A DNA stretch of 64,000 nt. Origin: Acanthococcus lagerstroemiae. Taxonomy: Eukaryota; Arthropoda; Insecta; Hemiptera; Eriococcidae. A model generated the notes under the pieces. That model saw nothing but the letters and a program-made list of their open reading frames with translations. It did no database searches and was not told where the DNA came from. Each line of letters opens with the position of its first letter. Positions within the stretch are counted from its first letter, which is position 1. The stretch spans positions 49,870,122 to 49,934,121 of the forward strand of contig CM063108.1 of NCBI GenBank assembly GCA_031841125.1. The letters run 5' to 3'. This document shows positions 1 through 64,000 of the stretch, in pieces. Both the position numbers and the translations under genes were made by a program.

Positions 1-479
1 GTAGTCTAGAACTTTCGCAAGCTACAGCCAGAAAATATCGGTGCACGGGAAGAACTTTCGCGGAGCTTCGAAAATTGCTGACGGCGGTAACGCTCGTCTA
101 GCACAACCATACAACCGTACGGCAACGCGGTACGTCTGGAAATCGGTTTTCTACCGAAAAACTTTTTGGTAAAATGAGCTATACTTGATGTTCGATCGGT
201 CGCAGCGACCTCTTCTAATCGGTTTATTGTCGCGCGATACGTGACAGCCTCCCGGAGCCATTGAGTATCCTAATGAGTTGGTCAGAACAATGGAGAATCC
301 TGATACGCCGCTATTATTAGTTCACGGAAATGCTCAACTTCCCTAACGTAGGTTTAATCTATTTTGAACACTAGGTTTGCTCAGTCTGGGAGTCACAGGG
401 TTTCCGTGTTCGAAATGCTTTAGCCGCTTGTAACCCGCGGAAGCCCTTCAGACCATTTGACTTTTACCCACATTCCATT
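1..479. other. left-edge sequence, no gene seen
   Basis: No open frame with recognisable protein similarity, RNA gene or repeat structure is visible. The sequence is moderately CpG-rich at its left end. Confidence 0.4.
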
Positions 480-1129
480 CCCGGCGTTCCCGAGACTTTA
501 GACTACAAACTGAGCACACACGTCGTGTCGTATGTGAATTAGTTTGAACGCTAGAGCGCACAGTGTATGACTTTTGAAACAACAACCCCCGCACATTTCA
601 AACTTCATCGCAAATTTGGTTCCTTTGAGGCCTTTACGTTTCCAACTTGCGGTATCTTTTTCCTTGGCTGCATTATATTCACAGTATTTAGTCCTAAGAT
701 TGGATGAACTCTCACTTAACTACGAGAAAAGACTCCATCACCATGCCAACGTGAACGCGATAAACCTTCTAAACTGCTGCGATGAAACAAGAAGACTCAA
801 GAGACCCCGACTGATTCTTTAACGTACATCCTATTTAACTCGCATACTCATGTTCTTTCCTTAAATGCTACATACTGTAAGATACTGTAAGTTATTCGTA
901 CGTAGCAATAGCCATAAACGCTTAAGAAACCAAAATTAGTCCAAAGAATGAACATAATCGATTACTATAAAGAGTAACTTCTGATTCAGAATGATCAATA
1001 GGCTCTTACATCAGATTCCGGTAGTCTGATCGACCAATTGGACTTCTTAAAATCGAAGAACATTGACTAGAACCGAATACTGAATGCCGATTGGCTGTTA
1101 TTATTTTCACGTTACACTTTTTAAGAGCT
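480..1129 (+). repeat. upstream flank of the F-box cluster, left arm (inverted copy at 35008-35430)
   Basis: The stretch matches, in reverse complement, the sequence upstream of the minus-strand F-box gene at 34472-34882. Shared landmarks include GACTACAAACTG/GACTGCAAACTG, CACGTCGTGT, GCTAGAGCGC, TTTTCCTTGGCTGCAT and AATCGAAGAACATTGA. The left copy carries an extra 241-bp piece (695-935). A nominal 82-residue open frame at 574-822 crosses that junction and is not supported as a gene. Confidence 0.8.
695..935. mobile_element. 241-bp insertion flanked by TTAGTCC duplication
   Basis: The inverted homologous copy (around 35195-35215) reads straight through this point with one TTCGTCC. Here TTAGTCC occurs at 688-694 and again at 936-942, as expected for a target-site duplication of 7-8 bp. 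No clear terminal inverted repeat, poly(A) tail or coding sequence is seen, so the class is unknown. Confidence 0.6.
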
Positions 1130-1141
1130 TACCATACGGTA
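1130..1141 (+). promoter_or_regulatory. TACCATACGGTA element of F-box copy 1
   Basis: Exact copy of the 12-bp near-palindrome, 133 bp before the pseudogene ATG at 1263. An ATTGGCTG (inverted CCAAT) lies about 40 bp upstream. The following sequence (ACTACTCGATG, ATAATACTGCAGTACAAACTC) matches the copy at 34997-35008, so these two share a promoter subtype. Confidence 0.75.
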
Positions 1142-1262
1142 CTACTCGATGTATAATACTGCAGTACAAACTCAAATACGGCGCACGGCGCAGTGGCACT
1201 CCAGAAAGCAATTGGTAAACATTGATTAACTCAGACCACATCAAACGATTCTACAGCAAGAG

Positions 1263-1668
1263 ATGGCTGTTTTCTACCAAATGTCGCACGCTTTTGAGTT
1301 TCTGTCTAAACGGAAAATTTGACATTATATCTAGACTACCAGTGGAGATCTCAACAAGTATCTTCCGAATGTTAGATCCGGCACCCATGGTAGCTGCAAT
1401 GCAAGTTCGACAAAGCTGGTATTGGTTGTACAAATCAGATACAGTACTCAAAAGAATCATTTGAAAGAAAGTTCGAGAACGCAAAGAGGCGAAAAGACTC
1501 TTGATTCATAATCTAAGTGTTGACCCGAGAAGCTCCTGGTATCGACAATCACAATCCGATGTGCATACTCGACTCGGCCACCGGAATACAACCAAACGAA
1601 AAGCTAAATCCCAAGCAAGATCTTCAAAAAAGCCTCGAGACTTCCAGGTGAAATGCTTAAGAATATGA
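1263..1668 (+). pseudogene. F-box family pseudogene (copy 1)
   Basis: Same family as the gene at 1978. The leader ATGGCTGTTTTCTAC is present at 1263, but a small deletion after the CTGTCTAAACG stretch (where intact copies read TGATGATGACG) puts the leader out of frame with the F-box. A TGA at about 1462 replaces the usual arginine codon after KRII. The F-box itself (LPVEISTSIF, WYWLYKSD) and the basic tail to KCLRI-stop are otherwise readable. AATAAA follows about 60 bp downstream. It is nearly identical to the copy at 13572-13958, its partner in the segmental duplication. Confidence 0.85.
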
Positions 1669-1852
1669 CGAAGCCGACTTTGGTTCATAAGCATTGTAGT
1701 GTAAATACATAACCTTGTAAGATAATTAATAAATTATTGCTCTAAATTGCCAAGTTTTTACTTATTGAACTTCATGATGAGAAAGCTGGCCGCTCTGCGT
1801 ACTGAACGCTGGTTGGCTAATATTGCCCTGTACGCCAAAATAGTTGCGAGTT

Positions 1853-1864
1853 TACCATACGGTA
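1853..1864 (+). promoter_or_regulatory. TACCATACGGTA element of F-box copy 2
   Basis: Exact 12-mer in the context GTTTACCATACGGTATTAC, 125 bp before the ATG at 1978. GGTTGGCTAAT (inverted CCAAT) lies about 40 bp upstream. The 5' leader between element and ATG is conserved in most copies (GTGGCACTCGAGA, CACTAAGACCACATC, ACGATTCTAC). Confidence 0.8.
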
Positions 1865-1977
1865 TTACCGGCGGTGTGATACTACCGCAAATACCCGAAT
1901 ACAGCGTAGTGGCACTCGAGAAACCAACCGGTTAACATTGAACCACTAAGACCACATCGAACGATTCTACCGCAAAG

Positions 1978-2388
1978 ATGGCTGTTTTCTACCAAATGTC
2001 CTACGCTTTTGACTTTCTGTCTGATGATAACCGAAAACTTGATATTCTATCTGCACTACCAGTGGAATTATCGACAAGCATCTTCCGGATGTTAGACCCG
2101 GCATCCATGGTAGCTGCCATGCAAGTTAGACGAAGCTGGTATTGGTTGTACAAATCAGACAAAGGACTCAAAAGAATCCTGAGAAAGAAGGTCCGAGAAC
2201 GGAAAGAGACGAAAAGACTCTTGATTCACAATCTGAGTGTTGACCCGAGGAGCTCCTGGTATCGACATCCAGAATCTGACGTGGACACTCGACTTGGCCA
2301 ACGGAGTACAACAAAACGAAAGGCTAAATCACAAGCCAAATCTGCGAAAAAACCTCGAGACTTCCAGGTGAAATGCCTAAGAATGTAA
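1978..2388 (+). CDS. small F-box protein, 136 aa (copy 2)
   Basis: Single-exon gene, likely a SKP1-binding F-box protein of the SCF ubiquitin ligase type. The F-box spans about residues 23-68: LP at 27-28, LPVELSTSIF, MLDPASMVAAM, then V-R-R-S-W-Y-W-L-Y-K-S-D, matching the LPxE..xIF..LD..S....V.R.W..L consensus. Residues 69-80 (RKKVRERKETKR) and 112-127 are strongly basic and could act in nuclear import. No LRR, WD40, Kelch or other usual substrate domain is present and the protein is far shorter than most F-box proteins. The ATG at 1978 is chosen because every sibling conserves MAVFYQ. AATAAA at 2447-2452. The fold call is from consensus matching; the function is inferred. Confidence 0.82.
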   Translation: MAVFYQMSYAFDFLSDDNRKLDILSALPVELSTSIFRMLDPASMVAAMQVRRSWYWLYKSDKGLKRILRKKVRERKETKRLLIHNLSVDPRSSWYRHPESDVDTRLGQRSTTKRKAKSQAKSAKKPRDFQVKCLRM

Positions 2389-2459
2389 CAAAGCCAACTT
2401 TGGTCCATAAAAATATTGTATTGTAAATAGACTTTGTAAATTAATTAATAAATCATAGC

Positions 2460-4080
2460 TCTACATTTTCATCAATGTTCTTACTTATTGAACTTTATGA
2501 TGGCAAGACGGGTCTCTTTCTACATTTGTAATCTATGAGTGTCTACTTGCATTATGAGATAAGACGGAAGGGCAAGCAATATCAACGCTCATTCAAATGT
2601 TCCATAACTGAGAAGTGTTTCTCTAGTAATCAAAAGGCAGTAGCCTTACAAGTTTCTTAGATTCAGTTTTCGAGCATTTTTCAGGGAGTGGGGGAGCGTT
2701 GAAAATGTTGATATTCCTGAGAAGAGAGTAACCGTAGTACAGCAGACATCCTGAACAAATCCGAAGTTCTAAGAAACACGGTGAAAGTTCGTGATGGCTA
2801 CCTCTTATGTGTCACGCACTATCACGGGCTATCATTCCTCACCATCAAGAACACTCCATCGCTTTATTTTATTGACTTTTTTATACATTACAGAGGTCCT
2901 TACTTCTGGTAGATTAAATAATTTTTTCAATTGGCATACCTACTAGATCTGTTCCAAATAGGTATAAAGGGGGAAAAGTGTTCTCCAAACTCTGAGCAAG
3001 CCTAGCGAAGGGTAATCCATTTTTCAAGGGACTTGAAGTTTTTATAAGACAACATTTTTTTTCGGCGTTCGAGCCCCAATCGAGAGAGAAGCCCTCCATA
3101 TGGGGTTAAAAATTCTTTTCTTTCTGAAATTTTGGACTTTCAGGTTCTCCGAGTCTAAAATTTATTCTCCCCATTATTTTTTATGTCTTTATAATGGTTT
3201 TTGAGTCGGTGAGTTCATGTTTGGAGTTTTTTCTGCTCTTCTTTTACCCTGTGAACTCCACAAGGGCCTGATTTTCAATTATTTTAGTATCAAGATCAGC
3301 CCCTTGTGAAGCCCAACGGGTTAGGAGAGCGTGAAATAAACTAAACTTTTATTTTGCATCAGAATAGCTGAAGTTCATCCCTAAAGGAGAGTAAGGAGGA
3401 AACAATCTAAAAATAAATGAATGATACGCCTTCAGAAAAAAAAAAATGTAGACAAAAAAATTGTGGAAATTAAGAATCAGCTCCGTGTAACGCTCAAAGA
3501 GGAAGGGGAAGGATGAGGAGGACTCTTAAGCATGGATTCAATGGCCTTAAAAAGATCAGTTTGAAATAGAAAACATCAATTTTGAAAGAAAAACATTCAC
3601 TTGAAGGAGAAAATACTTTTTAGGTTCTATTATCTTAGGGCTTCTTCTGACCGGCGCTCAACTTTCAAAAATTAATGTTAATTTCTTCGAGAATTTTAAT
3701 ATTCTGGAGGCACGGTTTACCCTTCACCAATTTTTCTGAAACTTATCACAAAAAATTTCTAGAATATTTGGAGCCTATTTAGGGAGCAAGTCAACTGAAA
3801 ATCAAAGGCAGAAAAATAAGGACCTTCCCCACACACCAATTAGATCACACCTAATTGAAATAACTAATCCCAGAGCATCCAATTTGTCAATTACACAATC
3901 TAAATGATCATGATTCTTATGCGAGTCATCAATATTCATGAATTATCAGTTTTTGTTTAAATCGAAACTGCCTTTGCCTTCCGAATCCTAATTTGAGTCC
4001 ATTGGCCCATCAGCCTATCTTGCATCTTCAAATTAAACAAAATCATCAATACCGCATTCTCAATGCTGGTTGGCTAATAC
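2460..4080. repeat. intergenic part of a directly duplicated block (copy at about 14760-16430)
   Basis: No gene is seen. The stretch aligns almost base for base with about 14760-16430. The right copy has about 50 extra bases near 15437-15488 and about 16 near 15692, and lacks about 10 near 15108. A 61-residue minus-strand open frame occurs in both copies (2914-3099 and 15197-15382) but has no recognisable similarity and is probably carried passively. Confidence 0.8.
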
Positions 4081-4097
4081 TAAAATCATTGCGAGTT

Positions 4098-4109
4098 TAC
4101 CATACGGTA
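4098..4109 (+). promoter_or_regulatory. TACCATACGGTA element of F-box copy 3
   Basis: Exact 12-mer, 125 bp before the ATG at 4223, in the context GAGTTTACCATACGGTATTACC. GGTTGGCTAATAC lies about 30 bp upstream. Confidence 0.8.
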
Positions 4110-4222
4110 TTACCAACTGCATGATACTACCGCACATACCCAAATACAACATAGTGGCACTCGAGAGGCCAATTGGTAAACATTGATCCACTAAGACCAC
4201 ATTGAACGATTCTACAGTAAAA

Positions 4223-4633
4223 ATGGCTGTTTTTTATCAAACGTCCTACGCTTTCGACTTTCTGTCTGATGATGATGGAAAATTCGACATTATAACTGCA
4301 CTACCAGTGGAGTTATCGGCAACCATCTTCCGGATGTTAGACCCGACATCCATGGTAGCTGCAATGCTAGTTCGACGAAGCTGGTATTGGCTTTACAAAT
4401 CAGACAAAGGACTCAGAAAAATGCTGAGGACGAAAGTCCGAGAACGAAAAGAGGCGAAAAGGCTCTTGATTCACAATCTCAGTGTCGACCCTAGGAGCTC
4501 CTGGTATCGAGAACCACAATTCGATGTGGACACTCGACTCGACCAACGGTATACGAAAAAACGAAAGGCTAAATCGCAAGCGAGATATGCGAAGAAGCTT
4601 CGAGACTTACAGGTGAAATGCCTAAGAATGTAA
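4223..4633 (+). CDS. small F-box protein, 136 aa (copy 3)
   Basis: Intact member of the family described at 1978, with the LPVELSATIF helix variant, MLDPTSM and GLRKMLRTKV. Distinctive changes are Thr at residue 7 (MAVFYQT), AAMLVRR in the F-box, YREPQFDV, and a tail reading RYTKKRKAKSQARYAKKLRD. The frame stays open upstream of the ATG, but 4223 is the start conserved in siblings and lies at the standard 125 bp from the promoter element. AATAAA at 4697-4702. Its partner in the segmental duplication is the gene at 16571. Confidence 0.82.
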   Translation: MAVFYQTSYAFDFLSDDDGKFDIITALPVELSATIFRMLDPTSMVAAMLVRRSWYWLYKSDKGLRKMLRTKVRERKEAKRLLIHNLSVDPRSSWYREPQFDVDTRLDQRYTKKRKAKSQARYAKKLRDLQVKCLRM

Positions 4634-4709
4634 AGAAGCCAACTTTGGTTCATAAAAATATTGTAATGTATGCCAAATACATATTGTAAAATAATTAATA
4701 AAAAATTAT

Positions 4710-6195
4710 TTCATTGAATTTCCATTGATGCTCTTACTCATCAAACTTTATAGCGATGAAAGTCTCACCATCATTCTATTCTATAACTACCTGTACTATG
4801 AAAGAAAGGAAAGGTAAGCAATACAGAGTAGCCACTTTTTTATTTTAATAATTTTCCCTGACTTTTCACGCGTTTCCAGACCAATTTTCCAGATATTCTC
4901 AGTAATTTTTTCAACTTCTATTGTACACAACTTTAATCAAAACTTTATATTAATTGAAAAGATTTTTGTTAAAGAAATAAGTCATTGCACTTTATCATGG
5001 TTGAAGACGTCGGTACAAAGTGCAGACCTAAAAGGTCGTCAACGACGAATACTCTATTTTGGGAGTGTACTAATTGCCATCAATGTTCTTGTAAAATATT
5101 TAACAAATTATAGCGTTCAACTGCTACCAATTTTCTTGTAAGTTAAACTTTACGATGATAGGCCTGGTCTTTCTCTGCATTTCTTATGAACGACTACTCG
5201 TGTTATGAAGAAAAAAAGAAGGAAAGGCAAGCAATATTAATATACCTTCAAATGGCACACATATTGATTTATAAGGAGACCCGAAAGGCAGTTGATTGAA
5301 ATCAATTTACTCTTTCGACCAAACTGGGAGTTTCCAAAGTGGAAGGTCGTCTGCTACAGCGACAACATTTCCAAGTTATCCGAAGGTCACGAAGAAAGAC
5401 GTTCATGGGTCATCGCTAAAATAAAACACTACAAATAAGAAGTTGCCGCTTAAAAATCGATAAAATGTGACAGTTAATGATTTTCAATTCATGAGAGCTA
5501 ATTCACAGAAAATTCAACATTCTGATCGATTGTATATTCCGGGTGTAGTTCAACATGTTACCATATTTCTTATTGGCAGAGACGTGGACTAGAAAAATTG
5601 GCATCAAAATTTGGACTGTCGAGATAATAATAAATTACAAAAAAGAAGAGGGCTTCCAACGTTTTAATTTTTCGAAATACATCACTTATTATGACCCAAA
5701 ATACTTTTCAAAAATTCAGGCTCTAGCCATCATTTTTGACACTGAAGGGTTCAGTTTCCTTTGCGTCTCTATTACTACCAACGGAAATTTGAAGATTAGA
5801 TGGTTTCAGGTTTCAATTTTATTAAGAAAAGTAATAGTTAAAGCGTCAAGAAGGTGACCAAATCAAAATTAAAACTACTGACAAAAAAAAATCGTCAATA
5901 AAGAGATCATGTTACCAAATCTAGTACAGTTACACAGTTTGATAACCCCTTGTAAACGGAGGGTAGATGATTCCTGTGAACTTGTTGCTGATTGCCTGAT
6001 ATCGAGCTCTCGGCTTCCCATACCTCAAAACCCAGAAACGGTCAGGAAAAAGAAAATAAATAACATAATGGACCAAATTATCTGAAAAAGTAGCTTCAAT
6101 GTTTGCTACAGCTGTTTTAAGTAATCTGTCGATGACGGTTGAGAACTGATTGCTCATTGGCTGAGGAGTTTCATAAGCAACAACCAATAGCAGTA
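4710..6195. other. intergenic sequence with faint repeat traces, no supported gene
   Basis: A short stretch at about 4850-4895 (TTTTCCCTGACTTTTCACG, TTTCCAGACCAATTTTCC) resembles the internal repeat of the element at 63403-63775. A 100-residue open frame at 5555-5857 begins with ATG and is unusually long for this AT-rich context, but no domain is recognisable. The last 200 bp resemble the upstream region of the minus-strand relic at 25.6 kb (ATGGACCAAATT/TTTGGACCAGATAC landmarks, ATTGGCTGA). Confidence 0.45.
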
Positions 6196-6202
6196 GCGTG
6201 CT

Positions 6203-6214
6203 TACCATACGGTA
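6203..6214 (+). promoter_or_regulatory. TACCATACGGTA element of diverged F-box copy
   Basis: Exact 12-mer in CTTACCATACGGTACTACTT, 114 bp before the ATG at 6317. CATTGGCTGAGG lies about 45 bp upstream. The element is perfectly kept although the gene behind it is much diverged and broken. Confidence 0.72.
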
Positions 6215-6316
6215 CTACTTCGCCTATGCCATGAGGGATACACCCACAACAGGCTCAGTGGCGATCTAGAAACGAACTAGTACTCTAAGTCTACGAATAA
6301 CAAAAGAGCAGAAGTC

Positions 6317-6706
6317 ATGACTACTTTCAGCCAAGTGTCTTTTGCCGATTTTATGCCAGATGATGGACGATTTTACATCATATCCAGGCTACCGGAAGAA
6401 ATATCAACGACTATCTTCCGAATGCTGGATCCATCTTCGATTTTATCAGCTATTCTAGTAAGACGAAGATGATATCATCTGTACAAATCAGACACTAGGC
6501 TCTGGTGAATGCTGAAGAAGAAAGTCCAAGACTGAGCACGCTTGCGGCACAATCAGACAGTGGGCCGGGACAGCTCTCACTTCCGACCCCAACGGCAATT
6601 TCAGCTAGGTAAACTGAAGACAAAGCAACGTAAGGCAACTATGTCGTGGACTCAGCGTGTCAAATTGCCTGAAGAGTCACCGCCCATTAAATGTCTAAGA
6701 ATGTAA
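6317..6706 (+). pseudogene. diverged F-box pseudogene with three in-frame TGA codons
   Basis: Starts MTTFSQVSFADFMPDD and keeps a good F-box (SRLPEEISTTIF, RMLDPSSILSAILVRR). It ends in the family signature KCLRM-stop, and the whole 130-codon span stays in one frame. TGA codons replace the Trp of R-S-W-Y, an Arg in the KRIL region (LW-TGA-MLKKKV), and an Arg of VRERK. The basic RKKV region survives as KKKVQD; the tail is only loosely similar. Together with 7829 and 9246 it defines an older MTTF subfamily. The lack of any frameshift beside three stops is slightly odd for an old pseudogene. Confidence 0.8.
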
Positions 6707-6919
6707 CAATGCCGCCATTTCGGCTAATACACCATATTACGGTGACCGACTCTGCTACAACGAGCAGATAAGGAATATCGATGCAGTCAATTAACGACAG
6801 AGACTCAGAATTGTTAATGTGGACTTCCAGCACAAATGTTGAAGAATGTACAGCGAAACCATCTCTGGTGGATAAATTGTAACTTCATTATAAGCGAAAT
6901 GAGATTAAATAAATATTAA

Positions 6920-7540
6920 GAACAAATAATTCTTAAGCATTTCCTAAATTCCCATTTTGCGAGCTCCAAAATTACTCACTTCGAAGCACACATGAAACAT
7001 GAAAAATGTCAACTAGGCAAGTAGATCAGAATTTCAGCATTCAGCAAATAATAATGAAACGGAAGAACACTTCAAAGCTTCTATTCAACTAAAGAAATCA
7101 CTAATTACAGTCCCGATCAATGTTTATCCCCCTTGAATCTCTGTCACTTTCAACAAAACTTACGGCGGCGGTTGGATATTTGGACGTTATTGTATAACAG
7201 TGTTAGCTGAACTAAGCTACCTGGAGATACTCAAGTATGACAGCAAACAGACGAAAGATGACGTATGTCTATACCCGAGAGTTTTCAACGGCTTTGTTGA
7301 AGTATTGATGTACCAAGATTATGGAAATTTAATGAGAAGTGAAATAGGTAATTTAAAAAAGAAAAAAAAGAGGGAAACAGAATAACTGGTCATTGATAAA
7401 CAAACCAGATGGTATTCACCCAAATTGAACTACAAAGTTCTCTAACCGCTTCTAAAAGGCGGGTCTAAGACTTTTACAAAGTGGTTGCAGATTGGCTAAG
7501 GTCATTCCTACACAACCAATAGCAACTGCACCTGTATGTT
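6920..7540. other. intergenic sequence, no gene seen
   Basis: A 61-residue open frame at 7200-7385 ends in a lysine run and has no recognisable similarity. AGATTGGCTAAGG and AACCAATAGCAACTG (CCAAT boxes) occur at 7490-7530, as in the upstream regions of other family members. Confidence 0.4.
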
Positions 7541-7552
7541 TACCATATAGTA
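7541..7552 (+). promoter_or_regulatory. variant element TACCATATAGTA
   Basis: 10 of 12 bases match the F-box element, in the context GTATGTTTACCATATAGTATTAC. The CCAATAGCAACTGCA upstream matches the inverted context at 25.7 kb. The F-box relic begins about 290 bp downstream, so sequence has been inserted between. Confidence 0.6.
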
Positions 7553-7828
7553 TTACTTTTCAGTGCCGGGAACTTTTCATAATTCTATGTGTAACGGGGA
7601 GAAAACATCACACTAATTTTACACAGTACAGTTTTATTATTGCACTATTAAACCAATAATTTTCCCAGTGTTACAATGTATAACGTCGCTATTCACGAAA
7701 TTCCCCAATGTATAGCATTTGCTACACACGCTATATAGAAATCGCCGGCCCAATACGTTTGGCTATGACAAGTTCGATAGAAGAGAAAAATCTTATTGGC
7801 GAACTAGAAACCCAAGCAATTTTGCGGT

Positions 7829-8110
7829 GCAACATCACTACCTTCCCTCCCGAGCATCTTTCGCAGACTTGCTGCTTGATGACAGAAGATTTGACATCAC
7901 AACCAGACTACCAGAGGAGATATTGAAGACCATCTTTCGAATGTTGGAACTAGCTTTAACGCTATAGGCCCGGGTCAGTCAGCAATGGTATATTATCTGC
8001 ATCAATAACACCCCGGACTCGGGTGAATCCTAAATAATTCACGAGAAAATAAGTTTGAAATCACATCTGCTGTACCATGCAACAGATCAACAAACTTTTT
8101 ATCTAAATTA
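7829..8110 (+). pseudogene. diverged F-box relic (MTTF subfamily)
   Basis: The readable part is RASFADLLLDDRRFDITTR followed by LPEEILKTIFRMLE, the N-terminus and first half of the F-box as in the copy at 6317. The frame stops at about 7967, just after RMLELALTL. The sequence after it (TTATCTGCATCAATAACACC, CTCGGGTGAATCCTAA) corresponds loosely to the LYKSD..GLKRIL part but is not open. The ATG has been lost or replaced. No function is expected. Confidence 0.65.
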
Positions 8111-8159
8111 ATGATTCAAACACAACTTGAACCCGGATCAGAACACCTCTCAGAAATAA

Positions 8160-8512
8160 ACTTGGTACACGAAAAACGCGTTTCTATGAAACGGCCCAAC
8201 AGTTTACTACGTTCTTCATAATTTTGGCGTTAGGATGGTCGTCATATCTTAATTGTGAAGAAAAATTCAGCATACCTGCAGCTGAAACACTCGTTCTTCT
8301 ACAGTCCAATAACCAACATAATGCTTACCTGCAACAAAAACAAAGTTATATTAGGATACGTCTTAAAATCATGCTTCTTGTATTGACTCCAATATATTAG
8401 ACGCAACTCAACCAGGCTTACTATAGTGTTCCATTTGTAGAATGCGCCAATTCCCTTTTCTTCTTCTGTAGTCCAGTGCGTTTCGTGGTCTTGTAGTCAT
8501 AGTCGAGAGTAG
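8160..8512. other. intergenic sequence, no gene seen
   Basis: An element copy on the minus strand at 8513 points into this stretch, but no F-box sequence is recognisable in it on either strand. Confidence 0.4.
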
Positions 8513-8524
8513 TACCGTATGGTG
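8513..8524 (-). promoter_or_regulatory. orphan TACCATACGGTA-like element
   Basis: Reads CACCATACGGTA on the minus strand (11 of 12), followed by CTACTCTCG as in copy 1. No F-box reading frame follows at the usual 125-bp distance, so this is either a relic or the promoter of something else. Confidence 0.55.
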
Positions 8525-8544
8525 AACGTGTTTAGTCCTGTGCT

Positions 8545-8660
8545 CCTATTGGTTGTCTGTGATTATGCAGTCTGTCCAATCAGTGAATGTTATTAGTTGT
8601 GTGCCCATACTGGTTGTCTGTGGTTGAGCAGTCTATCCAATCCGTGGATGTTATGTTATC
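8545..8660 (+). repeat. two diverged tandem units of about 58 bp
   Basis: Two tandem copies of a unit reading TATTGGTTGTCTGTG, then CAGTCTGTCCAATC, then GTGAATGTTAT. They contain inverted and direct CCAAT motifs and lie between the orphan element and the Penelope-like fragment. Confidence 0.6.
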
Positions 8661-8699
8661 AGTTGGAATAAGTTGTCACTTTGGAAGTTAATTATTGTG

Positions 8700-9101
8700 T
8701 TTATTAGGTTGTTTTGTTTTTGTCTTTATTATTTCTAGTTGTTATTTTAATTTTATTTTTCTTGTTTTGTTTTCTATGTGTAGGATTTTGTACATCTCTG
8801 TTAATTTGTCATTATTATATCCCTAGTCATTGGAGTGTTTTCCAAACAATAATTTGTCATCATTTAGCTTCTGTGACTTTTCATGTTTTTTTATTCTGGT
8901 TAGGAATTTTTTGCCTGTTTCTCCTATGTAGGTCATGTCACAGTGTTCACAGCCCAGTCTGTATACTCCGCTACTGTTGTAGCTGTCCTTTGTTTCTTTT
9001 TTATCATTGCTTATTTGTTTGATCAGGGGTGGTCTGTATTTGATTCTGAGTTTTATGTTGCGTTGGGAATATTTTAAAATTCTGGGCGACATAGATTGCA
9101 T
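8700..9101 (-). mobile_element. Penelope-like retroelement fragment, GIY-YIG nuclease end
   Basis: Minus-strand frame 9101-8823 reads SSGVYRLGCEHCDMTYIGET followed by a K-x-x-x-TRIKKHE stretch. This is the GIY-YIG endonuclease motif (GVY...TYIG, CxxC insert, downstream R..EH) found at the C-terminus of Penelope-like retrotransposons. After a frame break at about 8823 the sequence continues as NDKLTEMYKILHIENKT, also typical. No reverse transcriptase remains: the upstream side is replaced at about 9110 by F-box-family flank. A + strand hydrophobic frame (8714-9022) is its antisense shadow. A 5'-truncated dead copy is the simplest reading. Confidence 0.72.
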
Positions 9102-9245
9102 ACTGAATGCTCATTGGTTGAAATCAATTCTCAGTAACAGCCAATCGCGCCGTCTGAAATAGCAGAAGAAGGTTCAAGTGCCGATCTAAAAACGAACAAG
9201 TGCACGAGTCCACTGACAACAAATCGAACCATTTCGTAACGAAAC

Positions 9246-9434
9246 ATGACTACCTTCAACCAACCATCCTTTACAGACTTCCTACCAGATGATGGAAGAT
9301 ATGACATCATAGCCATACTACCACACGAGATATCAATAACCATCTCCCGAATGCTAGATCCGGCTCAGGTTCTATCAGCAATTCGGAAAATACAGCACCA
9401 ATTTCGACCACAAGCAATACGAGCCTACAAATAA
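9246..9434 (+). pseudogene. truncated F-box relic (MTTF subfamily)
   Basis: An ATG-started frame of 62 codons reads MTTFNQPSFTDFLPDDGRYD and then LPHEISITISRMLDPAQVLS. Homology ends in the middle of the F-box after LSAI, followed by unrelated RKIQHQFRPQAIRAYK. The tryptophan half of the domain and the basic tail are missing. No TACCATACGGTA element lies upstream, where the Penelope-like fragment abuts at about 9105. CAGCCAATCGC is kept at about 9140. Confidence 0.7.
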
Positions 9435-9436
9435 TA

Positions 9437-10050
9437 AGGTAAGGTAGGGCAATATGACCCGGTAGGTAAGATGCCGCAATTGTCTGTTTCCTGTGTTGGC
9501 AGCCCTGTACAACAGCAGTGACATACTCGTAGTAGATTTGTAGCACTTCGACACCAGACCTTGTGTACAAATTCCCATATCTGCAGACCTGTTCATTCTT
9601 CTTTCTAAGATTTTTTCCGAAATTTTTATAGTATAAGAAAAAGTGCTCGAGAATGTTTGGTCGTTTTGAAAAGTAATTTTGCGGAATTTTAATTAATTTT
9701 TGACCATTTTCAATGCATATTATGTGTTAAATGTACAGTATTTTTCCTCCCCTTTCAAAATATTACATCAGTTTTACCGGTACACCGAGCGATTATACTT
9801 CTTTTTGTCCTCAAAGTTACATAGTTCGGCAATTTCTGAGGGTAGGTGTAAAATGGCCAAAGTGTGAGTAGGGCAAGGCGCTGCATTATAATGAATATTA
9901 AATTTCGATTATTAATGATCTTATGAAAATTTCTCTGCTTGTTGAGCCTACATAGTCAGAAAATTTTAGAGTCACGCACCCCCCCCCCCCAACGAAGAGG
10001 TTTCCGAACGCCACTGGTTGTTCTGAGAGCGAAAGACTCCATTCATTTCA
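9437..10050. other. repeat-derived sequence, no gene
   Basis: GGTAGGGCAATATGACCCGG at about 9446 and GGTGTAAAATGGCCAAAG at about 9845 resemble the ends of pogo-type non-autonomous elements but do not pair convincingly. At 9958-10012 the sequence AAATTTTAGAGTCACGCACC, a C-run, and AACGAAGAGGTTTCCGAACG recurs at about 37918-37970. Confidence 0.45.
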
Positions 10051-11990
10051 CCACGTGAATGGTGTGGTGGGACGTAGACGCGCTACCACTTCACTCCCTG
10101 CTCCAGCCCTTGTCTACGGGCGAGCTTTTCCTCATGATGGCCGAAACGAAGGTAGGCCGATACCCGGTTTCATCCACTTCGGCTTCTCAGCATCTCCGGG
10201 ACCAGAGTATCCGGCGCAAGACGCAAACGACGAAAAAGGAAAATTACCATTGCTTTTGAAGTTTCACGCCACTAATTGCCGATTTCGCTTTGCAAATTGA
10301 GGACTTCATTTTTCCAAGTGACTAACATTAATTTAAAACTGAACAAGCAGGGGAAAAAAGGGAAAAAAATCAATGCTTTTGAAATCTTTCTCGCAGGGCA
10401 CTCGATGTTGCCAACTAAAGGCCAATTTCACTAAATTTGTTTGTCCTGGAATGTGCGTGGGGGAAGCTCCCTCTCTCTTATCGGTTCATCCGTGGTCTTG
10501 AAGCTGGATATTCTCAAATACTGAGAACTCAGAACTCCAAAACTATCATGAATTTGGATCATAATCATGCATAAAACAGGTTTCAGTGTTCTTGATACAT
10601 TTAGTTTTCTCAGAAACACCTTGTATATTGACAACTAGTCCTCATATTCCTCTTCCTTTATTACATCTTAGTTCTTTCTTGGAAGAAGGAGGAAATCAGC
10701 GAGAGATAATATTAAAAAAAGTTATTAAATATTCTGCAGTAATCGGGGTTTTCATGTAGACATTACTCTTTCTGAAAACTCAATAGCTATAGTCCCTCCT
10801 TCTCCATCCCAATTTTAGCAGACTGCAAAGGGACGTTCACTGACTGAGCCCATATCCAAAAGTGGCCTTCTAAGCGTTCGATTGCTTGAAAATAAAAGAG
10901 AAAATGCTGTCCTATATTCCTACAAAGCCAAGTCAGGATCGTCCGTTCTTTTTTTGCTCACAAAATTCCTTACTGAATCGGCTTTATCTGGTGGCCGACC
11001 CACAAAAGCTACAAAAGCTGTGACACAATGTAATTAAGAAGGTTCTTTCAATTGCGTTGAAGGTTCTCATTTTTTTGTATCTTTTTTCACAGTGAAGAAA
11101 TTCTCACATTTTGCGCGTCCTTGAATTGCGGGAACCATTGCTTAAATTATTTTTTGTAAACAATTTTTTGTGGGCAATTTATTTATTTTTTGGTTGGGGG
11201 GAGGGGGATTTTATTATTATTATCCGTTTTCTGGGGTGTAGAAGGAATAGTTCGAACAACATAAGTGAAATCCGAAATAAGGAACATTACGAACCATCTG
11301 ACCGATAACGAAGATGGGGTCTTTCGCTCTTAAAATAGCTCACTCTATGTATCACTTTTGAACCCTCTATGCTTCAAATGCAGTAATGGCTCTCCATAAG
11401 ATAAGTCGAGAAACGAATAAAATGACGCAAACGATATTGCGGCAGTAGTGCGTTTTGTCCTATCTGCTGTTGTCTCGAAAAGTCGTTTTCGCACGTTAGC
11501 TCCTTTTCCGTAGTCCAGGTCATAAATGATGTTCAAGAATACACACGTACACGCATGCGCATGTACAAGAAATCATGAAAATTGGGAATTAGTGCCATTC
11601 GCATTCTCTTGCCGTCATGATTCGTCGAGCAAAGTTTATCCCGACCCCAGTCCCGGTGTTAAGGGACAAAAACAATATAACTGATTTACAAAAATCAGCT
11701 ACGACCGCCATTCCACCTAATGCGAGCTATAACTCAGCAATTATACGCTGTAACTGGAGCGTCTACCTTCACACTTTTTTGAAATCCATTACTTTCTCCA
11801 TTATGTACACTCCAAAGTTTCAAATTTCAACTAATTGGATCGTTCATTAACTAGGTACACGTGAACATAATACACGAAAATATCAAAGGCGATTCTCTCT
11901 CGAGGGCTGACGAAGTTCACAACCCCCCTGCAGCCCGATTATTTCGATTCTCTCGAATACTCGCTTACAGGTACCCCCTTTGCGAGCATA
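10051..11990. other. unassigned sequence, no supported gene
   Basis: 10055-10260 is CpG-rich with overlapping short open frames (66 and 81 residues) but no recognisable domain. The remainder is AT-rich and shows nothing. Confidence 0.35.
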
Positions 11991-13040
11991 AATTAGCGAG
12001 ATTATCCAGCGAGTGTCGTTATCACTTTCGGGCGGCTCAGCCATCGAGTACATAGCTGTAAGGAACCCGCGCCTTGCCCTGCCGTGCCGCCCCAGACTTG
12101 GACGTAGAAAACTTCCACAAACGCATATTAAATGAGAGTACACCGGTAATATAGCCGGCAACCCGAACCGGGGAGCTAAGTAACGTAAAATGGCGTCGGA
12201 AGTTTACCTTCTCGAAAGTTGAAGTGTGTGCACACCGGTGGCCCGCACGGCCGGAACGCGAACGCGAGCGGGGCGAGTTTTACTTTCATCGCGTAATTAC
12301 GCGTTTCGCAAAAAGCCCTCCGCGGGTATCCGCGATGCGACGCGGCCTCGGCACGGCGTTGCGGTGAAAATTCGCTGCGAACGCGATCTTCGCTCCAGTA
12401 CTGTCCCCGCGCGTCCATTTCCGCCAAGTTGGAAATAGGAAACCATCGGCGGAGTGAGAAAGCTGTGCTGCGCCGTGTCCTCGGTCTCTATCCATTCTCT
12501 CTCTCTCTCTCTCGCTTTTTCGCTATGTCGCACGTCCTTAATATATTCATTAAAATGCCTTTTCTTAACTACCCCCTTTTCCGGGCGTTTAAAACGCGCG
12601 CACGAAAATTGCGAGTCGAGTTTTCTCCCTCGATGACTTTTCATCGTCGTATACGCGCGTAATTTCGGCTCGTCGCCGGCGCTAGCGAGAAAAATGTTTT
12701 CGCGGTGACTGCTGCGGTCAGTGGCGCGGGTTTCTGCGCGCCATTTTCACACCCTCTTCGATGAAGACGCGGCGGGTTTTCCATCCACTTCTACGCGTAA
12801 TATATCAACACGTGTGCGGCGAAGCTGGCGCGGGATTCTCGCATACCTCCAAAAGTCGCCCCGACGGAGAGTCACCGGAGTTATTTAGTCGGGTTAATTC
12901 GAGGGCAGTGCGGAGTGTAAGGAGATACTCGTACTCGGGGTTCGAAAATGGAAGTTTTACTACGTCGAATTCTGTACTACGAACATACCTATGGTTATTC
13001 ACCTTCCTACGACGACGCACCTATCAAGACGAGGAGGTGA
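11990..13040. other. CpG-rich unique stretch
   Basis: High local GC with abundant CpG, a short CT run at about 12497-12513, and long overlapping open frames in all frames. The overlap is what GC-rich sequence produces by chance, so none is called. It could be a host promoter or untranslated exon; no splice-supported coding exon is recognisable. Confidence 0.4.
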
Positions 13041-13044
13041 GGGG

Positions 13045-13310
13045 TGTGTGAAGAGGAAAGGCTTCCGGCTGTGCGGAACCCGAAAATTCCAGGTTAGTGC
13101 TGGGAGCGTTAAGCTCGGTTAGTATGAAACCCCATGGTAGCACTTTGCAGGACAGCGCCCACCGGAAGCGGAAGGCGAAATGGGGGGCTCGGGCCGGCCT
13201 CAAAGCGTACCTCCGGCCACTGATGCGATACCCGAAAGGGCAGTTTCCGAGGCCGGGGGTGCTGGCATGCGTGCATCGCTATACGTCCCATCAGACACGA
13301 CTCCCGTAAG
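13045..13310 (+). repeat. GC-rich dispersed repeat, copy 1
   Basis: Matches 35925-36200 in the same orientation with about 70-75 percent identity by eye. Shared stretches are CTTCCGGCTGTG/CGTCCGGCTGTG, AATTCCAGG, GGTTAGTA, CTGATGCGATRCCCGAAAGG and GGCATGCRTGCATC. No long reading frame is shared. It may be an untranslated part of a retrotransposon, but the class is undetermined. Confidence 0.65.
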
Positions 13311-13500
13311 AAAAACACACGGAGCAAAGATCAATATGTTACTACCTGGGAATAAGAAATTTGTTAGAAACCAGAAGTTTATAAGCAAATGCTGAGAATC
13401 TTCTGGATTAAAAATACACACCTTTGATTTTGTAATTATTTCTCATTTTGAAGTATTTACATAATGATCTTTGCTCCGTGTGTTTTCCTTACGGGAGTCA
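13301..13500. mobile_element. short inverted-repeat element (about 200 bp) next to F-box copy
   Basis: The left arm at about 13303-13333 (CTCCCGTAAGAAAAACACAC then GGAGCAAAGAT) is repeated in inverted form at about 13468-13498 (ATCTTTGCTCCGTGTGTTTT then CCTTACGGGAG). The two arms are about 31-36 bp, one mismatch apart, around a 130-bp AT-rich centre: the layout of a MITE or hairpin. It sits just upstream of the chimeric F-box copy and supplies part of its apparent N-terminus. Confidence 0.7.
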
Positions 13501-13571
13501 ATACGTACGTCGACCCAACGACGGCTACTTTTGCCAACCGTAACTTACTGTGTGACGTCAGGGGAAATCTG

Positions 13572-13958
13572 TACGCTTTTGAGTTTCTGTCTAATGATGA
13601 CGGAAAATTTGACATTATATCTAGACTACCAGTGGAGATCTCAACAAGTATCTTCCGAATGTTAGATCCGGCATCCATGGTAGCTGCAATGCAAGTTCGA
13701 CAAAGCTGGTATTGGTTGTACAAATCAGATACAGGACTCAAAAGAATTATGAGAAAGAAAGTTCGAGAACGCAAAGAGGCGAAAAGACTCTTGATTCATA
13801 ATCTAAGTGTTCAAGCGAGAAGCTCCTAGTATCGAAAAACACAGTCCGATGTGGATACTCGACTCGGCCAGCGGAATACAACAAAACGAAAAGCTAAATC
13901 CCAAGCAAGATCATCGAAAAAGCCTCGAAACTTCCAGGTGAAATGCTTAAGAATATAA
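13572..13958 (+). pseudogene. F-box family pseudogene with replaced N-terminus (copy 4)
   Basis: Family sequence begins abruptly at ACGCTTTTGAGTTTC. The normal leader and MAVFYQMS codons are replaced by foreign sequence running from the 13301-13500 inverted repeat. An open frame from ATG 13464 fuses that foreign part (MIFAPCVFLTGVNTY...) to the complete F-box. A TAG at about 13827 stops it after LSVQARSS, where siblings read SSWYR. Downstream sequence to KCLRI-stop is still readable. A truncated chimeric F-box protein of 121 residues is formally possible, but no TACCATACGGTA promoter is attached. It is the duplicate of copy 1. Confidence 0.75.
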
Positions 13959-14142
13959 CAAAGCTGACTTTGGTTCATAAGCATTGTAATGTAAATACAT
14001 AACCTTGTAAGATAATTAATAAATGATTGCTCTAAAATGCCAAGTTTTTACTTATTGAACTTCATGATGAGAAAGCTGGCCGCTCTGCATACTGAACGCT
14101 GGTTGGCTAATATTACTATGTACGCCGAAATAGTTGCGAGTT

Positions 14143-14154
14143 TACCATACGGTA
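14143..14154 (+). promoter_or_regulatory. TACCATACGGTA element of F-box copy 5
   Basis: Exact 12-mer, 125 bp before the GTG at 14268, with GGTTGGCTAATATTAC about 40 bp upstream. The context matches the element at 1853, as expected for duplicated blocks. Confidence 0.8.
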
Positions 14155-14267
14155 TTACCTGCGGTGTGATACTACCGCAAATACCCGAATACGGCGTAGT
14201 GGCATTCGAGAAACCAACCGGTTAACGTTGAATCACTAAGACCACATCGAACGATTCTACAGTAAAA

Positions 14268-14681
14268 GTGGCTGTTTTTTATCAAATGTCCTACGCTTTT
14301 GACTTTCTGTCTGATGACGACGGAAAATTTGACATTATATCTGCACTACCAGTGGAATTATCGGCAACTATCTTCCGGATGTTAGACCCGGCATCCATGG
14401 TAGCTGCCATGCAAGTTAGACGAAGCTGGTATTGGTTGTACAAATCAGACAAAGGACTCAAAAGAATCCTGAGAAAGAAAGTCCGAGAACGCAAAGAGGC
14501 GAAAAGACTCTTGATTCACAATCTGAGTGTCGACCCGAGGAGCTCCTGGTATCGACAGCCACAATTCGATGTGGACACTCTACTCGACCAACGGAGGAGT
14601 ACAACAAAACGGAAGGCTAAATCGCAAGCAAGATCTGCGAAAAAGCCTCGAGACTTCCAGGTGAAATGCCTAAGAATGTAA
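14268..14681 (+). CDS. small F-box protein, start codon changed to GTG (copy 5)
   Basis: The frame is fully open and family-like (LPVELSATIF, MLDPASMVAAM, WYWLYKSDKGLKRIL), with one extra arginine codon near the tail (DQRRSTTKRK). The codon at 14268 that is ATG in siblings is GTG here. Eukaryotic GTG starts are inefficient, so translation may begin at the in-frame ATG at 14286 (MSYAFDFL), which would leave the F-box intact. Alternatively the copy is newly inactivated. AATAAA at 14740-14745. It is the duplicate of the gene at 1978. Confidence 0.7.
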   Translation: MAVFYQMSYAFDFLSDDDGKFDIISALPVELSATIFRMLDPASMVAAMQVRRSWYWLYKSDKGLKRILRKKVRERKEAKRLLIHNLSVDPRSSWYRQPQFDVDTLLDQRRSTTKRKAKSQARSAKKPRDFQVKCLRM

Positions 14682-14759
14682 CGAAGCCAACTCTGGTCCC
14701 TAGAAATGTTGTAATGTAAATAGACCTTGTAAATTAATTAATAAATCATAGCTCTAAAT

Positions 14760-16430
14760 TTTCATCAATGTTCTTACTTATTGAACTTTATGATGGCAAG
14801 ACGGGTCTCTTTCTATATTTGTAATCTATGAGTGTCTACTTGTATTATGAGATAAGAGGGAAGGGCAAGCAATATCAACGCTCATTCAAATGTTCCATAA
14901 CTGAGAAGTGTTTCTCTAGTAATCAAAAGGCAGCAGCCTTACAAGTTTCTTAGATTCAGTTTTCGAGCATTTTTCAGGGAGTGGGGGAGCGTTGAAAATG
15001 TTGATATTCCTGAGAAGAGAGTAACCGTAGTACAGCAGACATCCTGAACAAATCCGAAGTCCTAAGAAACACGGTGAAAGTTCGTGATGGCTACCTCTTA
15101 TGTGTCACGGGCTATCATTCCTCACCATCAAGAACACTCCATCGCTTTATTTTATTGACTTTTTTATACATTACAGAGGTCCTTACTTCTGGTAGATTAA
15201 ATAATTTTTTCAGTTGGCATACCTACTAGATCAGTTCCAAATAGGTATAAAGGGGGAAAAGTGTTCTCCAAACTCTGAGCAAGCCTAGCGAAGGGTAATC
15301 CATTTTTCAAGGGACTTGAAGTTTTTATAAGACAACATTTTTTTTCGGCGTTCGAGCCCCAATCGAAAGAGAAGCCCTCCATATGGGATTAAAAATTCTT
15401 TTCTTTCTGAAATTTTGGACTTTCAGGTTCTCTGAGTCCATTCTTGGTATCATTTCCCGCAGCACAAGGGGTTAAATTTTATTAAATTAAAATTTATTCT
15501 CCCCATTATTTTTTATGTCTTTATAATGATTTTTGAGTCGGTGAGTTCATGTTTGGAGTTCTTTCTGCTCTCCTTTTACCCTGTGGACTCCACAAGGGAC
15601 TGATTTTCAATTATCTTAGTATCAAGATCAGCCCCTTGTGAAGCCCAACGGGTTAGGACAGCGTGGAATAAACTAAACTTTTATTTTGCAACAAGAAACG
15701 AGAAAATCAGAATAGCTGAAGTTCATCCCTAAAGGAGAGTAAGGAGAAAGAATTCTAAAAATAAATGAATGATACGCCTTAAGAAAAAAAAAAATTAGGC
15801 ATAAATAATGTGGAAATTAAGAATCAGCTCCGTGTAAAGCTCAAAGAGGAAGGGGAAGGATGAGGAGGACTCTTAAGCATGGATTCAATGGCCTTAAAAA
15901 GATCAGTTTGAAATGGAAAATATCAATTTTGAAAGAAAAACATTCACTTGAAGGAGAAAATACTTTTTAGATTCCATTATGTTAGGGCTTCTCCTGACCG
16001 GCGCTCAACTTTCAAAAATTAATGTTAATTTCTTTGAGAATTTTAATATTCTGGAGGCACGGTTTACCCTTCACCAATTTTTCTGAAACTTATCACCAAA
16101 ATTTTCTAGAATATTTGGAGCCTATTTAGGGAGCAAGTCAAATGAAAATCAAAGGCTGAAAAATAAGGACCTTCCCCAGAAACCAATTAGATCATACCTA
16201 ATTGAAATAACTAATCCCAGAGCATCCAATTTGTCAATTACACAATCTCAATGATCATATTTCTTATGCGTGTCATCAATATTCATGAATTATTACTTTC
16301 TGTTTAAATCGAAACTGCCTTTTTGCCTTCCGAATCTTAATTTAAGTCCATTGGCCCACCAGCCAATCATGCATCTTAAAATTAAACAAAATCATCAATA
16401 CCGCATACTCAATGCTGGTTGGCTAATACC
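14760..16430. repeat. intergenic part of duplicated block, second copy
   Basis: Near-identical to 2460-4080. No gene is supported. Confidence 0.8.
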
Positions 16431-16444
16431 AAAATCATTGAGTT

Positions 16445-16456
16445 TACCATACGGTA
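16445..16456 (+). promoter_or_regulatory. TACCATACGGTA element of F-box copy 6
   Basis: Exact 12-mer, 126 bp before the ATG at 16571, with GGTTGGCTAATACC about 25 bp upstream. Matches the element at 4098. Confidence 0.8.
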
Positions 16457-16570
16457 TTACCTACTGCATTAAACTACCGCAAATTCCCGAATACAGCGTA
16501 GTGGCACTCGAGAGACCAATTGTTAAACATTGGTTCCACTAAGACCACATCAAACGATTCTACAGTAAAA

Positions 16571-16981
16571 ATGGCTGTTTTTTATCAAATGTCCTACGCT
16601 TTTGACTTTCTGTCTGATGACGACGGAAAATTTGACATTATATCTGCACTACCAGTGGAATTATCGGCAACTATCTTCCGGATGTTAGACCCGGCATCCA
16701 TGGTAGCTGCAATGCAAGTTCGACGAAGCTGGTATTGGTTGTACAAATCAGGCAGAGGACTCAAGAGAATCCTGAGAAAGAAAGTCCGAGAACGAAAAGA
16801 GGCGAAAAGGCTCTTGATTCACAATCTCAGTGTCGACCCTAGGAGCTCCTGGTATCGACAACCACAATCCGATGTGGACATTCGACTCGACCAACGGAGT
16901 ACGAAAAAACGAAAGGCTAAATCGCAAGCGAGATCTGCGAAAAAGCCTCGAGACTTCCAGGTGAAATGCCTAAGAATGTAA
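16571..16981 (+). CDS. small F-box protein, 136 aa (copy 6)
   Basis: Intact ATG-started member with LPVELSATIF and MLDPASMVAAMQVRR. Distinctive residues are the KSGRGLKRIL turn (Gly-Arg where others have Asp-Lys) and DVDIRLDQRSTKKRKAKS in the tail. The open frame continues 17 codons upstream of the ATG, but the conserved MAVFYQ and the promoter spacing support 16571. AATAAA at 17038-17043. It is the duplicate partner of 4223 and the last plus-strand copy before the transposon-filled centre. Confidence 0.82.
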   Translation: MAVFYQMSYAFDFLSDDDGKFDIISALPVELSATIFRMLDPASMVAAMQVRRSWYWLYKSGRGLKRILRKKVRERKEAKRLLIHNLSVDPRSSWYRQPQSDVDIRLDQRSTKKRKAKSQARSAKKPRDFQVKCLRM

Positions 16982-17090
16982 AGAAGCCAACTTTAGTCCA
17001 TAAATATTCTAGTGCAAATAGACTTTGTAGAATAATTAATAAATCATAGCTCTAAATTTTCATCAATGTTCTTACATATTGAACTTCATG

Positions 17091-17118
17091 TTACTGTGTG
17101 ACGTCACGGGAAATCTGT
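17091..17118 (+). repeat. 28-bp direct repeat (other copy 13545-13572)
   Basis: TTACTGTGTGACGTCA, then one variable base, then GGGAAATCTGT occurs at both places in the same orientation with one mismatch. The first copy abuts the truncated F-box copy 4; this copy abuts the putative hAT-like element. It brackets the duplicated block holding copies 4-6 and may mark a duplication breakpoint. Confidence 0.65.
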
Positions 17119-17825
17119 CTATCGAGCAGTGTATTGCAGCCAAATAATACGGCTTTGGCTTTCGGCTTAGGCTGATGACCTTGAAAAATACGACTTCGGC
17201 TTCCAGCTACTCCAATTTTTCAAAATAAAGCTGGCTTTCGGCTGCTATTCTGTTTGTCGAGTTTGGTATCCTCTAGACGGTATTTTGGGCCGCAGAACAT
17301 AATTAGGCTACGAAAATCGACCTCTAAGTCGAAAAAATACGTAAAAATATACTATTACAATGAACACTGATATTGATTCTTTCATTTTATCAATCTATTT
17401 CATTTTTAAATTAATGCGAGAGTATCATAATTACTCGGGTAGCCCTTCCTAACGCGGGAAATTCTGCTATTTTTATTTTCTTAAATGCTACTTCTCGAAT
17501 GGTTCTCTATAGTGTAAAAATGATTCCTTGAAAATCTTGACCAATTGATTAATATTGACCCGTGCCGCAAACATGTTGAAGATTCTGTAAAACAGCAGCG
17601 TGTCTCGTGTCACTGATATCTCGAGTGAACCCCCCAGTGTAATCAGCAGAGCCCCGTGACATTTTTATCTTGGGCAAAAACCACAAAATATGTAACGGAT
17701 ATAACAGTGTTGTTTGGAACAAAATAGAAATTTTATTTGAATTGTACATAATAGGTGTCTACCAAATATGTAACATTTATCAAAGTTATAAAAACAAAAT
17801 TGAACTTTATTAAGTGTATCTAGAT

Positions 17826-18980
17826 GATTTTTCGGATTCACCGACATTTGCCCGAATCCCCGAAAACAAATTGCCCGAATGACATTTTACCCGAATAAAA
17901 AAAGGCCCGGAAAAAAGAAATCGAAAAACATTTTGCCCGAACAAGAAAGACCCTGAAGAAATTCTGCCCGAAAGACTTTGATGTACTCGAAAAGAAAAAA
18001 GTTGGAGACAAAACTTTTCAGTATAAGGAAAGTTTTAAGGCGCAGGAAGGTCTCCTAAATGGGATAATTTTTTCGGGTTAGACGGCAGTTCAGCTTTACG
18101 AATCCTTTGAATGGTTCTCGTAAGTGCGGTTTGCTCTGGGAGCTGACTGAGGACTCCCGAGCTGACGCCTGCTAGTTGTGTACGAAGTATTTGTGAGGGC
18201 ACCATCTCCGGGTGCGCAGAAGCTTGTTCTTTCACAATTTGAGTCAACTCCTCTGCTGCAGTCGCCTCAACATTAGACTGGTGCGCGTGTTGGGATTCAT
18301 CCGGACCTTTCATTAGCGTAACGGTTCCATCACTGTCTGGTTCTGTAGTTATTGCGCGTGCTCTACACTTTTGCACGTGAACTTTTTGACAGTCCCAGTA
18401 CATCCGTCCCTTACTCGTGCGAGACCGAATGTAGATGTACCCGCCTACATGAAGATGTGCGCCGACTTGCTTTAGATTCTTGTTTTCTTCAATAGCTACT
18501 GATGATGCAGCTGAATTCTCCACAAAGTACAACAAACCATTTCCACGGAAAGAGACAAAATGAAGACTGAAAAAGAGAGTCGTACTTTTCCTTTTTTCCT
18601 CTAATTGTATTTACATACACGCGAATTAATAAACACATTTTCTATTATTCAGTCAGTGTACTTTCAGACCTTAATCATCTAAAGAGACATTCTGCGTCTT
18701 TCTCCCCTGTCTTAAATCATTTTTCGGGCAGTTCTGTAAATAAAAGTAGAGGAAAAAAGAAAAATTTCGACTCTCTTTTTCCGTCTTCGTTTCAACTTCG
18801 AAAAAAATATTTTTTTGGACGTTCAGGAATTCGGGGGCAAAAGTCTTTCAGGCAGAATTCTTTCGGGGTCTTTCTTGTTCGGGCAATTTGTTTTCGGGGA
18901 TTTTTCTTCGGGCAAATTGTTTTCGGGCGAACGGTTTTCGGGTAAAATTCTTCGAGCGAATGTCGGGAAACCGATTTTTT
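17826..18980 (-). mobile_element. MULE (Mutator-like) element with repeat-built terminal inverted repeats
   Basis: Left arm 17833-17985 and right arm about 18830-18973 are inverted copies built from tandem TTGCCCGAA-type units. The best-matching segment is GCCCGAACAAGAAAGACCC in both arms. Ends read CGGATTCACCGACATTTGCC and, inverted, CGGTTTCCCGACATTCGCTC. The interior encodes a FLYWCH-domain protein. The length (1.15 kb) and lack of a transposase catalytic core show an internally deleted copy. A target-site duplication could not be fixed by eye. Confidence 0.7.
18035..18535 (-). CDS. FLYWCH zinc-finger protein, MULE-derived, 166 aa fragment
   Basis: Residues about 27-90 fit a FLYWCH zinc finger: HVGGYIYIRSRTSKGRMYWD, then C-x(6)-C-R-A-R-A, then an H-x-H pair (QHAHQS). 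Such domains form the DNA-binding N-terminus of many Mutator-like transposases. The following helical part (EELTQIVKEQASAHPEMVPS, then LTRTIQRIRKAELPSNPK) is typical of the linker before a MULE transposase core. The core is absent: the frame stops after GDLPAP and runs into the terminal repeat. Probably a relic of the element's transposase rather than a host gene. Confidence 0.65.
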   Translation of the reverse strand: MLYFVENSAASSVAIEENKNLKQVGAHLHVGGYIYIRSRTSKGRMYWDCQKVHVQKCRARAITTEPDSDGTVTLMKGPDESQHAHQSNVEATAAEELTQIVKEQASAHPEMVPSQILRTQLAGVSSGVLSQLPEQTALTRTIQRIRKAELPSNPKKLSHLGDLPAP

Positions 18981-18984
18981 GCAA

Positions 18985-21520
18985 TCTTCTAACTCTACAC
19001 CGAGCGTTTTTTTTTTGTTTTTTTTTGTTTTTTTTTTTAAATAATTAAGAAACTTTATGCGATAATCAGATACCACTTATAAAATGAACTGTTTTTGACC
19101 TTCATTCAAGCTCAGTTGTTGTATTCTTCAATTAAACGCACGCCCCTCTCTGCTGCGTCGTATACTACTCTGATATTTTCTGCCATTTTCTTAACCTTCC
19201 GATATTCTCCATCTATACTTTATTCAATTGCAGCTTTGTCCAAAAAAGAATTATTCATATCAAACCGAGAAAAACACGCTTTTGTTTCCGGACAGATGAA
19301 ACGGCTCGATTCTTTTTTAGAATTTCTTCAAGTTCTGAACTTTTGAACGTAAATTTTTTAGTTGAAACGAGCCATTTCTTCTTCTGATACTTCAAAACTG
19401 TGCATGATTTGACGCATTTTTTTCTTTTGTTTCAAGAGATACTACATCGCCATTAAAAAAAAGAAAATGCCATAGCTTTTCAGGGCTCAAATATCACAAA
19501 CGATTCGAAAATTTGGCCAAAACTGTTCAAGATATAGTTCCATCAATGTTCCGATAAGCATACAAGCCTTTAATTAGATCAAAGTCTGTCGGGGGTGCTT
19601 CTGCTGACAGAAAACATTGAAACCAATAGTTCACATAGATTTTGATGATGAAAATAGCAACATTCATTTTGAATTCACTCCGGATTAAGTAAATTTTTAA
19701 TGAATAAATAGCCTTTGACCAGCCCCATAGACGGAAAGAGCGGGCCTGGGGCAATTTCCGCGAGCCCCTCTCTTCTTCCAGTTCAATTTGTTCTTTTGTT
19801 ATATGGAAAAAGTTATAAGCTACGGGATAAGACGTTTCTTTTATGGTGTAAGGCGTGATTGCCGATTTGATGTACAGTACGATTGAAATTCCGGTCTTTT
19901 AAAAATATCGGGCCCCCTTGAAAGTCCAGGCCCGGTGTATCCCCCTCCCCCTTCAACAGGGTTGCCTTTGACATTCATCGAGTGTGATGTACTGCCCCTG
20001 GATAATGAAATCGTACATTTTTGTTAGGCAGCTCACCTGAGAAAATCATGAATAATTTTGGGAACTCTTTGTAATCATTTTGTGAAAACTTGATTCGATA
20101 ACTAACACTCGATCTTCTCGAAAAACTTGAGCTATACTTTTTTCTTCGACTCCTGGTACGGATTTTTTTCCCATCTATTTTTGGTCAATTATCTTGAAAT
20201 TTTTTGAAAAATGGAACATTAGGACTAGATGTTCTCACAAGCTTACATTCAAACGCTGCTCTTAAGAGTAGTTCACTAATATAGTGTCTGCAGGGCAGAT
20301 ATAGGAGATTTTTTTTCCAAAAGTTTTTCTAGAAGAACACAAGCGCCATTACGTGCTCCAGTATTATTTGTAGCAGTAGTTTCGAAAAGCAGCAAGCTCT
20401 CATCTTATTTTCTAGGTCCTAGTCACATAAAATATCGAATATAGCTTCGGCCTGCATTTTCCCTGTACTTTTTTCTATACACAGTTGAAACGTGAAGAAT
20501 CTGTTCTATTTCACAATTCGTTAAAATGATCAGAAGTCCATCAACTGATTCATGGCCTGTTAATCCTGTAAGAAAGAGCTTACCATCCCAAGTTTGCAGC
20601 ACGGGGTAATATTGATGAATCGGGTCCAAATGTTGAGGGAATTATTTTATCATAGGAAGTAACCATTTTAAGGGATAGCACTTGAAAATTTCGGATTTTT
20701 AATTTTAAGGGTCACCCTAATAATTACACTTCAGAAGACAAAATTTTCTCAATTATAAACCCTGATAAACGGTTGCGCTGAGGATAAAACTGAGCTGAGA
20801 AAAGAGTCGTTCAACAGTCACCTCAGTCTCTGGCACTACAAATATGATATTCGCCACCACCCACATTGCTCTATGCTCCATTTTGCGTTTCTTTCAAGAG
20901 GAAAGGGGAAAGAAATTCGATATTCTGAATCCGGATACTTCTGCATCATAAAATATAACTGGAACGTGAAAATCTATTACCAGGGAAAATTATTTTATGT
21001 TTCGACATATTTTTCCTATTGATTCATATAGGGAATATTCCATCATATCTTTATGATTCATGTAATATGCAGTCAATTGATTGGACCCAACTTGATTGGA
21101 CATATTTTGACATATTTTGCTATTAAAAGCATAATATAAATGCATTTTTGTACTATTTTCCTCAGTTTTTGGGCATATTTTCGGAATATTTGGCCATTTT
21201 AGATAACTTTTCGGGAATATTTCTACTTTTCTGCTGGAAAACAATAAAAACATCTGAAAATTCGATAGGAAATGAAATGACAGAAACTGGTTGGTAGTAC
21301 ATTAGCGCTCCTACATTTTTTCATGGTTCAAATCCGAATGCGGACGTGAAATTGTACCTCTGAATTAAGTTATCTGTGGCATGTGTTGATTTCTTTATCA
21401 GTGATGCACTAAGTTTTCGTGTTTGTAATTTTTGACCATAGACATGGTGTCACAATTATTCAGCCTGAAAAGTTCTGCATTTTGATACCCATATTGTGTT
21501 ACTGAATATTTTGAGCATAT
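18985..21520. other. AT-rich interior of the putative hAT-like element, no gene seen
   Basis: A T-rich run at 19005-19040 is followed by scattered short open frames (19095-19346, 19527-19754, 20423-20629), none recognisable. AAAATTATTTTATGT at 20985-21000 recurs in inverted form at about 22511-22525. Confidence 0.4.
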
Positions 21521-21521
21521 A

Positions 21522-22436
21522 TTAGACTGCTGTACCTTGAAACACTTTTGAAATATCTCGACGTGGTGCTGCTCTCTGGCGGCGGTTTTTAGGTAGTGGA
21601 AACTAGAGTTACGTTCTCAGAGATCAACCCACTTTCCAACCTTGCTCCTCGTTATCTTGTACTAGTTTCGGCATGTCACATTAAAAAGTAAAGAATTTTT
21701 TCCCCTGAATTTCCGAGTATTTCGACTTCGAAATACAAATGAAGTATAATTATTTTGGTACTGTCATAAAATAGACTCCTTTTAGCTACTTGTCTGATGT
21801 TCACATTAGATGAATTGATGCGGTATGTCCCCAAATTGGGTCATCTTCATTATTTGACCTACCATTGTACCTTGAAACAACACCTACTCGTGTACCTTGG
21901 CACGTGTAAAATGCGATCTCATATTGCATCTGGTACCTTAAAACCGGAAAAAATTCAAATAAAATTCGATAATATTAGCTTACTTTCTAAAATTATTCTC
22001 AGGTATGCCGCGAAGTAAATAAGGCATTAAACGAAAGCCTATTTTTCAGTTTTTGATTTTGTAATTTTTATTATGTTCATTGGTACTGTAAGGGAAGCAT
22101 TTTTTCGATTTACCTCAGTTTATTTCAGAAATTCAGCTAACTGAGGAAACTAAAACCACTATTTCTGATCCAATTTTCAAGGCACACGAGGTATGTTTCA
22201 AGGTACACGAGGTGATGTTTCAAGGTACAATAGGGGTGTTGTACCTTGCAACACATTTTGAAAATTTTCAATTCAAATTGTACGGTTTCGGTTTACCGTA
22301 AATTTGAGATCAACCTAACCATTTGAAGCGTTTTCAGCAGTACTTTCATCCTATGTCCTTCAATTTTACTTTCAGTCACTCAAAACTGAGAAAATTGACA
22401 TCAAAGTTTTTTGTTCCAAGGTACAGCAGTCTCCCC
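21522..22436. mobile_element. non-autonomous pogo-type element rich in GTACCTTG sites
   Basis: The right end, read inverted, is GGGGAGACTGCTGTACCTTG (22417-22436) followed by TA. The left end is AGACTGCTGTACCTTG (21524-21539) preceded by TA and three altered bases. GTACCTTG occurs at 21532, 21867, 21892 and 22241 on + and at 22199, 22221 and 22417 on -, plus a GTACCTTA near 21931. The end layout (GGGGAGAC..., TA target) resembles the pogo element at 54581. No transposase frame is visible. Confidence 0.62.
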
Positions 22437-23136
22437 TACACGTGAGGGAATATTTTGACATATTTTGGACTTTTTTGGGAATATTATATGCACATATTTC
22501 ACTGTTTTTAGGACATAAAATAATTTTCTCTGCCTATTACAAACAAACCTGAAGCAGAAATAGCGAGGCATTTCAGACATTCTAGACAAGAAAAGACGGA
22601 AAGCGAAACTCGAATGGAGTCAAAACTCGAAAGTCTAAAATTCGAAAGTAAACAGAAATGTAAACACCAATCTCCATTTCCAAAAGCCAAAACAACGATT
22701 CGTCTTCGTACTTTCGTAGAGAAACATATCTCTCGCGCTCGTTAACTCTCGAGGCATCGGGCCTCCAAAATTTTTTCCTCTAAATCATTGAAACATTTTC
22801 AAAAAATAAAATCTATACGAAAAGTCGAATTACGCGCCCAAAGAATCAAGAGCCCAAATTGTCGTAAAATTATCGTCACCTTCTCCCACACAAAAAAAAA
22901 AATCAGCATTCAGCCGAATTTATGCAGCTTCAAAAAAACTGAAGCTTATTGCCTCAAAAATACAGCTGAATACGGCTTTCGGCTGGCTGCAATTCACTGC
23001 AATTGAGACTTGAGAGTTATCAGTTAAACTCAACCAATTGTAACTTTATATTGTTTTGCTGCTATCTCGCTCATTTTTTTCGTTTTATCATAATTCATAA
23101 ATAAACCTTTTCTTCTTCCTTTCATTTTTTTGTGTG

Positions 23137-23176
23137 GAACATAGTGGTGCTCGAGCACGTGAGCACCACTATGTTC
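23137..23176. repeat. perfect 16-bp inverted repeat with 8-base loop
   Basis: GAACATAGTGGTGCTC (23137-23152), GAGCACGT, then GAGCACCACTATGTTC (23161-23176). The arms are perfectly complementary, so the RNA or DNA could fold into a strong hairpin. It lies about 140 bp beyond the right end of the putative hAT-like element. Confidence 0.8.
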
Positions 23177-23647
23177 GCCGCCAGTGCATAGACAAACGCG
23201 GCAGTTTTCTTTGATTTTTTTTTAATAGATATTATGCACCTTAAGTTTATTATTTATTTAATAGGAAACAACACTGAGATTGAAATTCTGACTTCAGAAG
23301 TTCACATGTGCGCTAAAATACTAGTACGAAGCGAAATCTACAAGAAGAAAGACTGCCCTAAAGAAAGAAATGTCCCAATGGGCAGTTTGTAGCTTGAACG
23401 AAAATAAATCAGTATATAATCGAAATTTCAAATTCAAGGAGTTAAAAAAGGTAACACGCTAATTCAGAATTACTGATTTTAATTATTGCATTCATCGGTT
23501 ACACATGGCTCCACTTAAGGTGCTGAAATCAAAGATAATGCTGTACCTTTTGTAATAAAATTTAAATTTTGGAAGTTCAGACAAGAGTCGGGTCAAATAT
23601 TTGATACGATAATTGAAATAATAACTGAGCAAAATGATCCTTATTTC

Positions 23648-23877
23648 GATCGTTTTAGCATTTTATATGCTTTCACTAGTGGGTATTCTCGAGCAAAACC
23701 GTAACGATAAACCTAACGCTCCCCCGATACGCTCCCTCGACACGAATTCAGTGTTGCCATTCCCATGGAAATTTATTTTAGCATTTTATATGCTTTTACT
23801 ACTGGGTATACATGGGCGAAAAACCTAAGGAAATACCTAACGAAATACCTAACGCTCCCCCGACACGAATTCAGTGG
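23648..23877 (+). repeat. tandem duplication of about 125 bp
   Basis: Two copies each begin TTTTAGCATTTTATATGCTT, then TGGGTAT, and end CCTAACGCTCCCCCGA followed by CACGAATTCAGTG. A shorter inverted echo (AAAGCATATAAAATGTTACA) lies at about 23988. An insertion/duplication origin is possible. Confidence 0.7.
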
Positions 23878-25319
23878 TTGACGCTTATAATCTGCAGCCG
23901 TGTTGTTGATAGAAATGTTCATGCCCCCCCCCCCCCGATGCGAAGCCAGTCCGTATGATTTAGCTCTGCATTTTTTATTGGGGTACGAAAGCATATAAAA
24001 TGTTACAGAGACACGCAGTGATTGACCTGACTGACTGACTGTTTCTTCAACTTTTTTGATCAAGTTAGTTTTGACTATTCACAGTCTCACTCGGTTATAC
24101 CCTATGTGACCTAGAAGAAAAATCTCGTATTTTTCAGCAACCGTTTCGTAATTTTACTTTACGCGAGCTTTATAACGATATGCACGGAAAATGACCAATT
24201 AAAACTTGGGGTACTAATTTTGCTTGTAAAGGGAATTAGGTCTACCGCTCATGAATCAGATAGTTGAGATGACATTCTACAAACCATGAGTCCCATGTAA
24301 CCCATAGACACGTGGAATTTACGAAAATATGTACGCTGAAATTTAAGCTCGATTTCCTCAGCACGGCAGTTGTGTTATTCGTACCTTTGTCTTCCAACTG
24401 CCTCAACTGTGATAATTGAGGTATTTTCATAAGAAAGTAGGCCATTTCTCACTTTTCCAGTAAGAAGGAAAATATCCGTCAGCGTGCGTTCGTTCTTAAT
24501 GCCTATACTAATTCTTGTGAGTCAGTTCTCATTCATACAAATTCCTTCATCGAAAATAAGGGAATAAAACAATACTACCGCCTCACACTTTACGATTAAT
24601 GCAACTGCCCCTTGCCCTCCGACACCGATGCCACTGAAAACGATGTACACAGACATTTCTCATTTCTCCTGTTCTAATATTGATGAATATTGGCGGATTT
24701 TGGCGGCTTCCATTAGAAAGCTAGCAGTCGGGTTTACACAGAATCGGACGCGAAGTGAAACCGAAAAGCGAAGGAAGAGAACAGCATTAGTTGGTAACGA
24801 TGAATACATTACATCGACCCTTTCCATCCAGAGCTCGGTATTTTGAAATGTCATATACATAGACGACGCGCAATCGAAATTTCCGAAATCGAACGTGTAC
24901 CGAATACCTTTCCGGAGAAGTTCTCCGACGTGGCACAGAATAAATAGAGTGTATTATCGAATGCAAAAGCGAATTTTGGCTGCTCAATTATAAGTGAAAT
25001 ATATTTGCATGCTTTTACAACGGCGACTGCTTGTCGATACCATGAGCTGAGGCCGGATTTCCCAGTAGGCAGGCGGGGCAGCTGCAAAGAGCGCCAAAAT
25101 TGTGGGGGCTGCAAAATTTGACAAAAAAGTCGTCACCGGGTGAGATGGACGAAAAAAAGTTGCCAAAAGCATTCAGCTTAGCGAGGAGGGGGACCAAAAC
25201 ATTTTCCGGTATTATCTTTTCTTATAATTTTCAACTTGATAGTACTTAACACCCCCCCCCACCGTTCTCGTCAATGCTAAATAACAGGGATGAGAGGCGA
25301 CAAAAATGATTTTGCCTAA

Positions 25320-25600
25320 AGGCGGGAAAATACTGAATTCGGTCTTGCTGTGAGCTCTTCCGATCAATGGTCAGATCGTGAATCAAGCGTATTTTCGCCT
25401 CTCCTCGTTCTCAAACGTTGATACTGGGAGCTTTCCGATCCATAATATTATTACGTCTGCTCCGTCCTCTCTGTAATTCAATAAGTTCCGTCACCGTCTT
25501 ACTCAAATGACCGATTGAATTATGGCTGGATTCAGCATTCGAAAAATGATCGTCAATACCACCCGCGATATTTCGGGTATGACTTCAAGTCATCTACATC
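25320..25600 (-). pseudogene. badly decayed F-box relic
   Basis: On the minus strand ATCATTTTTCGAATGCTGAA reads TIIFRMLNPA, the core of the F-box, after PEIS. Further on, GAGAACGAGGAGAGGCGAAA and CTTGATTCACGATCTGACC match the RERKEAKRLLIHNLS part, and GAAGAGCTC matches the RSSW part. Several stops and indels destroy the frame. It is similar to the MTTF subfamily and is preceded at the right distance by an exact promoter element (25695-25706). Confidence 0.72.
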
Positions 25601-25694
25601 ATTTGCTGCAGTGGACTTACGCAAGCGAGTTTGTTTCCAGATCGCGACTATAGGCTCTCTGCTGCTGTGCCCCAATATGGCATGGCCAACGTAA

Positions 25695-25706
25695 TACCGT
25701 ATGGTA
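25695..25706 (-). promoter_or_regulatory. TACCATACGGTA element of F-box relic
   Basis: Exact 12-mer on the minus strand, preceded by ACCAATGGCAACTGCATGTT (CCAAT box) as at 7541. It is preserved although the F-box frame behind it has decayed. Confidence 0.7.
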
Positions 25707-25869
25707 AACATGCAGTTGCCATTGGTGGTTTAGAAACACTTTCAGCGAATCAGCAATCAGTTCACAGCAATTAACAATCGATTGAACATCAAAACTACAT
25801 TTGGACCAGATACAATGGTCCATTTTCATTAACAAATTATTCTTTTTGTTTTTATCAGGCATTGCAATT

Positions 25870-26560
25870 CAGGTTTTGTTTTGTTTTCATTTCATTGATA
25901 CGGCTACCAACTTCCTGACAAGATTGTGAAAGCCAAACCGTCAAATTTCAGATGACGACATTGAAGAGGCAGGGTAAACTGAAGTCTGCAATCTCAAAAA
26001 TGTTGGCCGAGGCTCGTACGCCCGAACATGCTTTGGGACTCAATTAATTATTTATTTAAAATTATTAAAACGAATGAAATATTTTTCTATTTCGTTATTA
26101 TGTAATTTGTTCAGCTGTTAAAATTTTCAGGCACTATTTTCAAGTCCTTCGCACCTAACTGATCCAGAAAGGGGTCACATCTCACATGTATAGTATGGCC
26201 GATCATATTTGGTTTATCTAAGCACTAAATTTTCAGTGAAATTAGGTCTGCGATTGTTTGATAAACCTCAACGTTTTTCCGGCCATTTTTGAAAAGACGA
26301 CTGCTAATTTGTAGAATTACACGTGACTGGGATCAATATAATTCCTCTTCGTCTGGTCCTTGAAATAATTAGTAAATATAACAGCCATAGAAGAGAGAAC
26401 CTCCTACCATTTTGAAACCTAACGGATTTAGTCATAAACAAACTGATTTCAATCAATAGCCATTTTGATCACAACAGCAATCAGTGTATAACTCCATTTT
26501 AAAATTTGAATGAGCACTGATATAGTTTACCTTCCTCTTATTTCCTCATAGACTGCAAAC
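25870..26560. other. intergenic sequence, no gene seen
   Basis: AT-rich, without recognisable coding or repeat structure apart from short matches to the 3' flanks of other family copies near the right end. Confidence 0.4.
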
Positions 26561-26678
26561 GCATAATGAAACCAGTCTTTCCGGCATGGAGTTCAATAAG
26601 TAAGAACATTGATGAAAATTTAGAGCAATGATTTATTTATTAATTTACGAGGTCTTTTACGGGCCGAAGTTGGCTTCG

Positions 26679-27088
26679 TTAAATTCTTAGGCATTGCACC
26701 TGGAAGTCTCGAGACTTTTTCGCAGATCTTGTTTGCGATTTAGCCTTTCGTTTTGCTGTACTCCGTTGGAAGAGTCGCGTATCCCCATCCGATTGTGGTG
26801 GTTGTTGATACCAAGAGCTCCTCGGGTCGACACTCAGATTGTGAATCAAGAGTCTTTTAGCTTCTTTTCGTTCTCGGACTTTCTTTCTCAGGATTCTTTT
26901 GAGTCCTCTGATTTGTACAACCAATACCAGCTTCGTCGAACTTGCATTGCAGCTACCATGGATGCCGGGTCTAACATCCGGAAGATACTTGTTGATATCT
27001 CCGCTGGCAGTGCAGATATAATATCAAATTTTTCGTCATTATCAGACAGAAAGTCAAACGCGTAGGACATTTGGTAGAAAACAGCCAT
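26679..27088 (-). pseudogene. F-box family copy with 4-bp frameshift (copy 7)
   Basis: Starts with the normal MAVFYQMSYAFDFLSD at 27088 and has the LPAEISTSIF helix variant. After WYWLYKS a 4-base deletion (siblings read TCAGACAAAGGACTC, here TCAGAGGACTC) shifts the frame, giving a 66-residue product ending KSEDSKES. The basic half continues intact in another frame (GLKRILRKKVRERKEAKR to QCLRI-stop). The truncated product would retain most of the F-box but lose its last helix and the whole basic tail. Confidence 0.82.
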
Positions 27089-27207
27089 TTTTTACTGTAG
27101 AATCGTTCGATGTAGTCTTAGTGGATCAATGTTTACCAGGTGGAGGTGGTTTCTCGAGTGCCACTGCGACGTATTGGGTATGTGCGGTAATAGTATACAG
27201 AAGGTAA

Positions 27208-27219
27208 TACCGTATGGTA
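27208..27219 (-). promoter_or_regulatory. TACCATACGGTA element of F-box copy 7
   Basis: Exact 12-mer, 131 bp before the ATG at 27088. The leader is longer by a few bases than in siblings (CCACCTCCACCTGG insertion). CAGCCAATCAGCC is read just beyond it. Confidence 0.78.
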
Positions 27220-27749
27220 AACTCACAAAGATTTAGATATATTAACAATATCAGCCAATCAGCCTTCACTACACAGAACCAATTGATTTTATTCAATTTC
27301 AAGAAACCCAATTGGTCGACAGATCAATGGACTCAGGATTCTAAAAGCAGGGGCAGTTTTAACTGACAGAAAGTAATATTTAGTCCATAAATACTATGAC
27401 ATGCGTAAAATATATTAAACATATTATACCAGTACTTATTCTGGTTAGCTGTGAAGTTCGATGCTCTAACATTAGTTGTTTTAATTAGGTGAGATCACGT
27501 TAGTGTTTAGTAGATGAAGAGATGGCAGACCTCAATTTCCAGCTTTTGATTTTCAGTTAGCTTACATCCTGGATCGGCTACAAATATTAGAAAATGTTTT
27601 ATAGGTAAATCGTTCCTCAAGGTGGTTGACCTCATGTTAATCAAAATATTAATTTTGGAATTCACGCGTCAGTCAAAAAGAAGCCCACCCCCACTGAGTC
27701 TATTTTTGTTTTCAAGATTCGATTTTTTTTTTTTTAACTGATCATTTGA

Positions 27750-28475
27750 GAAGTGGCCGGAAAATTGTTCGCGCACAAAAACAGATCACAGAAAATTGAT
27801 CACGCCAGAGAACTGTTCGCACGAGGAACGCTGTTTGAGTGACTTGCGAAGGGTGAATTGCAGTTTGGTTTATACGCTCTGGATTGGCCGTCCTCATCGT
27901 AGAGGACGATGGGCACCTCAGTTTCCGTTGGAAATGTAGAATTGTTACCACGCTGCTTTAAAGTTCACGCCTCAAACCAATAACTCAGTGGAATGGTGAC
28001 ACGCCGGCTTCGAGACCCCGCTCGATGACCGTGCACCTTAACATCTCCAAATTTATACAAGACATCCACGGGACGCAATCTTTGGTGGAGGCTAACGTAG
28101 AGCACATAGTAATGGGTAACCCTTTCCCTAAGGAAAAGAAGTATACGGACAGTGCGGCCAGACTGCAACACGGCTCGTGGAATGCTGTTTCAGCACCACT
28201 GACAGGGAGGAGAGCTAGGACAGCGACGTAGATGGTGAGGGAAGGGAGGGGAACAGTATCTGAAAGTACATGAGTGGGGTTACTCATAATATTAGTCAAC
28301 ATTAATAAATAATTATTTTTTTTGTGAATACTGAAACTAAATTTTTCTGGTGCGATAAATTTTGCGAACAATCATGCGATCAATTTTCTCTGCTTTCAAT
28401 CTTCGTGCGGCCAGTTTTCGTGCGATCAATTTTCTGCGTTCAATTTTCGTTGGAACAATTTTCAGGGAACCCTTT
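27750..28475 (+). mobile_element. second MULE remnant with repeat-built ends
   Basis: The left part (27755-27832: AAAATTGTTCGCGCAC, AAAATTGATCACGCC) and, inverted, the right part (28345-28466: GAAAATTGATCGCACGAAAA, GAAAATTGATCGCATG) are built of the same short units. The transposase C-terminus lies between them. The internal layout parallels the element at 17826 but with different unit sequence. Confidence 0.6.
27890..28200 (+). pseudogene. MULE transposase C-terminal relic
   Basis: Reads RRGRWAPQFPLEM-stop-N, then YHAALKFTPQTNNSVEW-stop. This matches the typical MULE C-terminal block (RRAPxFP..LWN....L....RTNNxVEGWH) with TGA or TAG in place of Trp codons. After a frame change it reads HLNISKFIQDIHGTQSLVEA, then a lysine-rich KEKKYTDSAARLQ tail, also typical. 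The catalytic DDE region is absent. An overlapping minus-strand frame (27985-28371) is its shadow. Confidence 0.65.
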
Positions 28476-28840
28476 TGAGAGCCGCAGAATCCTTCTTGAA
28501 TTCTTCTCTCTCTCTCTCTTCTCTTTCCTCTTTGAAATCCACATAGAGCTGATTTTTAATTTCTACACATCTTTTATTTATGTTATTACTATTTTATTTT
28601 TTATAAGATCTTTATTATCCATAGCGGATTGTAATCTTAAATTGAATAAACAATTTCTTCAGCCTTTCAGTTCATTTTAGGAGTTCTCCTGCCTTACTCG
28701 CCTCTGGGACTGATTATCAGTCTTGTCATCATGAAGTTTAATAAGTAAAAACATTGATGAAAATTTAAAGCTCTGATTTATTAATTATTTTACAATGCCT
28801 ATTTACATAACAATATTTTTATGGACCAAAGTTGGCCTCG

Positions 28841-29251
28841 TTACATTCTTAGGCATTTCAACTGGAAGTCTCCAGGATTTTTCGTAGCTCTTGCTTGCGG
28901 TTTAGCCTTTCGTTTTATTGTAATTCGTTGGTAGAGTTGAGAGTCCACATCGGATTGTGGTTGTCGATACCAGGAGCTCCTCGGGTCGACACTCAGATTG
29001 TGAATCAAGAGTCTTTTCGCCTCTTTTCGTTCTCGGACTTTCTTCCTCAGCATTCTTCTGAGTCCTCTGTCTGATTTGTACAACCAATACCAGCTTCGTC
29101 GAACTTGCATTGCAGCTACCATGGATGTTGGGTCTAACATCCGGAAGATGGTTGCCGACAATTCCACTGGCAGTGCAGATATAATGTCAAATTTTCTGTC
29201 ATTATCAGACAGAAAGTCAAAAGCGTAGGACATTTGGTAGAAAACGGCCAT
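28841..29251 (-). CDS. small F-box protein, 136 aa (copy 8)
   Basis: Intact minus-strand member with ATG at 29251 and LPVELSATIF, MLDPTSMVAAMQVRR, SDRGLRRMLRKKV. The tail is the most divergent of the intact copies (DVDSQLYQRITIKRKAKPQA, then RATKNPGDFQLKCLRM). The tail keeps its length and basic character despite many replacements. Poly(A) signal (inverted TTTATT) at 28777-28782. The frame extends 7 codons upstream without a better start. Confidence 0.82.
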   Translation of the reverse strand: MAVFYQMSYAFDFLSDNDRKFDIISALPVELSATIFRMLDPTSMVAAMQVRRSWYWLYKSDRGLRRMLRKKVRERKEAKRLLIHNLSVDPRSSWYRQPQSDVDSQLYQRITIKRKAKPQARATKNPGDFQLKCLRM

Positions 29252-29364
29252 TTTTATTGTACAATCATTCAATGTGGTCTTAGTGGATCAATGTTCACCT
29301 GTTGGTTTCTCAAGTGCCACTGCGAGTCCTTCGGGTGTGGGCTGTAGTATCATATAATAAGTAA

Positions 29365-29376
29365 TACCGTATGGTA
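29365..29376 (-). promoter_or_regulatory. TACCATACGGTA element of F-box copy 8
   Basis: Exact 12-mer, 125 bp before the ATG at 29251. AATCAGCCAATCAGCC is about 35 bp beyond. Confidence 0.8.
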
Positions 29377-29559
29377 AACTCGCAAAGATTTAGACATATT
29401 AACAGAATCAGCCAATCAGCCTTCACTATGCAGTACCAATCGATTTTATTCAATTATAAGAAGCCCGATTGGTGGACAGAGCAGTGGACTCAGGATTCTA
29501 AAGGCGGATGCAGTTTATTGGTTGTTAACTTGGATTTTCTATAATTCTTATTTGTTGAC

Positions 29560-30340
29560 AGGTGGAAGCAGGTTGGCATAAACAGAAGTGAATTAATAAA
29601 ACTGAGGTGATGAGGTGCTTCTGATTACGAGGAATAATGGATTGCTATCGCATTCAAACATAAGTAGACAAAATTCAAACTCATAAAGCATTAGGTCACT
29701 TATCATTTCCATTTGTTTTCCAGTTCAGCAAAAACAAAGCAGCGGAAGTGGAGGGTTATTTCTGGAGGGAGTGAGGCTCAAGTTCCAGAATGGTTCCGTT
29801 TCTACCGTTCGAAGCAATGAGACTCGTAAGAAGAGACTTTTTTCAATTACAGATAGTCGATTTTCCAATACTTACAAGGAAACTTATAATTTTTACATGC
29901 ACGCTCCATTTTCGAACTTTTGGGAAATTTTCAATCAACATAGAGAATTGGGTGACCTTTTCTGAAACAGATGCTCGTTGAAAGACCGATAGATAGCTTG
30001 TTTTTGTAAGACGTAAGTTCAACTATCCTCGTCTGAGTAAGATAAAAAGAGCAATATTCGCAATCAAGCCATCAAGTGTACGTAACGTACAGAAACTTTG
30101 AAATTCGAGGTATCGCTAACTCTTCACCTCCAGGACGAAGGAAACGCTCGTGTTTTCGTTTCATCGGAACGCCACACGAGCTTGTTAGTACCTACGGTGT
30201 TTTTTTCACGGGCTGTTTGATTTACAACGTGGCTTTGAAACAAAAGACTTGACAGTTTCGAACACCCTATTTCGCTTCCAATATTGGTATTTGCGCGCGA
30301 AGATCGACCATTTCCGCATTGTTCCAATCTCTTTTTCATT
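29560..30340. other. intergenic sequence, no gene seen
   Basis: Two overlapping open frames (29771-29965, 29790-29981) have no recognisable similarity. Confidence 0.35.
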
Positions 30341-31837
30341 TATCGGGGAAAACACCCTCTGTGTAAAATCGGTTCATTGTCGTTTTGAATACAGCCGAAT
30401 GAACATTTAAAAAACACACACACTCGCACAAGTAAAAAATAAAAACGTACGTGTACACACGCGAAGAGTCCATACTAAATAAATTCTGGTCATTTTGTTA
30501 AAACGTTAAAAACCCGACGGACCTTTAAAACAATTAATTTCCATTCCCTCGGGGGGGGGGGAGGAACTACAAGCTACAGACAACAGACAGAGTTAGTCCA
30601 TTTTAAAGCCGTTTCCCAATACCTCTTATTTTTTCGATTTTATATTCCGCATTCGATATGTGTACTTTTCTCCCCCCCCCATCACTCACTATCGCTCTTT
30701 CTCTCGCACGTTTGTACCCATCGAATAATCGCACGAATACACGCGAGACTAGAACTGGCTTCTCTTCTTCGTTTCACCGAATTAATTAAACATTTCACGC
30801 ATACGTGAATACAATAAATATAGAAAAAAAAAGAAAAAAAGGAGAAAAAAAAAGGGTACGATCACATGATATTTAGGTGAGAGGGCGAGAGGAAAAGCAT
30901 ATACACGCGTTAGACACGTGAAATTTTCACAAGACGAAACCGGTTGCTCGATTCGAGCACAGCGATGATGCCGAGTCGGTGTCCGCGTTGCCGACCCCTG
31001 CACGAAATCGTTTTGACGGGCGCGCGTTAGGTCCACTTTGTGGTCGTCGATTTTCAAATTTTCTAACACATTAACCAGCGTAATTGAAAATGTCAACCGT
31101 ATATACGCGATCGCGTTGCAATACGTAGAAACTTAAAACCTCCATCGCCGCTATACACATGTACACAAAGGAGAAAAGTATACGTCGGCGCAATCTTCTT
31201 CTACCGTATCTCCTTTTTCACAATAAAATTTTACGACCTTACGTCCTTTTTCACTGTTCCGCCACGAAACCGTATAATACAATTTAATTTACCAAATCTG
31301 TGTTCGCTTTTTTTTTTCTTTCTTTTTTTTTTCAACTCCAATGCAAACGTCATAAAATATGCTAACTGCCGAAGCGCAAGGTAAACAAAGCCCGAATAGT
31401 GGTTCTCGCATTACGGAGACCGCATCATCTTGGGTGTGCGATTATATTCAAATAAAAATGTGGCAATTGGATTTCCCTTTCAGTGGGCGTGGGTGTCGCG
31501 GTTATAAAGCCATAAGGCGAAGCCGGCACCGGACAGAAAAGCTTTTAATTTTACGGATGAAGCCGAGGCGACGAGGATGGTTCTCTCTGTATCTCTCGCC
31601 TTGCCATCCGATCCGGTATGCTTGTCAATTGCACGCTGATGATGACAAATGCCGGTGTCTGTTATCATTTTGACGTTGCAGATTAATTCGCATTTGGTTG
31701 GGCTGGAGGGGGGGGGAAAGCGAAGCAGGATCAAGCGGTAGGGAGGAAAGCTGGCTACTTAAAGCTCTCCTTTCCAACACTGGATGAAAACGTCGATATT
31801 GTTTCGGGATGATGCGACCTTTTCTGCTCTCTCTCTT

Positions 31838-31916
<79 letters not shown>

Positions 31917-32640
31917 CTCTCTCCGAAAGGAATCAGCCAGCGCGGATTACTAATTTATTATTTTTCCTATCAACGGGAGGGACTGGACTGGTTTGTTCTG
32001 CGCCGGATTTCGGTAATGAAGTGGTGGATTAGCCCGCGGTTTTACAAATTGTATCCAGACAAGGGTGATTTTCCACTGCCAGCGAACAGAGGCTGTAGGG
32101 GACGGCATCTAATCCTAGTTGTGCATCCACAGTTTGTTAGGGTCAGTCGGGGTTGTAGACTGCCCGGAAATAATCTGAAATTGAATTGACGTATACGCCT
32201 GATAATTGGAAAGTATTCTCGATTCCCGATCACTTCTCGTGACGCATACCATCAGCTTCCCCAATCACTTGTTCGCACAGCATCAGTTTCGAACGACTGA
32301 ACGAGCGAATTCTACACAGAGAGGTAACCACTCTAATAGCCGGAATGTAAGTTTTGGAGTATCTCCATCGCATGATCCGAGCGTATTAGTTTCACAGCCA
32401 ATTTTACGGGCTGATGTAATGCGATGTAAATAGTCTCTCGGTCGAAGATGATAGACGGTAGCAAAACCGAAATTTTATTGCTGGTCGAAATCGTGTAGCG
32501 TGTTCGGCGCTCTAGATGCAAGAGTACACGTCTTCATACATAGCGGAGATCAAACGAGAAGCCTAGAAGCCGCTACCTGCACCTTCCAACACGGTTTTCA
32601 ATAATCGCATCGGGTGTTCATGGCAATAAGCTGAGGGCAA
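30340..32640. other. CpG-rich unique stretch with microsatellite
   Basis: Contains CpG-rich sequence, G and C homopolymers (about 30550, 30672) and a long (TC)n run. Many open frames overlap but none shows domain similarity. It may be a host promoter or UTR. Confidence 0.4.
31842..31911. repeat. (TC)n microsatellite
   Basis: About 70 bp of uninterrupted CT dinucleotides, slightly imperfect at its margins. Apparent Ser-Leu repeat proteins across it are translations of the microsatellite. Confidence 0.95.
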
Positions 32641-33120
32641 TCCCAGTACCAGAATTCTCCTGTTGGGGTGGATTACATGCTGTTGAAATTTAAAGGAGAT
32701 AGAAAACACTCATTTGCAAACGAAGCAAGCAACATTTCTACAATTCTTCGGAAAACTTCTGAGAAAAGATTGTACTTTTCGCGGTCAACGATGGGGATCT
32801 CCCACTCCCCCACCCCCACCCCCACACGACCAGCTATGGCTGAGGATCGTGTTATAAGTTTGTAAAGAAGGCGCGTGTGAATATGTAACACTTAGGTGAT
32901 ACAGCAGCAAAATCGATACACTTCCTAATTGCGGACAAATACGAAATAAGTCAACAAATCTTATTTGCACGTGGAACGTAATAAGCTGAGAAGAACTAAA
33001 AATATAAAAACTTTCTTTTCTCAGAGATTTTTGTTACATCTCCCAGATTATCATTTACTAGCTTTGTCATTTTCTCCAGACTGAAATTTATTAACTTAAT
33101 AAAAATTTAGAACTATGTAT
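32640..33120. other. intergenic sequence, no gene seen
   Basis: Contains a short CCCCCAC-type run at about 32808-32826. Otherwise nothing recognisable. Confidence 0.35.
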
Positions 33121-33183
33121 TCATAAATTTATTTACAATGTCTATTTACATTACAATAATAATCATGGACCAAATTGGCTTCG

Positions 33184-33594
33184 TTACATTCGTAGGCATT
33201 TCACCTGGAAGTCTCGAGGCTTTTTCGCAGATCTCGCTTGCGATTTAGCCTTTCGTTTTTGCGTACTCCGTTGGCAGAGTCGAGTGTCCACATCGAATTG
33301 TGGTTGTCGATACCAGGAGCTGCTTGGGTCAACACTGAGATTGTGAATCAAGAGCCTTTTCGCCTCTTTTCGTTCTCGGACTTTCTGTCTCAGGATTCTT
33401 CTAAGGCCTTTATTTGATTTGTACAGCCAATACCAGCTTCGTCGAACTTGCATTGCAGCTACGATGGATGCCGGGTCTAACATCCGGAAGATGGTTGCCG
33501 ATAATTCCACTGGTAGTGCAGATATAATGTCAAATTTTCCGTCATCTTCAGACAGAAAGTCAAAAGCGTAGGACATTTGATAAAAAACAGCCAT
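33184..33594 (-). CDS. small F-box protein, 136 aa (copy 9)
   Basis: Intact minus-strand member, ATG at 33594, with LPVELSATIF. Distinctive residues are SEDDGKFD before the F-box, DPASIVAAM, KSNKGLRRILRQKV, SVDPSSSWYR and LCQRSTQKRKAKS. The frame stays open 17 codons upstream, but the conserved MAVFYQ is taken as the start. Poly(A) signal (inverted) at 33128-33133. The leader has ATTTACCAATTGGTCTC in place of the usual TTTACC-A/C-ACTGGT. Confidence 0.82.
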   Translation of the reverse strand: MAVFYQMSYAFDFLSEDDGKFDIISALPVELSATIFRMLDPASIVAAMQVRRSWYWLYKSNKGLRRILRQKVRERKEAKRLLIHNLSVDPSSSWYRQPQFDVDTRLCQRSTQKRKAKSQARSAKKPRDFQVKCLRM

Positions 33595-33708
33595 TTTTTG
33601 TTGTGGAATCGTTCGATGCAGACTTAGTGGATGCGAATTTACCAATTGGTCTCTCGAGTGCCACTGAGCCGTATTCGGATATTCGCGGTGATATCATACA
33701 ATAGGTAG

Positions 33709-33720
33709 TACCGTATGGTA
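33709..33720 (-). promoter_or_regulatory. TACCATACGGTA element of F-box copy 9
   Basis: Exact 12-mer, 126 bp before the ATG at 33594. Confidence 0.8.
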
Positions 33721-33779
33721 AACTCACAAAGATTTTGGTAATAGCCTACCAGCATTCAGTATGCAGTATCCATGATTTT

Positions 33780-34370
33780 GTTTAATTTTAAGAAGCATGA
33801 AAAGCTGAGGGACCAATGGACTCAGATCAGGATTCGGAAGGCAAAGGCAGTTTCGATAAAAGGAAAGTAATAATTTATGAATATTGATGACACGCATAAG
33901 ACATATGATTATTGAGATTATGTAATTGATAAGTTGGATGCTCCGGGATTGGTTACTTCAGGTAAATGTGATACGATTGGTATATACTGGGGGAAAGGTC
34001 CTTTTTCTTCAGCCTTCGATTTTCACTTGACCTGCTCTTTAAATAGGCTCCAAATATTAGACAATTTTTGTGACAAGTTTCAGAAAAATCGGTGAAGGGT
34101 AAACTATGTCTCCAGGGTATTAAAATTCTCAAAGAAATTAATTTTTGAAATTTGAGCGCCGTTCAGGAGAAGCTCTAACATCATAGAACCTAAAAATTAT
34201 TTTCTCTTTCAAGTTAATGTTTTTCTTTCCAAATTGATATTTTCTTTTTCAAACTGATCTTTTTTAAGCAACGAAATTCATTCTTAAGAGTCCTCCTCTC
34301 CTTTCTCTCCCTCTTTGAGTTACCTGGAGGTGATTCTCAATTTCCACATTCTTGCCATCATGAAGTTCAA
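33780..34370 (-). repeat. intergenic part of the duplicated unit, inverted relative to 3490-4060
   Basis: On the minus strand it aligns with about 3490-4060 and 15850-16410. Landmarks are CTTTTTAGGTTCTATTATCT/TTTTTAGGTTCTATGATG, GGCGCTCAA, TATTTAGGGAGCAAGTCAA and CATGAATTAT. No gene is seen. Confidence 0.75.
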
Positions 34371-34471
34371 TAAGTCAGAACATTCATGAAAATTTAGGGT
34401 TATGATTTATTAATTAATTTACAAAGTCTATTTACATTATAAATATTTTTATGGACCCAAAGTTGGCTTCG

Positions 34472-34882
34472 TTACATTCTTAGGCATTTCACCTGGAAGT
34501 CTCGAGGCTTCTTCGCTGATCTGGCTTGTGACTTAGCTTTTCGTTTTGTTATACTCCGTTGGCCGAATCGAGTGTCCACATCGGATTGTGGTTGTCGATA
34601 CCAGGAGCTCCTCGAGTCGACACTCAGATTGTGAATCAAGAGTCTTTTCGCCTCTTTTCGTGCTCGGACTTTTTTCCTCAGGATTCTTCCGAGTCCTTTA
34701 TCTGATTTGTACAACCAATACCAGCTTCGTCGAACTTGCATTGCAGCTACCATAGATGTTGGGTCTAACATCCGGAAGATACTTGTTGATATCTCCGCTG
34801 GCAGTGCAGATATAATATCAAATTTTCCGTCGTCATCAGACAGAAAGTCAAAAGCGTAGGACATTTGGTAGAAAACAGCCAT
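34472..34882 (-). CDS. small F-box protein, 136 aa (copy 10, rightmost)
   Basis: Intact minus-strand member, ATG at 34882, with LPAEISTSIF (the alternative F-box helix), MLDPTSM, DKGLGRILRKKVRARKEAKR, SVDSRSSWYRQPQS and RFGQRSITKRKAKS. Poly(A) signal (inverted) at 34406-34411. Its promoter and 430 bp of upstream sequence match the leftmost copy of the cluster, so the two ends of the array derive from one ancestral unit. Confidence 0.82.
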   Translation of the reverse strand: MAVFYQMSYAFDFLSDDDGKFDIISALPAEISTSIFRMLDPTSMVAAMQVRRSWYWLYKSDKGLGRILRKKVRARKEAKRLLIHNLSVDSRSSWYRQPQSDVDTRFGQRSITKRKAKSQARSAKKPRDFQVKCLRM

Positions 34883-34996
34883 TTTGGGTTGCAGAAACGT
34901 TTGATGTGGACTTAGTGGATCAATGTTTACCAGTTGGTATCTCGAGTGCCACTACGCCGTATTCGAGTTTGTACTGCAGTATTATGCATGTAGTAG

Positions 34997-35008
34997 TACC
35001 GTATGGTA
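34997..35008 (-). promoter_or_regulatory. TACCATACGGTA element of F-box copy 10
   Basis: Exact 12-mer in GCTTACCATACGGTACTAC, 126 bp before the ATG at 34882. Subtype as at 1130. CAGCCAATCAGC lies about 35 bp beyond. Confidence 0.8.
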
Positions 35009-35430
35009 AGCCCTTAAAAAGTGTAACATGGAAATAATAACAGCCAATCAGCATTCAGTATTCAGTTCTAATCAATGTTCTTCGATTTTAAGAAGCCCGA
35101 TTGGTCAGTCAAGCTAACCGATTCAGATGTAAGAGCCTATGGAGTATAGATCATCCTCAATCAGAATTTAATGTTTGCAGTAATCGATTATGTACATTCT
35201 TTGGACGAAATAATGTGAATATTATGCAGCCAAGGAAAAGAATACCGGAAGTTGGAATTGTAAACACCTCAAAGGGGTCAACATTTGCGTTAAATGTCGA
35301 AATAAGAGGGTTATTCTGTCAAAAGTAATGTACTGCGCGCTCTAGCGCCCAAACGAATTCACGCACAACACGACGTGTATGTCCAGTTTGCAGTCTGAAG
35401 TCTCCGTTACACGTTGGTGTTGGTGCCTTT
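35009..35430 (-). repeat. upstream flank of the F-box cluster, right arm
   Basis: Inverted homologue of 480-1129 lacking the 241-bp insertion found there. It marks the right limit of the inverted cluster. The short + strand frame at 35101-35328 is not supported. Confidence 0.8.
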
Positions 35431-35619
35431 AGTTTTGTTATGCGATTTCTAGAAAACTTGTTAGACCAATCCGCGGATACCCTAGAAATTCTTCGGTACG
35501 TCCCTGATCAAGTTTACCCCAAAAACTTGTCCATTTTAATCAATTATAATCGATAAGATGCGATCTGTAATCGATTATAATCAATAAGAAAAATTATCAA
35601 TTTTTCCGAAAGCTGTAAG

Positions 35620-36210
35620 TGGGTAAGGCGCTACCTGCCGATGCTCGTTGAACTCACCGTCATAAACCACGGAACTAGTGATACGGGTATTCGACAGGAA
35701 GATAGCGCAGTCGACCTAGGCCGAGTCCCAGCAAGAAGAGAAGAGGGCTGAGGCAGCCCTAAAATGGCTCCCCGATGTCCCTGAGGTAATGTTCGAAGGG
35801 GCGGCTCCAGGGCTCGGGTAAGAGCAAATGAAAAGAGAAGGGTCCCGTTACCTATTTCAGAGGTGAGCTTGCCCGCAGTGCAAGGGCTGGAGCTGCAAAC
35901 AGAGTCTCACGCGATAAGTGAGTGAAGAGGAAGAGGCAGTGCGTCCGGCTGTGGGGGACCTGAATTCCAGGCGAGCGCTCTGGGAGTGCGGACCTAGGTT
36001 AGTAGGGAACCTCATGGTGGCCCTGGCAGGACGCGCGCACCGTTCCGGCCAGGAGAAATGGGAGCTCGGGCCCGGCCCCAAATCGTTCCCTTCGACACTG
36101 ATGCGATGCCCGAAAGGGTAGTTTCCGGTGCTGGGGGTGCGGTGTCTCAGGGGCCACTTTGGCAGGCATGCATCACCATACTTCCCACCACACCATCTCT
36201 AAGGATGTGT
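35620..36210 (+). repeat. GC-rich dispersed repeat, copy 2 (longer)
   Basis: 35925-36200 matches 13045-13310. The stretch before it (GCGCAGTCGACCTAGGCCGA, CCCAGCAAGAAGAGAAGAGG) is equally unlike the surrounding AT-rich DNA and probably belongs to the same element. No long frame; class unknown. Confidence 0.6.
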
Positions 36211-36900
36211 GAATCAATTGCAACAAAGTACGCACGAGTAAGTCTTAAAAGAATCTGAATGTTCCGTATCAGAGCCCAAGAAGTCCTAACTCAGTTTGAT
36301 TCTGTTTCAACAATTTCATCAGTTTCAAGGTTTTTTGAATGCATCTTATATCAGGTCAGGACAGTATTCAGGGGATGGGGACGTTCACGAACCCCGAGCT
36401 AGAACTAAATATCAAAAAATATCACCAAAAACGATGTATTTTTGACGTGTCTGAAAAGAATTGAAAATTTTTGACATAGGTTTTTTTTGGTTTTTGTTTT
36501 TTGTTTTTTGACTCAAAAATGTTTGGAAAAATTAGTGCCACAATCAATCGTGTGCTTTAAGCCTCCTAATTTCAAATCCGGTTTTACATTAAAGTTTGAA
36601 GCATTTTAAGAAAATCTGAACAAGTCTGAACAAAACTGAGAAGTTTGAATGAATCTTCACACAGTCTGAGTGATAACGTTATATCCGGTTTGGAGGACCA
36701 ATCTTTCTCGTTCCTACGGGTGCTAAAAATAACAAGACTAATTTTTTAGCCGCGAGTGTAGTAACCCTTCAAATTTGAAACTTTGCCAAGTTGATAACCT
36801 AATAAAACTTTCCTCTATCAATCGGTGTATTTGCGACCCCAGTATAAACGTTAGTTCTCCAGTTGTGTCGTCTTGTTCAAGTTGGTGAATGTGATGCGTG
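36211..36900. other. intergenic sequence, no gene seen
   Basis: 36600-36680 shows a faint AGTCTGAA/AATCTGAA periodicity like the arrays at 42.3 and 50.8 kb. Nothing else is recognised. Confidence 0.4.
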
Positions 36901-36908
36901 TCGCGAAA

Positions 36909-37520
36909 ATGAAGCAACGTACAGTCGAGCAGCGGTATGCGATCAACTCTTGAGTGAAATTTGGCGAATCTGCTAAGGAGATGCTCGATAATGTGACTAA
37001 GGTGTTTGGTGATAAAGTTATAAGTCGTTAGTGGCTGCCCTAAAACTCAGCCCGAAAAAGGCGCAAAAGAGCAAATCCAAAGTCATAACGATGATAATTT
37101 GCTTCTGTGTGGTTCACAAGGAGTTTGTACCACCTGGGCAGACTGTAAATCAACAATGTTACGTCAAATTGCTCGAATGGTTACGAAGAAGAGCCGTTAG
37201 AGTTCGCCCAGGGGTCGCAAACACGTGGATTTTTCATCCTGACGATACGCCATATCATCATGCCTCCAACATAACGCAATTCTTCACATTAAAAAACATC
37301 CGGATATGTTACCGTATGACTTTTTTTCGTTCCTCCGGGTCGAATAAATCGTTGAAGAACACATTTCGAATCAGTAACTGACATCCAAAGGAACGTGACG
37401 ATGAGGATACTTCAGAAACTGCCGGTTCAAGTGTCCCAAATATTGTCTTGAAAACTGGATCGTGCGATGGAATCAGTGTATAGCTGTTCAAGGGGAGCGT
37501 GAGTTTTTCGAGAATTTGCA
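36909..37520 (+). pseudogene. mariner transposase pseudogene, internally deleted
   Basis: Begins MKQRTVEQRYAINS-stop-VKFGESA, the N-terminal helix of mariner transposases, then reads VFGDKVISR-stop-W. The central linker and first catalytic Asp are deleted. Homology resumes with VHKEFVPPGQTVNQQ (usual FVPPGQTVNQ block), RRRAVRVRPGVANTW, and a corrupted second-Asp block HPDDTPYHH (normally HHDNAPxH). In another frame the terminal block CLENWIVRWNQCIAVQGER (usual RW..CI...G.YFE) is seen at about 37445-37505. Stops, frame changes and deletion make it non-functional. Terminal repeats were not located. Confidence 0.78.
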
Positions 37521-37559
37521 CGAGAGAGGGGTGCAGTTCGGACCGCAGCAAAGGCATTC

Positions 37560-38600
37560 AAGGTGCGTGTATTGATCGACCGACAGTTAGAGTAAAGCTT
37601 GTGACGGTTAGCATAAACTGTAACTGAACTGTAACTGGACTGCTCTAATGTCATGTCAGGCCGACCAATAGAGGAGAAAATATAATGAGTGAGAAGGAGA
37701 AGAAGAATGAATGTGCTTTTTGAACAAACGACGTACCGGATGTGCAGGTATGCAGAGACAAAAGATGTTTGTTAAATACTTGCATCGTGTTACGCAGAAA
37801 CTGACCAAGTAAACTGTTGTACCCGGTTATCACGGTATGTAAACTAAGTGAAGGTTATAGCCGCGCGGAATACGGGCCTACAAAGAAGTTTTCGATTTGC
37901 GATTGCATTAGTCGGCAAATTTTAGATTCACGTACCCCCCCCCCTCCCAATGAAGAAGTTTCGGAACGCCTCTGCTCCCTCGATTTAGCGTTATTATTGC
38001 TAAGTGTTAGTTTGTTTTCAGTCTTTTCTCAACATTTCTGTTCAAAATACATACGTTCTGCCACAACTGTGCGTGTATTTTATGTCGTGTGTAAAGTAGC
38101 CCCACAGCCATTCAACTTTACCAATCGACTTTCAGACGTCAGAACTATTTACCCCCGAGCCCAAGGTCATTATTTTTGTAATGGATGTTTTCCTTACATG
38201 GTTCACTTTCCAATGATACCACTGTTGATAGCTTTCAATAACATTCATCCATTTACTCCAGGACTCCAGCGAAAGAAACTATTAAAAAAAACCTGGGAAA
38301 ATGTGTAAAATAGCCCCAATTTATGGTACTTAAATAATCAGCAGGGAAACTGACAAGCTGAAAAGTAAACGGGGTAATCATAGAGCCACCAACGGGGGAT
38401 TTTCGAGTCAGACTCGGGGCAAATGTGAGACGCATCAAATTTTGTTCCGTTTCATTTCCTAATCTACCTGGTCTATGTTACGATGTTACATATTTATGGC
38501 CCCCTCTAGCTTTGATCAATAGATGAACTAAAAAAAGAACGTATATAGTGCTCGTCAAAAATTACCTACTTTTGAAGTATCTTCAACCTGGCTCAGACAC
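37560..38600. other. repeat-derived sequence, no supported gene
   Basis: 37918-37970 repeats the C-run motif of 9958-10012. GTAAAGTAGCCCCAC (38092) and GTAAAATAGCCCCAATT (38306) are direct copies resembling pogo-type subterminal motifs. The 163-residue frame at 37817-38308 spans these repeats and has no domain similarity. Confidence 0.4.
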
Positions 38601-40150
38601 CCTCATCATCGAGCAATTTCTTCCACGTGAATTAGCAACGGGGTTTTTTTTTTTTTTTGGCTAGGGACAGTGTCACCAACAGAAAACGCGTGGACTTTCG
38701 GCTCGTACTGTTTCGTTTTTGCGCGTATCCATCTCCGATTCAAATCCAATGTTATTGCTTTTTTTTTCCTTCTCCAAAATAAAGCAGATACAGCGAGCAG
38801 GGAGGAAGGCGGCGACGAAAATAATAAAGAATGATTAATTCTCGAACGCCGGCTCACGAGCAAATCAATTCGGGCTCTATCTGGCAACTCCATAAAAGCC
38901 GAAGAACGAGCTGAAGCGGTGATTCTTCATTTCTACCGTACACAGCCGTATCGATTTCCTCCTTTGGAATCCTTCTTCCTCGTTCCTTCTTCCTTTTTTT
39001 TTTGCCTTCTTTTTTTGCCCTCGGGTCGGGCAGCCGCTTACGGCGGCCTGCACACCAGGGAGAAATGCAATATTCTACGAATCGGCGCGACGGTTTGTTC
39101 AATTAAACGAAGTAATTCGTTACCATTGCCGGGCCACCGGCGGGACGGAGGAAGCAGTATACGTCCCCCGTTTAAACGTACATATTTGTTTTTAACGTCG
39201 TCCAATTCCCTTATGAGCCAAGTCATCGGCGAATTTTCCCTTCTCGGTCTCGAGAACAGAGCACTCTCCGGCTACCCTTTCCCGCCACCCACGCCCTGTC
39301 CTCGCTCACCGTCGAAATGAGATTGAAGCGACGATGCACCCGCGTACGTCCTCTGCTCCGAGTCCGTCTCCAGTCGCAACTTTTCCAGCCGCGAAGATGA
39401 CAAATGTTTCGACAAAATGAATTCACCACTTGACTCTTTTCCTCTCTCATTTCTTCGAGTTCACTCTTTCTCTCTCTCGCTCTCACTTTCTCGCTATCCA
39501 TTCATTCAGCCATTCGTGCGTGTGTCCCGCGAACAGATTCCGTTTTCTTCGTTTTACGCGCGCGATCCGCGGACAGTTTTCCCGCGCTCTCGTTCATCGC
39601 TCGGCGTCTCAGCTTCGGCGACGCGGCCGCCGAGACGCCTGCAGAACGGAGATAGCGAAGGGCGGAAAATGGGCAGAAAAAATTGCCCTCGCGGCTGTAC
39701 ATCTTCGGGTTTATGATAAATTTCCTCGTAACGAGTATTTTATTCGCGTGCGTGTGTTTCTCGGCAATAATCTACGACAAATTTGGCTTTTCTTTTCGTG
39801 TTTTACGCCGTTTTTTCACCATTTTTCTTTTATTCTCGGCACTGCCGAGAAAGGAAAGCACACGTATACGAGCGAGGCAAAAATAAATAAAAATATGCGG
39901 AGATCGACGTTAATAAAACATAAATCTTCGAATGATAATAGCATGTAGTCTCGACTAACGTTTATAATTTTTCCCCCGCCATTTTATTGCCCGCCCGAAG
40001 CGTTAATATTTAGGGGAGATATAAAGTTGGGCGCCCGAGATTAAGTTTCGAGGACCGGGTACGGAGATAGGCCAGTGCTGGAAAATTTGTTGAGCCGTAG
40101 ATTGTTTATTTTCCGTTTTCGCGAAAGTTTCGCTCGCAGGTGAGTCTCCT
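38600..40150. other. CpG-rich unique stretch
   Basis: GC-rich with long overlapping frames on both strands (for example 39430-39948 and 38919-39320), A/T homopolymers, and a CT-rich patch at 39460-39495. Overlap in all frames and lack of domain similarity argue against coding. A host promoter or UTR is possible. Confidence 0.4.
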
Positions 40151-40611
40151 CGTATGTGCGTCAGCAAGAAGAACATTTTTCAGCGGCGATTCGATAGGTT
40201 CGATTGGAAGGTCGAACAGCGTCGGCGTTTTTGTAGTCAGCAAAAAGTGGAATTGGGTACGTTTGGTAAAACCGTTTTGCGAAAAGGCCCGCCAACACGT
40301 CACCTGATGAAGGCGGAAGAGATGAACGCGTAGAAGCAGAAGAGCGAGGGAGTGGGTAGGGCCGAAAAAGGTGATACGATAAGAATTTGTGTCCTTCCAA
40401 GTTCTAATTAAATAAAAAGTGACTCCCTATACCAAAATGTCGAATCTTTAGTATGACATTTCCTCGAATCAAAAACAGGCACGCAGCAAGTTTTTCCTAA
40501 CCAGTGTAGGCGAACATTTTGGCTTCTTTAATTTTCTACTAGCAAGCAGCGCACCACGTATCTCTATATTAAAAAACAATGAAAATTACAAAAATTTATA
40601 AAGTTATCATA

Positions 40612-41575
40612 TTACAGGACCTCCTTCCACACCACATTTGCAGTTTTATAGCTTCCAGGTTGTACTTGGATTTTTAAATTATTAAGCGAAGTTGTCCGCG
40701 ACAGAACTACGTATATAATTGTCCATGACTGAAGACATACTCGGGTAGATATATTCCAACCTTCTCCAGCGTCTGTCCCTGGGCCTTGTTGATCGTCATA
40801 CAAGAGGCTAACTTTATTGGAAATTGTCTCCTTTTGAATGAAAAAGACAAGGTGGAATCTGCTGACGACAGGTCCACTCTTGGGAGTAATATCCTTCGAC
40901 CGCACTCCACCCCAGTTATTATTTCCAGATCTAGCGCATTCGTGTACATGTTTCTCATAATTAGTCGTGTCCCACTCAGCAGTCCAAGTGCCACATTCAT
41001 ATTACGTAGCAACACAACAATCGCACCAACTTTTAAGTGTAATTTATTTGGTGGTAAACCTGTCAACTCCAGACCATCCCGAAATTCAAACGAGAATTGC
41101 AGGATTTCACTGTCATTTTCACTGATCAGTCTATTCACGCTTGTGTAGGTTTTGGCTTCTCCAGGAATCAAGTCCAAAATCTTGTCGTTGATCTTCTGAC
41201 AATGATCATTCTTTGATGCCAGAATTGCAACATTAGAAAATTTCAGGACATCCTCTGGAGTGTCAAATTTTTCACCATATACATCTCTTATAATGTTCTG
41301 AGAAATTATGCTTGCAGGTAATTCTATAATGTCCCCATTTTTTAGAGCCAGAATGAGGGAAAGTACAAAATTCTGAGAACTTTTTTTCTCCTGCTTCCGC
41401 TTGCATGTTCTAGGTCAGTCCCAGCGTCTTGAATATAGGCTATATAAAGGAGAAAACTTGATGGAATTAGCAAATGTAGCAGCTCTTGAACCATGTGGAC
41501 TACTGGCAGAATCTGCCTAAAATCTCCACCCAAAACTACAACCTTGCCGCCACATCATTTCCCATGATGTCCTTC
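40612..41575 (-). mobile_element. Helitron Rep/Helicase relic (PIF1-like helicase C-terminus)
   Basis: Minus-strand frames read GGDFRQILPVV (about 41530, helicase motif II-III region), then an ASIISQNII / VAILASKND part, then LIPGEAKTY. A long block 41177-40707 follows, with GLPPNKLHLKVGAIVVLLRN, GTRLIMRNM and MTINKAQGQTLEKVGIYLP (motif V/VI region). A 1-2 base indel after FSHGQLY moves the conserved VVLSRTTSLNNLKIQV into another frame ending at 40612. This is the end of a Helitron-type PIF1 helicase. The HUH replication initiator and the element ends are not seen. Confidence 0.78.
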
Positions 41576-41592
41576 AATAGTCTGTTTACACG

Positions 41593-41820
41593 GTTGTTAC
41601 CTCATAATTCTCCTCAGACTGAACGGATTTGAGTGATCAAAAAAGCATATGAAAGAGGTTGCTTCACTGAATGTTCTTAGACTAAGGTGAACTTTGTAGG
41701 TGAAGTAGTTTGTGAGTAATGGACAAATGAGTGGAAGAAATGCGTGTGAGTAGTTAGGTTGAGTTGGTTGTTACCTCATAACTCTCCTCAGAGTGAACGG
41801 ATTTGAGTGATCAAAAAAGA
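41593..41820 (+). repeat. two tandem units, period about 173 bp
   Basis: GGTTGTTACCTCATAA, then TCTCCTCAGA, then GAACGGATTTGAGTGATCAA occurs at about 41593-41647 and again at about 41766-41820 with few differences. The sequence between also repeats loosely (CACTGAATGTTCTTAGAC / CACCGAGTGTTTTAAGAC). Confidence 0.7.
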
Positions 41821-41956
41821 TTCATAAGAAGCTTGATTCACCGAGTGTTTTAAGACCAAAACCAGCACTGTGCGATAATTAGGGCCTGAGATATAGGTGT
41901 TGAACTTCATAGAACTCATTTTAAATATTATATAGATTCACTCGCTCAAAATCGAA

Positions 41957-42300
41957 TATGTTTGTTGTTTGCATACTGTATTATTGGGTATTGATTCTTT
42001 AAAGATCTATTATACAATATACATATATGGTACTTTTTTAATTATTGAATTTGGTATGATAAACTCTGCAAAATGATACCCCCTATCGGTTTCAGAAAAA
42101 AAAATCTGGGGAGGTTACAGAAAGAACATTTTGAGGTCATGAAAAAGTCACGGAAAGTCACGGTATTAATTTTTTAATCTTGTAAACACCCTGCAAAAGC
42201 GTTGATTTCCTTTTTAAAATGTTCATCAGTAGGCAAAGTCAGGTTCTCAGATCCTCAGTCAGCAAAAGATTTACGTTTTCAGTTGGCTACGTCATTCCTG
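41957..42300 (+). repeat. 300-bp direct repeat, left copy
   Basis: TTTGTTGTTTGCATACTGTA, GGTATTGATTCTTTAAAGAT, GAGGTCATGAAAAAGTCACG and CCCTGCAAAAGCGTTG recur in the same order and orientation at about 43585-43880. The two copies bracket the array below. Confidence 0.8.
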
Positions 42301-43110
42301 CTCCGCTTCGTCTGTTGCTCCGGTATGTCCTTACGTTCAGTCTGTATTTTAAAACTCGTTCAAATTCTCTTAAGTTGAAAACTCATTCATTTTCTGTTCT
42401 TGAAACTCTGTCTGACTCATTCCTACTATTTGAAAATTAAGACAAATTCAATTACGATGCAATAAGGCTTATTCAGTCTCCGTGAGGAGATTTTTTTCAA
42501 AACTCATTAAAACCCTGACACGTTCAAAACTCTAAAACCGTGTTGAGTTTAACCAGGCTCAGTCAAACTCTTTGCAAGACTGGTTCAGCTTTATTTGGAT
42601 GGAACTATTTGACTATTTTCGAATTTTTCTGATTTCTAATATTCATTTAGACTCCTTGAAGCTTGAATGCCTATTTAGATTTTGCTATAGTGTTCTGTTC
42701 CTCTAAGACTCGCCTGGACTCTCTTAAGACTGCATATGATTCATTCAGCCGGTAAGACTGATTCGTCATGGACTAATGCTCACTGAGACGGCGCTAAGAC
42801 TCATGTGACTCTTGTAGCTGATGAAACTCATTCAGGTTCGCTTAAGTATAGTTCCTGAAGCTTACTGAAATACAGTTGAGATTCATAACGACTCAGAAGA
42901 ATTCATTTAAAGACGTATTCAGGACATTAAAAACCCATTCAGATTCTGTTGCGACTCAGTTTGGCTCAGTTAAGACTAACTCATTCTGATCTGTCAAGAA
43001 TAGCGAGGTTCTTTGAACTAAAACTCGCTAACTTCTTTCCTAGCTTGTTAAAGACTCATTTAGATTGGGTTAGAATTCATGGAAGTGGTTCAAGTACCAA
43101 AAGGGAAGAG
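42300..43110 (+). repeat. degenerate AGACTCATTCA-type array
   Basis: Irregular short-period sequence dominated by words such as GACTCATTCA, AAACTCATTC, TTAAGACT and GACTCAGTT, all in one strand sense. No open frame of interest. Confidence 0.6.
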
Positions 43111-43584
43111 GGAGGTTCCCTAAACATTTTTTACAGTCGGTAAATTTCATGAGATCGACTCTCTCAGCTGGGAAAATTCGATCGACAGCTGAGATCTTTA
43201 AACAAGATTTCTACCAGTCACGGAAAACCCGAAAAGTCACAAGAAGTCACGATTTTTGAAAGTAGGAAACGGAAGTCACGGATTTTCATTGGAACAAATT
43301 GGAAAAAAAAAAATTAAAACTGTTTAAATATTGACAGCATGTGAACAGTTTTTTGCTTTTCATGCTAATTATTAGAGGTCATGAAAATCCAAGTAAAAAC
43401 ATAATGAATAAAACACAAAAGTATCGGATGATGAAAGAAATTGGATTTGAAATTATAGACTAGTCGATTGTTATTCTCTCATTATTACTTTTCTTTACAT
43501 GTTCCTTTCTGAATTGTTTCGAGTAGTGAGTAGAACCAAATTAGAAAAAATTCATAAATATAGAGAAACAGAAATTAGAATATT

Positions 43585-43880
43585 TGTTGTTTGCATATTG
43601 TATTATTAGGTATTGATTCTTTAAAGATCCATGTATATGGTACTTTTTTATTATTATTGAATTTGGTACGATAAACACTGCAAAATGATACCCCTATCGC
43701 TTAAAGAAAATTTTGAGGTCATGAAAAAGTCACGGTTTTAATTCTTTTAATCTGGTAGATACCCTGCAAAAGCGTTGCACTTCTTTCAAACATGTTCATA
43801 AGTTGGCAAAGTCACGATTCTCAGATCCCCAAACGGCAAAAGATTTACATTTTCAGTTGGCTACGTTATTCCTATGCTTC
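43585..43880 (+). repeat. 300-bp direct repeat, right copy
   Basis: Matches 41957-42300. A third, shorter echo of the GTCACGG motif lies at 43217-43276. Confidence 0.8.
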
Positions 43881-43889
43881 CCTTTCGCC

Positions 43890-45405
43890 TACTTTAAAAT
43901 GAGAAAGCGTAGCTGACCTGCTACCTGCTAGACAGAAAAGAGGAGAGGAGTAGAAGACGGGAGAAGACCAGGTTTTTAGTACATTGAGAAAAGATAATTA
44001 TCACGATGGATCTTGAACAAGAGAGGAGACTATACACTACGTATAAATGCAGACAGTCTCCAGATTTTGTGTGCCTGTCCGAGACTTCATTGATAGTCTA
44101 ACGAATTCGCCAGGGCCTGACTTCCAAGGATCTTCATTCCGGGATTTTTCCCTTTAAATATGAGAAGAGGAAGTTGGAAACCACCCACAAATGCAGCCGG
44201 TTTCAAGATTTTGTTCGCCTATTCGAGCAAAGAATCTGTTTCATTATTAGTGTATGTATTCACTTTGAAACCTCCACGCCATAAAAAGCCACGCGCTTTT
44301 GACTCTTTCGGTTTCTCTGAACTTTCCTCCTCCGATTACCGATGTGCGATTCGGATTTACTCAACATGAAAGTGGAAAATGGTGGCCTATAACCGCCCCC
44401 TCTTTTACTGTGAAAGAACTTCTTCCTCTACTTCATGTTGGGCACATGAATCATAAAAATTATGATACCAACGAGACTTGATTGGTACTCTCAAGATGAA
44501 TCGGGAGAGTATAAAACCAAATACAGACCTCTTCAGAACTAACCGCACTCGAAATGGCATACTGACGAGAGGTGACAAGAAATGGCAAGAGGACCGGAAG
44601 TACCAGTTCAACAGTACTAACCACTTGCGCCGAGCAAGTTATTTACATATACGTATGCAACAAGGTACCGACTACTAAGTGCAGATACGATCGTTTAGTT
44701 TCATGACGACTTAATACACTGTACTCACAGGATCACGAGATGCCGACGCATCCAGCATAGGTTCAAGTAAGTATAATGAATTTCTCACCTGAAACAGAAG
44801 AAGAAAGCTTCAATTAGGTCCACATACAAATACAATGCACACATAGAAACTGATTAATGAGCTTTAATAATGCAACGGTAAGACTGAGGAAGGCTATCCA
44901 TCAGCTTCCAAAAGAACTGAAAAAAGTGACCTTTGTTTTTGAAATGGATGTATCTGGTGGCTCGCCACGCGAAAGAGAAATTTCCGCAGAAAACGTTCCG
45001 CAAAAACTGTTCCGCAGAAAAACGTTACCATTGTAATGTACGTAATTGCATATCCCTCTTAACGCGGTCATTCGTTCCATCACGTTTCAACCGGCCGACG
45101 CGGAAAATGCCGAGTGACGCTGAGAATGGATGACTAAGAAGGAAGTGGAATGTGGGTATGAGCCTCAACGCGGTCGCCTGGTTGACATATCCATGTAACA
45201 ATGTCCTTCCAAGCGGCGGTCGGACTTACTTTCTTTTTTTTTTTTGTGTATCCATTCCCGCCTGAGAATTGCAGGGCTGTGGTGAGGATAATTCGCCTTC
45301 TCTCTCACGCCATCAGATCAATGCTCCCTCACACCTCATGGGACAGTTTAGACGATTCAATTCCCACGAGGAAGACGATAAGCGATAAGACCGTGACCAG
45401 GTTCG
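43890..45405. other. unassigned sequence, no gene seen
   Basis: Short open frames at 44160-44369 and 44478-44678 have no recognisable similarity. Confidence 0.35.
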
Positions 45406-45411
45406 GTAGTG

Positions 45412-45845
45412 TTGACTTCTGAAAAGGTGATCAAGGTTGATGTTCCCATATGTGTAAAATTGGTAAGCTTTATAGCTCTCATAATTGCTGAAAACAGGAT
45501 TTCTTGAGTCACATAACATGTCAAATTGAAACTTGAAGTCTCTAGTTCATGTTAAAAGGTAATTTCATGCACTTTATTCGCTCCAGTTAGATGAATAAGT
45601 TGATTTCCAAATTACTGTTTTTCTTATGGAAGTTTACCATTAGTACAAAACGCGCTTGTAAACAACTAATACATGGAGAATGGACTCGTTTCAAGTTCAT
45701 AAATTAAAACTAGAGACCTCAATCTCTGAATTCATCTTTATATAACCCAAAAAAACATTTCATTGAGTAGAAAAAGCGAATTCAAGTTACATGTATTCTT
45801 ATGGTGATGACGTACCTGATCACCTTTTCGGGAAATTTCATGACA
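45412..45845. repeat. imperfect foldback element
   Basis: GAAAAGGTGATCA at about 45421 is repeated in inverted form at about 45820. Further in, AACTTGAAGTCTCTAGTT (about 45531) pairs with AAACTAGAGACCTCAATC (about 45708). Two nested inverted matches symmetric about one centre suggest an old foldback MITE. Confidence 0.5.
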
Positions 45846-45849
45846 GGGC

Positions 45850-46425
45850 TACCAACTTTGGAAACTCCAAGTTTTAGCGCTTATACCTTTCGTACCATCT
45901 CGAAATTATCAGCGACACATATATTATGCAAAAATAGCCATCGACCGGATGTCATCTAGGCGTCCACCGATCGCATATTAGAAAATTAGACGCAATATTG
46001 AACATGCTACAACTTCCTTAAGTTCCGAGAAATCGAACACCGTACGCTTATTTCCCAAGAGTAAAGGCATGAGAAATAACTGCACCAATACCGTACGCTC
46101 GACCACCGAATATTCAGTATCTCTATAAGATCGCATGTGCAGTCACTAAAAACAATGGAACTCTTCAGTCAATGTATCAACAGTATATGTATACACAGTA
46201 TATCTACACTAATTAGAAGTGTCATTCCCATTGGAGGGCCTACACGTGCCGATTCCCGAATATTCGACAGCATACTCGCGCCCCCGTTTTCTCCTGCTAC
46301 TGTCACTCTTCCTGGGCGGAGTCTCCAGCTCGGATGGGCAACAACCATCTTAGGTTCGGCACTTTATAATCAGATCGCGAACATCGAAAAAGGGGTCTTC
46401 CACTCATTTTGGTCAATGACAGAAG
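45850..46425. other. unassigned sequence, no gene seen
   Basis: A 103-residue open frame (46137-46448) runs into the mariner-derived element and is not recognisable. Confidence 0.35.
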
Positions 46426-46427
46426 TA

Positions 46428-46983
46428 CAAAGGTTGTCCCAGAAGTAAGATTCCTTATCTTTGTATTTCCGTTGCATGCGTTGTCAAGCGATGTGGTGAA
46501 CGAGGACATGTTGCGCAAGCTTATCTGACAACACTGTTAAAATATCAGGTGCGCATGTTGAGAAACAACGGCGAACCAGTACACGAAACATGGATCTCAC
46601 GCGCGAACGTCAGTCCGAGTGAGTAGTGCGTTCAGTTATTATTCTTGACAGCAAAAAATCAACCACCTAGCGCCATCCATCGGCCCAGATGTAATTACAG
46701 TGCAACACGTGCGTAAGTGGTGTCGCGTGTTTGGTAGTGGTCAGCGCGAGGCGCATGATCTACCAGGCAAAGGTCGTCCTGCACTACAAACTTGAATAAA
46801 TGTTCGCGCGTGAGATCCATGTTTCGTGTACTGGCTTACCGGTGCTTTTCAACATGCGCACTTGATATTTTTACAGTGTTGTCAGATAAGCTTGCGCAAC
46901 ATTTCCCCATTCACTGCATCGCTCTACAACGCATGCAATGGAAATATGAAGATAAAGGAACCTCACTTTTTGGACATCCCTCG
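46428..46983. mobile_element. mariner-derived element, 556 bp, with about 185-bp terminal inverted repeats
   Basis: Left arm 46428-46618 and right arm 46802-46983 are inverted copies over nearly their whole length (for example TTGCGCAAGCTTATCTGACA and CACGAAACATGGATCTCACG in both). They are flanked by TA on each side. The outer ends read CAAAGGTTGTCCCAGAAGT and, inverted, CGAGGGATGTCCAAAAAGT. The 180-bp centre encodes VQHVRKWCRVFGSGQREAHD then LPGKGRP, the linker region of mariner-like transposases, ending at a stop. It is an internally deleted copy. Confidence 0.8.
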
Positions 46984-46989
46984 TACCAT

Positions 46990-47700
46990 CATGGCTCCTT
47001 TCTCCGGATGTTGGTCTTATAAATTTTTTCATCTCAATTAACTCTTGTCACGCCAAAATGTTCTAGAAGCCTACTGGCATTTTCTGTAATACAGTGCTAA
47101 TGTACACGCATCTTAAAAAGGAATATCCATTGCCATGAGTTAATGTAACCTTTCAATCTTCAATAAATTGTATGATCAACTGCACGACTCGGCTAAGTTA
47201 TTTCGAGTCTAGGGCCATCAATACTGATCAATCGGTCCACTCTGATGTCTCAACACGAGCCATTGTAGCATCACAATCTCGCTATAACGGATCCATCCCA
47301 GATAGCGATAATTCATCACGACAGGGGCCATTGTCAAGTTTACATCAGGTTGGTGCTAGCGTCGTTCCATCTGAAACGCACGGAAGCGCCGTTGCCCGAA
47401 TTTGGGGCCACTCGAGGCCAGCACAAGTCTGGCCCGACTGTGGCATCTGGTGCAAATCGAGCGACAATTTTCAATTGAGGTTCGATCTGCGTTAGAATCG
47501 AGAGCAAAGCTGGTGTATGGCTAGCGCCGATGCCGGAATTTGGGCTGGTACCACAGTTTCCAGACGGGTTACTGCTATGTTTATGGCTGGACAACCCAAC
47601 TCCCTCTCCCAACCTCCTTCCACGAAGTCGCTTTGTTGAGGCCGTGCCAAGCTGACATAGACACAGTGATTTAGACTTCAAATAGATTTTGTTTCGGCGT
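46990..47700. other. unassigned sequence
   Basis: 47330-47660 is GC-richer with open frames on both strands (47172-47495 on +, 47340-47783 on -), neither with recognisable domains. Confidence 0.35.
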
Positions 47701-48430
47701 ACGTCTTCCCATCTTCGTTGTCCGCAACCAGTCCGAACACCGAGAACGGAAGAACCCGGGCACAAGGAGCGGAAATAAAACAATTACAAACTTCTTTATC
47801 GAAAAACAGCCACATAAAAAAGTTAGTAGAATGAAAAAAAGAGTACGTTGGTTTTTGAAATTAAATAATAAAACAGCGAACGAAGTTCTCGCGAAGCCCA
47901 AATTCCAGTTAACCCTTCGACACACGGAAAGTGGCCGAACTTGGGCAAATCCCCGTTCTCCAGAGTTCGCCAGGTGATGCTGCGTATACGTTTTACTCTC
48001 TCGCAACTCGAGTTCCCCTCTGAAAAGCACACGGCTACGCGTATATTATGAAAAAGTTCGACGAACCTGAAGTCGTTTCATACCGTTTACGCTCGCGATA
48101 TTATTTTTCTTTGAAACTGCACAAATTCGAAAAATTACTTACAGACGATCGATTAGACGTCGGTACATGAACCAGAAACAGAAATGCGGTAAAACAGTGA
48201 AATCTGTGCCGTTGCTGACGGAGTCTCCGTACAATATATTATACGGAATATGGCCATTATCCTAACGTTATACATTATTATTTTATGTTTAGTACCTACA
48301 TGAAACATAAGAACGCGTGAGATTTACCCGACGTACACGTACACTCGTATAATATTTTTACAGCTATATTTTACAGGATAATGCGACGTTTTACTACTTC
48401 AAGTAGACGAAAATGTTCGTATAAACGTCG
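47700..48430. other. CpG-rich unique stretch
   Basis: Similar in composition to the other CpG-rich stretches. No gene is supported. Confidence 0.35.
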
Positions 48431-48748
48431 TATTTGTGCAACGGGACGATGATTCCTTCAGTCGGATACTTCACTACCGGTGCACGGTGGCTAGCTGGCT
48501 ACTACTTTATGATAATGCATTTTCACCGACCATCTTCTCAGTGCTATTTCAAATCCGCCTTAATAGGTATCAGGGAAATTGTTTCCGAGTATGGTTGAAA
48601 GGAAGTATACCAGTTTCGCAGTTTCTCATTGAGAAAAATAACATATTGATGAGAGAATTTACGAGTGTTACTTCAAACCCACTTTTTTACTACTCAGGCG
48701 ACAAACCTCTACACCGACCTGTAATGATTGGTTGATTGGTGGAGATAA

Positions 48749-48760
48749 TACTGTACGGTA
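48749..48760 (-). promoter_or_regulatory. orphan TACCGTACAGTA element outside the cluster
   Basis: On the minus strand TTTTACCGTACAGTATTAT matches the F-box element at 10 of 12 positions. It is preceded by AACTAATGGAAACCTAATGC, like the ACCAATGGCAACTGCATG context at 25.7 kb, and followed by ACCAATCAACCAATC. No F-box frame follows. It lies 13.7 kb outside the cluster. Confidence 0.45.
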
Positions 48761-50780
48761 AAATCTGCATTAGGTTTCCATTAGTTGTCCCTAGTAATAC
48801 AGTTTATCGCTGGATTTCATGGGTTACTAATAACTAGCTGCAGAACGGTCAAGTGGGTCACCTGCCGTGTACTTGCAGCCGCAGTCCTTTGCTTATTGTT
48901 GGGGATACTAATATTTCGACCTGCACTCCCGAAGGAGGTATTTACCGAGGCATAATAAGATCCCGCGGTCTAGCTAGAAATGTATGCACTTTTAATACCT
49001 TCTTGGTGGAGTCTAACGCCGCCTTTCGACCAATGGAGCTTCGGAAAGTTTGTTTGTAATCAGGACTCGATTCTCCAGAGAGGACTTTATAGGCGCAAGT
49101 AAGGGCTTCTCTGAAATAGAGATGAGTTGTCCGTTCTTAAATAAATTCGGTTGAACGTTTCATTTGAATGAACAAATGAATCAGATTTCTTCGGACTTCC
49201 CAGACCGGTGGCGCGCTAGGATCGCACCTTCCTCCCTTTCGGTACTCAAGGAATTGATTCTTATCAACGTTAGGGTACGCTGTACTTTCGAATGGAGAAA
49301 CGTACCTATACATTTTTATTTCGTCATCAATGCGTCCGAAATTTATTTTCAAGGTAAATTCAAACAAAAATCGAATGCTTAGAGACCAGTGGCGTGCGGT
49401 GAGTTTTCCTAGAGCGATAAGCGTACAGGTGAAGTAAAAATTAAAAGTATGAAACATGCTACTACAAAATGGCATTGATGAAATTATTCAAATTGTCGTA
49501 TCCCTGTGTAGAATCATTCATCTTCATGACTTGATCAAGGACTTATGAAAGATTTTTCGTTCTTGTTGAAGACAAATACAGACGATCTTGAAGGATCTTT
49601 TATTTTCTCTTGCATATTCGCTGACTCAAATTTTGCCTAAGTCTCTTTATGATTCTTCCATATTTACTCAACCTTCTTTAGAACTGTCAAGACTCGTTCA
49701 TGTCGTGCAGTATTCTTTCTTATCTGTTTCGGATACTCCTCAAGACTATATCAAGCTCGTCGTTGACTTGGCAGGACGTTCTTATTTTCGACGCGTTTTA
49801 AAAATTCCAAACTTTTAAAATGCTGGGTTATTGGAGAACATTAAAAATCAACTAAATAGAGAAGATCAGAAAGTGCTACTATTTGGAGCGAATAAGGAAG
49901 GACAGAGACTTTTGGATTGTAATTACCTATACAGTTGAGAGTTAAAATGATAGGTTATAATTAGAAACCCGATTCCTGGCCATCTATAATTTCGATTTGC
50001 TTGACGATAGAGGAAGTGCTGATGACGAACAAGTACGGTTTAGAGCGGGAGAGGGGGGGGCTAGAGAAGGAATTTTATTTTGCCTAAAAATGACAAAAAC
50101 GGCGTAATACCGAAAACAATCTAAAACGCCGAAAAAACTAAACAAAAGCGCCATTTCAAACCAAATTGAAAAAGAAATTTTAAATGCGTTCATATCGACC
50201 CTCAAAAAAAAAAAAGAGGAGAATCCGGAACTTATCCGTAACCTTATTTACTTGTAATTTTTCTTTTTACATATTGGAGGGGAGGACACTAAAAAAAGGA
50301 ATTGAAAATATAAGTTGACCAAATCACAATTCACTATTTATCCTTGTAACAGTAATTTGTGGACCAATAAGATGCAATTAAACCTCCTCCACAGCTTGTA
50401 TCTTCAACACAGGGGTTAAAAAAGTTGCTGAAAAAGATTATCTCACATCATATTGGTCCAGAAATTACCATTAATGGGGAAAAAATTGAATGCAGCTCGG
50501 ACAACTCGGCTTTTCAGATTCCCGGATTCGAATGGTATTCTTTTGAATTTGCAAATTTTTACCAATCATGTTTTATTCATGACAAGTAGCGCAGATAGGA
50601 GAGATTTTGGAGTAGTCTTGAAGGGAGAACCCGCACAGAAATTTGATTTTTTCTCAAATCCGTACTCCTCACTAGAAAAGCGATAGTCAGGGCTTCAGCC
50701 TCCTTGCCTAGAGATACCAACTTATCTCTGCCTCCCTTTATAGCTATTTATTCTTCTATACCTTCTAAATAGTTTGATCC
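48761..50780. other. unassigned sequence, no supported gene
   Basis: Short open frames at 48853-49059, 49164-49382 / 49137-49475, 49588-49818 and 50453-50686 have no recognisable similarity. Confidence 0.35.
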
Positions 50781-51570
50781 CGGTGTTGTCTCAGACTGTT
50801 CAAGCCTTTTCCAAATGCATTTAAGACTCTTCAAGACTTTTCAGTACTCTTCCAGACATATTCAAACTATTCTAGACGTAATACACACTCTCTAGCAGAC
50901 ATTTCCAGGCATATATGCGACACCTAATGGCTTTCACGCGTCTTCGAGAATAAATTTGAAACCCTTCATGATTCGTTCCACACAATTCCAAATTTATCAT
51001 CTAGACTGGTGTAGGGCTCAAAACTTGCTGAGCCTCATTCAGAACTTTTCCAGACTTACCTAAAACTCGTCCGGACTCTTAGAAGATTCCCGAGGGAGTC
51101 TTGAAGAATCCTGAAAGAAGAATCAGATGGAAAAAGCTTCAGAGTCTCGAACCCTTTTGGATTTGTCTTAGAAGAATTTTGGGGAAGTTTGAAAGAATCT
51201 CAACCAAACTTAGACCGGTTTCAGTAAATTTTATTCTTTGAAGCTCTATAAGACTTGCTTCATATTCGCTAAGACTAGTTTAGAATTGTTTTGAATTTGT
51301 CTAAGACTCCCAATGGACAATGAGAATTATAAACACATCCGGAAGTCTAATATGCCTCAACCAAGCTTGGATTGTTAAAAAATCTCATGTTTGGATTATA
51401 ATAATTTTTGAATAGTCTTAGCAAGTATGAGACAAGTCTTGCAGAGTCTCAAACGAATCTGAAACAGGTTCTGAAATAATGTCAAACGAATCTGAAAGAG
51501 TATTTAAAAATCTTGGATACATCTAGAGGAATCTTACGGAGTCTCAAATACTTCTACAAGAATTTAAAAG
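50780..51570. repeat. second degenerate AGACTC-type array, strand sense switching at about 51070
   Basis: Words such as AAGACTCTTC, CCAGACATATTC and AAGACTTTTC dominate up to about 51070. Beyond that the complementary sense (GAGTCTTGAAGAATCCTGAA, GAATCTGAAA) dominates, giving a loose inverted arrangement. Confidence 0.55.
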
Positions 51571-52099
51571 TTGTTTTCAAGGGTATTTAATCATATAGAC
51601 CAAGCTTCCAGTTTCTGAAGTAATTTTTAAGTATAATTATTTTTTAAAGAAGTTTTGTAAACATCATTTTTATTCATGACTTTTTAGCGACGGGTATCTT
51701 TTCTGCACAACTTTCGATTATTATTGCTATAACTAATCACCTCGCAAAATGACTCGAATATCAACCAATAACAGATCAAAAATTCAAGGCCTCAGGTTAA
51801 AAGTCTATGACTTCCATGATACATTTTGAAAACGTATAACCTTCCTCCGACTCCCATGACCTATAGACATCGTGCATTGTCTATCAACCTTTTTCGTGTT
51901 TTATATTCAGCATATCAGTCTGACTTTCTTCCTGAATAGTAACTCTAGATAATCGAAAATTCTTTATTGTAACCTACCAAGTCACGATTTCTTCTTTCTG
52001 GATTCATTTCGGCCCCTTCGAAGTTGTAATTTGGGATCATGATAAGTGCAGTTGAGGAGTATTAACTTTCGTTTAAGTTCGCTACGTATTATGAGTGGG

Positions 52100-52400
52100 T
52101 TAACGTATTTGCAAATAGCAGGACAAAATGGGGAAAGATGGAGTGAAAAAGCAGAAGTTTGGGTGCTGTACGACACAAAACGATCAAAAGGCAGGCCGGT
52201 GACTCGCTGGAGAGATGAAATCATGAAAGAAGTGGGTTCACTGTGGATGAGGAGGGTAGCCGCTAATAAAATCGAATGGAGCAAGCACAGAGAGGCATAT
52301 GCCCAGAGGTGGGCTGGAATGGACGAGGGAACGGAGGGAGCCTCCATTCCGTAACATGATATAAGAGTCAAGAAAAATGTAAATAACTGTAACATTCCAA
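52100..52400 (+). mobile_element. non-LTR retrotransposon 3' end fragment
   Basis: The frame reads RSKGRPVTRWRDEIMKEVGS, then MRRVAANKIEWSKHREAYAQ, then RW. This C-terminal block (KRGRPxxRWxD.I......W...A.DR..W....EAYVQ.W) is common behind the reverse transcriptase of insect non-LTR elements. The stop is at 52352-52354 and a short AT-rich tail follows. The reverse transcriptase is missing, so this is a 5'-truncated dead copy. The minus-strand hydrophobic frame across it is antisense. Confidence 0.72.
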
Positions 52401-52439
52401 TAAATGCTAATATCAACGTATTTGCCATACTGGGATTCG

Positions 52440-54578
52440 TAGGCAACGGGTATTCATGCTACTCTGCATTTTATTGGGTATAGTAGGCTCTGGCAAGTTA
52501 CAATTATTGGAAAACAAATTTTCTCATTATGAACCTGGATTCCGAGAACGTTTCATTATAAAATACTAGTTGATATGTTCATACTTTTTTGTTGCTGGTA
52601 TTCAAGTTATTCGAATCGCGTACAATTTTCTGCTGTTTTCGTCATCCGATGTTTGAATGAAGACGTTTCTACGTACCATCGAATGAGACCTTCATTTGAT
52701 GTGTGAAGAGCGAGTTTTGTCGTCTAGTGGCAGTTTATTATGTAACACTCCTGTCCCCTACTTGTTACAGTATTCTCATGAATCAGCTCTTCCATTCGAA
52801 ATGGTTCGAAAATCAGTTTTTCTAACGCGAGTTACAGCGACAGTTACTTTTTCCTTTTTAATTCACAAGATTGTCAGGTTTTAAAATGTACCTGCAATAG
52901 GTAGTAAGATCAACTTTTCTTCTTCTTTTTTTTTTTTTAAACTTTCAGACTCTGTCATACATTTTTATGAAACCTAAGATTAATATCATTTTGTCATGCA
53001 GAGTAATTAACAACCAACTGAATTCTATCTCTAACACACCTTTAAAAAAAATAAAATTAAAATGTTCAACTTGAGCGTTATTGCGCAGTAGCAATGTAAA
53101 CCTAAACACGACTAAATTATTTTTATTTTGACTGAAAATAGTTAGCACGTATACACTTTTATCGCGTGATAGTTTCTTCTCAGATATCACTAACTAACCT
53201 GCTGGCTTTCTTCTTCTTCTTTTATGTGCACATCATCACACCTAGTAGAATATTTTCGAAAAAGAAAAAAACTCTTCTATCGCCGATCTCGTCAAAATAT
53301 TTCGAACGTTATTCTTCTTCTTCGGAAAAATAAATCGTTTTTATTATACAAAATAAAAGTGAAAAGAAAACACACGTCAGTTTTTCTTTTGACGAGTATT
53401 GTCGCGAACTACTGAACCGATTCTCGAGGTTATATGTATACACCACACATACAACTTGACGGAGAAGAGAAAAAATAAAGTCGCACGAGAATAGAAAGAT
53501 GATAAAAAAAAATTGACGTATGCTTATTTCGACACACAGTCAAAAAAAATACGAGACGTATCAACAAAGATACCAATATATAATAAAATATCGAAACTCC
53601 AGAGTAAAAAAAAAAAAAAAAAGAAAAAAAAAGAAATAGAAAAAAAAGGAAAATACAATTTAAACGATTTGCTATCTCTGCCAGTCCCTAGGCACAAGTT
53701 TTGACAGTATTGACAGTTATACTGTCGAGGTGATATGAGAAGAAGATGAAAACAAAAAAAGTAAAAAAAAAAAAAAGAACGAACTCGCGTATTTGAGCGA
53801 GATTACGTGAACGGAAATCTACACAGATAAAAGAACCAACTGTTGTAAAATTTTCAAAATAATATAGTTTGGCACGTACGTTTGGCGGAGAAATTCTGCC
53901 TTACTATATCGCTGACTCGCAGAATCGCAGCAAATTTCCACAAGTAAAACGAGGAAATGCAGAAAAACAAAATGGTATGTTTCGCACCATGGTCGCAAAG
54001 TGAATGATTATCGATGAACGTGAAAGTTGCCGTATGCTCCGGAAGTGAGGGTGGCAATTACACGAGTCCCAATCACGGTCATGAATTGTTCGCCTTCAAT
54101 TCTCAATCAATTCGCTATAATCAGATGATCATACCTCGGCTGGTAAAAAATAAATTCACGTTACCGGCCCATACAGTAAAGTACGCCATTTCGTTGTATA
54201 TTCGAAGGTCAATAGTGCTATCAATTTGAGTGGTAAAAAGGTGACTTTTCTCAGGCTGAATGAAGTGATACTAACAACCTTTCCGATCATCCGTTAGAAA
54301 AAATGAATTGTTTGAATTATTCTTCTGTTATAGCACTTGTTAATCAAATAATCTGTGGGGAGCAAGGATTACACGAACTCATTCTGTTACCTCTCAATGA
54401 CAGCCCTGCCCAAAATAATACAAATAAAAAGGCTTTAACCTGGACGCTCATTTTTTGTTCATTTTACTATAGGCCAATAAGATGTTACGATCGCCTTTAT
54501 TCGGCTTCCAGCGTTCTGTGTGACTTATTCAAATTGACAACTAAAATGGTACCGAATTGGTCAATCTTTGAGACTGTG
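52440..54578. other. AT-rich sequence, no supported gene
   Basis: Contains A/T homopolymers (53606-53650, 53763-53777) and scattered short open frames, none recognisable. Confidence 0.35.
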
Positions 54579-54580
54579 TA

Positions 54581-57314
54581 GGGGAGACCGGGGCTAGTTG
54601 TCCTCGGGGTAAGTTGTCTCAACCTTTATAGCTCCCGTGTAAAAGGTGCTTTTTCGAATCTAATGACGTCACGCAACTCCCTACAGCACCAACACTACAA
54701 CCATACCTAGTGAACTTCCCTATTATGGAATCAACCTGATTTATTGCAGTTTGATTTTTTGATAAGGAAAAATTCAGCAAAAAGTGATGTTTTTTCATTT
54801 GTAAATACGCTATCATGAATTTAGTTTTTCATATTGGCAAAAATCAATCGCTGTAAGTAGAATTTTTTCAGCTATCTTTTAATATATTCGGATGTATACT
54901 TTGAATCATTTTACCCCCATAAAAATTGATATTTTTGAAACTATCTCAACTGGGGCAAATTGTCTCATTACAAAATTTTGTCAATTGATGCAGATTTTGA
55001 TGCTTGTTTTTAGAAAATTGTACGAAATTACATTCGTAAGACTGATAGAGGAGGTGTTAGTCGGTCAAGAATTCTAGATGCTGTCAACGAAGTTCGTAGA
55101 GGTGAACATCCAGTACGTCAGGTAGCTAGAGATTACGAGATAAACTATAAAACATTGGGAAGATACTGTCTCAAAATAACAGATGATGAACTTGACGATA
55201 GTCCTAATGCTCCAAAAACACAAATTGTGTATGTATAGTTTTCCAAATTAATCCATTGACAAAATATAAAACAATCAGTGTCTAATCAAGCTGTCATATT
55301 ACAGATATTTACAGTCGCGGAAAATTTTTAATGAGGAAATGGAAAAGAGCTTGTAGAATATTTGTTGAAGAGTGCAAGCATTTACTTTGGGTTACATCCG
55401 AAAGGTATTCGTGAATTGGTTTATCAAGTGGCAATGAAGAATGGTTTAACTGTTCCTAAAAATTGGGAAAACAATCAGATGGCAGGTGCTGATTGGTTCA
55501 CCAACTTTATGCAGAGGAATGAACACTTATCATTGCGAACTCCTGAAGCAACAAGTTTAGCCAGAACAGCTGCTTTCAATCCTGCCACTGTGGAAGATTT
55601 TTTTTTCAAAACTACAATATGTGATTGATAAATTTAAAATTTCTGATGAAGATATTTTCAATTTGGACGAGACCGGTTTGAAAACAGTTCCTACACCATC
55701 AAAAGTAGTTGCGAGAAAAGGTGAACGTCCAGAGCTAACGGATCATATATCGCACCTTATTTCGTGTTTCCTGTAAAGAACTGGCAACCTAGATTTTTAA
55801 TTCGTGCACCTATCGGATCCGGCGGAAGTTGTAACCCAAGCGGATGGAGTAATGAAGAGATTTTCATAAAATATCTTCAATTTTTCGTTGATAAAGTAAG
55901 ATGCTCGAAGGAAAAGCCTATTTTACTTTTGTTGGACAATCATGAAAGCCACCGATCCATTCAAGGTTTAGATTACGCCAAAGAAAATGGTATACTGATG
56001 TTATCGTTTCCTCCGCATTGCTCTCATAAATTACAACCATTGGACGTTGCGGTGTACGGTCCTTTCAAAAAATATTACAATGTTGCTGCTGAAGAATGGC
56101 TCATCCAAAACAAAGGCTGCAAGCTTCAGTATGCTGATGTACCGGAAGTTGTAAATTCGTGTATTGATGATGCATTTTCTGGTGCGAATATAAAATCTGC
56201 GTTTAAAAGAACTGGAATCGTCCCACGTAATTCGAAAATATTCCAACCATGCGATTTTTCTGCAACTTATTTCTCTACTAATGGAACTGTACAAATTTCT
56301 GTGTCAGCTGAACGTACGCCTGTGTCAACTCAATTACTTTCTGAACCATCTCTGTCAATTTCTAAGCCACCTCCGCCGACTCTTGAGCAAACTTCGACGA
56401 CTTCCGAGCACCCTCTGCGAATCTCTGAGCTATCTGAACCAACACCTGGACCATCTCGTCAACCAAATCATCTTCACATATCACCCGATGAAATTAGACC
56501 CTTCCCTATGGCAGCAGGAAGAAAAAAAAAAAAAAAAAAAAAAAAAGAGAGGCCGAAACGTGGTAAGTGTACAGTGCTTACAGACACCCCAGAAAAAGAA
56601 GCTATAGCTACGAGAAAACGTCGTGTAGATAGAATCTCGACTCAATCCAAGGTGAAACAGCCAAAAATTGCGAAGAAGTTGTTCGCTGCTAAAGCTGAAA
56701 AGCCCAAAAAAACTGAAAAAACTAAAAAAGTTTCCAAAAAAGTGGCATCTTCTTCCGAAAGTGAAAGTGAAGACGATTGTTATTGTTTAATTTGCGTGGA
56801 GCCATACAGAAATTCCGAATCGAAAGAAATTTGGGTTCAGTGTCATGAATGCCACAATTAGGCCCACCTGGCATGTACGAAGGATCCGAAATCTAAATCA
56901 CTTTTTATTTGTGATAACTGCGAATCTGAAATGGAATAATTGTCTTCTTCTTCTGATCAAGATGATTAGGCACTTTCCTACCTAATGTTTGTTTGTGTCA
57001 TTTTTAATATTTTTATAGATCAAAATATATAATATAAATCTTGCATGTTTTGTGTTTTTTAATTTACCCTTTTTTTCAGCTTTTTTGGCACATTTTCAGC
57101 CGGAGACAACTTACCCCATGTTGTCACATATGGAGCTGACACATCCAAAAATTTGTGGGAGGAGGGTTCTTGAAAAATTTTTAATTTCTGGTCAACCATT
57201 TGGTAGCCAAAGGTTGTGACTACATTTTAAGCCTATTTTAAAATTTTTTACCCGAGTAGTTTTTTAATTATGATAATTTTTTTGAAAGCTGTGACAACTA
57301 GCCCCGGTCTCTCC
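54581..57314 (+). mobile_element. pogo-type DNA transposon, 2.7 kb, with matching ends and TA target duplication
   Basis: The left end GGGGAGACCGGGGCTAGTTG (from 54581) and the right end, read inverted, GGAGAGACCGGGGCTAGTTG (to 57314) match 21 of 22 bases. TA flanks both sides (54579-54580, 57315-57316). A second inverted pair, GGGGTAAGTTGTCTC (from about 54606) and GAGACAACTTACCCC (about 57104), lies inside the ends, with a related GGGGCAAATTGTCTC at about 54951. The element carries one transposase gene and is structurally complete though mutated. Confidence 0.88.
55014..56939 (+). pseudogene. pogo transposase with C-terminal PHD finger, several breaks
   Basis: Parts in order are as follows. 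A psq/CENP-B-type helix-turn-helix (NYIRKTDRGGVSRSRI, then VRQVARDYEINYKTLGRYC) starts at about 55026. A likely intron of about 78 bp (GTATGT...TTACAG, 55228-55305) follows. Next come a linker (YFGLHPKGIRELVYQVA) and a DDE_1 catalytic core with Asp in NLDETGLKTVP, LLLLDNHESH and KLQPLDVAVYGPFKKYY. A basic segment with an A-run-expanded lysine tract follows, then a C4HC3 PHD finger (CYCLIC, WVQCHEC, FICDNC). Breaks are a frameshift near 55345, another near 55610, an apparent in-core deletion near 55745, and TAG for the conserved Trp of the PHD finger (56859). It is inactive. Confidence 0.85.
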
Positions 57315-57316
57315 TA

Positions 57317-58124
57317 TTTATTTTCCCCGGTTCTTTAGCTCGAGCTTACTAATTTACGAAGGAAACGCTCACCGCAACCGGTTCGCGAACAAAGTCGAAT
57401 CGCTCATGTCAATGATTCCGCTTGTCGCCTATAACTGTAGCGGCATTGTCTATACACATTTCAAATGCTTTGGGCAGTTAACATTGCACGAATTTCCCCT
57501 CATAAGTCTATCAAATGGGAGCATCCGTATAAACGTCACCCAAGTACGTTACTACCTCGGCGGTGCGCTATAAGGTCTGTTTTTGGCGCGTCCACTACGG
57601 GCCAACGGTACGTCCTAAAAAGTTCGTATATAGAACATTTTTAATGTAGAATTTTATAGTGAACACTTTTTGTTTGAAATATTTTTCGACAGAATCAAAT
57701 TTTCTGAAGTTATCAACAAAATATTGAATTGTGGCTGCCATCTTGGATTTTAAGGGGGCGAGGGTTGATGGCTCTAGAAAGTACCTGCATCGGATGGGCA
57801 TAGCCGAGAGCCCGCGGGGCTCCTATTGCGATGGAGGAGGGCGAGATGATGATGCTTGGCACACACGAGTTGAGAGACATACTTAGTATACTAAAACAAC
57901 AGTTTTAGTTATGGAACTGGTATTCTCCTCAATCATATCTGAAATTTACACGAGCTGGTATGAAGAAATCATAATAATAACGTCCAGCTGTGGTAGCAGT
58001 GAGTGGTCTTCCCTGACTGTGGTTCAATTTTTGCTGGACATTTCCATGTATCGTAATATGAAAACATTTTGTGGTTAATTGGTTGCGAAGGTGGTGGAAA
58101 ATTGTTTTGTTGGCCATGTCTATT
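57317..58124. other. unassigned sequence, no gene seen
   Basis: Short frames only. 57540-57610 is locally GC-rich. Confidence 0.35.
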
Positions 58125-58313
58125 CAGGGACGTACCAATAGGGGGCAACCCCCCCCCGTAGGAATTTTTCACTCAGTAGTTGGCAAAATCCAACAAGTCA
58201 AAAGTTTTTTTTTGCTTTGATATTTTGATACTTGGTAAATTTGAGTTGGGTCAGTTGGGACTTTCACAATTTTTGCCCCCCCCCCCGAAAATCTCTTTGG
58301 TGGTACGTCCCTG
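58125..58313. mobile_element. 189-bp MITE with CAGGGACGTACCA ends
   Basis: CAGGGACGTACCA at the left and, inverted, CAGGGACGTACCA at the right (TGGTACGTCCCTG). G- and C-runs lie just inside each end (ATAGGGGGCAAC; GCCCCCCCCCCG). The interior is AT-rich without coding capacity. Confidence 0.75.
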
Positions 58314-59185
58314 GGTTTAATATTTGTCACAGAAAAGAATGATAATTGAAGAGTCTCAGTAGGTGTTAAGGGTTGCCTCTCCTGCTCGAGAGGAAAAATT
58401 AGATGGTATCGCGATGAGAGACGGACCCCCCCCCCTAATGCGCCGTCTTATGAATTGAAAAAATTTAACCAGCAAACTTTGAAATATTCTTAATGCAACA
58501 CGAAATTAGCTGTAAGGTAGAAATTTTTGAAAAATTCGAGTACTCATCGCTTGTCTATTCACGATGGCAAAGAAATGATCGAAGTCCTCAAGAGGGAGAG
58601 GACGTATAAAGACATCAAGTTTTTACAAACTTTGGATGGCTTCTATCCGATTTCTTTTGCGGGATTTGCCACTGTTTCTACTGAACAACACTTCACTTAA
58701 AAACTAACGGCGCGGCGTACGATTGAAATCTGAGAATTGAAAATATTATCCAGCCACACATAACAACTTTAGGTGATTCTATCACGGCGAGATTTGTTGT
58801 GGCACCGAAAATGCACACACATCGCATTATCGTGAAAAAAAAACGTTTAGCGTACAAATTCTTCACGAAATCTCTCCGGTCGTCTTTTTTTTTTCCACAC
58901 TTTACGATCGCGTAGTTACTCCATAAAAAGCCAAACGACAATTTCGTTTTACATTACACCGGCATTAAAGACCATTTAAAACGATAACGTTTATAAGGCT
59001 ACTCAATTTTCTACCTCGTTGCAGTTCGTATTCTCAGTGTCGGTGACAATTTACGCGATACAGCGTCCATAAATTCGAACGAACGACCGACCCAGAAAAA
59101 ACACCGTCCAAAACTTAACATTTTAATTTGAACAATAAATTACCAGTTATGAATATTTTACGCTTGTAATATTTTACCATTTTTT

Positions 59186-59216
<31 letters not shown>

Positions 59217-60680
59217 GGTACGAATGCCACCATCTGGAAAGTGTTGGTGTTCGGTCATCACTGCGAAGGCCCGAAACTCGTAAATTTTCGTCCAACGTAC
59301 GCCCGGCCCCTGGTTCCCCGGTAAACCGTTTCAAATTGATCGTAAGTCGAGAACAATTCGAGCAGGTAATATTTGTACGTCATTTATAAACAATTTAGGA
59401 GCGGGGTGCTTCAGGGAGGGGGGGGGGGTTTCTTCCCTCGCTTGTCTAGATTATATAAATTATTGCGAAACGCGCCTCGCTCTCGTGTGGAGTACCTCGC
59501 TGTGGTGGCTTAACTGCTAAGGGTTGTTTTCTTTAAGAAGAACCACCCCATGTGGTACTTCCGTTTTCTTCTCGACGCCGAGCGCCCCGTAGAGAATAAT
59601 AATCGTACAAAGCAAGCAGCTAACGATTTCACTCGGAAAATTCTCCTTCGGACCGGGGCCAGGGGGCGACAGAATGGTTTCTGCTGTAATCTCGATTCCG
59701 GTGATAACTAACTGTATTATTAGACGGCGAGATGTCGATTGCCTTTTCTTGTAGTTCGTTATTTTCTGTTCCGCGCCTTCGCTCTCTCACCTTCGCCTCG
59801 ACTCTTGTCTTATCCTTTGCTGTACAGGATAACAGTATACGAACGTGTTCCACTCAATTGAGGTTCGTTTTAGTTTCGTATTTCGTTCTGTTTCTGCGGC
59901 CAGCGAACATTTATCATTTTGGAAACTGGTTAGTGCCGAGGATGAGGTCGCTCGAGCCGAGAACGATGATGGATATACGCGCAGACAGAACACCTTAGTA
60001 GTACGTGATTAAGGTGGAGATGTATCATGCATGGTGAAAATGCTTCTGAGATGACTTCATTTCTGCGCAGGCCAGTGGCGCCCACCTGTTCTGAAAATCG
60101 GAGAGACTCACTCATTCTATATTCATCGGGATGCCAGTTGTTCATCACGTCTACAATACGAACATTTTTTAAATAAGGGACACCCTAGTTATTGATTTAG
60201 TCATTCCTTCAACTGGACCTTCAGGAGATCCTCGAAGTCAAGTGACGTGAAGGTAAGTTTAAAACTTGGAATCAAGGACCCGGAATCCCTATATGAATCG
60301 ATATGTCACCATTTGTGTGAGTACAAATTAGAGTACACCCCCAGAATGTGGCCTCGGGGACCTCTCAGATCGAAGAAGATTAATAAAACACACTTTTTCC
60401 AGCTTTCTGTGCGTCATTGATCATGCCTACGGCCATCTTTGAAAATTTCAACTCAGTATGTTGAGTAATTCGCGAAATGCCATTGAATTAATCGATACAA
60501 ATCAAGAAGAGAACTTTTCTTTGCAAGTTGTTCCAGTTTCCTAATATCCGCGGATGTTTCCCGAAATGATTTCTAAGGCACCTGCGGCTATAAATGCATA
60601 ACGTCATACCGCTCAAAAATAATATTAGTAATAAAATTTTCCGGTAGATGGCGTGATATACTGGCTCCTAGCATAAAATA
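58314..60680. other. unassigned, partly CpG-rich sequence
   Basis: 58700-59900 is CpG-rich with a CT/GTCTCT microsatellite (59187-59216) and a G-run at about 59416. Overlapping frames around 59630-59998 on both strands have no domain similarity. 59900-60680 shows nothing. Confidence 0.35.
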
Positions 60681-60685
60681 AAGTA

Positions 60686-60760
60686 CAGCAGAACCTCGAT
60701 TATCCAACCATTATTAACCGATCATTTAACTCGGTTAATTTTTTTTATCCGATTCATACA
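60686..60760 (+). mobile_element. Tigger/pogo-like left terminus
   Basis: TA followed by CAGCAGAACCTCGATTATCC closely resembles the ends of Tigger-type pogo elements. A 9-bp inverted repeat ATTAACCGA/TCGGTTAAT follows. No matching right terminus is found. Confidence 0.5.
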
Positions 60761-60782
60761 TCTTTGTGAATGTGCAGGTATA

Positions 60783-61261
60783 GTCTGTTCCAATTGGACG
60801 CTGTTAAGCCAAACAGATTCAAGCGACAAAATCTGTTTTTTGAGAACACGTGATTCAAAGTTCAAGAGCCATATACAAACTATATGATACAGCGTTTACT
60901 GATCAGCTCCTTTCAACGGGGGTACATACACATTTTTGTATCGGAGGCCCCATTTTGAAAAGTTGTACTTTTTACGCTCTTTCCAACAATGCTAATTACT
61001 CATTTTGTCAACTAATGTCGCTAAGTACCTTTTGCTTAACAGCATCCAAATTTGATACTCTTATTTGGATGCTGTTACAAAAACGCTGAGACAGACCACA
61101 GACTAATGCGTTCACGAGTTCGATTTTGCAACCAATCACGTGTATCACTTCCTGCGAACGTGCGCTGCGTCTTCAACGCGTTCAGTGTGAATTTCTTACC
61201 TCCCTTTTCCCCTGTGATACTGCCACGTCTATGGGATTTTGATACTCTTTTTGGAACAGAC
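60783..61261. mobile_element. 479-bp MITE with GTCTGTTCCAA ends and TA flanks
   Basis: Left GTCTGTTCCAA (60783-60793) and right TTGGAACAGAC (61251-61261) are perfect inverted copies, each flanked by TA. A perfect 14-bp internal hairpin lies at 61038-61076. The internal words TTGGACGCTGTTAAG and TTGGATGCTGTTACA are related to each other. Confidence 0.7.
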
Positions 61262-61677
61262 TAGAGAGTCTGTCAGTAGCGTTAAACGAAATTAACCTTG
61301 AACACTGCAATAAGGGTACTACATGTTGTGGTTTAGTGAAAATGTGATTTTATAATGTAGTGCTTCTTTTCATAGAACGTTCTTCACAGGGATGGGCCAA
61401 ATACGGGGAACTCCAAGATTTAAATCCAAAATCCGGGTTCAAAAAAGGATTTGAATTCACAGTCTCAAATCCTTTTCACAAAAATATTTCAAATCCAAAA
61501 TCTTAAATCATGGGATTCTAAGTCCAAAATCCAATAATCTGAATTTTGATTTCTAAAATTTAGTAACCCAGCAGTAAGCACCCACGGAATGTACAATTTA
61601 CCATTGGCTGAGGATGTTCATATACAATTTTTCTATTGACTCTAGCTCAGCACTATGTGTAAAATGCTAATTATTGT

Positions 61678-62051
61678 CAGGGACGTACCGATAGGGGGAG
61701 GGGGAAACTTTACCCACCCTGTAGAAATTTTTCACTCAGCAGTTGGGAAAATTTACCATTTCAATATCAGGCAAGTTGGAAAACTCCAAGTTAAAAGGTT
61801 TTTTTTTTTTTTTTTTTTTTGCATTGACACTTGGGAATTGAGTTGAGAATCTGGGAAAACCTAACAAATTCAAAAGGCATTTCTTCTCTTGTATTGATAC
61901 TGGAATTTTGAGTTGAGTCAGTTGGAAAAATGAAAAATTCAACCGATCAACAGCTTTTTTTTTTGCTTTCGGAGTTCTGAGTTGAGTCAGTTGGAACTTC
62001 AAAATTTTTACCCCCCCCCCCCCTGGAGATTATTCTTCGGTACGTCGTTGA
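61678..62051. mobile_element. second CAGGGACGTACC element, nested, decayed right end
   Basis: Left CAGGGACGTACCGATAGGGG matches the element at 58125. The right end reads CGGTACGTCGTTG, a mutated inverse. The interior has a repeated GAGTTGAGTCAGTTGGAA-type motif and a T-run at 61800-61820. Confidence 0.6.
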
Positions 62052-62160
62052 TATCACGTTTGCGAAATATGACAACACACAGGGACGTAAAACTATCAAT
62101 ATGTAAGGTCTGATTCTCAAGATATCAATAAGTTAATGATAAATTGTTAAAACTAATGAA

Positions 62161-62206
62161 ATGAGATTTTTTAGGGTGGTTGCTGCAGCGCAGCGCTGCA
62201 AGCACC
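62161..62206. repeat. GC-rich imperfect hairpin
   Basis: GGGTGGTTGCTGCAGCG followed at once by CAGCGCTGCAAGCACCC forms a near-perfect inverted repeat in otherwise AT-rich sequence. Confidence 0.6.
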
Positions 62207-62664
62207 CTACTTTTCATTTGGATTTTAATTACCTTTTTAATCATTAAAATGCAAATCCTTTGCTAATAATTAGGAGTCGAATTCGAAATCTGAAATCCTT
62301 TTTGAAAAAGGATTCGCAATCTGGCATCCAAAATCAGGATTTATGGAAATATAGATTTAAAATGCCTGAGGATTTAAATCCTGCCCAAAAGTCCAAATTT
62401 TCAACATTAATTATGAAATGAAAAAAATAAGGTAAGTTCAATGTTTTATACATAATTTGCAAAGCTTATTCATATGAGATTCATGCTATCTTCTTGTTTT
62501 TTCATGCTTCAAATTTTCTCTAAAAAGTATCCCCCTCCCCTTGTATATACTTGTTTTGTAAGAAATTTCAAGTGCTATTTTGGCATCGAAAAAATTTTAG
62601 AGTTACTCGTAAAATGTTGAAGATTCCTGCTTTTGCAAAGAAATTGTAAAAGATCAAGCCATTC

Positions 62665-63345
62665 CAGGGTGTCTACTAGAAGAATGAAATGAAAAAGGAT
62701 GCCATTTACTTGCCATGGACTTGCCATTTTCCCCATTTGACAAGAAAAAAAAAAAAAAAAAAAAAAAAACCCTAGTTTGTTGTTTCCCAGATATGTACGG
62801 TGTAATTTTTCCAGTTTCGCTCAGGACTACATTTCAATAATAGAATACATAACACGGCCTCATCAATCAGCAAAATCATTATATAATATGAGATAATGCT
62901 TATACTTAAACAACTTAGGTATGACAGTAACTTTCTCTAAGAGTCGAACTCAAAACCGAAAACAGATAACATGTATAAGTTCATACGTCACTTCGTTCGT
63001 CTTTATATTGGGTTTTTTGGAACCAATTCACAACGGAAGACAAGTTAGGCGACCAAATTACCGCACACACCCGCAAACTCGGCGCGCAGCGATTTTCGTC
63101 TCTTTCTACACGCTTTGTTCGTAACGCGCCTCTGTCCAAGTTAATTTACCCAGATTCTTGGCTGTTTAGTGTTTATTGATAGATTTTATCAATTATTATG
63201 CAGTACCGAAGTTTTTCCTTCGTTTTTCCCGTTTTTTGGTTGCTCCTTCTGCAAAAGGATGCTATTTACATGCTCGGATGCCGTCTCAAGAAAATACTTG
63301 CTATTTACTTGCTTTTGGTTGTTTTACTTGCCTGTAGACACCCTG
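62665..63345. mobile_element. 681-bp element with CAGGGTGTCTAC ends
   Basis: Left CAGGGTGTCTAC (62665) and right GTAGACACCCTG (to 63345) are perfect inverse copies. Inside, ATTTACTTGCCATGG and CTATTTACTTGC words occur near both ends. An A-run lies at 62745-62769. No transposase frame. Confidence 0.68.
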
Positions 63346-63402
63346 TCTCATACTTTTATACTACTTAGAGATAGTTCCCTTAAAAAGTGGGTAGCATTAT
63401 AA

Positions 63403-63775
63403 CAGGGTTGCCACTTTTTTTCAGGATTGGTTTTCCCTGACTTTTCCCGGTTTTCCAGGCCAACTTTTCCAATTTTCCCTGACTTTTTTACAGGATTCCG
63501 AGAAAGCCCAGAGGGAGGAGAGTCACAGAACTTTTTTACAATACAGATTTTTAAAAAATCGCTATCGAGAAGAAGAAGGTACAGATGTAATTTATGTAAT
63601 ATTTTTCAATATTATAGACTATTTCATTTGCGAATAGATTATCATTATTCTTATGTTATGATAAAAAAAGTTTACTCTGATAAAATACGAACACGTTTGT
63701 TATTTTCAGAAAATTTCCCTGACTTAAATGAAAATTCCCTGACTTTTCCCGGTTTTCCAGAAAGTGGCAACCCTG
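63403..63775. mobile_element. 373-bp element with CAGGGTTGCCACTTT ends and TATAA flanks
   Basis: Left CAGGGTTGCCACTTT (63403) and right AAGTGGCAACCCTG (to 63775) are inverse. TATAA precedes (63398-63402) and follows (63776-63780). The phrase TTTCCCTGACTTTTCCCGG followed by TTTTCCAG occurs near both ends in the same direction. Confidence 0.75.
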
Positions 63776-64000
63776 TATAAACCGCAGGCACCTTAATCTT
63801 CAATATTTCAACTGGTTTTTCGTGAAATCCTCTGTTTCCATTTTTCTGATGAAAATTCTGTAAGAACTCCCGACTCCTGTAAAGGCTGTATGTTAACTGC
63901 GTACCGAGCAACATTTACATGGTTGAGATGCGTCCCGAGGGATAATGTATAATACTTGAATTGCGTCCCGCCCGAATACTTACGTACGTACCTGTGATGC

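Follow-up and report, generated by a model that had tools for sequence, protein, structure and literature searches.

What keeps a cluster of miniature F-box genes, many of them broken, in the genome of the scale insect Acanthococcus lagerstroemiae? We took up this question from a stretch of 64,000 nucleotides of contig CM063108.1, which we call the window, and all positions below are counted from its first letter unless a larger number is given. F-box proteins serve the machinery by which cells dispose of proteins. On balance we lean towards a lineage-specific family of minimal, probably nuclear F-box proteins that still function, as SCF adaptors with a putative peptide docking tail; their expression is probable in germ cells or the early embryo.

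Layout of the array

Using the 136-residue protein as a tblastn query, we found 14 F-box loci in the window, nine on the plus strand (1.3–17.0 kb) followed by five on the minus strand (25.4–34.9 kb). Three matches with E >1 (at 25048, 34759 and 38112) were excluded from this count. The original prediction of about fourteen copies, plus on the left and minus on the right, agrees with this, and strand shuffling gives a chance of about 0.001 that nine plus and five minus loci fall into two runs.

Six loci are ATG frames of exactly 136 codons, the number that had been predicted. On the plus strand they are c2 (1978..2388), c3 (4223..4633) and c9 (16571..16981), the copy whose structure we modelled; on the minus strand they are c12 (28841..29251), c13 (33184..33594) and c14 (34472..34882), whose frames begin at 29251, 33594 and 34882. 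Pfam and tblastn both identify c2, c3, c12, c13 and c14. The whole frame of each compact gene lies within one exon, as had been proposed, and the array proteins are mostly 129–137 residues long.

An intact frame of this kind is absent from the other eight of the 14 loci. Copy c8 (14268..14681, plus) has 137 open codons, one extra, with GTG replacing ATG; a later ATG leaves 131. The rest are relics and fragments recognized by tblastn: c1 (1263..1668, plus) has a frameshift near codon 16 and one TGA, c7 (13572..13958, plus) is homologous from codon 9 on and has one TAG, and c11 (26679..27088, minus) is shifted out of frame by a 4-bp deletion. A relic of a second subfamily, B (the MTTF type), lies at 6317..6703 (plus), with three stops and 46% identity to c9. 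There are also plus-strand fragments at 7878..7991 and, of subfamily B type, at 9246..9386, and a strongly decayed minus-strand fragment at 25351..25589. With relics found beside intact copies, the suggested birth-and-death pattern holds.

The outer flanks are homologous in inverted orientation, as predicted. We found three inverted pairs: 492-702 against 35404-35195 (79% identity), 936-1779 against 35209-34356 (83%) and 3462-4702 against 34348-33120 (85%). The left 0.5–4.7 kb therefore corresponds to the right 35.4–33.1 kb, the left being about 2 kb longer, and both arms (492..4702 and 33120..35404) are homologous in pieces. There is also a direct duplication, in which 1288..4751 (c1-c2-c3) and 13573..17089 (c7-c8-c9) are 91.7% identical.

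The array is thus inverted, but it is not the single giant palindrome of 35 kb that had been described. This stretch makes up the right half of an array that extends further and has the strand order + - + - over its full extent, and there is a sister cluster 12.5 Mb away. All 64 matches to the family in the 658-Mb genome fall on one contig, in these two clusters. Direct and inverted duplication probably produced the two arrays on this one chromosome-size contig. The transposon-filled center that had been claimed is weakly shown: there is a FLYWCH piece at 18.0–18.4 kb (Pfam) and a GIY-YIG match below cut-off at 8.8–9.1 kb, and the three central pieces tested (19.5, 21.0 and 24.7 kb) had no Pfam family. 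No Rfam family reached its gathering score anywhere in the window, and we rejected an RNA gene on that account.

An F-box with a conserved C-terminus

The assignment to the F-box class withstood the profile search. PF12937 (F-box-like) scored above its curated cut-off in all seven copies tested (25.1–27.5 bits against 24.3), and PF00646 was below its own cut-off in all seven. Of 64 proteins, 57 fitted a simple F-box pattern that we wrote out; the seven that escaped it include two array copies in which L replaces I. In the single-chain model of c9, F-box or SKP1 entries made up 16 of the top 17 rows with VIA-align, which indirectly supports a SKP1-compatible fold. In our reading each protein would bind SKP1-CUL1 through its F-box.

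Apart from the F-box, no Pfam family was above cut-off in the seven copies, so they have no WD40, leucine-rich repeat or other substrate domain, and the c9 model has no folded domain outside the F-box region. To this extent the predicted basic tail without a substrate domain stood. The tail is not featureless, however: the motif [LMI]-R-hydrophobic-COOH ends 18 of 18 array frames. The calculated isoelectric points of the F-box proteins are 10.1–11.2, and the very basic tail probably places the protein in the nucleus.

The 136-residue form had been said to match nothing recognized, and this did not survive: we found 46 relatives, including two proteins of the lac scale insect Kerria lacca (PGB90_002407 and PGB90_002403). 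The relatives share the order of parts with the array proteins, 32 of the 46 are 120–138 residues long, and 35 of the 46 have the C-terminal motif. PGB90_002407 is about 45% identical to the array protein, and the comparison with all 46 is one of protein sequences. Alignment A2 and the tree were made without eight relatives (P0016, P0026, P0027, P0031-P0034 and P0041). Among the open-licence papers that our literature searches listed, no title or abstract opening described the F-box family. A viral origin was considered and dropped, since the family alignment, when run against viral contigs, picked out 37 pattern stretches and none of them encodes a relative.

The tail bears on the first competing explanation, that these short proteins are decoys which tie up SKP1 but deliver no substrate, their copy number tuning SCF activity. 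The c9 model, in which nothing outside the F-box region folds into a domain, would suit this, as would the many near-identical copies that are kept alike. However, relatives that are 30–50% identical still agree in their last residues, and a pure decoy would not need such conservation. We regard decoys as unlikely, and as the best placed of the competitors. In the adaptor reading that we prefer, the C-terminal peptide would recruit one conserved partner or substrate and so replace a folded substrate domain.

An upstream element shared with a dispersed repeat

A 17-mer, TTACCATACGGTAYTAC, lies 118-130 bp before the ATG in 21 of the 22 intact genes examined; the remaining one (at 49841768) has a broken copy only. 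Its pairwise identity is 95%, against about 50% on the flanking sides, and a TATA-like word usually follows 6 bp after it. On the plus strand of the window it precedes c1 (1129..1145), c2 (1852..1868), c3 (4097..4113), c8 (14142..14158) and c9 (16444..16460), and on the minus strand c11 (27204..27220), c12 (29361..29377), c13 (33705..33721) and c14 (34993..35009). Exact copies stand before the relic at 6317 (6202..6218, plus) and near the decayed fragment at 25589 (25691..25707, minus), and a copy with two mismatches is far upstream of the fragment at 7878 (7540..7556, plus).

Genome-wide, the 17-mer occurs at about 2,300 places, against 6 for a control; in its 18-mer form it is found 85 times, with 13 of these occurrences inside the array at 49.8 Mb. 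We read the first 30 genomic places of the 17-mer, and 28 are in one repeat that bears GIY-YIG-like frames, matching its consensus outside the 17-mer. The other two (L025 and L047) do not match that consensus and have no convincing gene behind them, so for the 30 places read we rejected the idea that the 17-mer marks promoters of host genes. One copy of the repeat, with the element (one mismatch) beside a GIY-YIG-like piece, lies in the window outside the F-box genes (8509..9101, minus). That the F-box genes and a mobile repeat share a 17-bp upstream element is new here.

In Penelope-like elements a GIY-YIG endonuclease adjoins a reverse transcriptase. The repeat, with its GIY-YIG-like frames, is probably Penelope-like, and its GIY-YIG scores (22.2 bits at 8.8–9.1 kb in the window, and 17.4 and 20.8) are all below the cut-off of 22.6. 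A hammerhead ribozyme was rejected for the repeat, with none in the seven of its 30 loci that we searched; nine matches up to E 1 were all to microRNA or snoRNA models and fell short of the gathering scores. Eight of these overlap one another in L032, and the ninth is in L022.

The repeat has the 17-bp element and CCAAT words in common with the F-box upstream regions, but it does not include the F-box genes. For this comparison we picked promoter sites that carry the motif with no more than one mismatch, and the 35 sites minus three of repeat type left 32. Once the 17-mer was masked, nothing matched at comparable places except CCAAT words of 10–13 nt, in 6 of the 32 sites (E 0.05 to 3), so we rejected the repeat as the source of the entire upstream region of the F-box genes.

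Expression of the genes in the germline or early embryo is probable because the element also serves the repeat, which must copy in germ cells to spread. A more specific version of our reading goes further. In it a sap-feeding insect lineage would have evolved miniature nuclear adaptors that read their target with the free C-terminal tripeptide instead of a domain, the CCAAT word, 17-bp element and TATA-like word at fixed spacing would form a core promoter common to the Penelope-like repeat, and one germline activator would serve both. The array might then have arisen to control the repeat, or one might have captured the promoter of the other. We offer this version as speculation that has rather poor prospects.

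Selection and gene conversion

Purifying selection maintains the open F-box frames. Over 16 frames dN/dS is 0.236 (codon bootstrap 0.18-0.32), a set that excluded the third open subfamily-B frame (at 49841768, with 131 open codons between ATG and stop), and this value is well below 1. Between the subfamilies dN/dS is 0.15 at pS 0.72, and both subfamilies are still open. A relic pair, in comparison, has pN/pS 0.81 (19 changes). The tail has pN/pS 0.46 in the seven frames of the window. The copies are mosaics of the pattern that ectopic gene conversion produces; conversion keeps many copies alike, and therefore dosage is a likelier benefit than diversity.

The selection results also weigh on intragenomic conflict, in which the genes would belong to toxin-antidote or drive pairs, or defend against the dispersed repeat, and would have been amplified as such. 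The alternating orientation of the array, its many relics, the two clusters on a single contig and a mobile repeat with the same promoter element would all fit. Against this, we saw no partner gene in the parts of the array that were read, the 16 frames gave no sign of positive selection, and the sharing of the element may be mere promoter capture. We consider conflict improbable.

Comparison with other F-box families

In Caenorhabditis (PMC8665587), F-box expansions are lineage-specific and tandem, purifying selection acts on their F-box portion, and most analysed paralog pairs peak at dN/dS >1.5 towards the C-terminus. The array resembles them in the first respects and differs in its constrained tail, its conserved last residues and its lack of a substrate domain. 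F-box families are expanded in other insects too: there are F-box/LRR gene expansions in Aphidius ervi and Lysiphlebus (PMC7257214) and in the Hessian fly, whose F-box/LRR proteins are reported as effectors delivered into the host plant (PMC7376646). Unlike those proteins, the array proteins consist of an F-box and a short basic tail, with no leucine-rich repeats found in the seven copies searched with Pfam.

The Hessian fly precedent (PMC7376646) and the presence of relatives in sap feeders would make plant effectors conceivable. The N-terminus MAVFYQMSYAFDFLSDD, though, is by eye unlike a secretion signal, the leucine-rich repeats are absent, and a conserved tail with low dN/dS disagrees with fast effector change, so we give effectors very little credence. 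Least credible is a tandem array in decay, with open frames that are functionless leftovers, as the loci without intact frames might suggest. Against it stand the dN/dS of 0.24 in open frames compared with 0.81 in the relic pair, the open frames that both subfamilies retain at pS 0.72, and relatives elsewhere with the same layout.

What the array may mean

Expansions of F-box genes are commonly interpreted as the outcome of arms races, with rapid change in the substrate part, and the Caenorhabditis families are an example (PMC8665587). In this array the F-box and the final residues are retained and the copies homogenised, which points to dosage or redundancy and to a peptide tail as the means of recognition. 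Few orphan gene families offer a handle like the promoter element, a single signal at about 2,300 places that a mobile repeat and a gene array have in common. A 200-residue piece of mitochondrial COI from this genome had 13 relatives, the best of them 51% identical and none bearing an organism name. Scale insects are known for unusual chromosome behavior, and if our reading is true, a germline F-box array would bear on it.

The F-box array

Using one 136-residue copy as the tblastn query, we found 14 F-box loci in the window, of which nine are on the + strand, at 1.26–16.98 kb, and the other five, at 25.35–34.88 kb, are on the - strand. Six frames have exactly 136 codons from ATG, and a seventh copy, at 14268, is open for 137 codons with GTG replacing ATG. 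The coordinates, strands and counts of the original prediction were correct by tblastn and frame inspection, and its F-box assignment was borne out by Pfam: all seven copies tested scored 0.8 to 3.2 bits above the F-box-like cut-off, with the 14268 copy scored from a later ATG. A three-gene block is directly duplicated at 91.7% identity.

The window also holds a FLYWCH zinc finger piece barely over its cut-off (18035–18403, -), a Pif1 helicase 2B domain that is perhaps Helitron-derived (40710–41414, -; 48.5 bits) and a DDE_1 open frame, a pogo-like transposase piece (55725–56858, +; 62.5 bits).

In the 658-Mb assembly (438 contigs), the F-box protein had at least 64 matches at E ≤ 0.001, counted as pieces rather than genes; the counts are lower bounds. 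Every one was on C3, of which the window covers 49,870,122–49,934,121; they form clusters at 37.156–37.330 Mb (at least 33 matches) and 49.796–49.988 Mb (at least 31). We read 204 kb, minus 121 bases, around the second cluster and found four blocks, at 49.797–49.817 Mb (+), 49.842–49.854 Mb (-), 49.871–49.887 Mb (+) and 49.895–49.905 Mb (-), and a single fragment at 49.987 Mb. The array had been described as a 35-kb giant palindrome. Its inverted flanks are indeed homologous (79–85%), but the block order shows the palindrome to be just one half, the right one, of an array of four blocks. The array is real and exceeds the size first described.

This region contains two subfamilies. Subfamily A (MAVFYQ type) has 15 ATG frames of 136 codons plus the GTG copy. 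Subfamily B (MTTF/MTFF type) has open frames of 129 codons at 49,806,841 and 49,808,086 and one of 131 codons at 49,841,768 (49841768–49842160, -); window relics 6317 and 9246 have B-like beginnings.

Protein family

Searching with a single sequence gave 13 relatives when E values up to 10 were allowed, and a profile search, which scored the 7992 candidates with the most shared words, gave 46 at E ≤ 0.01. These include two from Kerria lacca (E 5e-37 and 3e-28), one from Fopius arisanus (6e-11), one from Adelges cooleyi (1e-6) and three whose contigs are deposited as pitcher plant (Sarracenia purpurea) and are possibly insect contamination. Kerria and Adelges both belong to Sternorrhyncha. The host's own COI is strongly derived, its best match being 51% identical; taken with these two genera, it makes a sternorrhynchan host, perhaps a scale insect, the more probable reading. 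In the family tree many forks are weak and long branches join each other; within it, relative P0001 groups with two copies of the 37-Mb cluster. Nothing in the tree requires either cluster to have had more than one origin.

Length is 120–138 residues in 32 of the 46 relatives. Calculated isoelectric points are 10.1–11.2. The usual order is F-box, basic helix, KRKR-like words and a C-terminal [LMI]-R-[MIFVL]-COOH; many relatives have an IHNLSV..SWYR-like stretch between the helix and the KRKR-like words. The terminal motif is present in 35/46 relatives and in all 18 array frames examined. Among the 11 relatives without it, three (P0016, P0019, P0027) have the motif followed directly by W, P0026 is a longer prediction with the motif followed by Q, and the other seven are short or distant. 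Such an end would presumably suit a class II PDZ ligand.

Selection and gene conversion

Selection across intact copies, proposed earlier as a check, is evident. The 16 subfamily-A frames gave pS 0.253, pN 0.069 and dN/dS 0.236 (codon bootstrap 0.18–0.32), which is an average and not a per-gene test since the pairs are dependent and conversion violates the tree. Subfamily A against two subfamily-B frames gave pS 0.72 and dN/dS 0.15, and the window's seven frames alone gave pN/pS 0.29. The inner control, the relic pair c1–c7 (loci numbered from the left), had pN 0.051 and pS 0.063, and is weak because these are just 14 and 5 changes. By its substitution pattern, the array appears to be functional.

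The F-box copies are mosaics. Inside the direct duplication, where spacers differ by 3.7%, the duplicated genes have dS of 0.12 (c3–c9) and 0.20 (c2–c8). The nearest relative of c8, the GTG copy, is c2 upstream, c9 in the first 36 codons and others beyond. A permutation test on run lengths, with 300 shuffles, put three pairs out of 120 above the global 95% limit (49813656–49847738, 49815839–49816826 and 49849914–49872099, named by C3 start), two of them on opposite strands.

A promoter element

The array is linked to a promoter element that had not been anticipated. Aligning F-box upstream regions yielded a 17-mer, TTACCATACGGTAYTAC, with 14 matches in the window at up to 3 mismatches (0.14 expected by chance). 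Twelve belong to F-box loci; one lies with a dispersed repeat (8509, -), and one, with 3 mismatches, with neither (48745, -). In the 204-kb region plus the three 37-Mb copies that we read, 21/22 intact frames have it 118–130 bp upstream of the start with at most one mismatch: 16 of subfamily A, two of three of subfamily B and all three from the 37-Mb cluster. The exception, 49841768 (-), keeps the right half, at -106; by eye, this half adjoins an apparent inserted reverse-transcriptase fragment. Eight of 12 relics have the 17-mer near the usual distance and two at an odd one (7878, two mismatches; 25589, exact), while none was found upstream of relics 9246 and 13572. There is also an exact 17-mer at C3:49795908 (+), with no F-box start in the 243 bases read behind it.

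Over 32 sites, mean pairwise identity was 95% inside the 17-mer versus 49% and 51% in the flanking 17 bp, a contrast that is partly by choice because the sites were picked by motif; the 21/22 count is free of that choice. A TATGA, TATAA, CATGA or similar word, picked after the sequences had been seen, begins 6 bp downstream at 25/32 sites (exact TATAA at six), and many sites have CCAAT at -17 or -18, or ATTGG around -40.

Genome-wide, the 17-mer with at most one mismatch has 1136 + 1192 places against 4 + 2 for the reversed pattern. We read the first 30 listed, and 28 match one dispersed repeat beyond the 17-mer; TATAA follows within 20 bp in 21 of the 30, and CCAAT lies 10–30 bp upstream in 19. 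In four (L023, L036, L040, L044), GIY-YIG-looking frames start 429–652 bp upstream. Two of these scored 17.4 and 20.8 bits and the window piece 22.2, all under the 22.6 cut-off, so the repeat is probably, not certainly, Penelope-like. With the 17-mer masked, little beyond CCAAT words of 10–13 nt matches between the repeat and the F-box upstream regions. An 18-mer form has 85 places genome-wide (0 in the control), and the 49.8-Mb array accounts for 13. For the promoter module of the repeat and the F-box genes, we consider common descent likelier than chance.

COX1 matches elsewhere in the assembly

Nearly all of 96 COX1 matches are short TGA-bearing pieces across the large contigs C1–C9, fitting many mitochondrial insertions. 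A match at C11:405992–407317 (+) lies in a frame of 749 residues and has no stops, whereas the mitochondrial copy (C326) has 12 TGA; C11 is perhaps a bacterial symbiont contig.

Proposed working

To the computed F-box, selection, mosaics and promoter element we add a predicted working. The protein probably binds SKP1 and would be located in the nucleus. It might dock through its C-terminal peptide, a tentative proposal, and expression in the germline or early is possible rather than probable. Lineage-specific F-box expansion is already known as a kind; this array is a new form of it.
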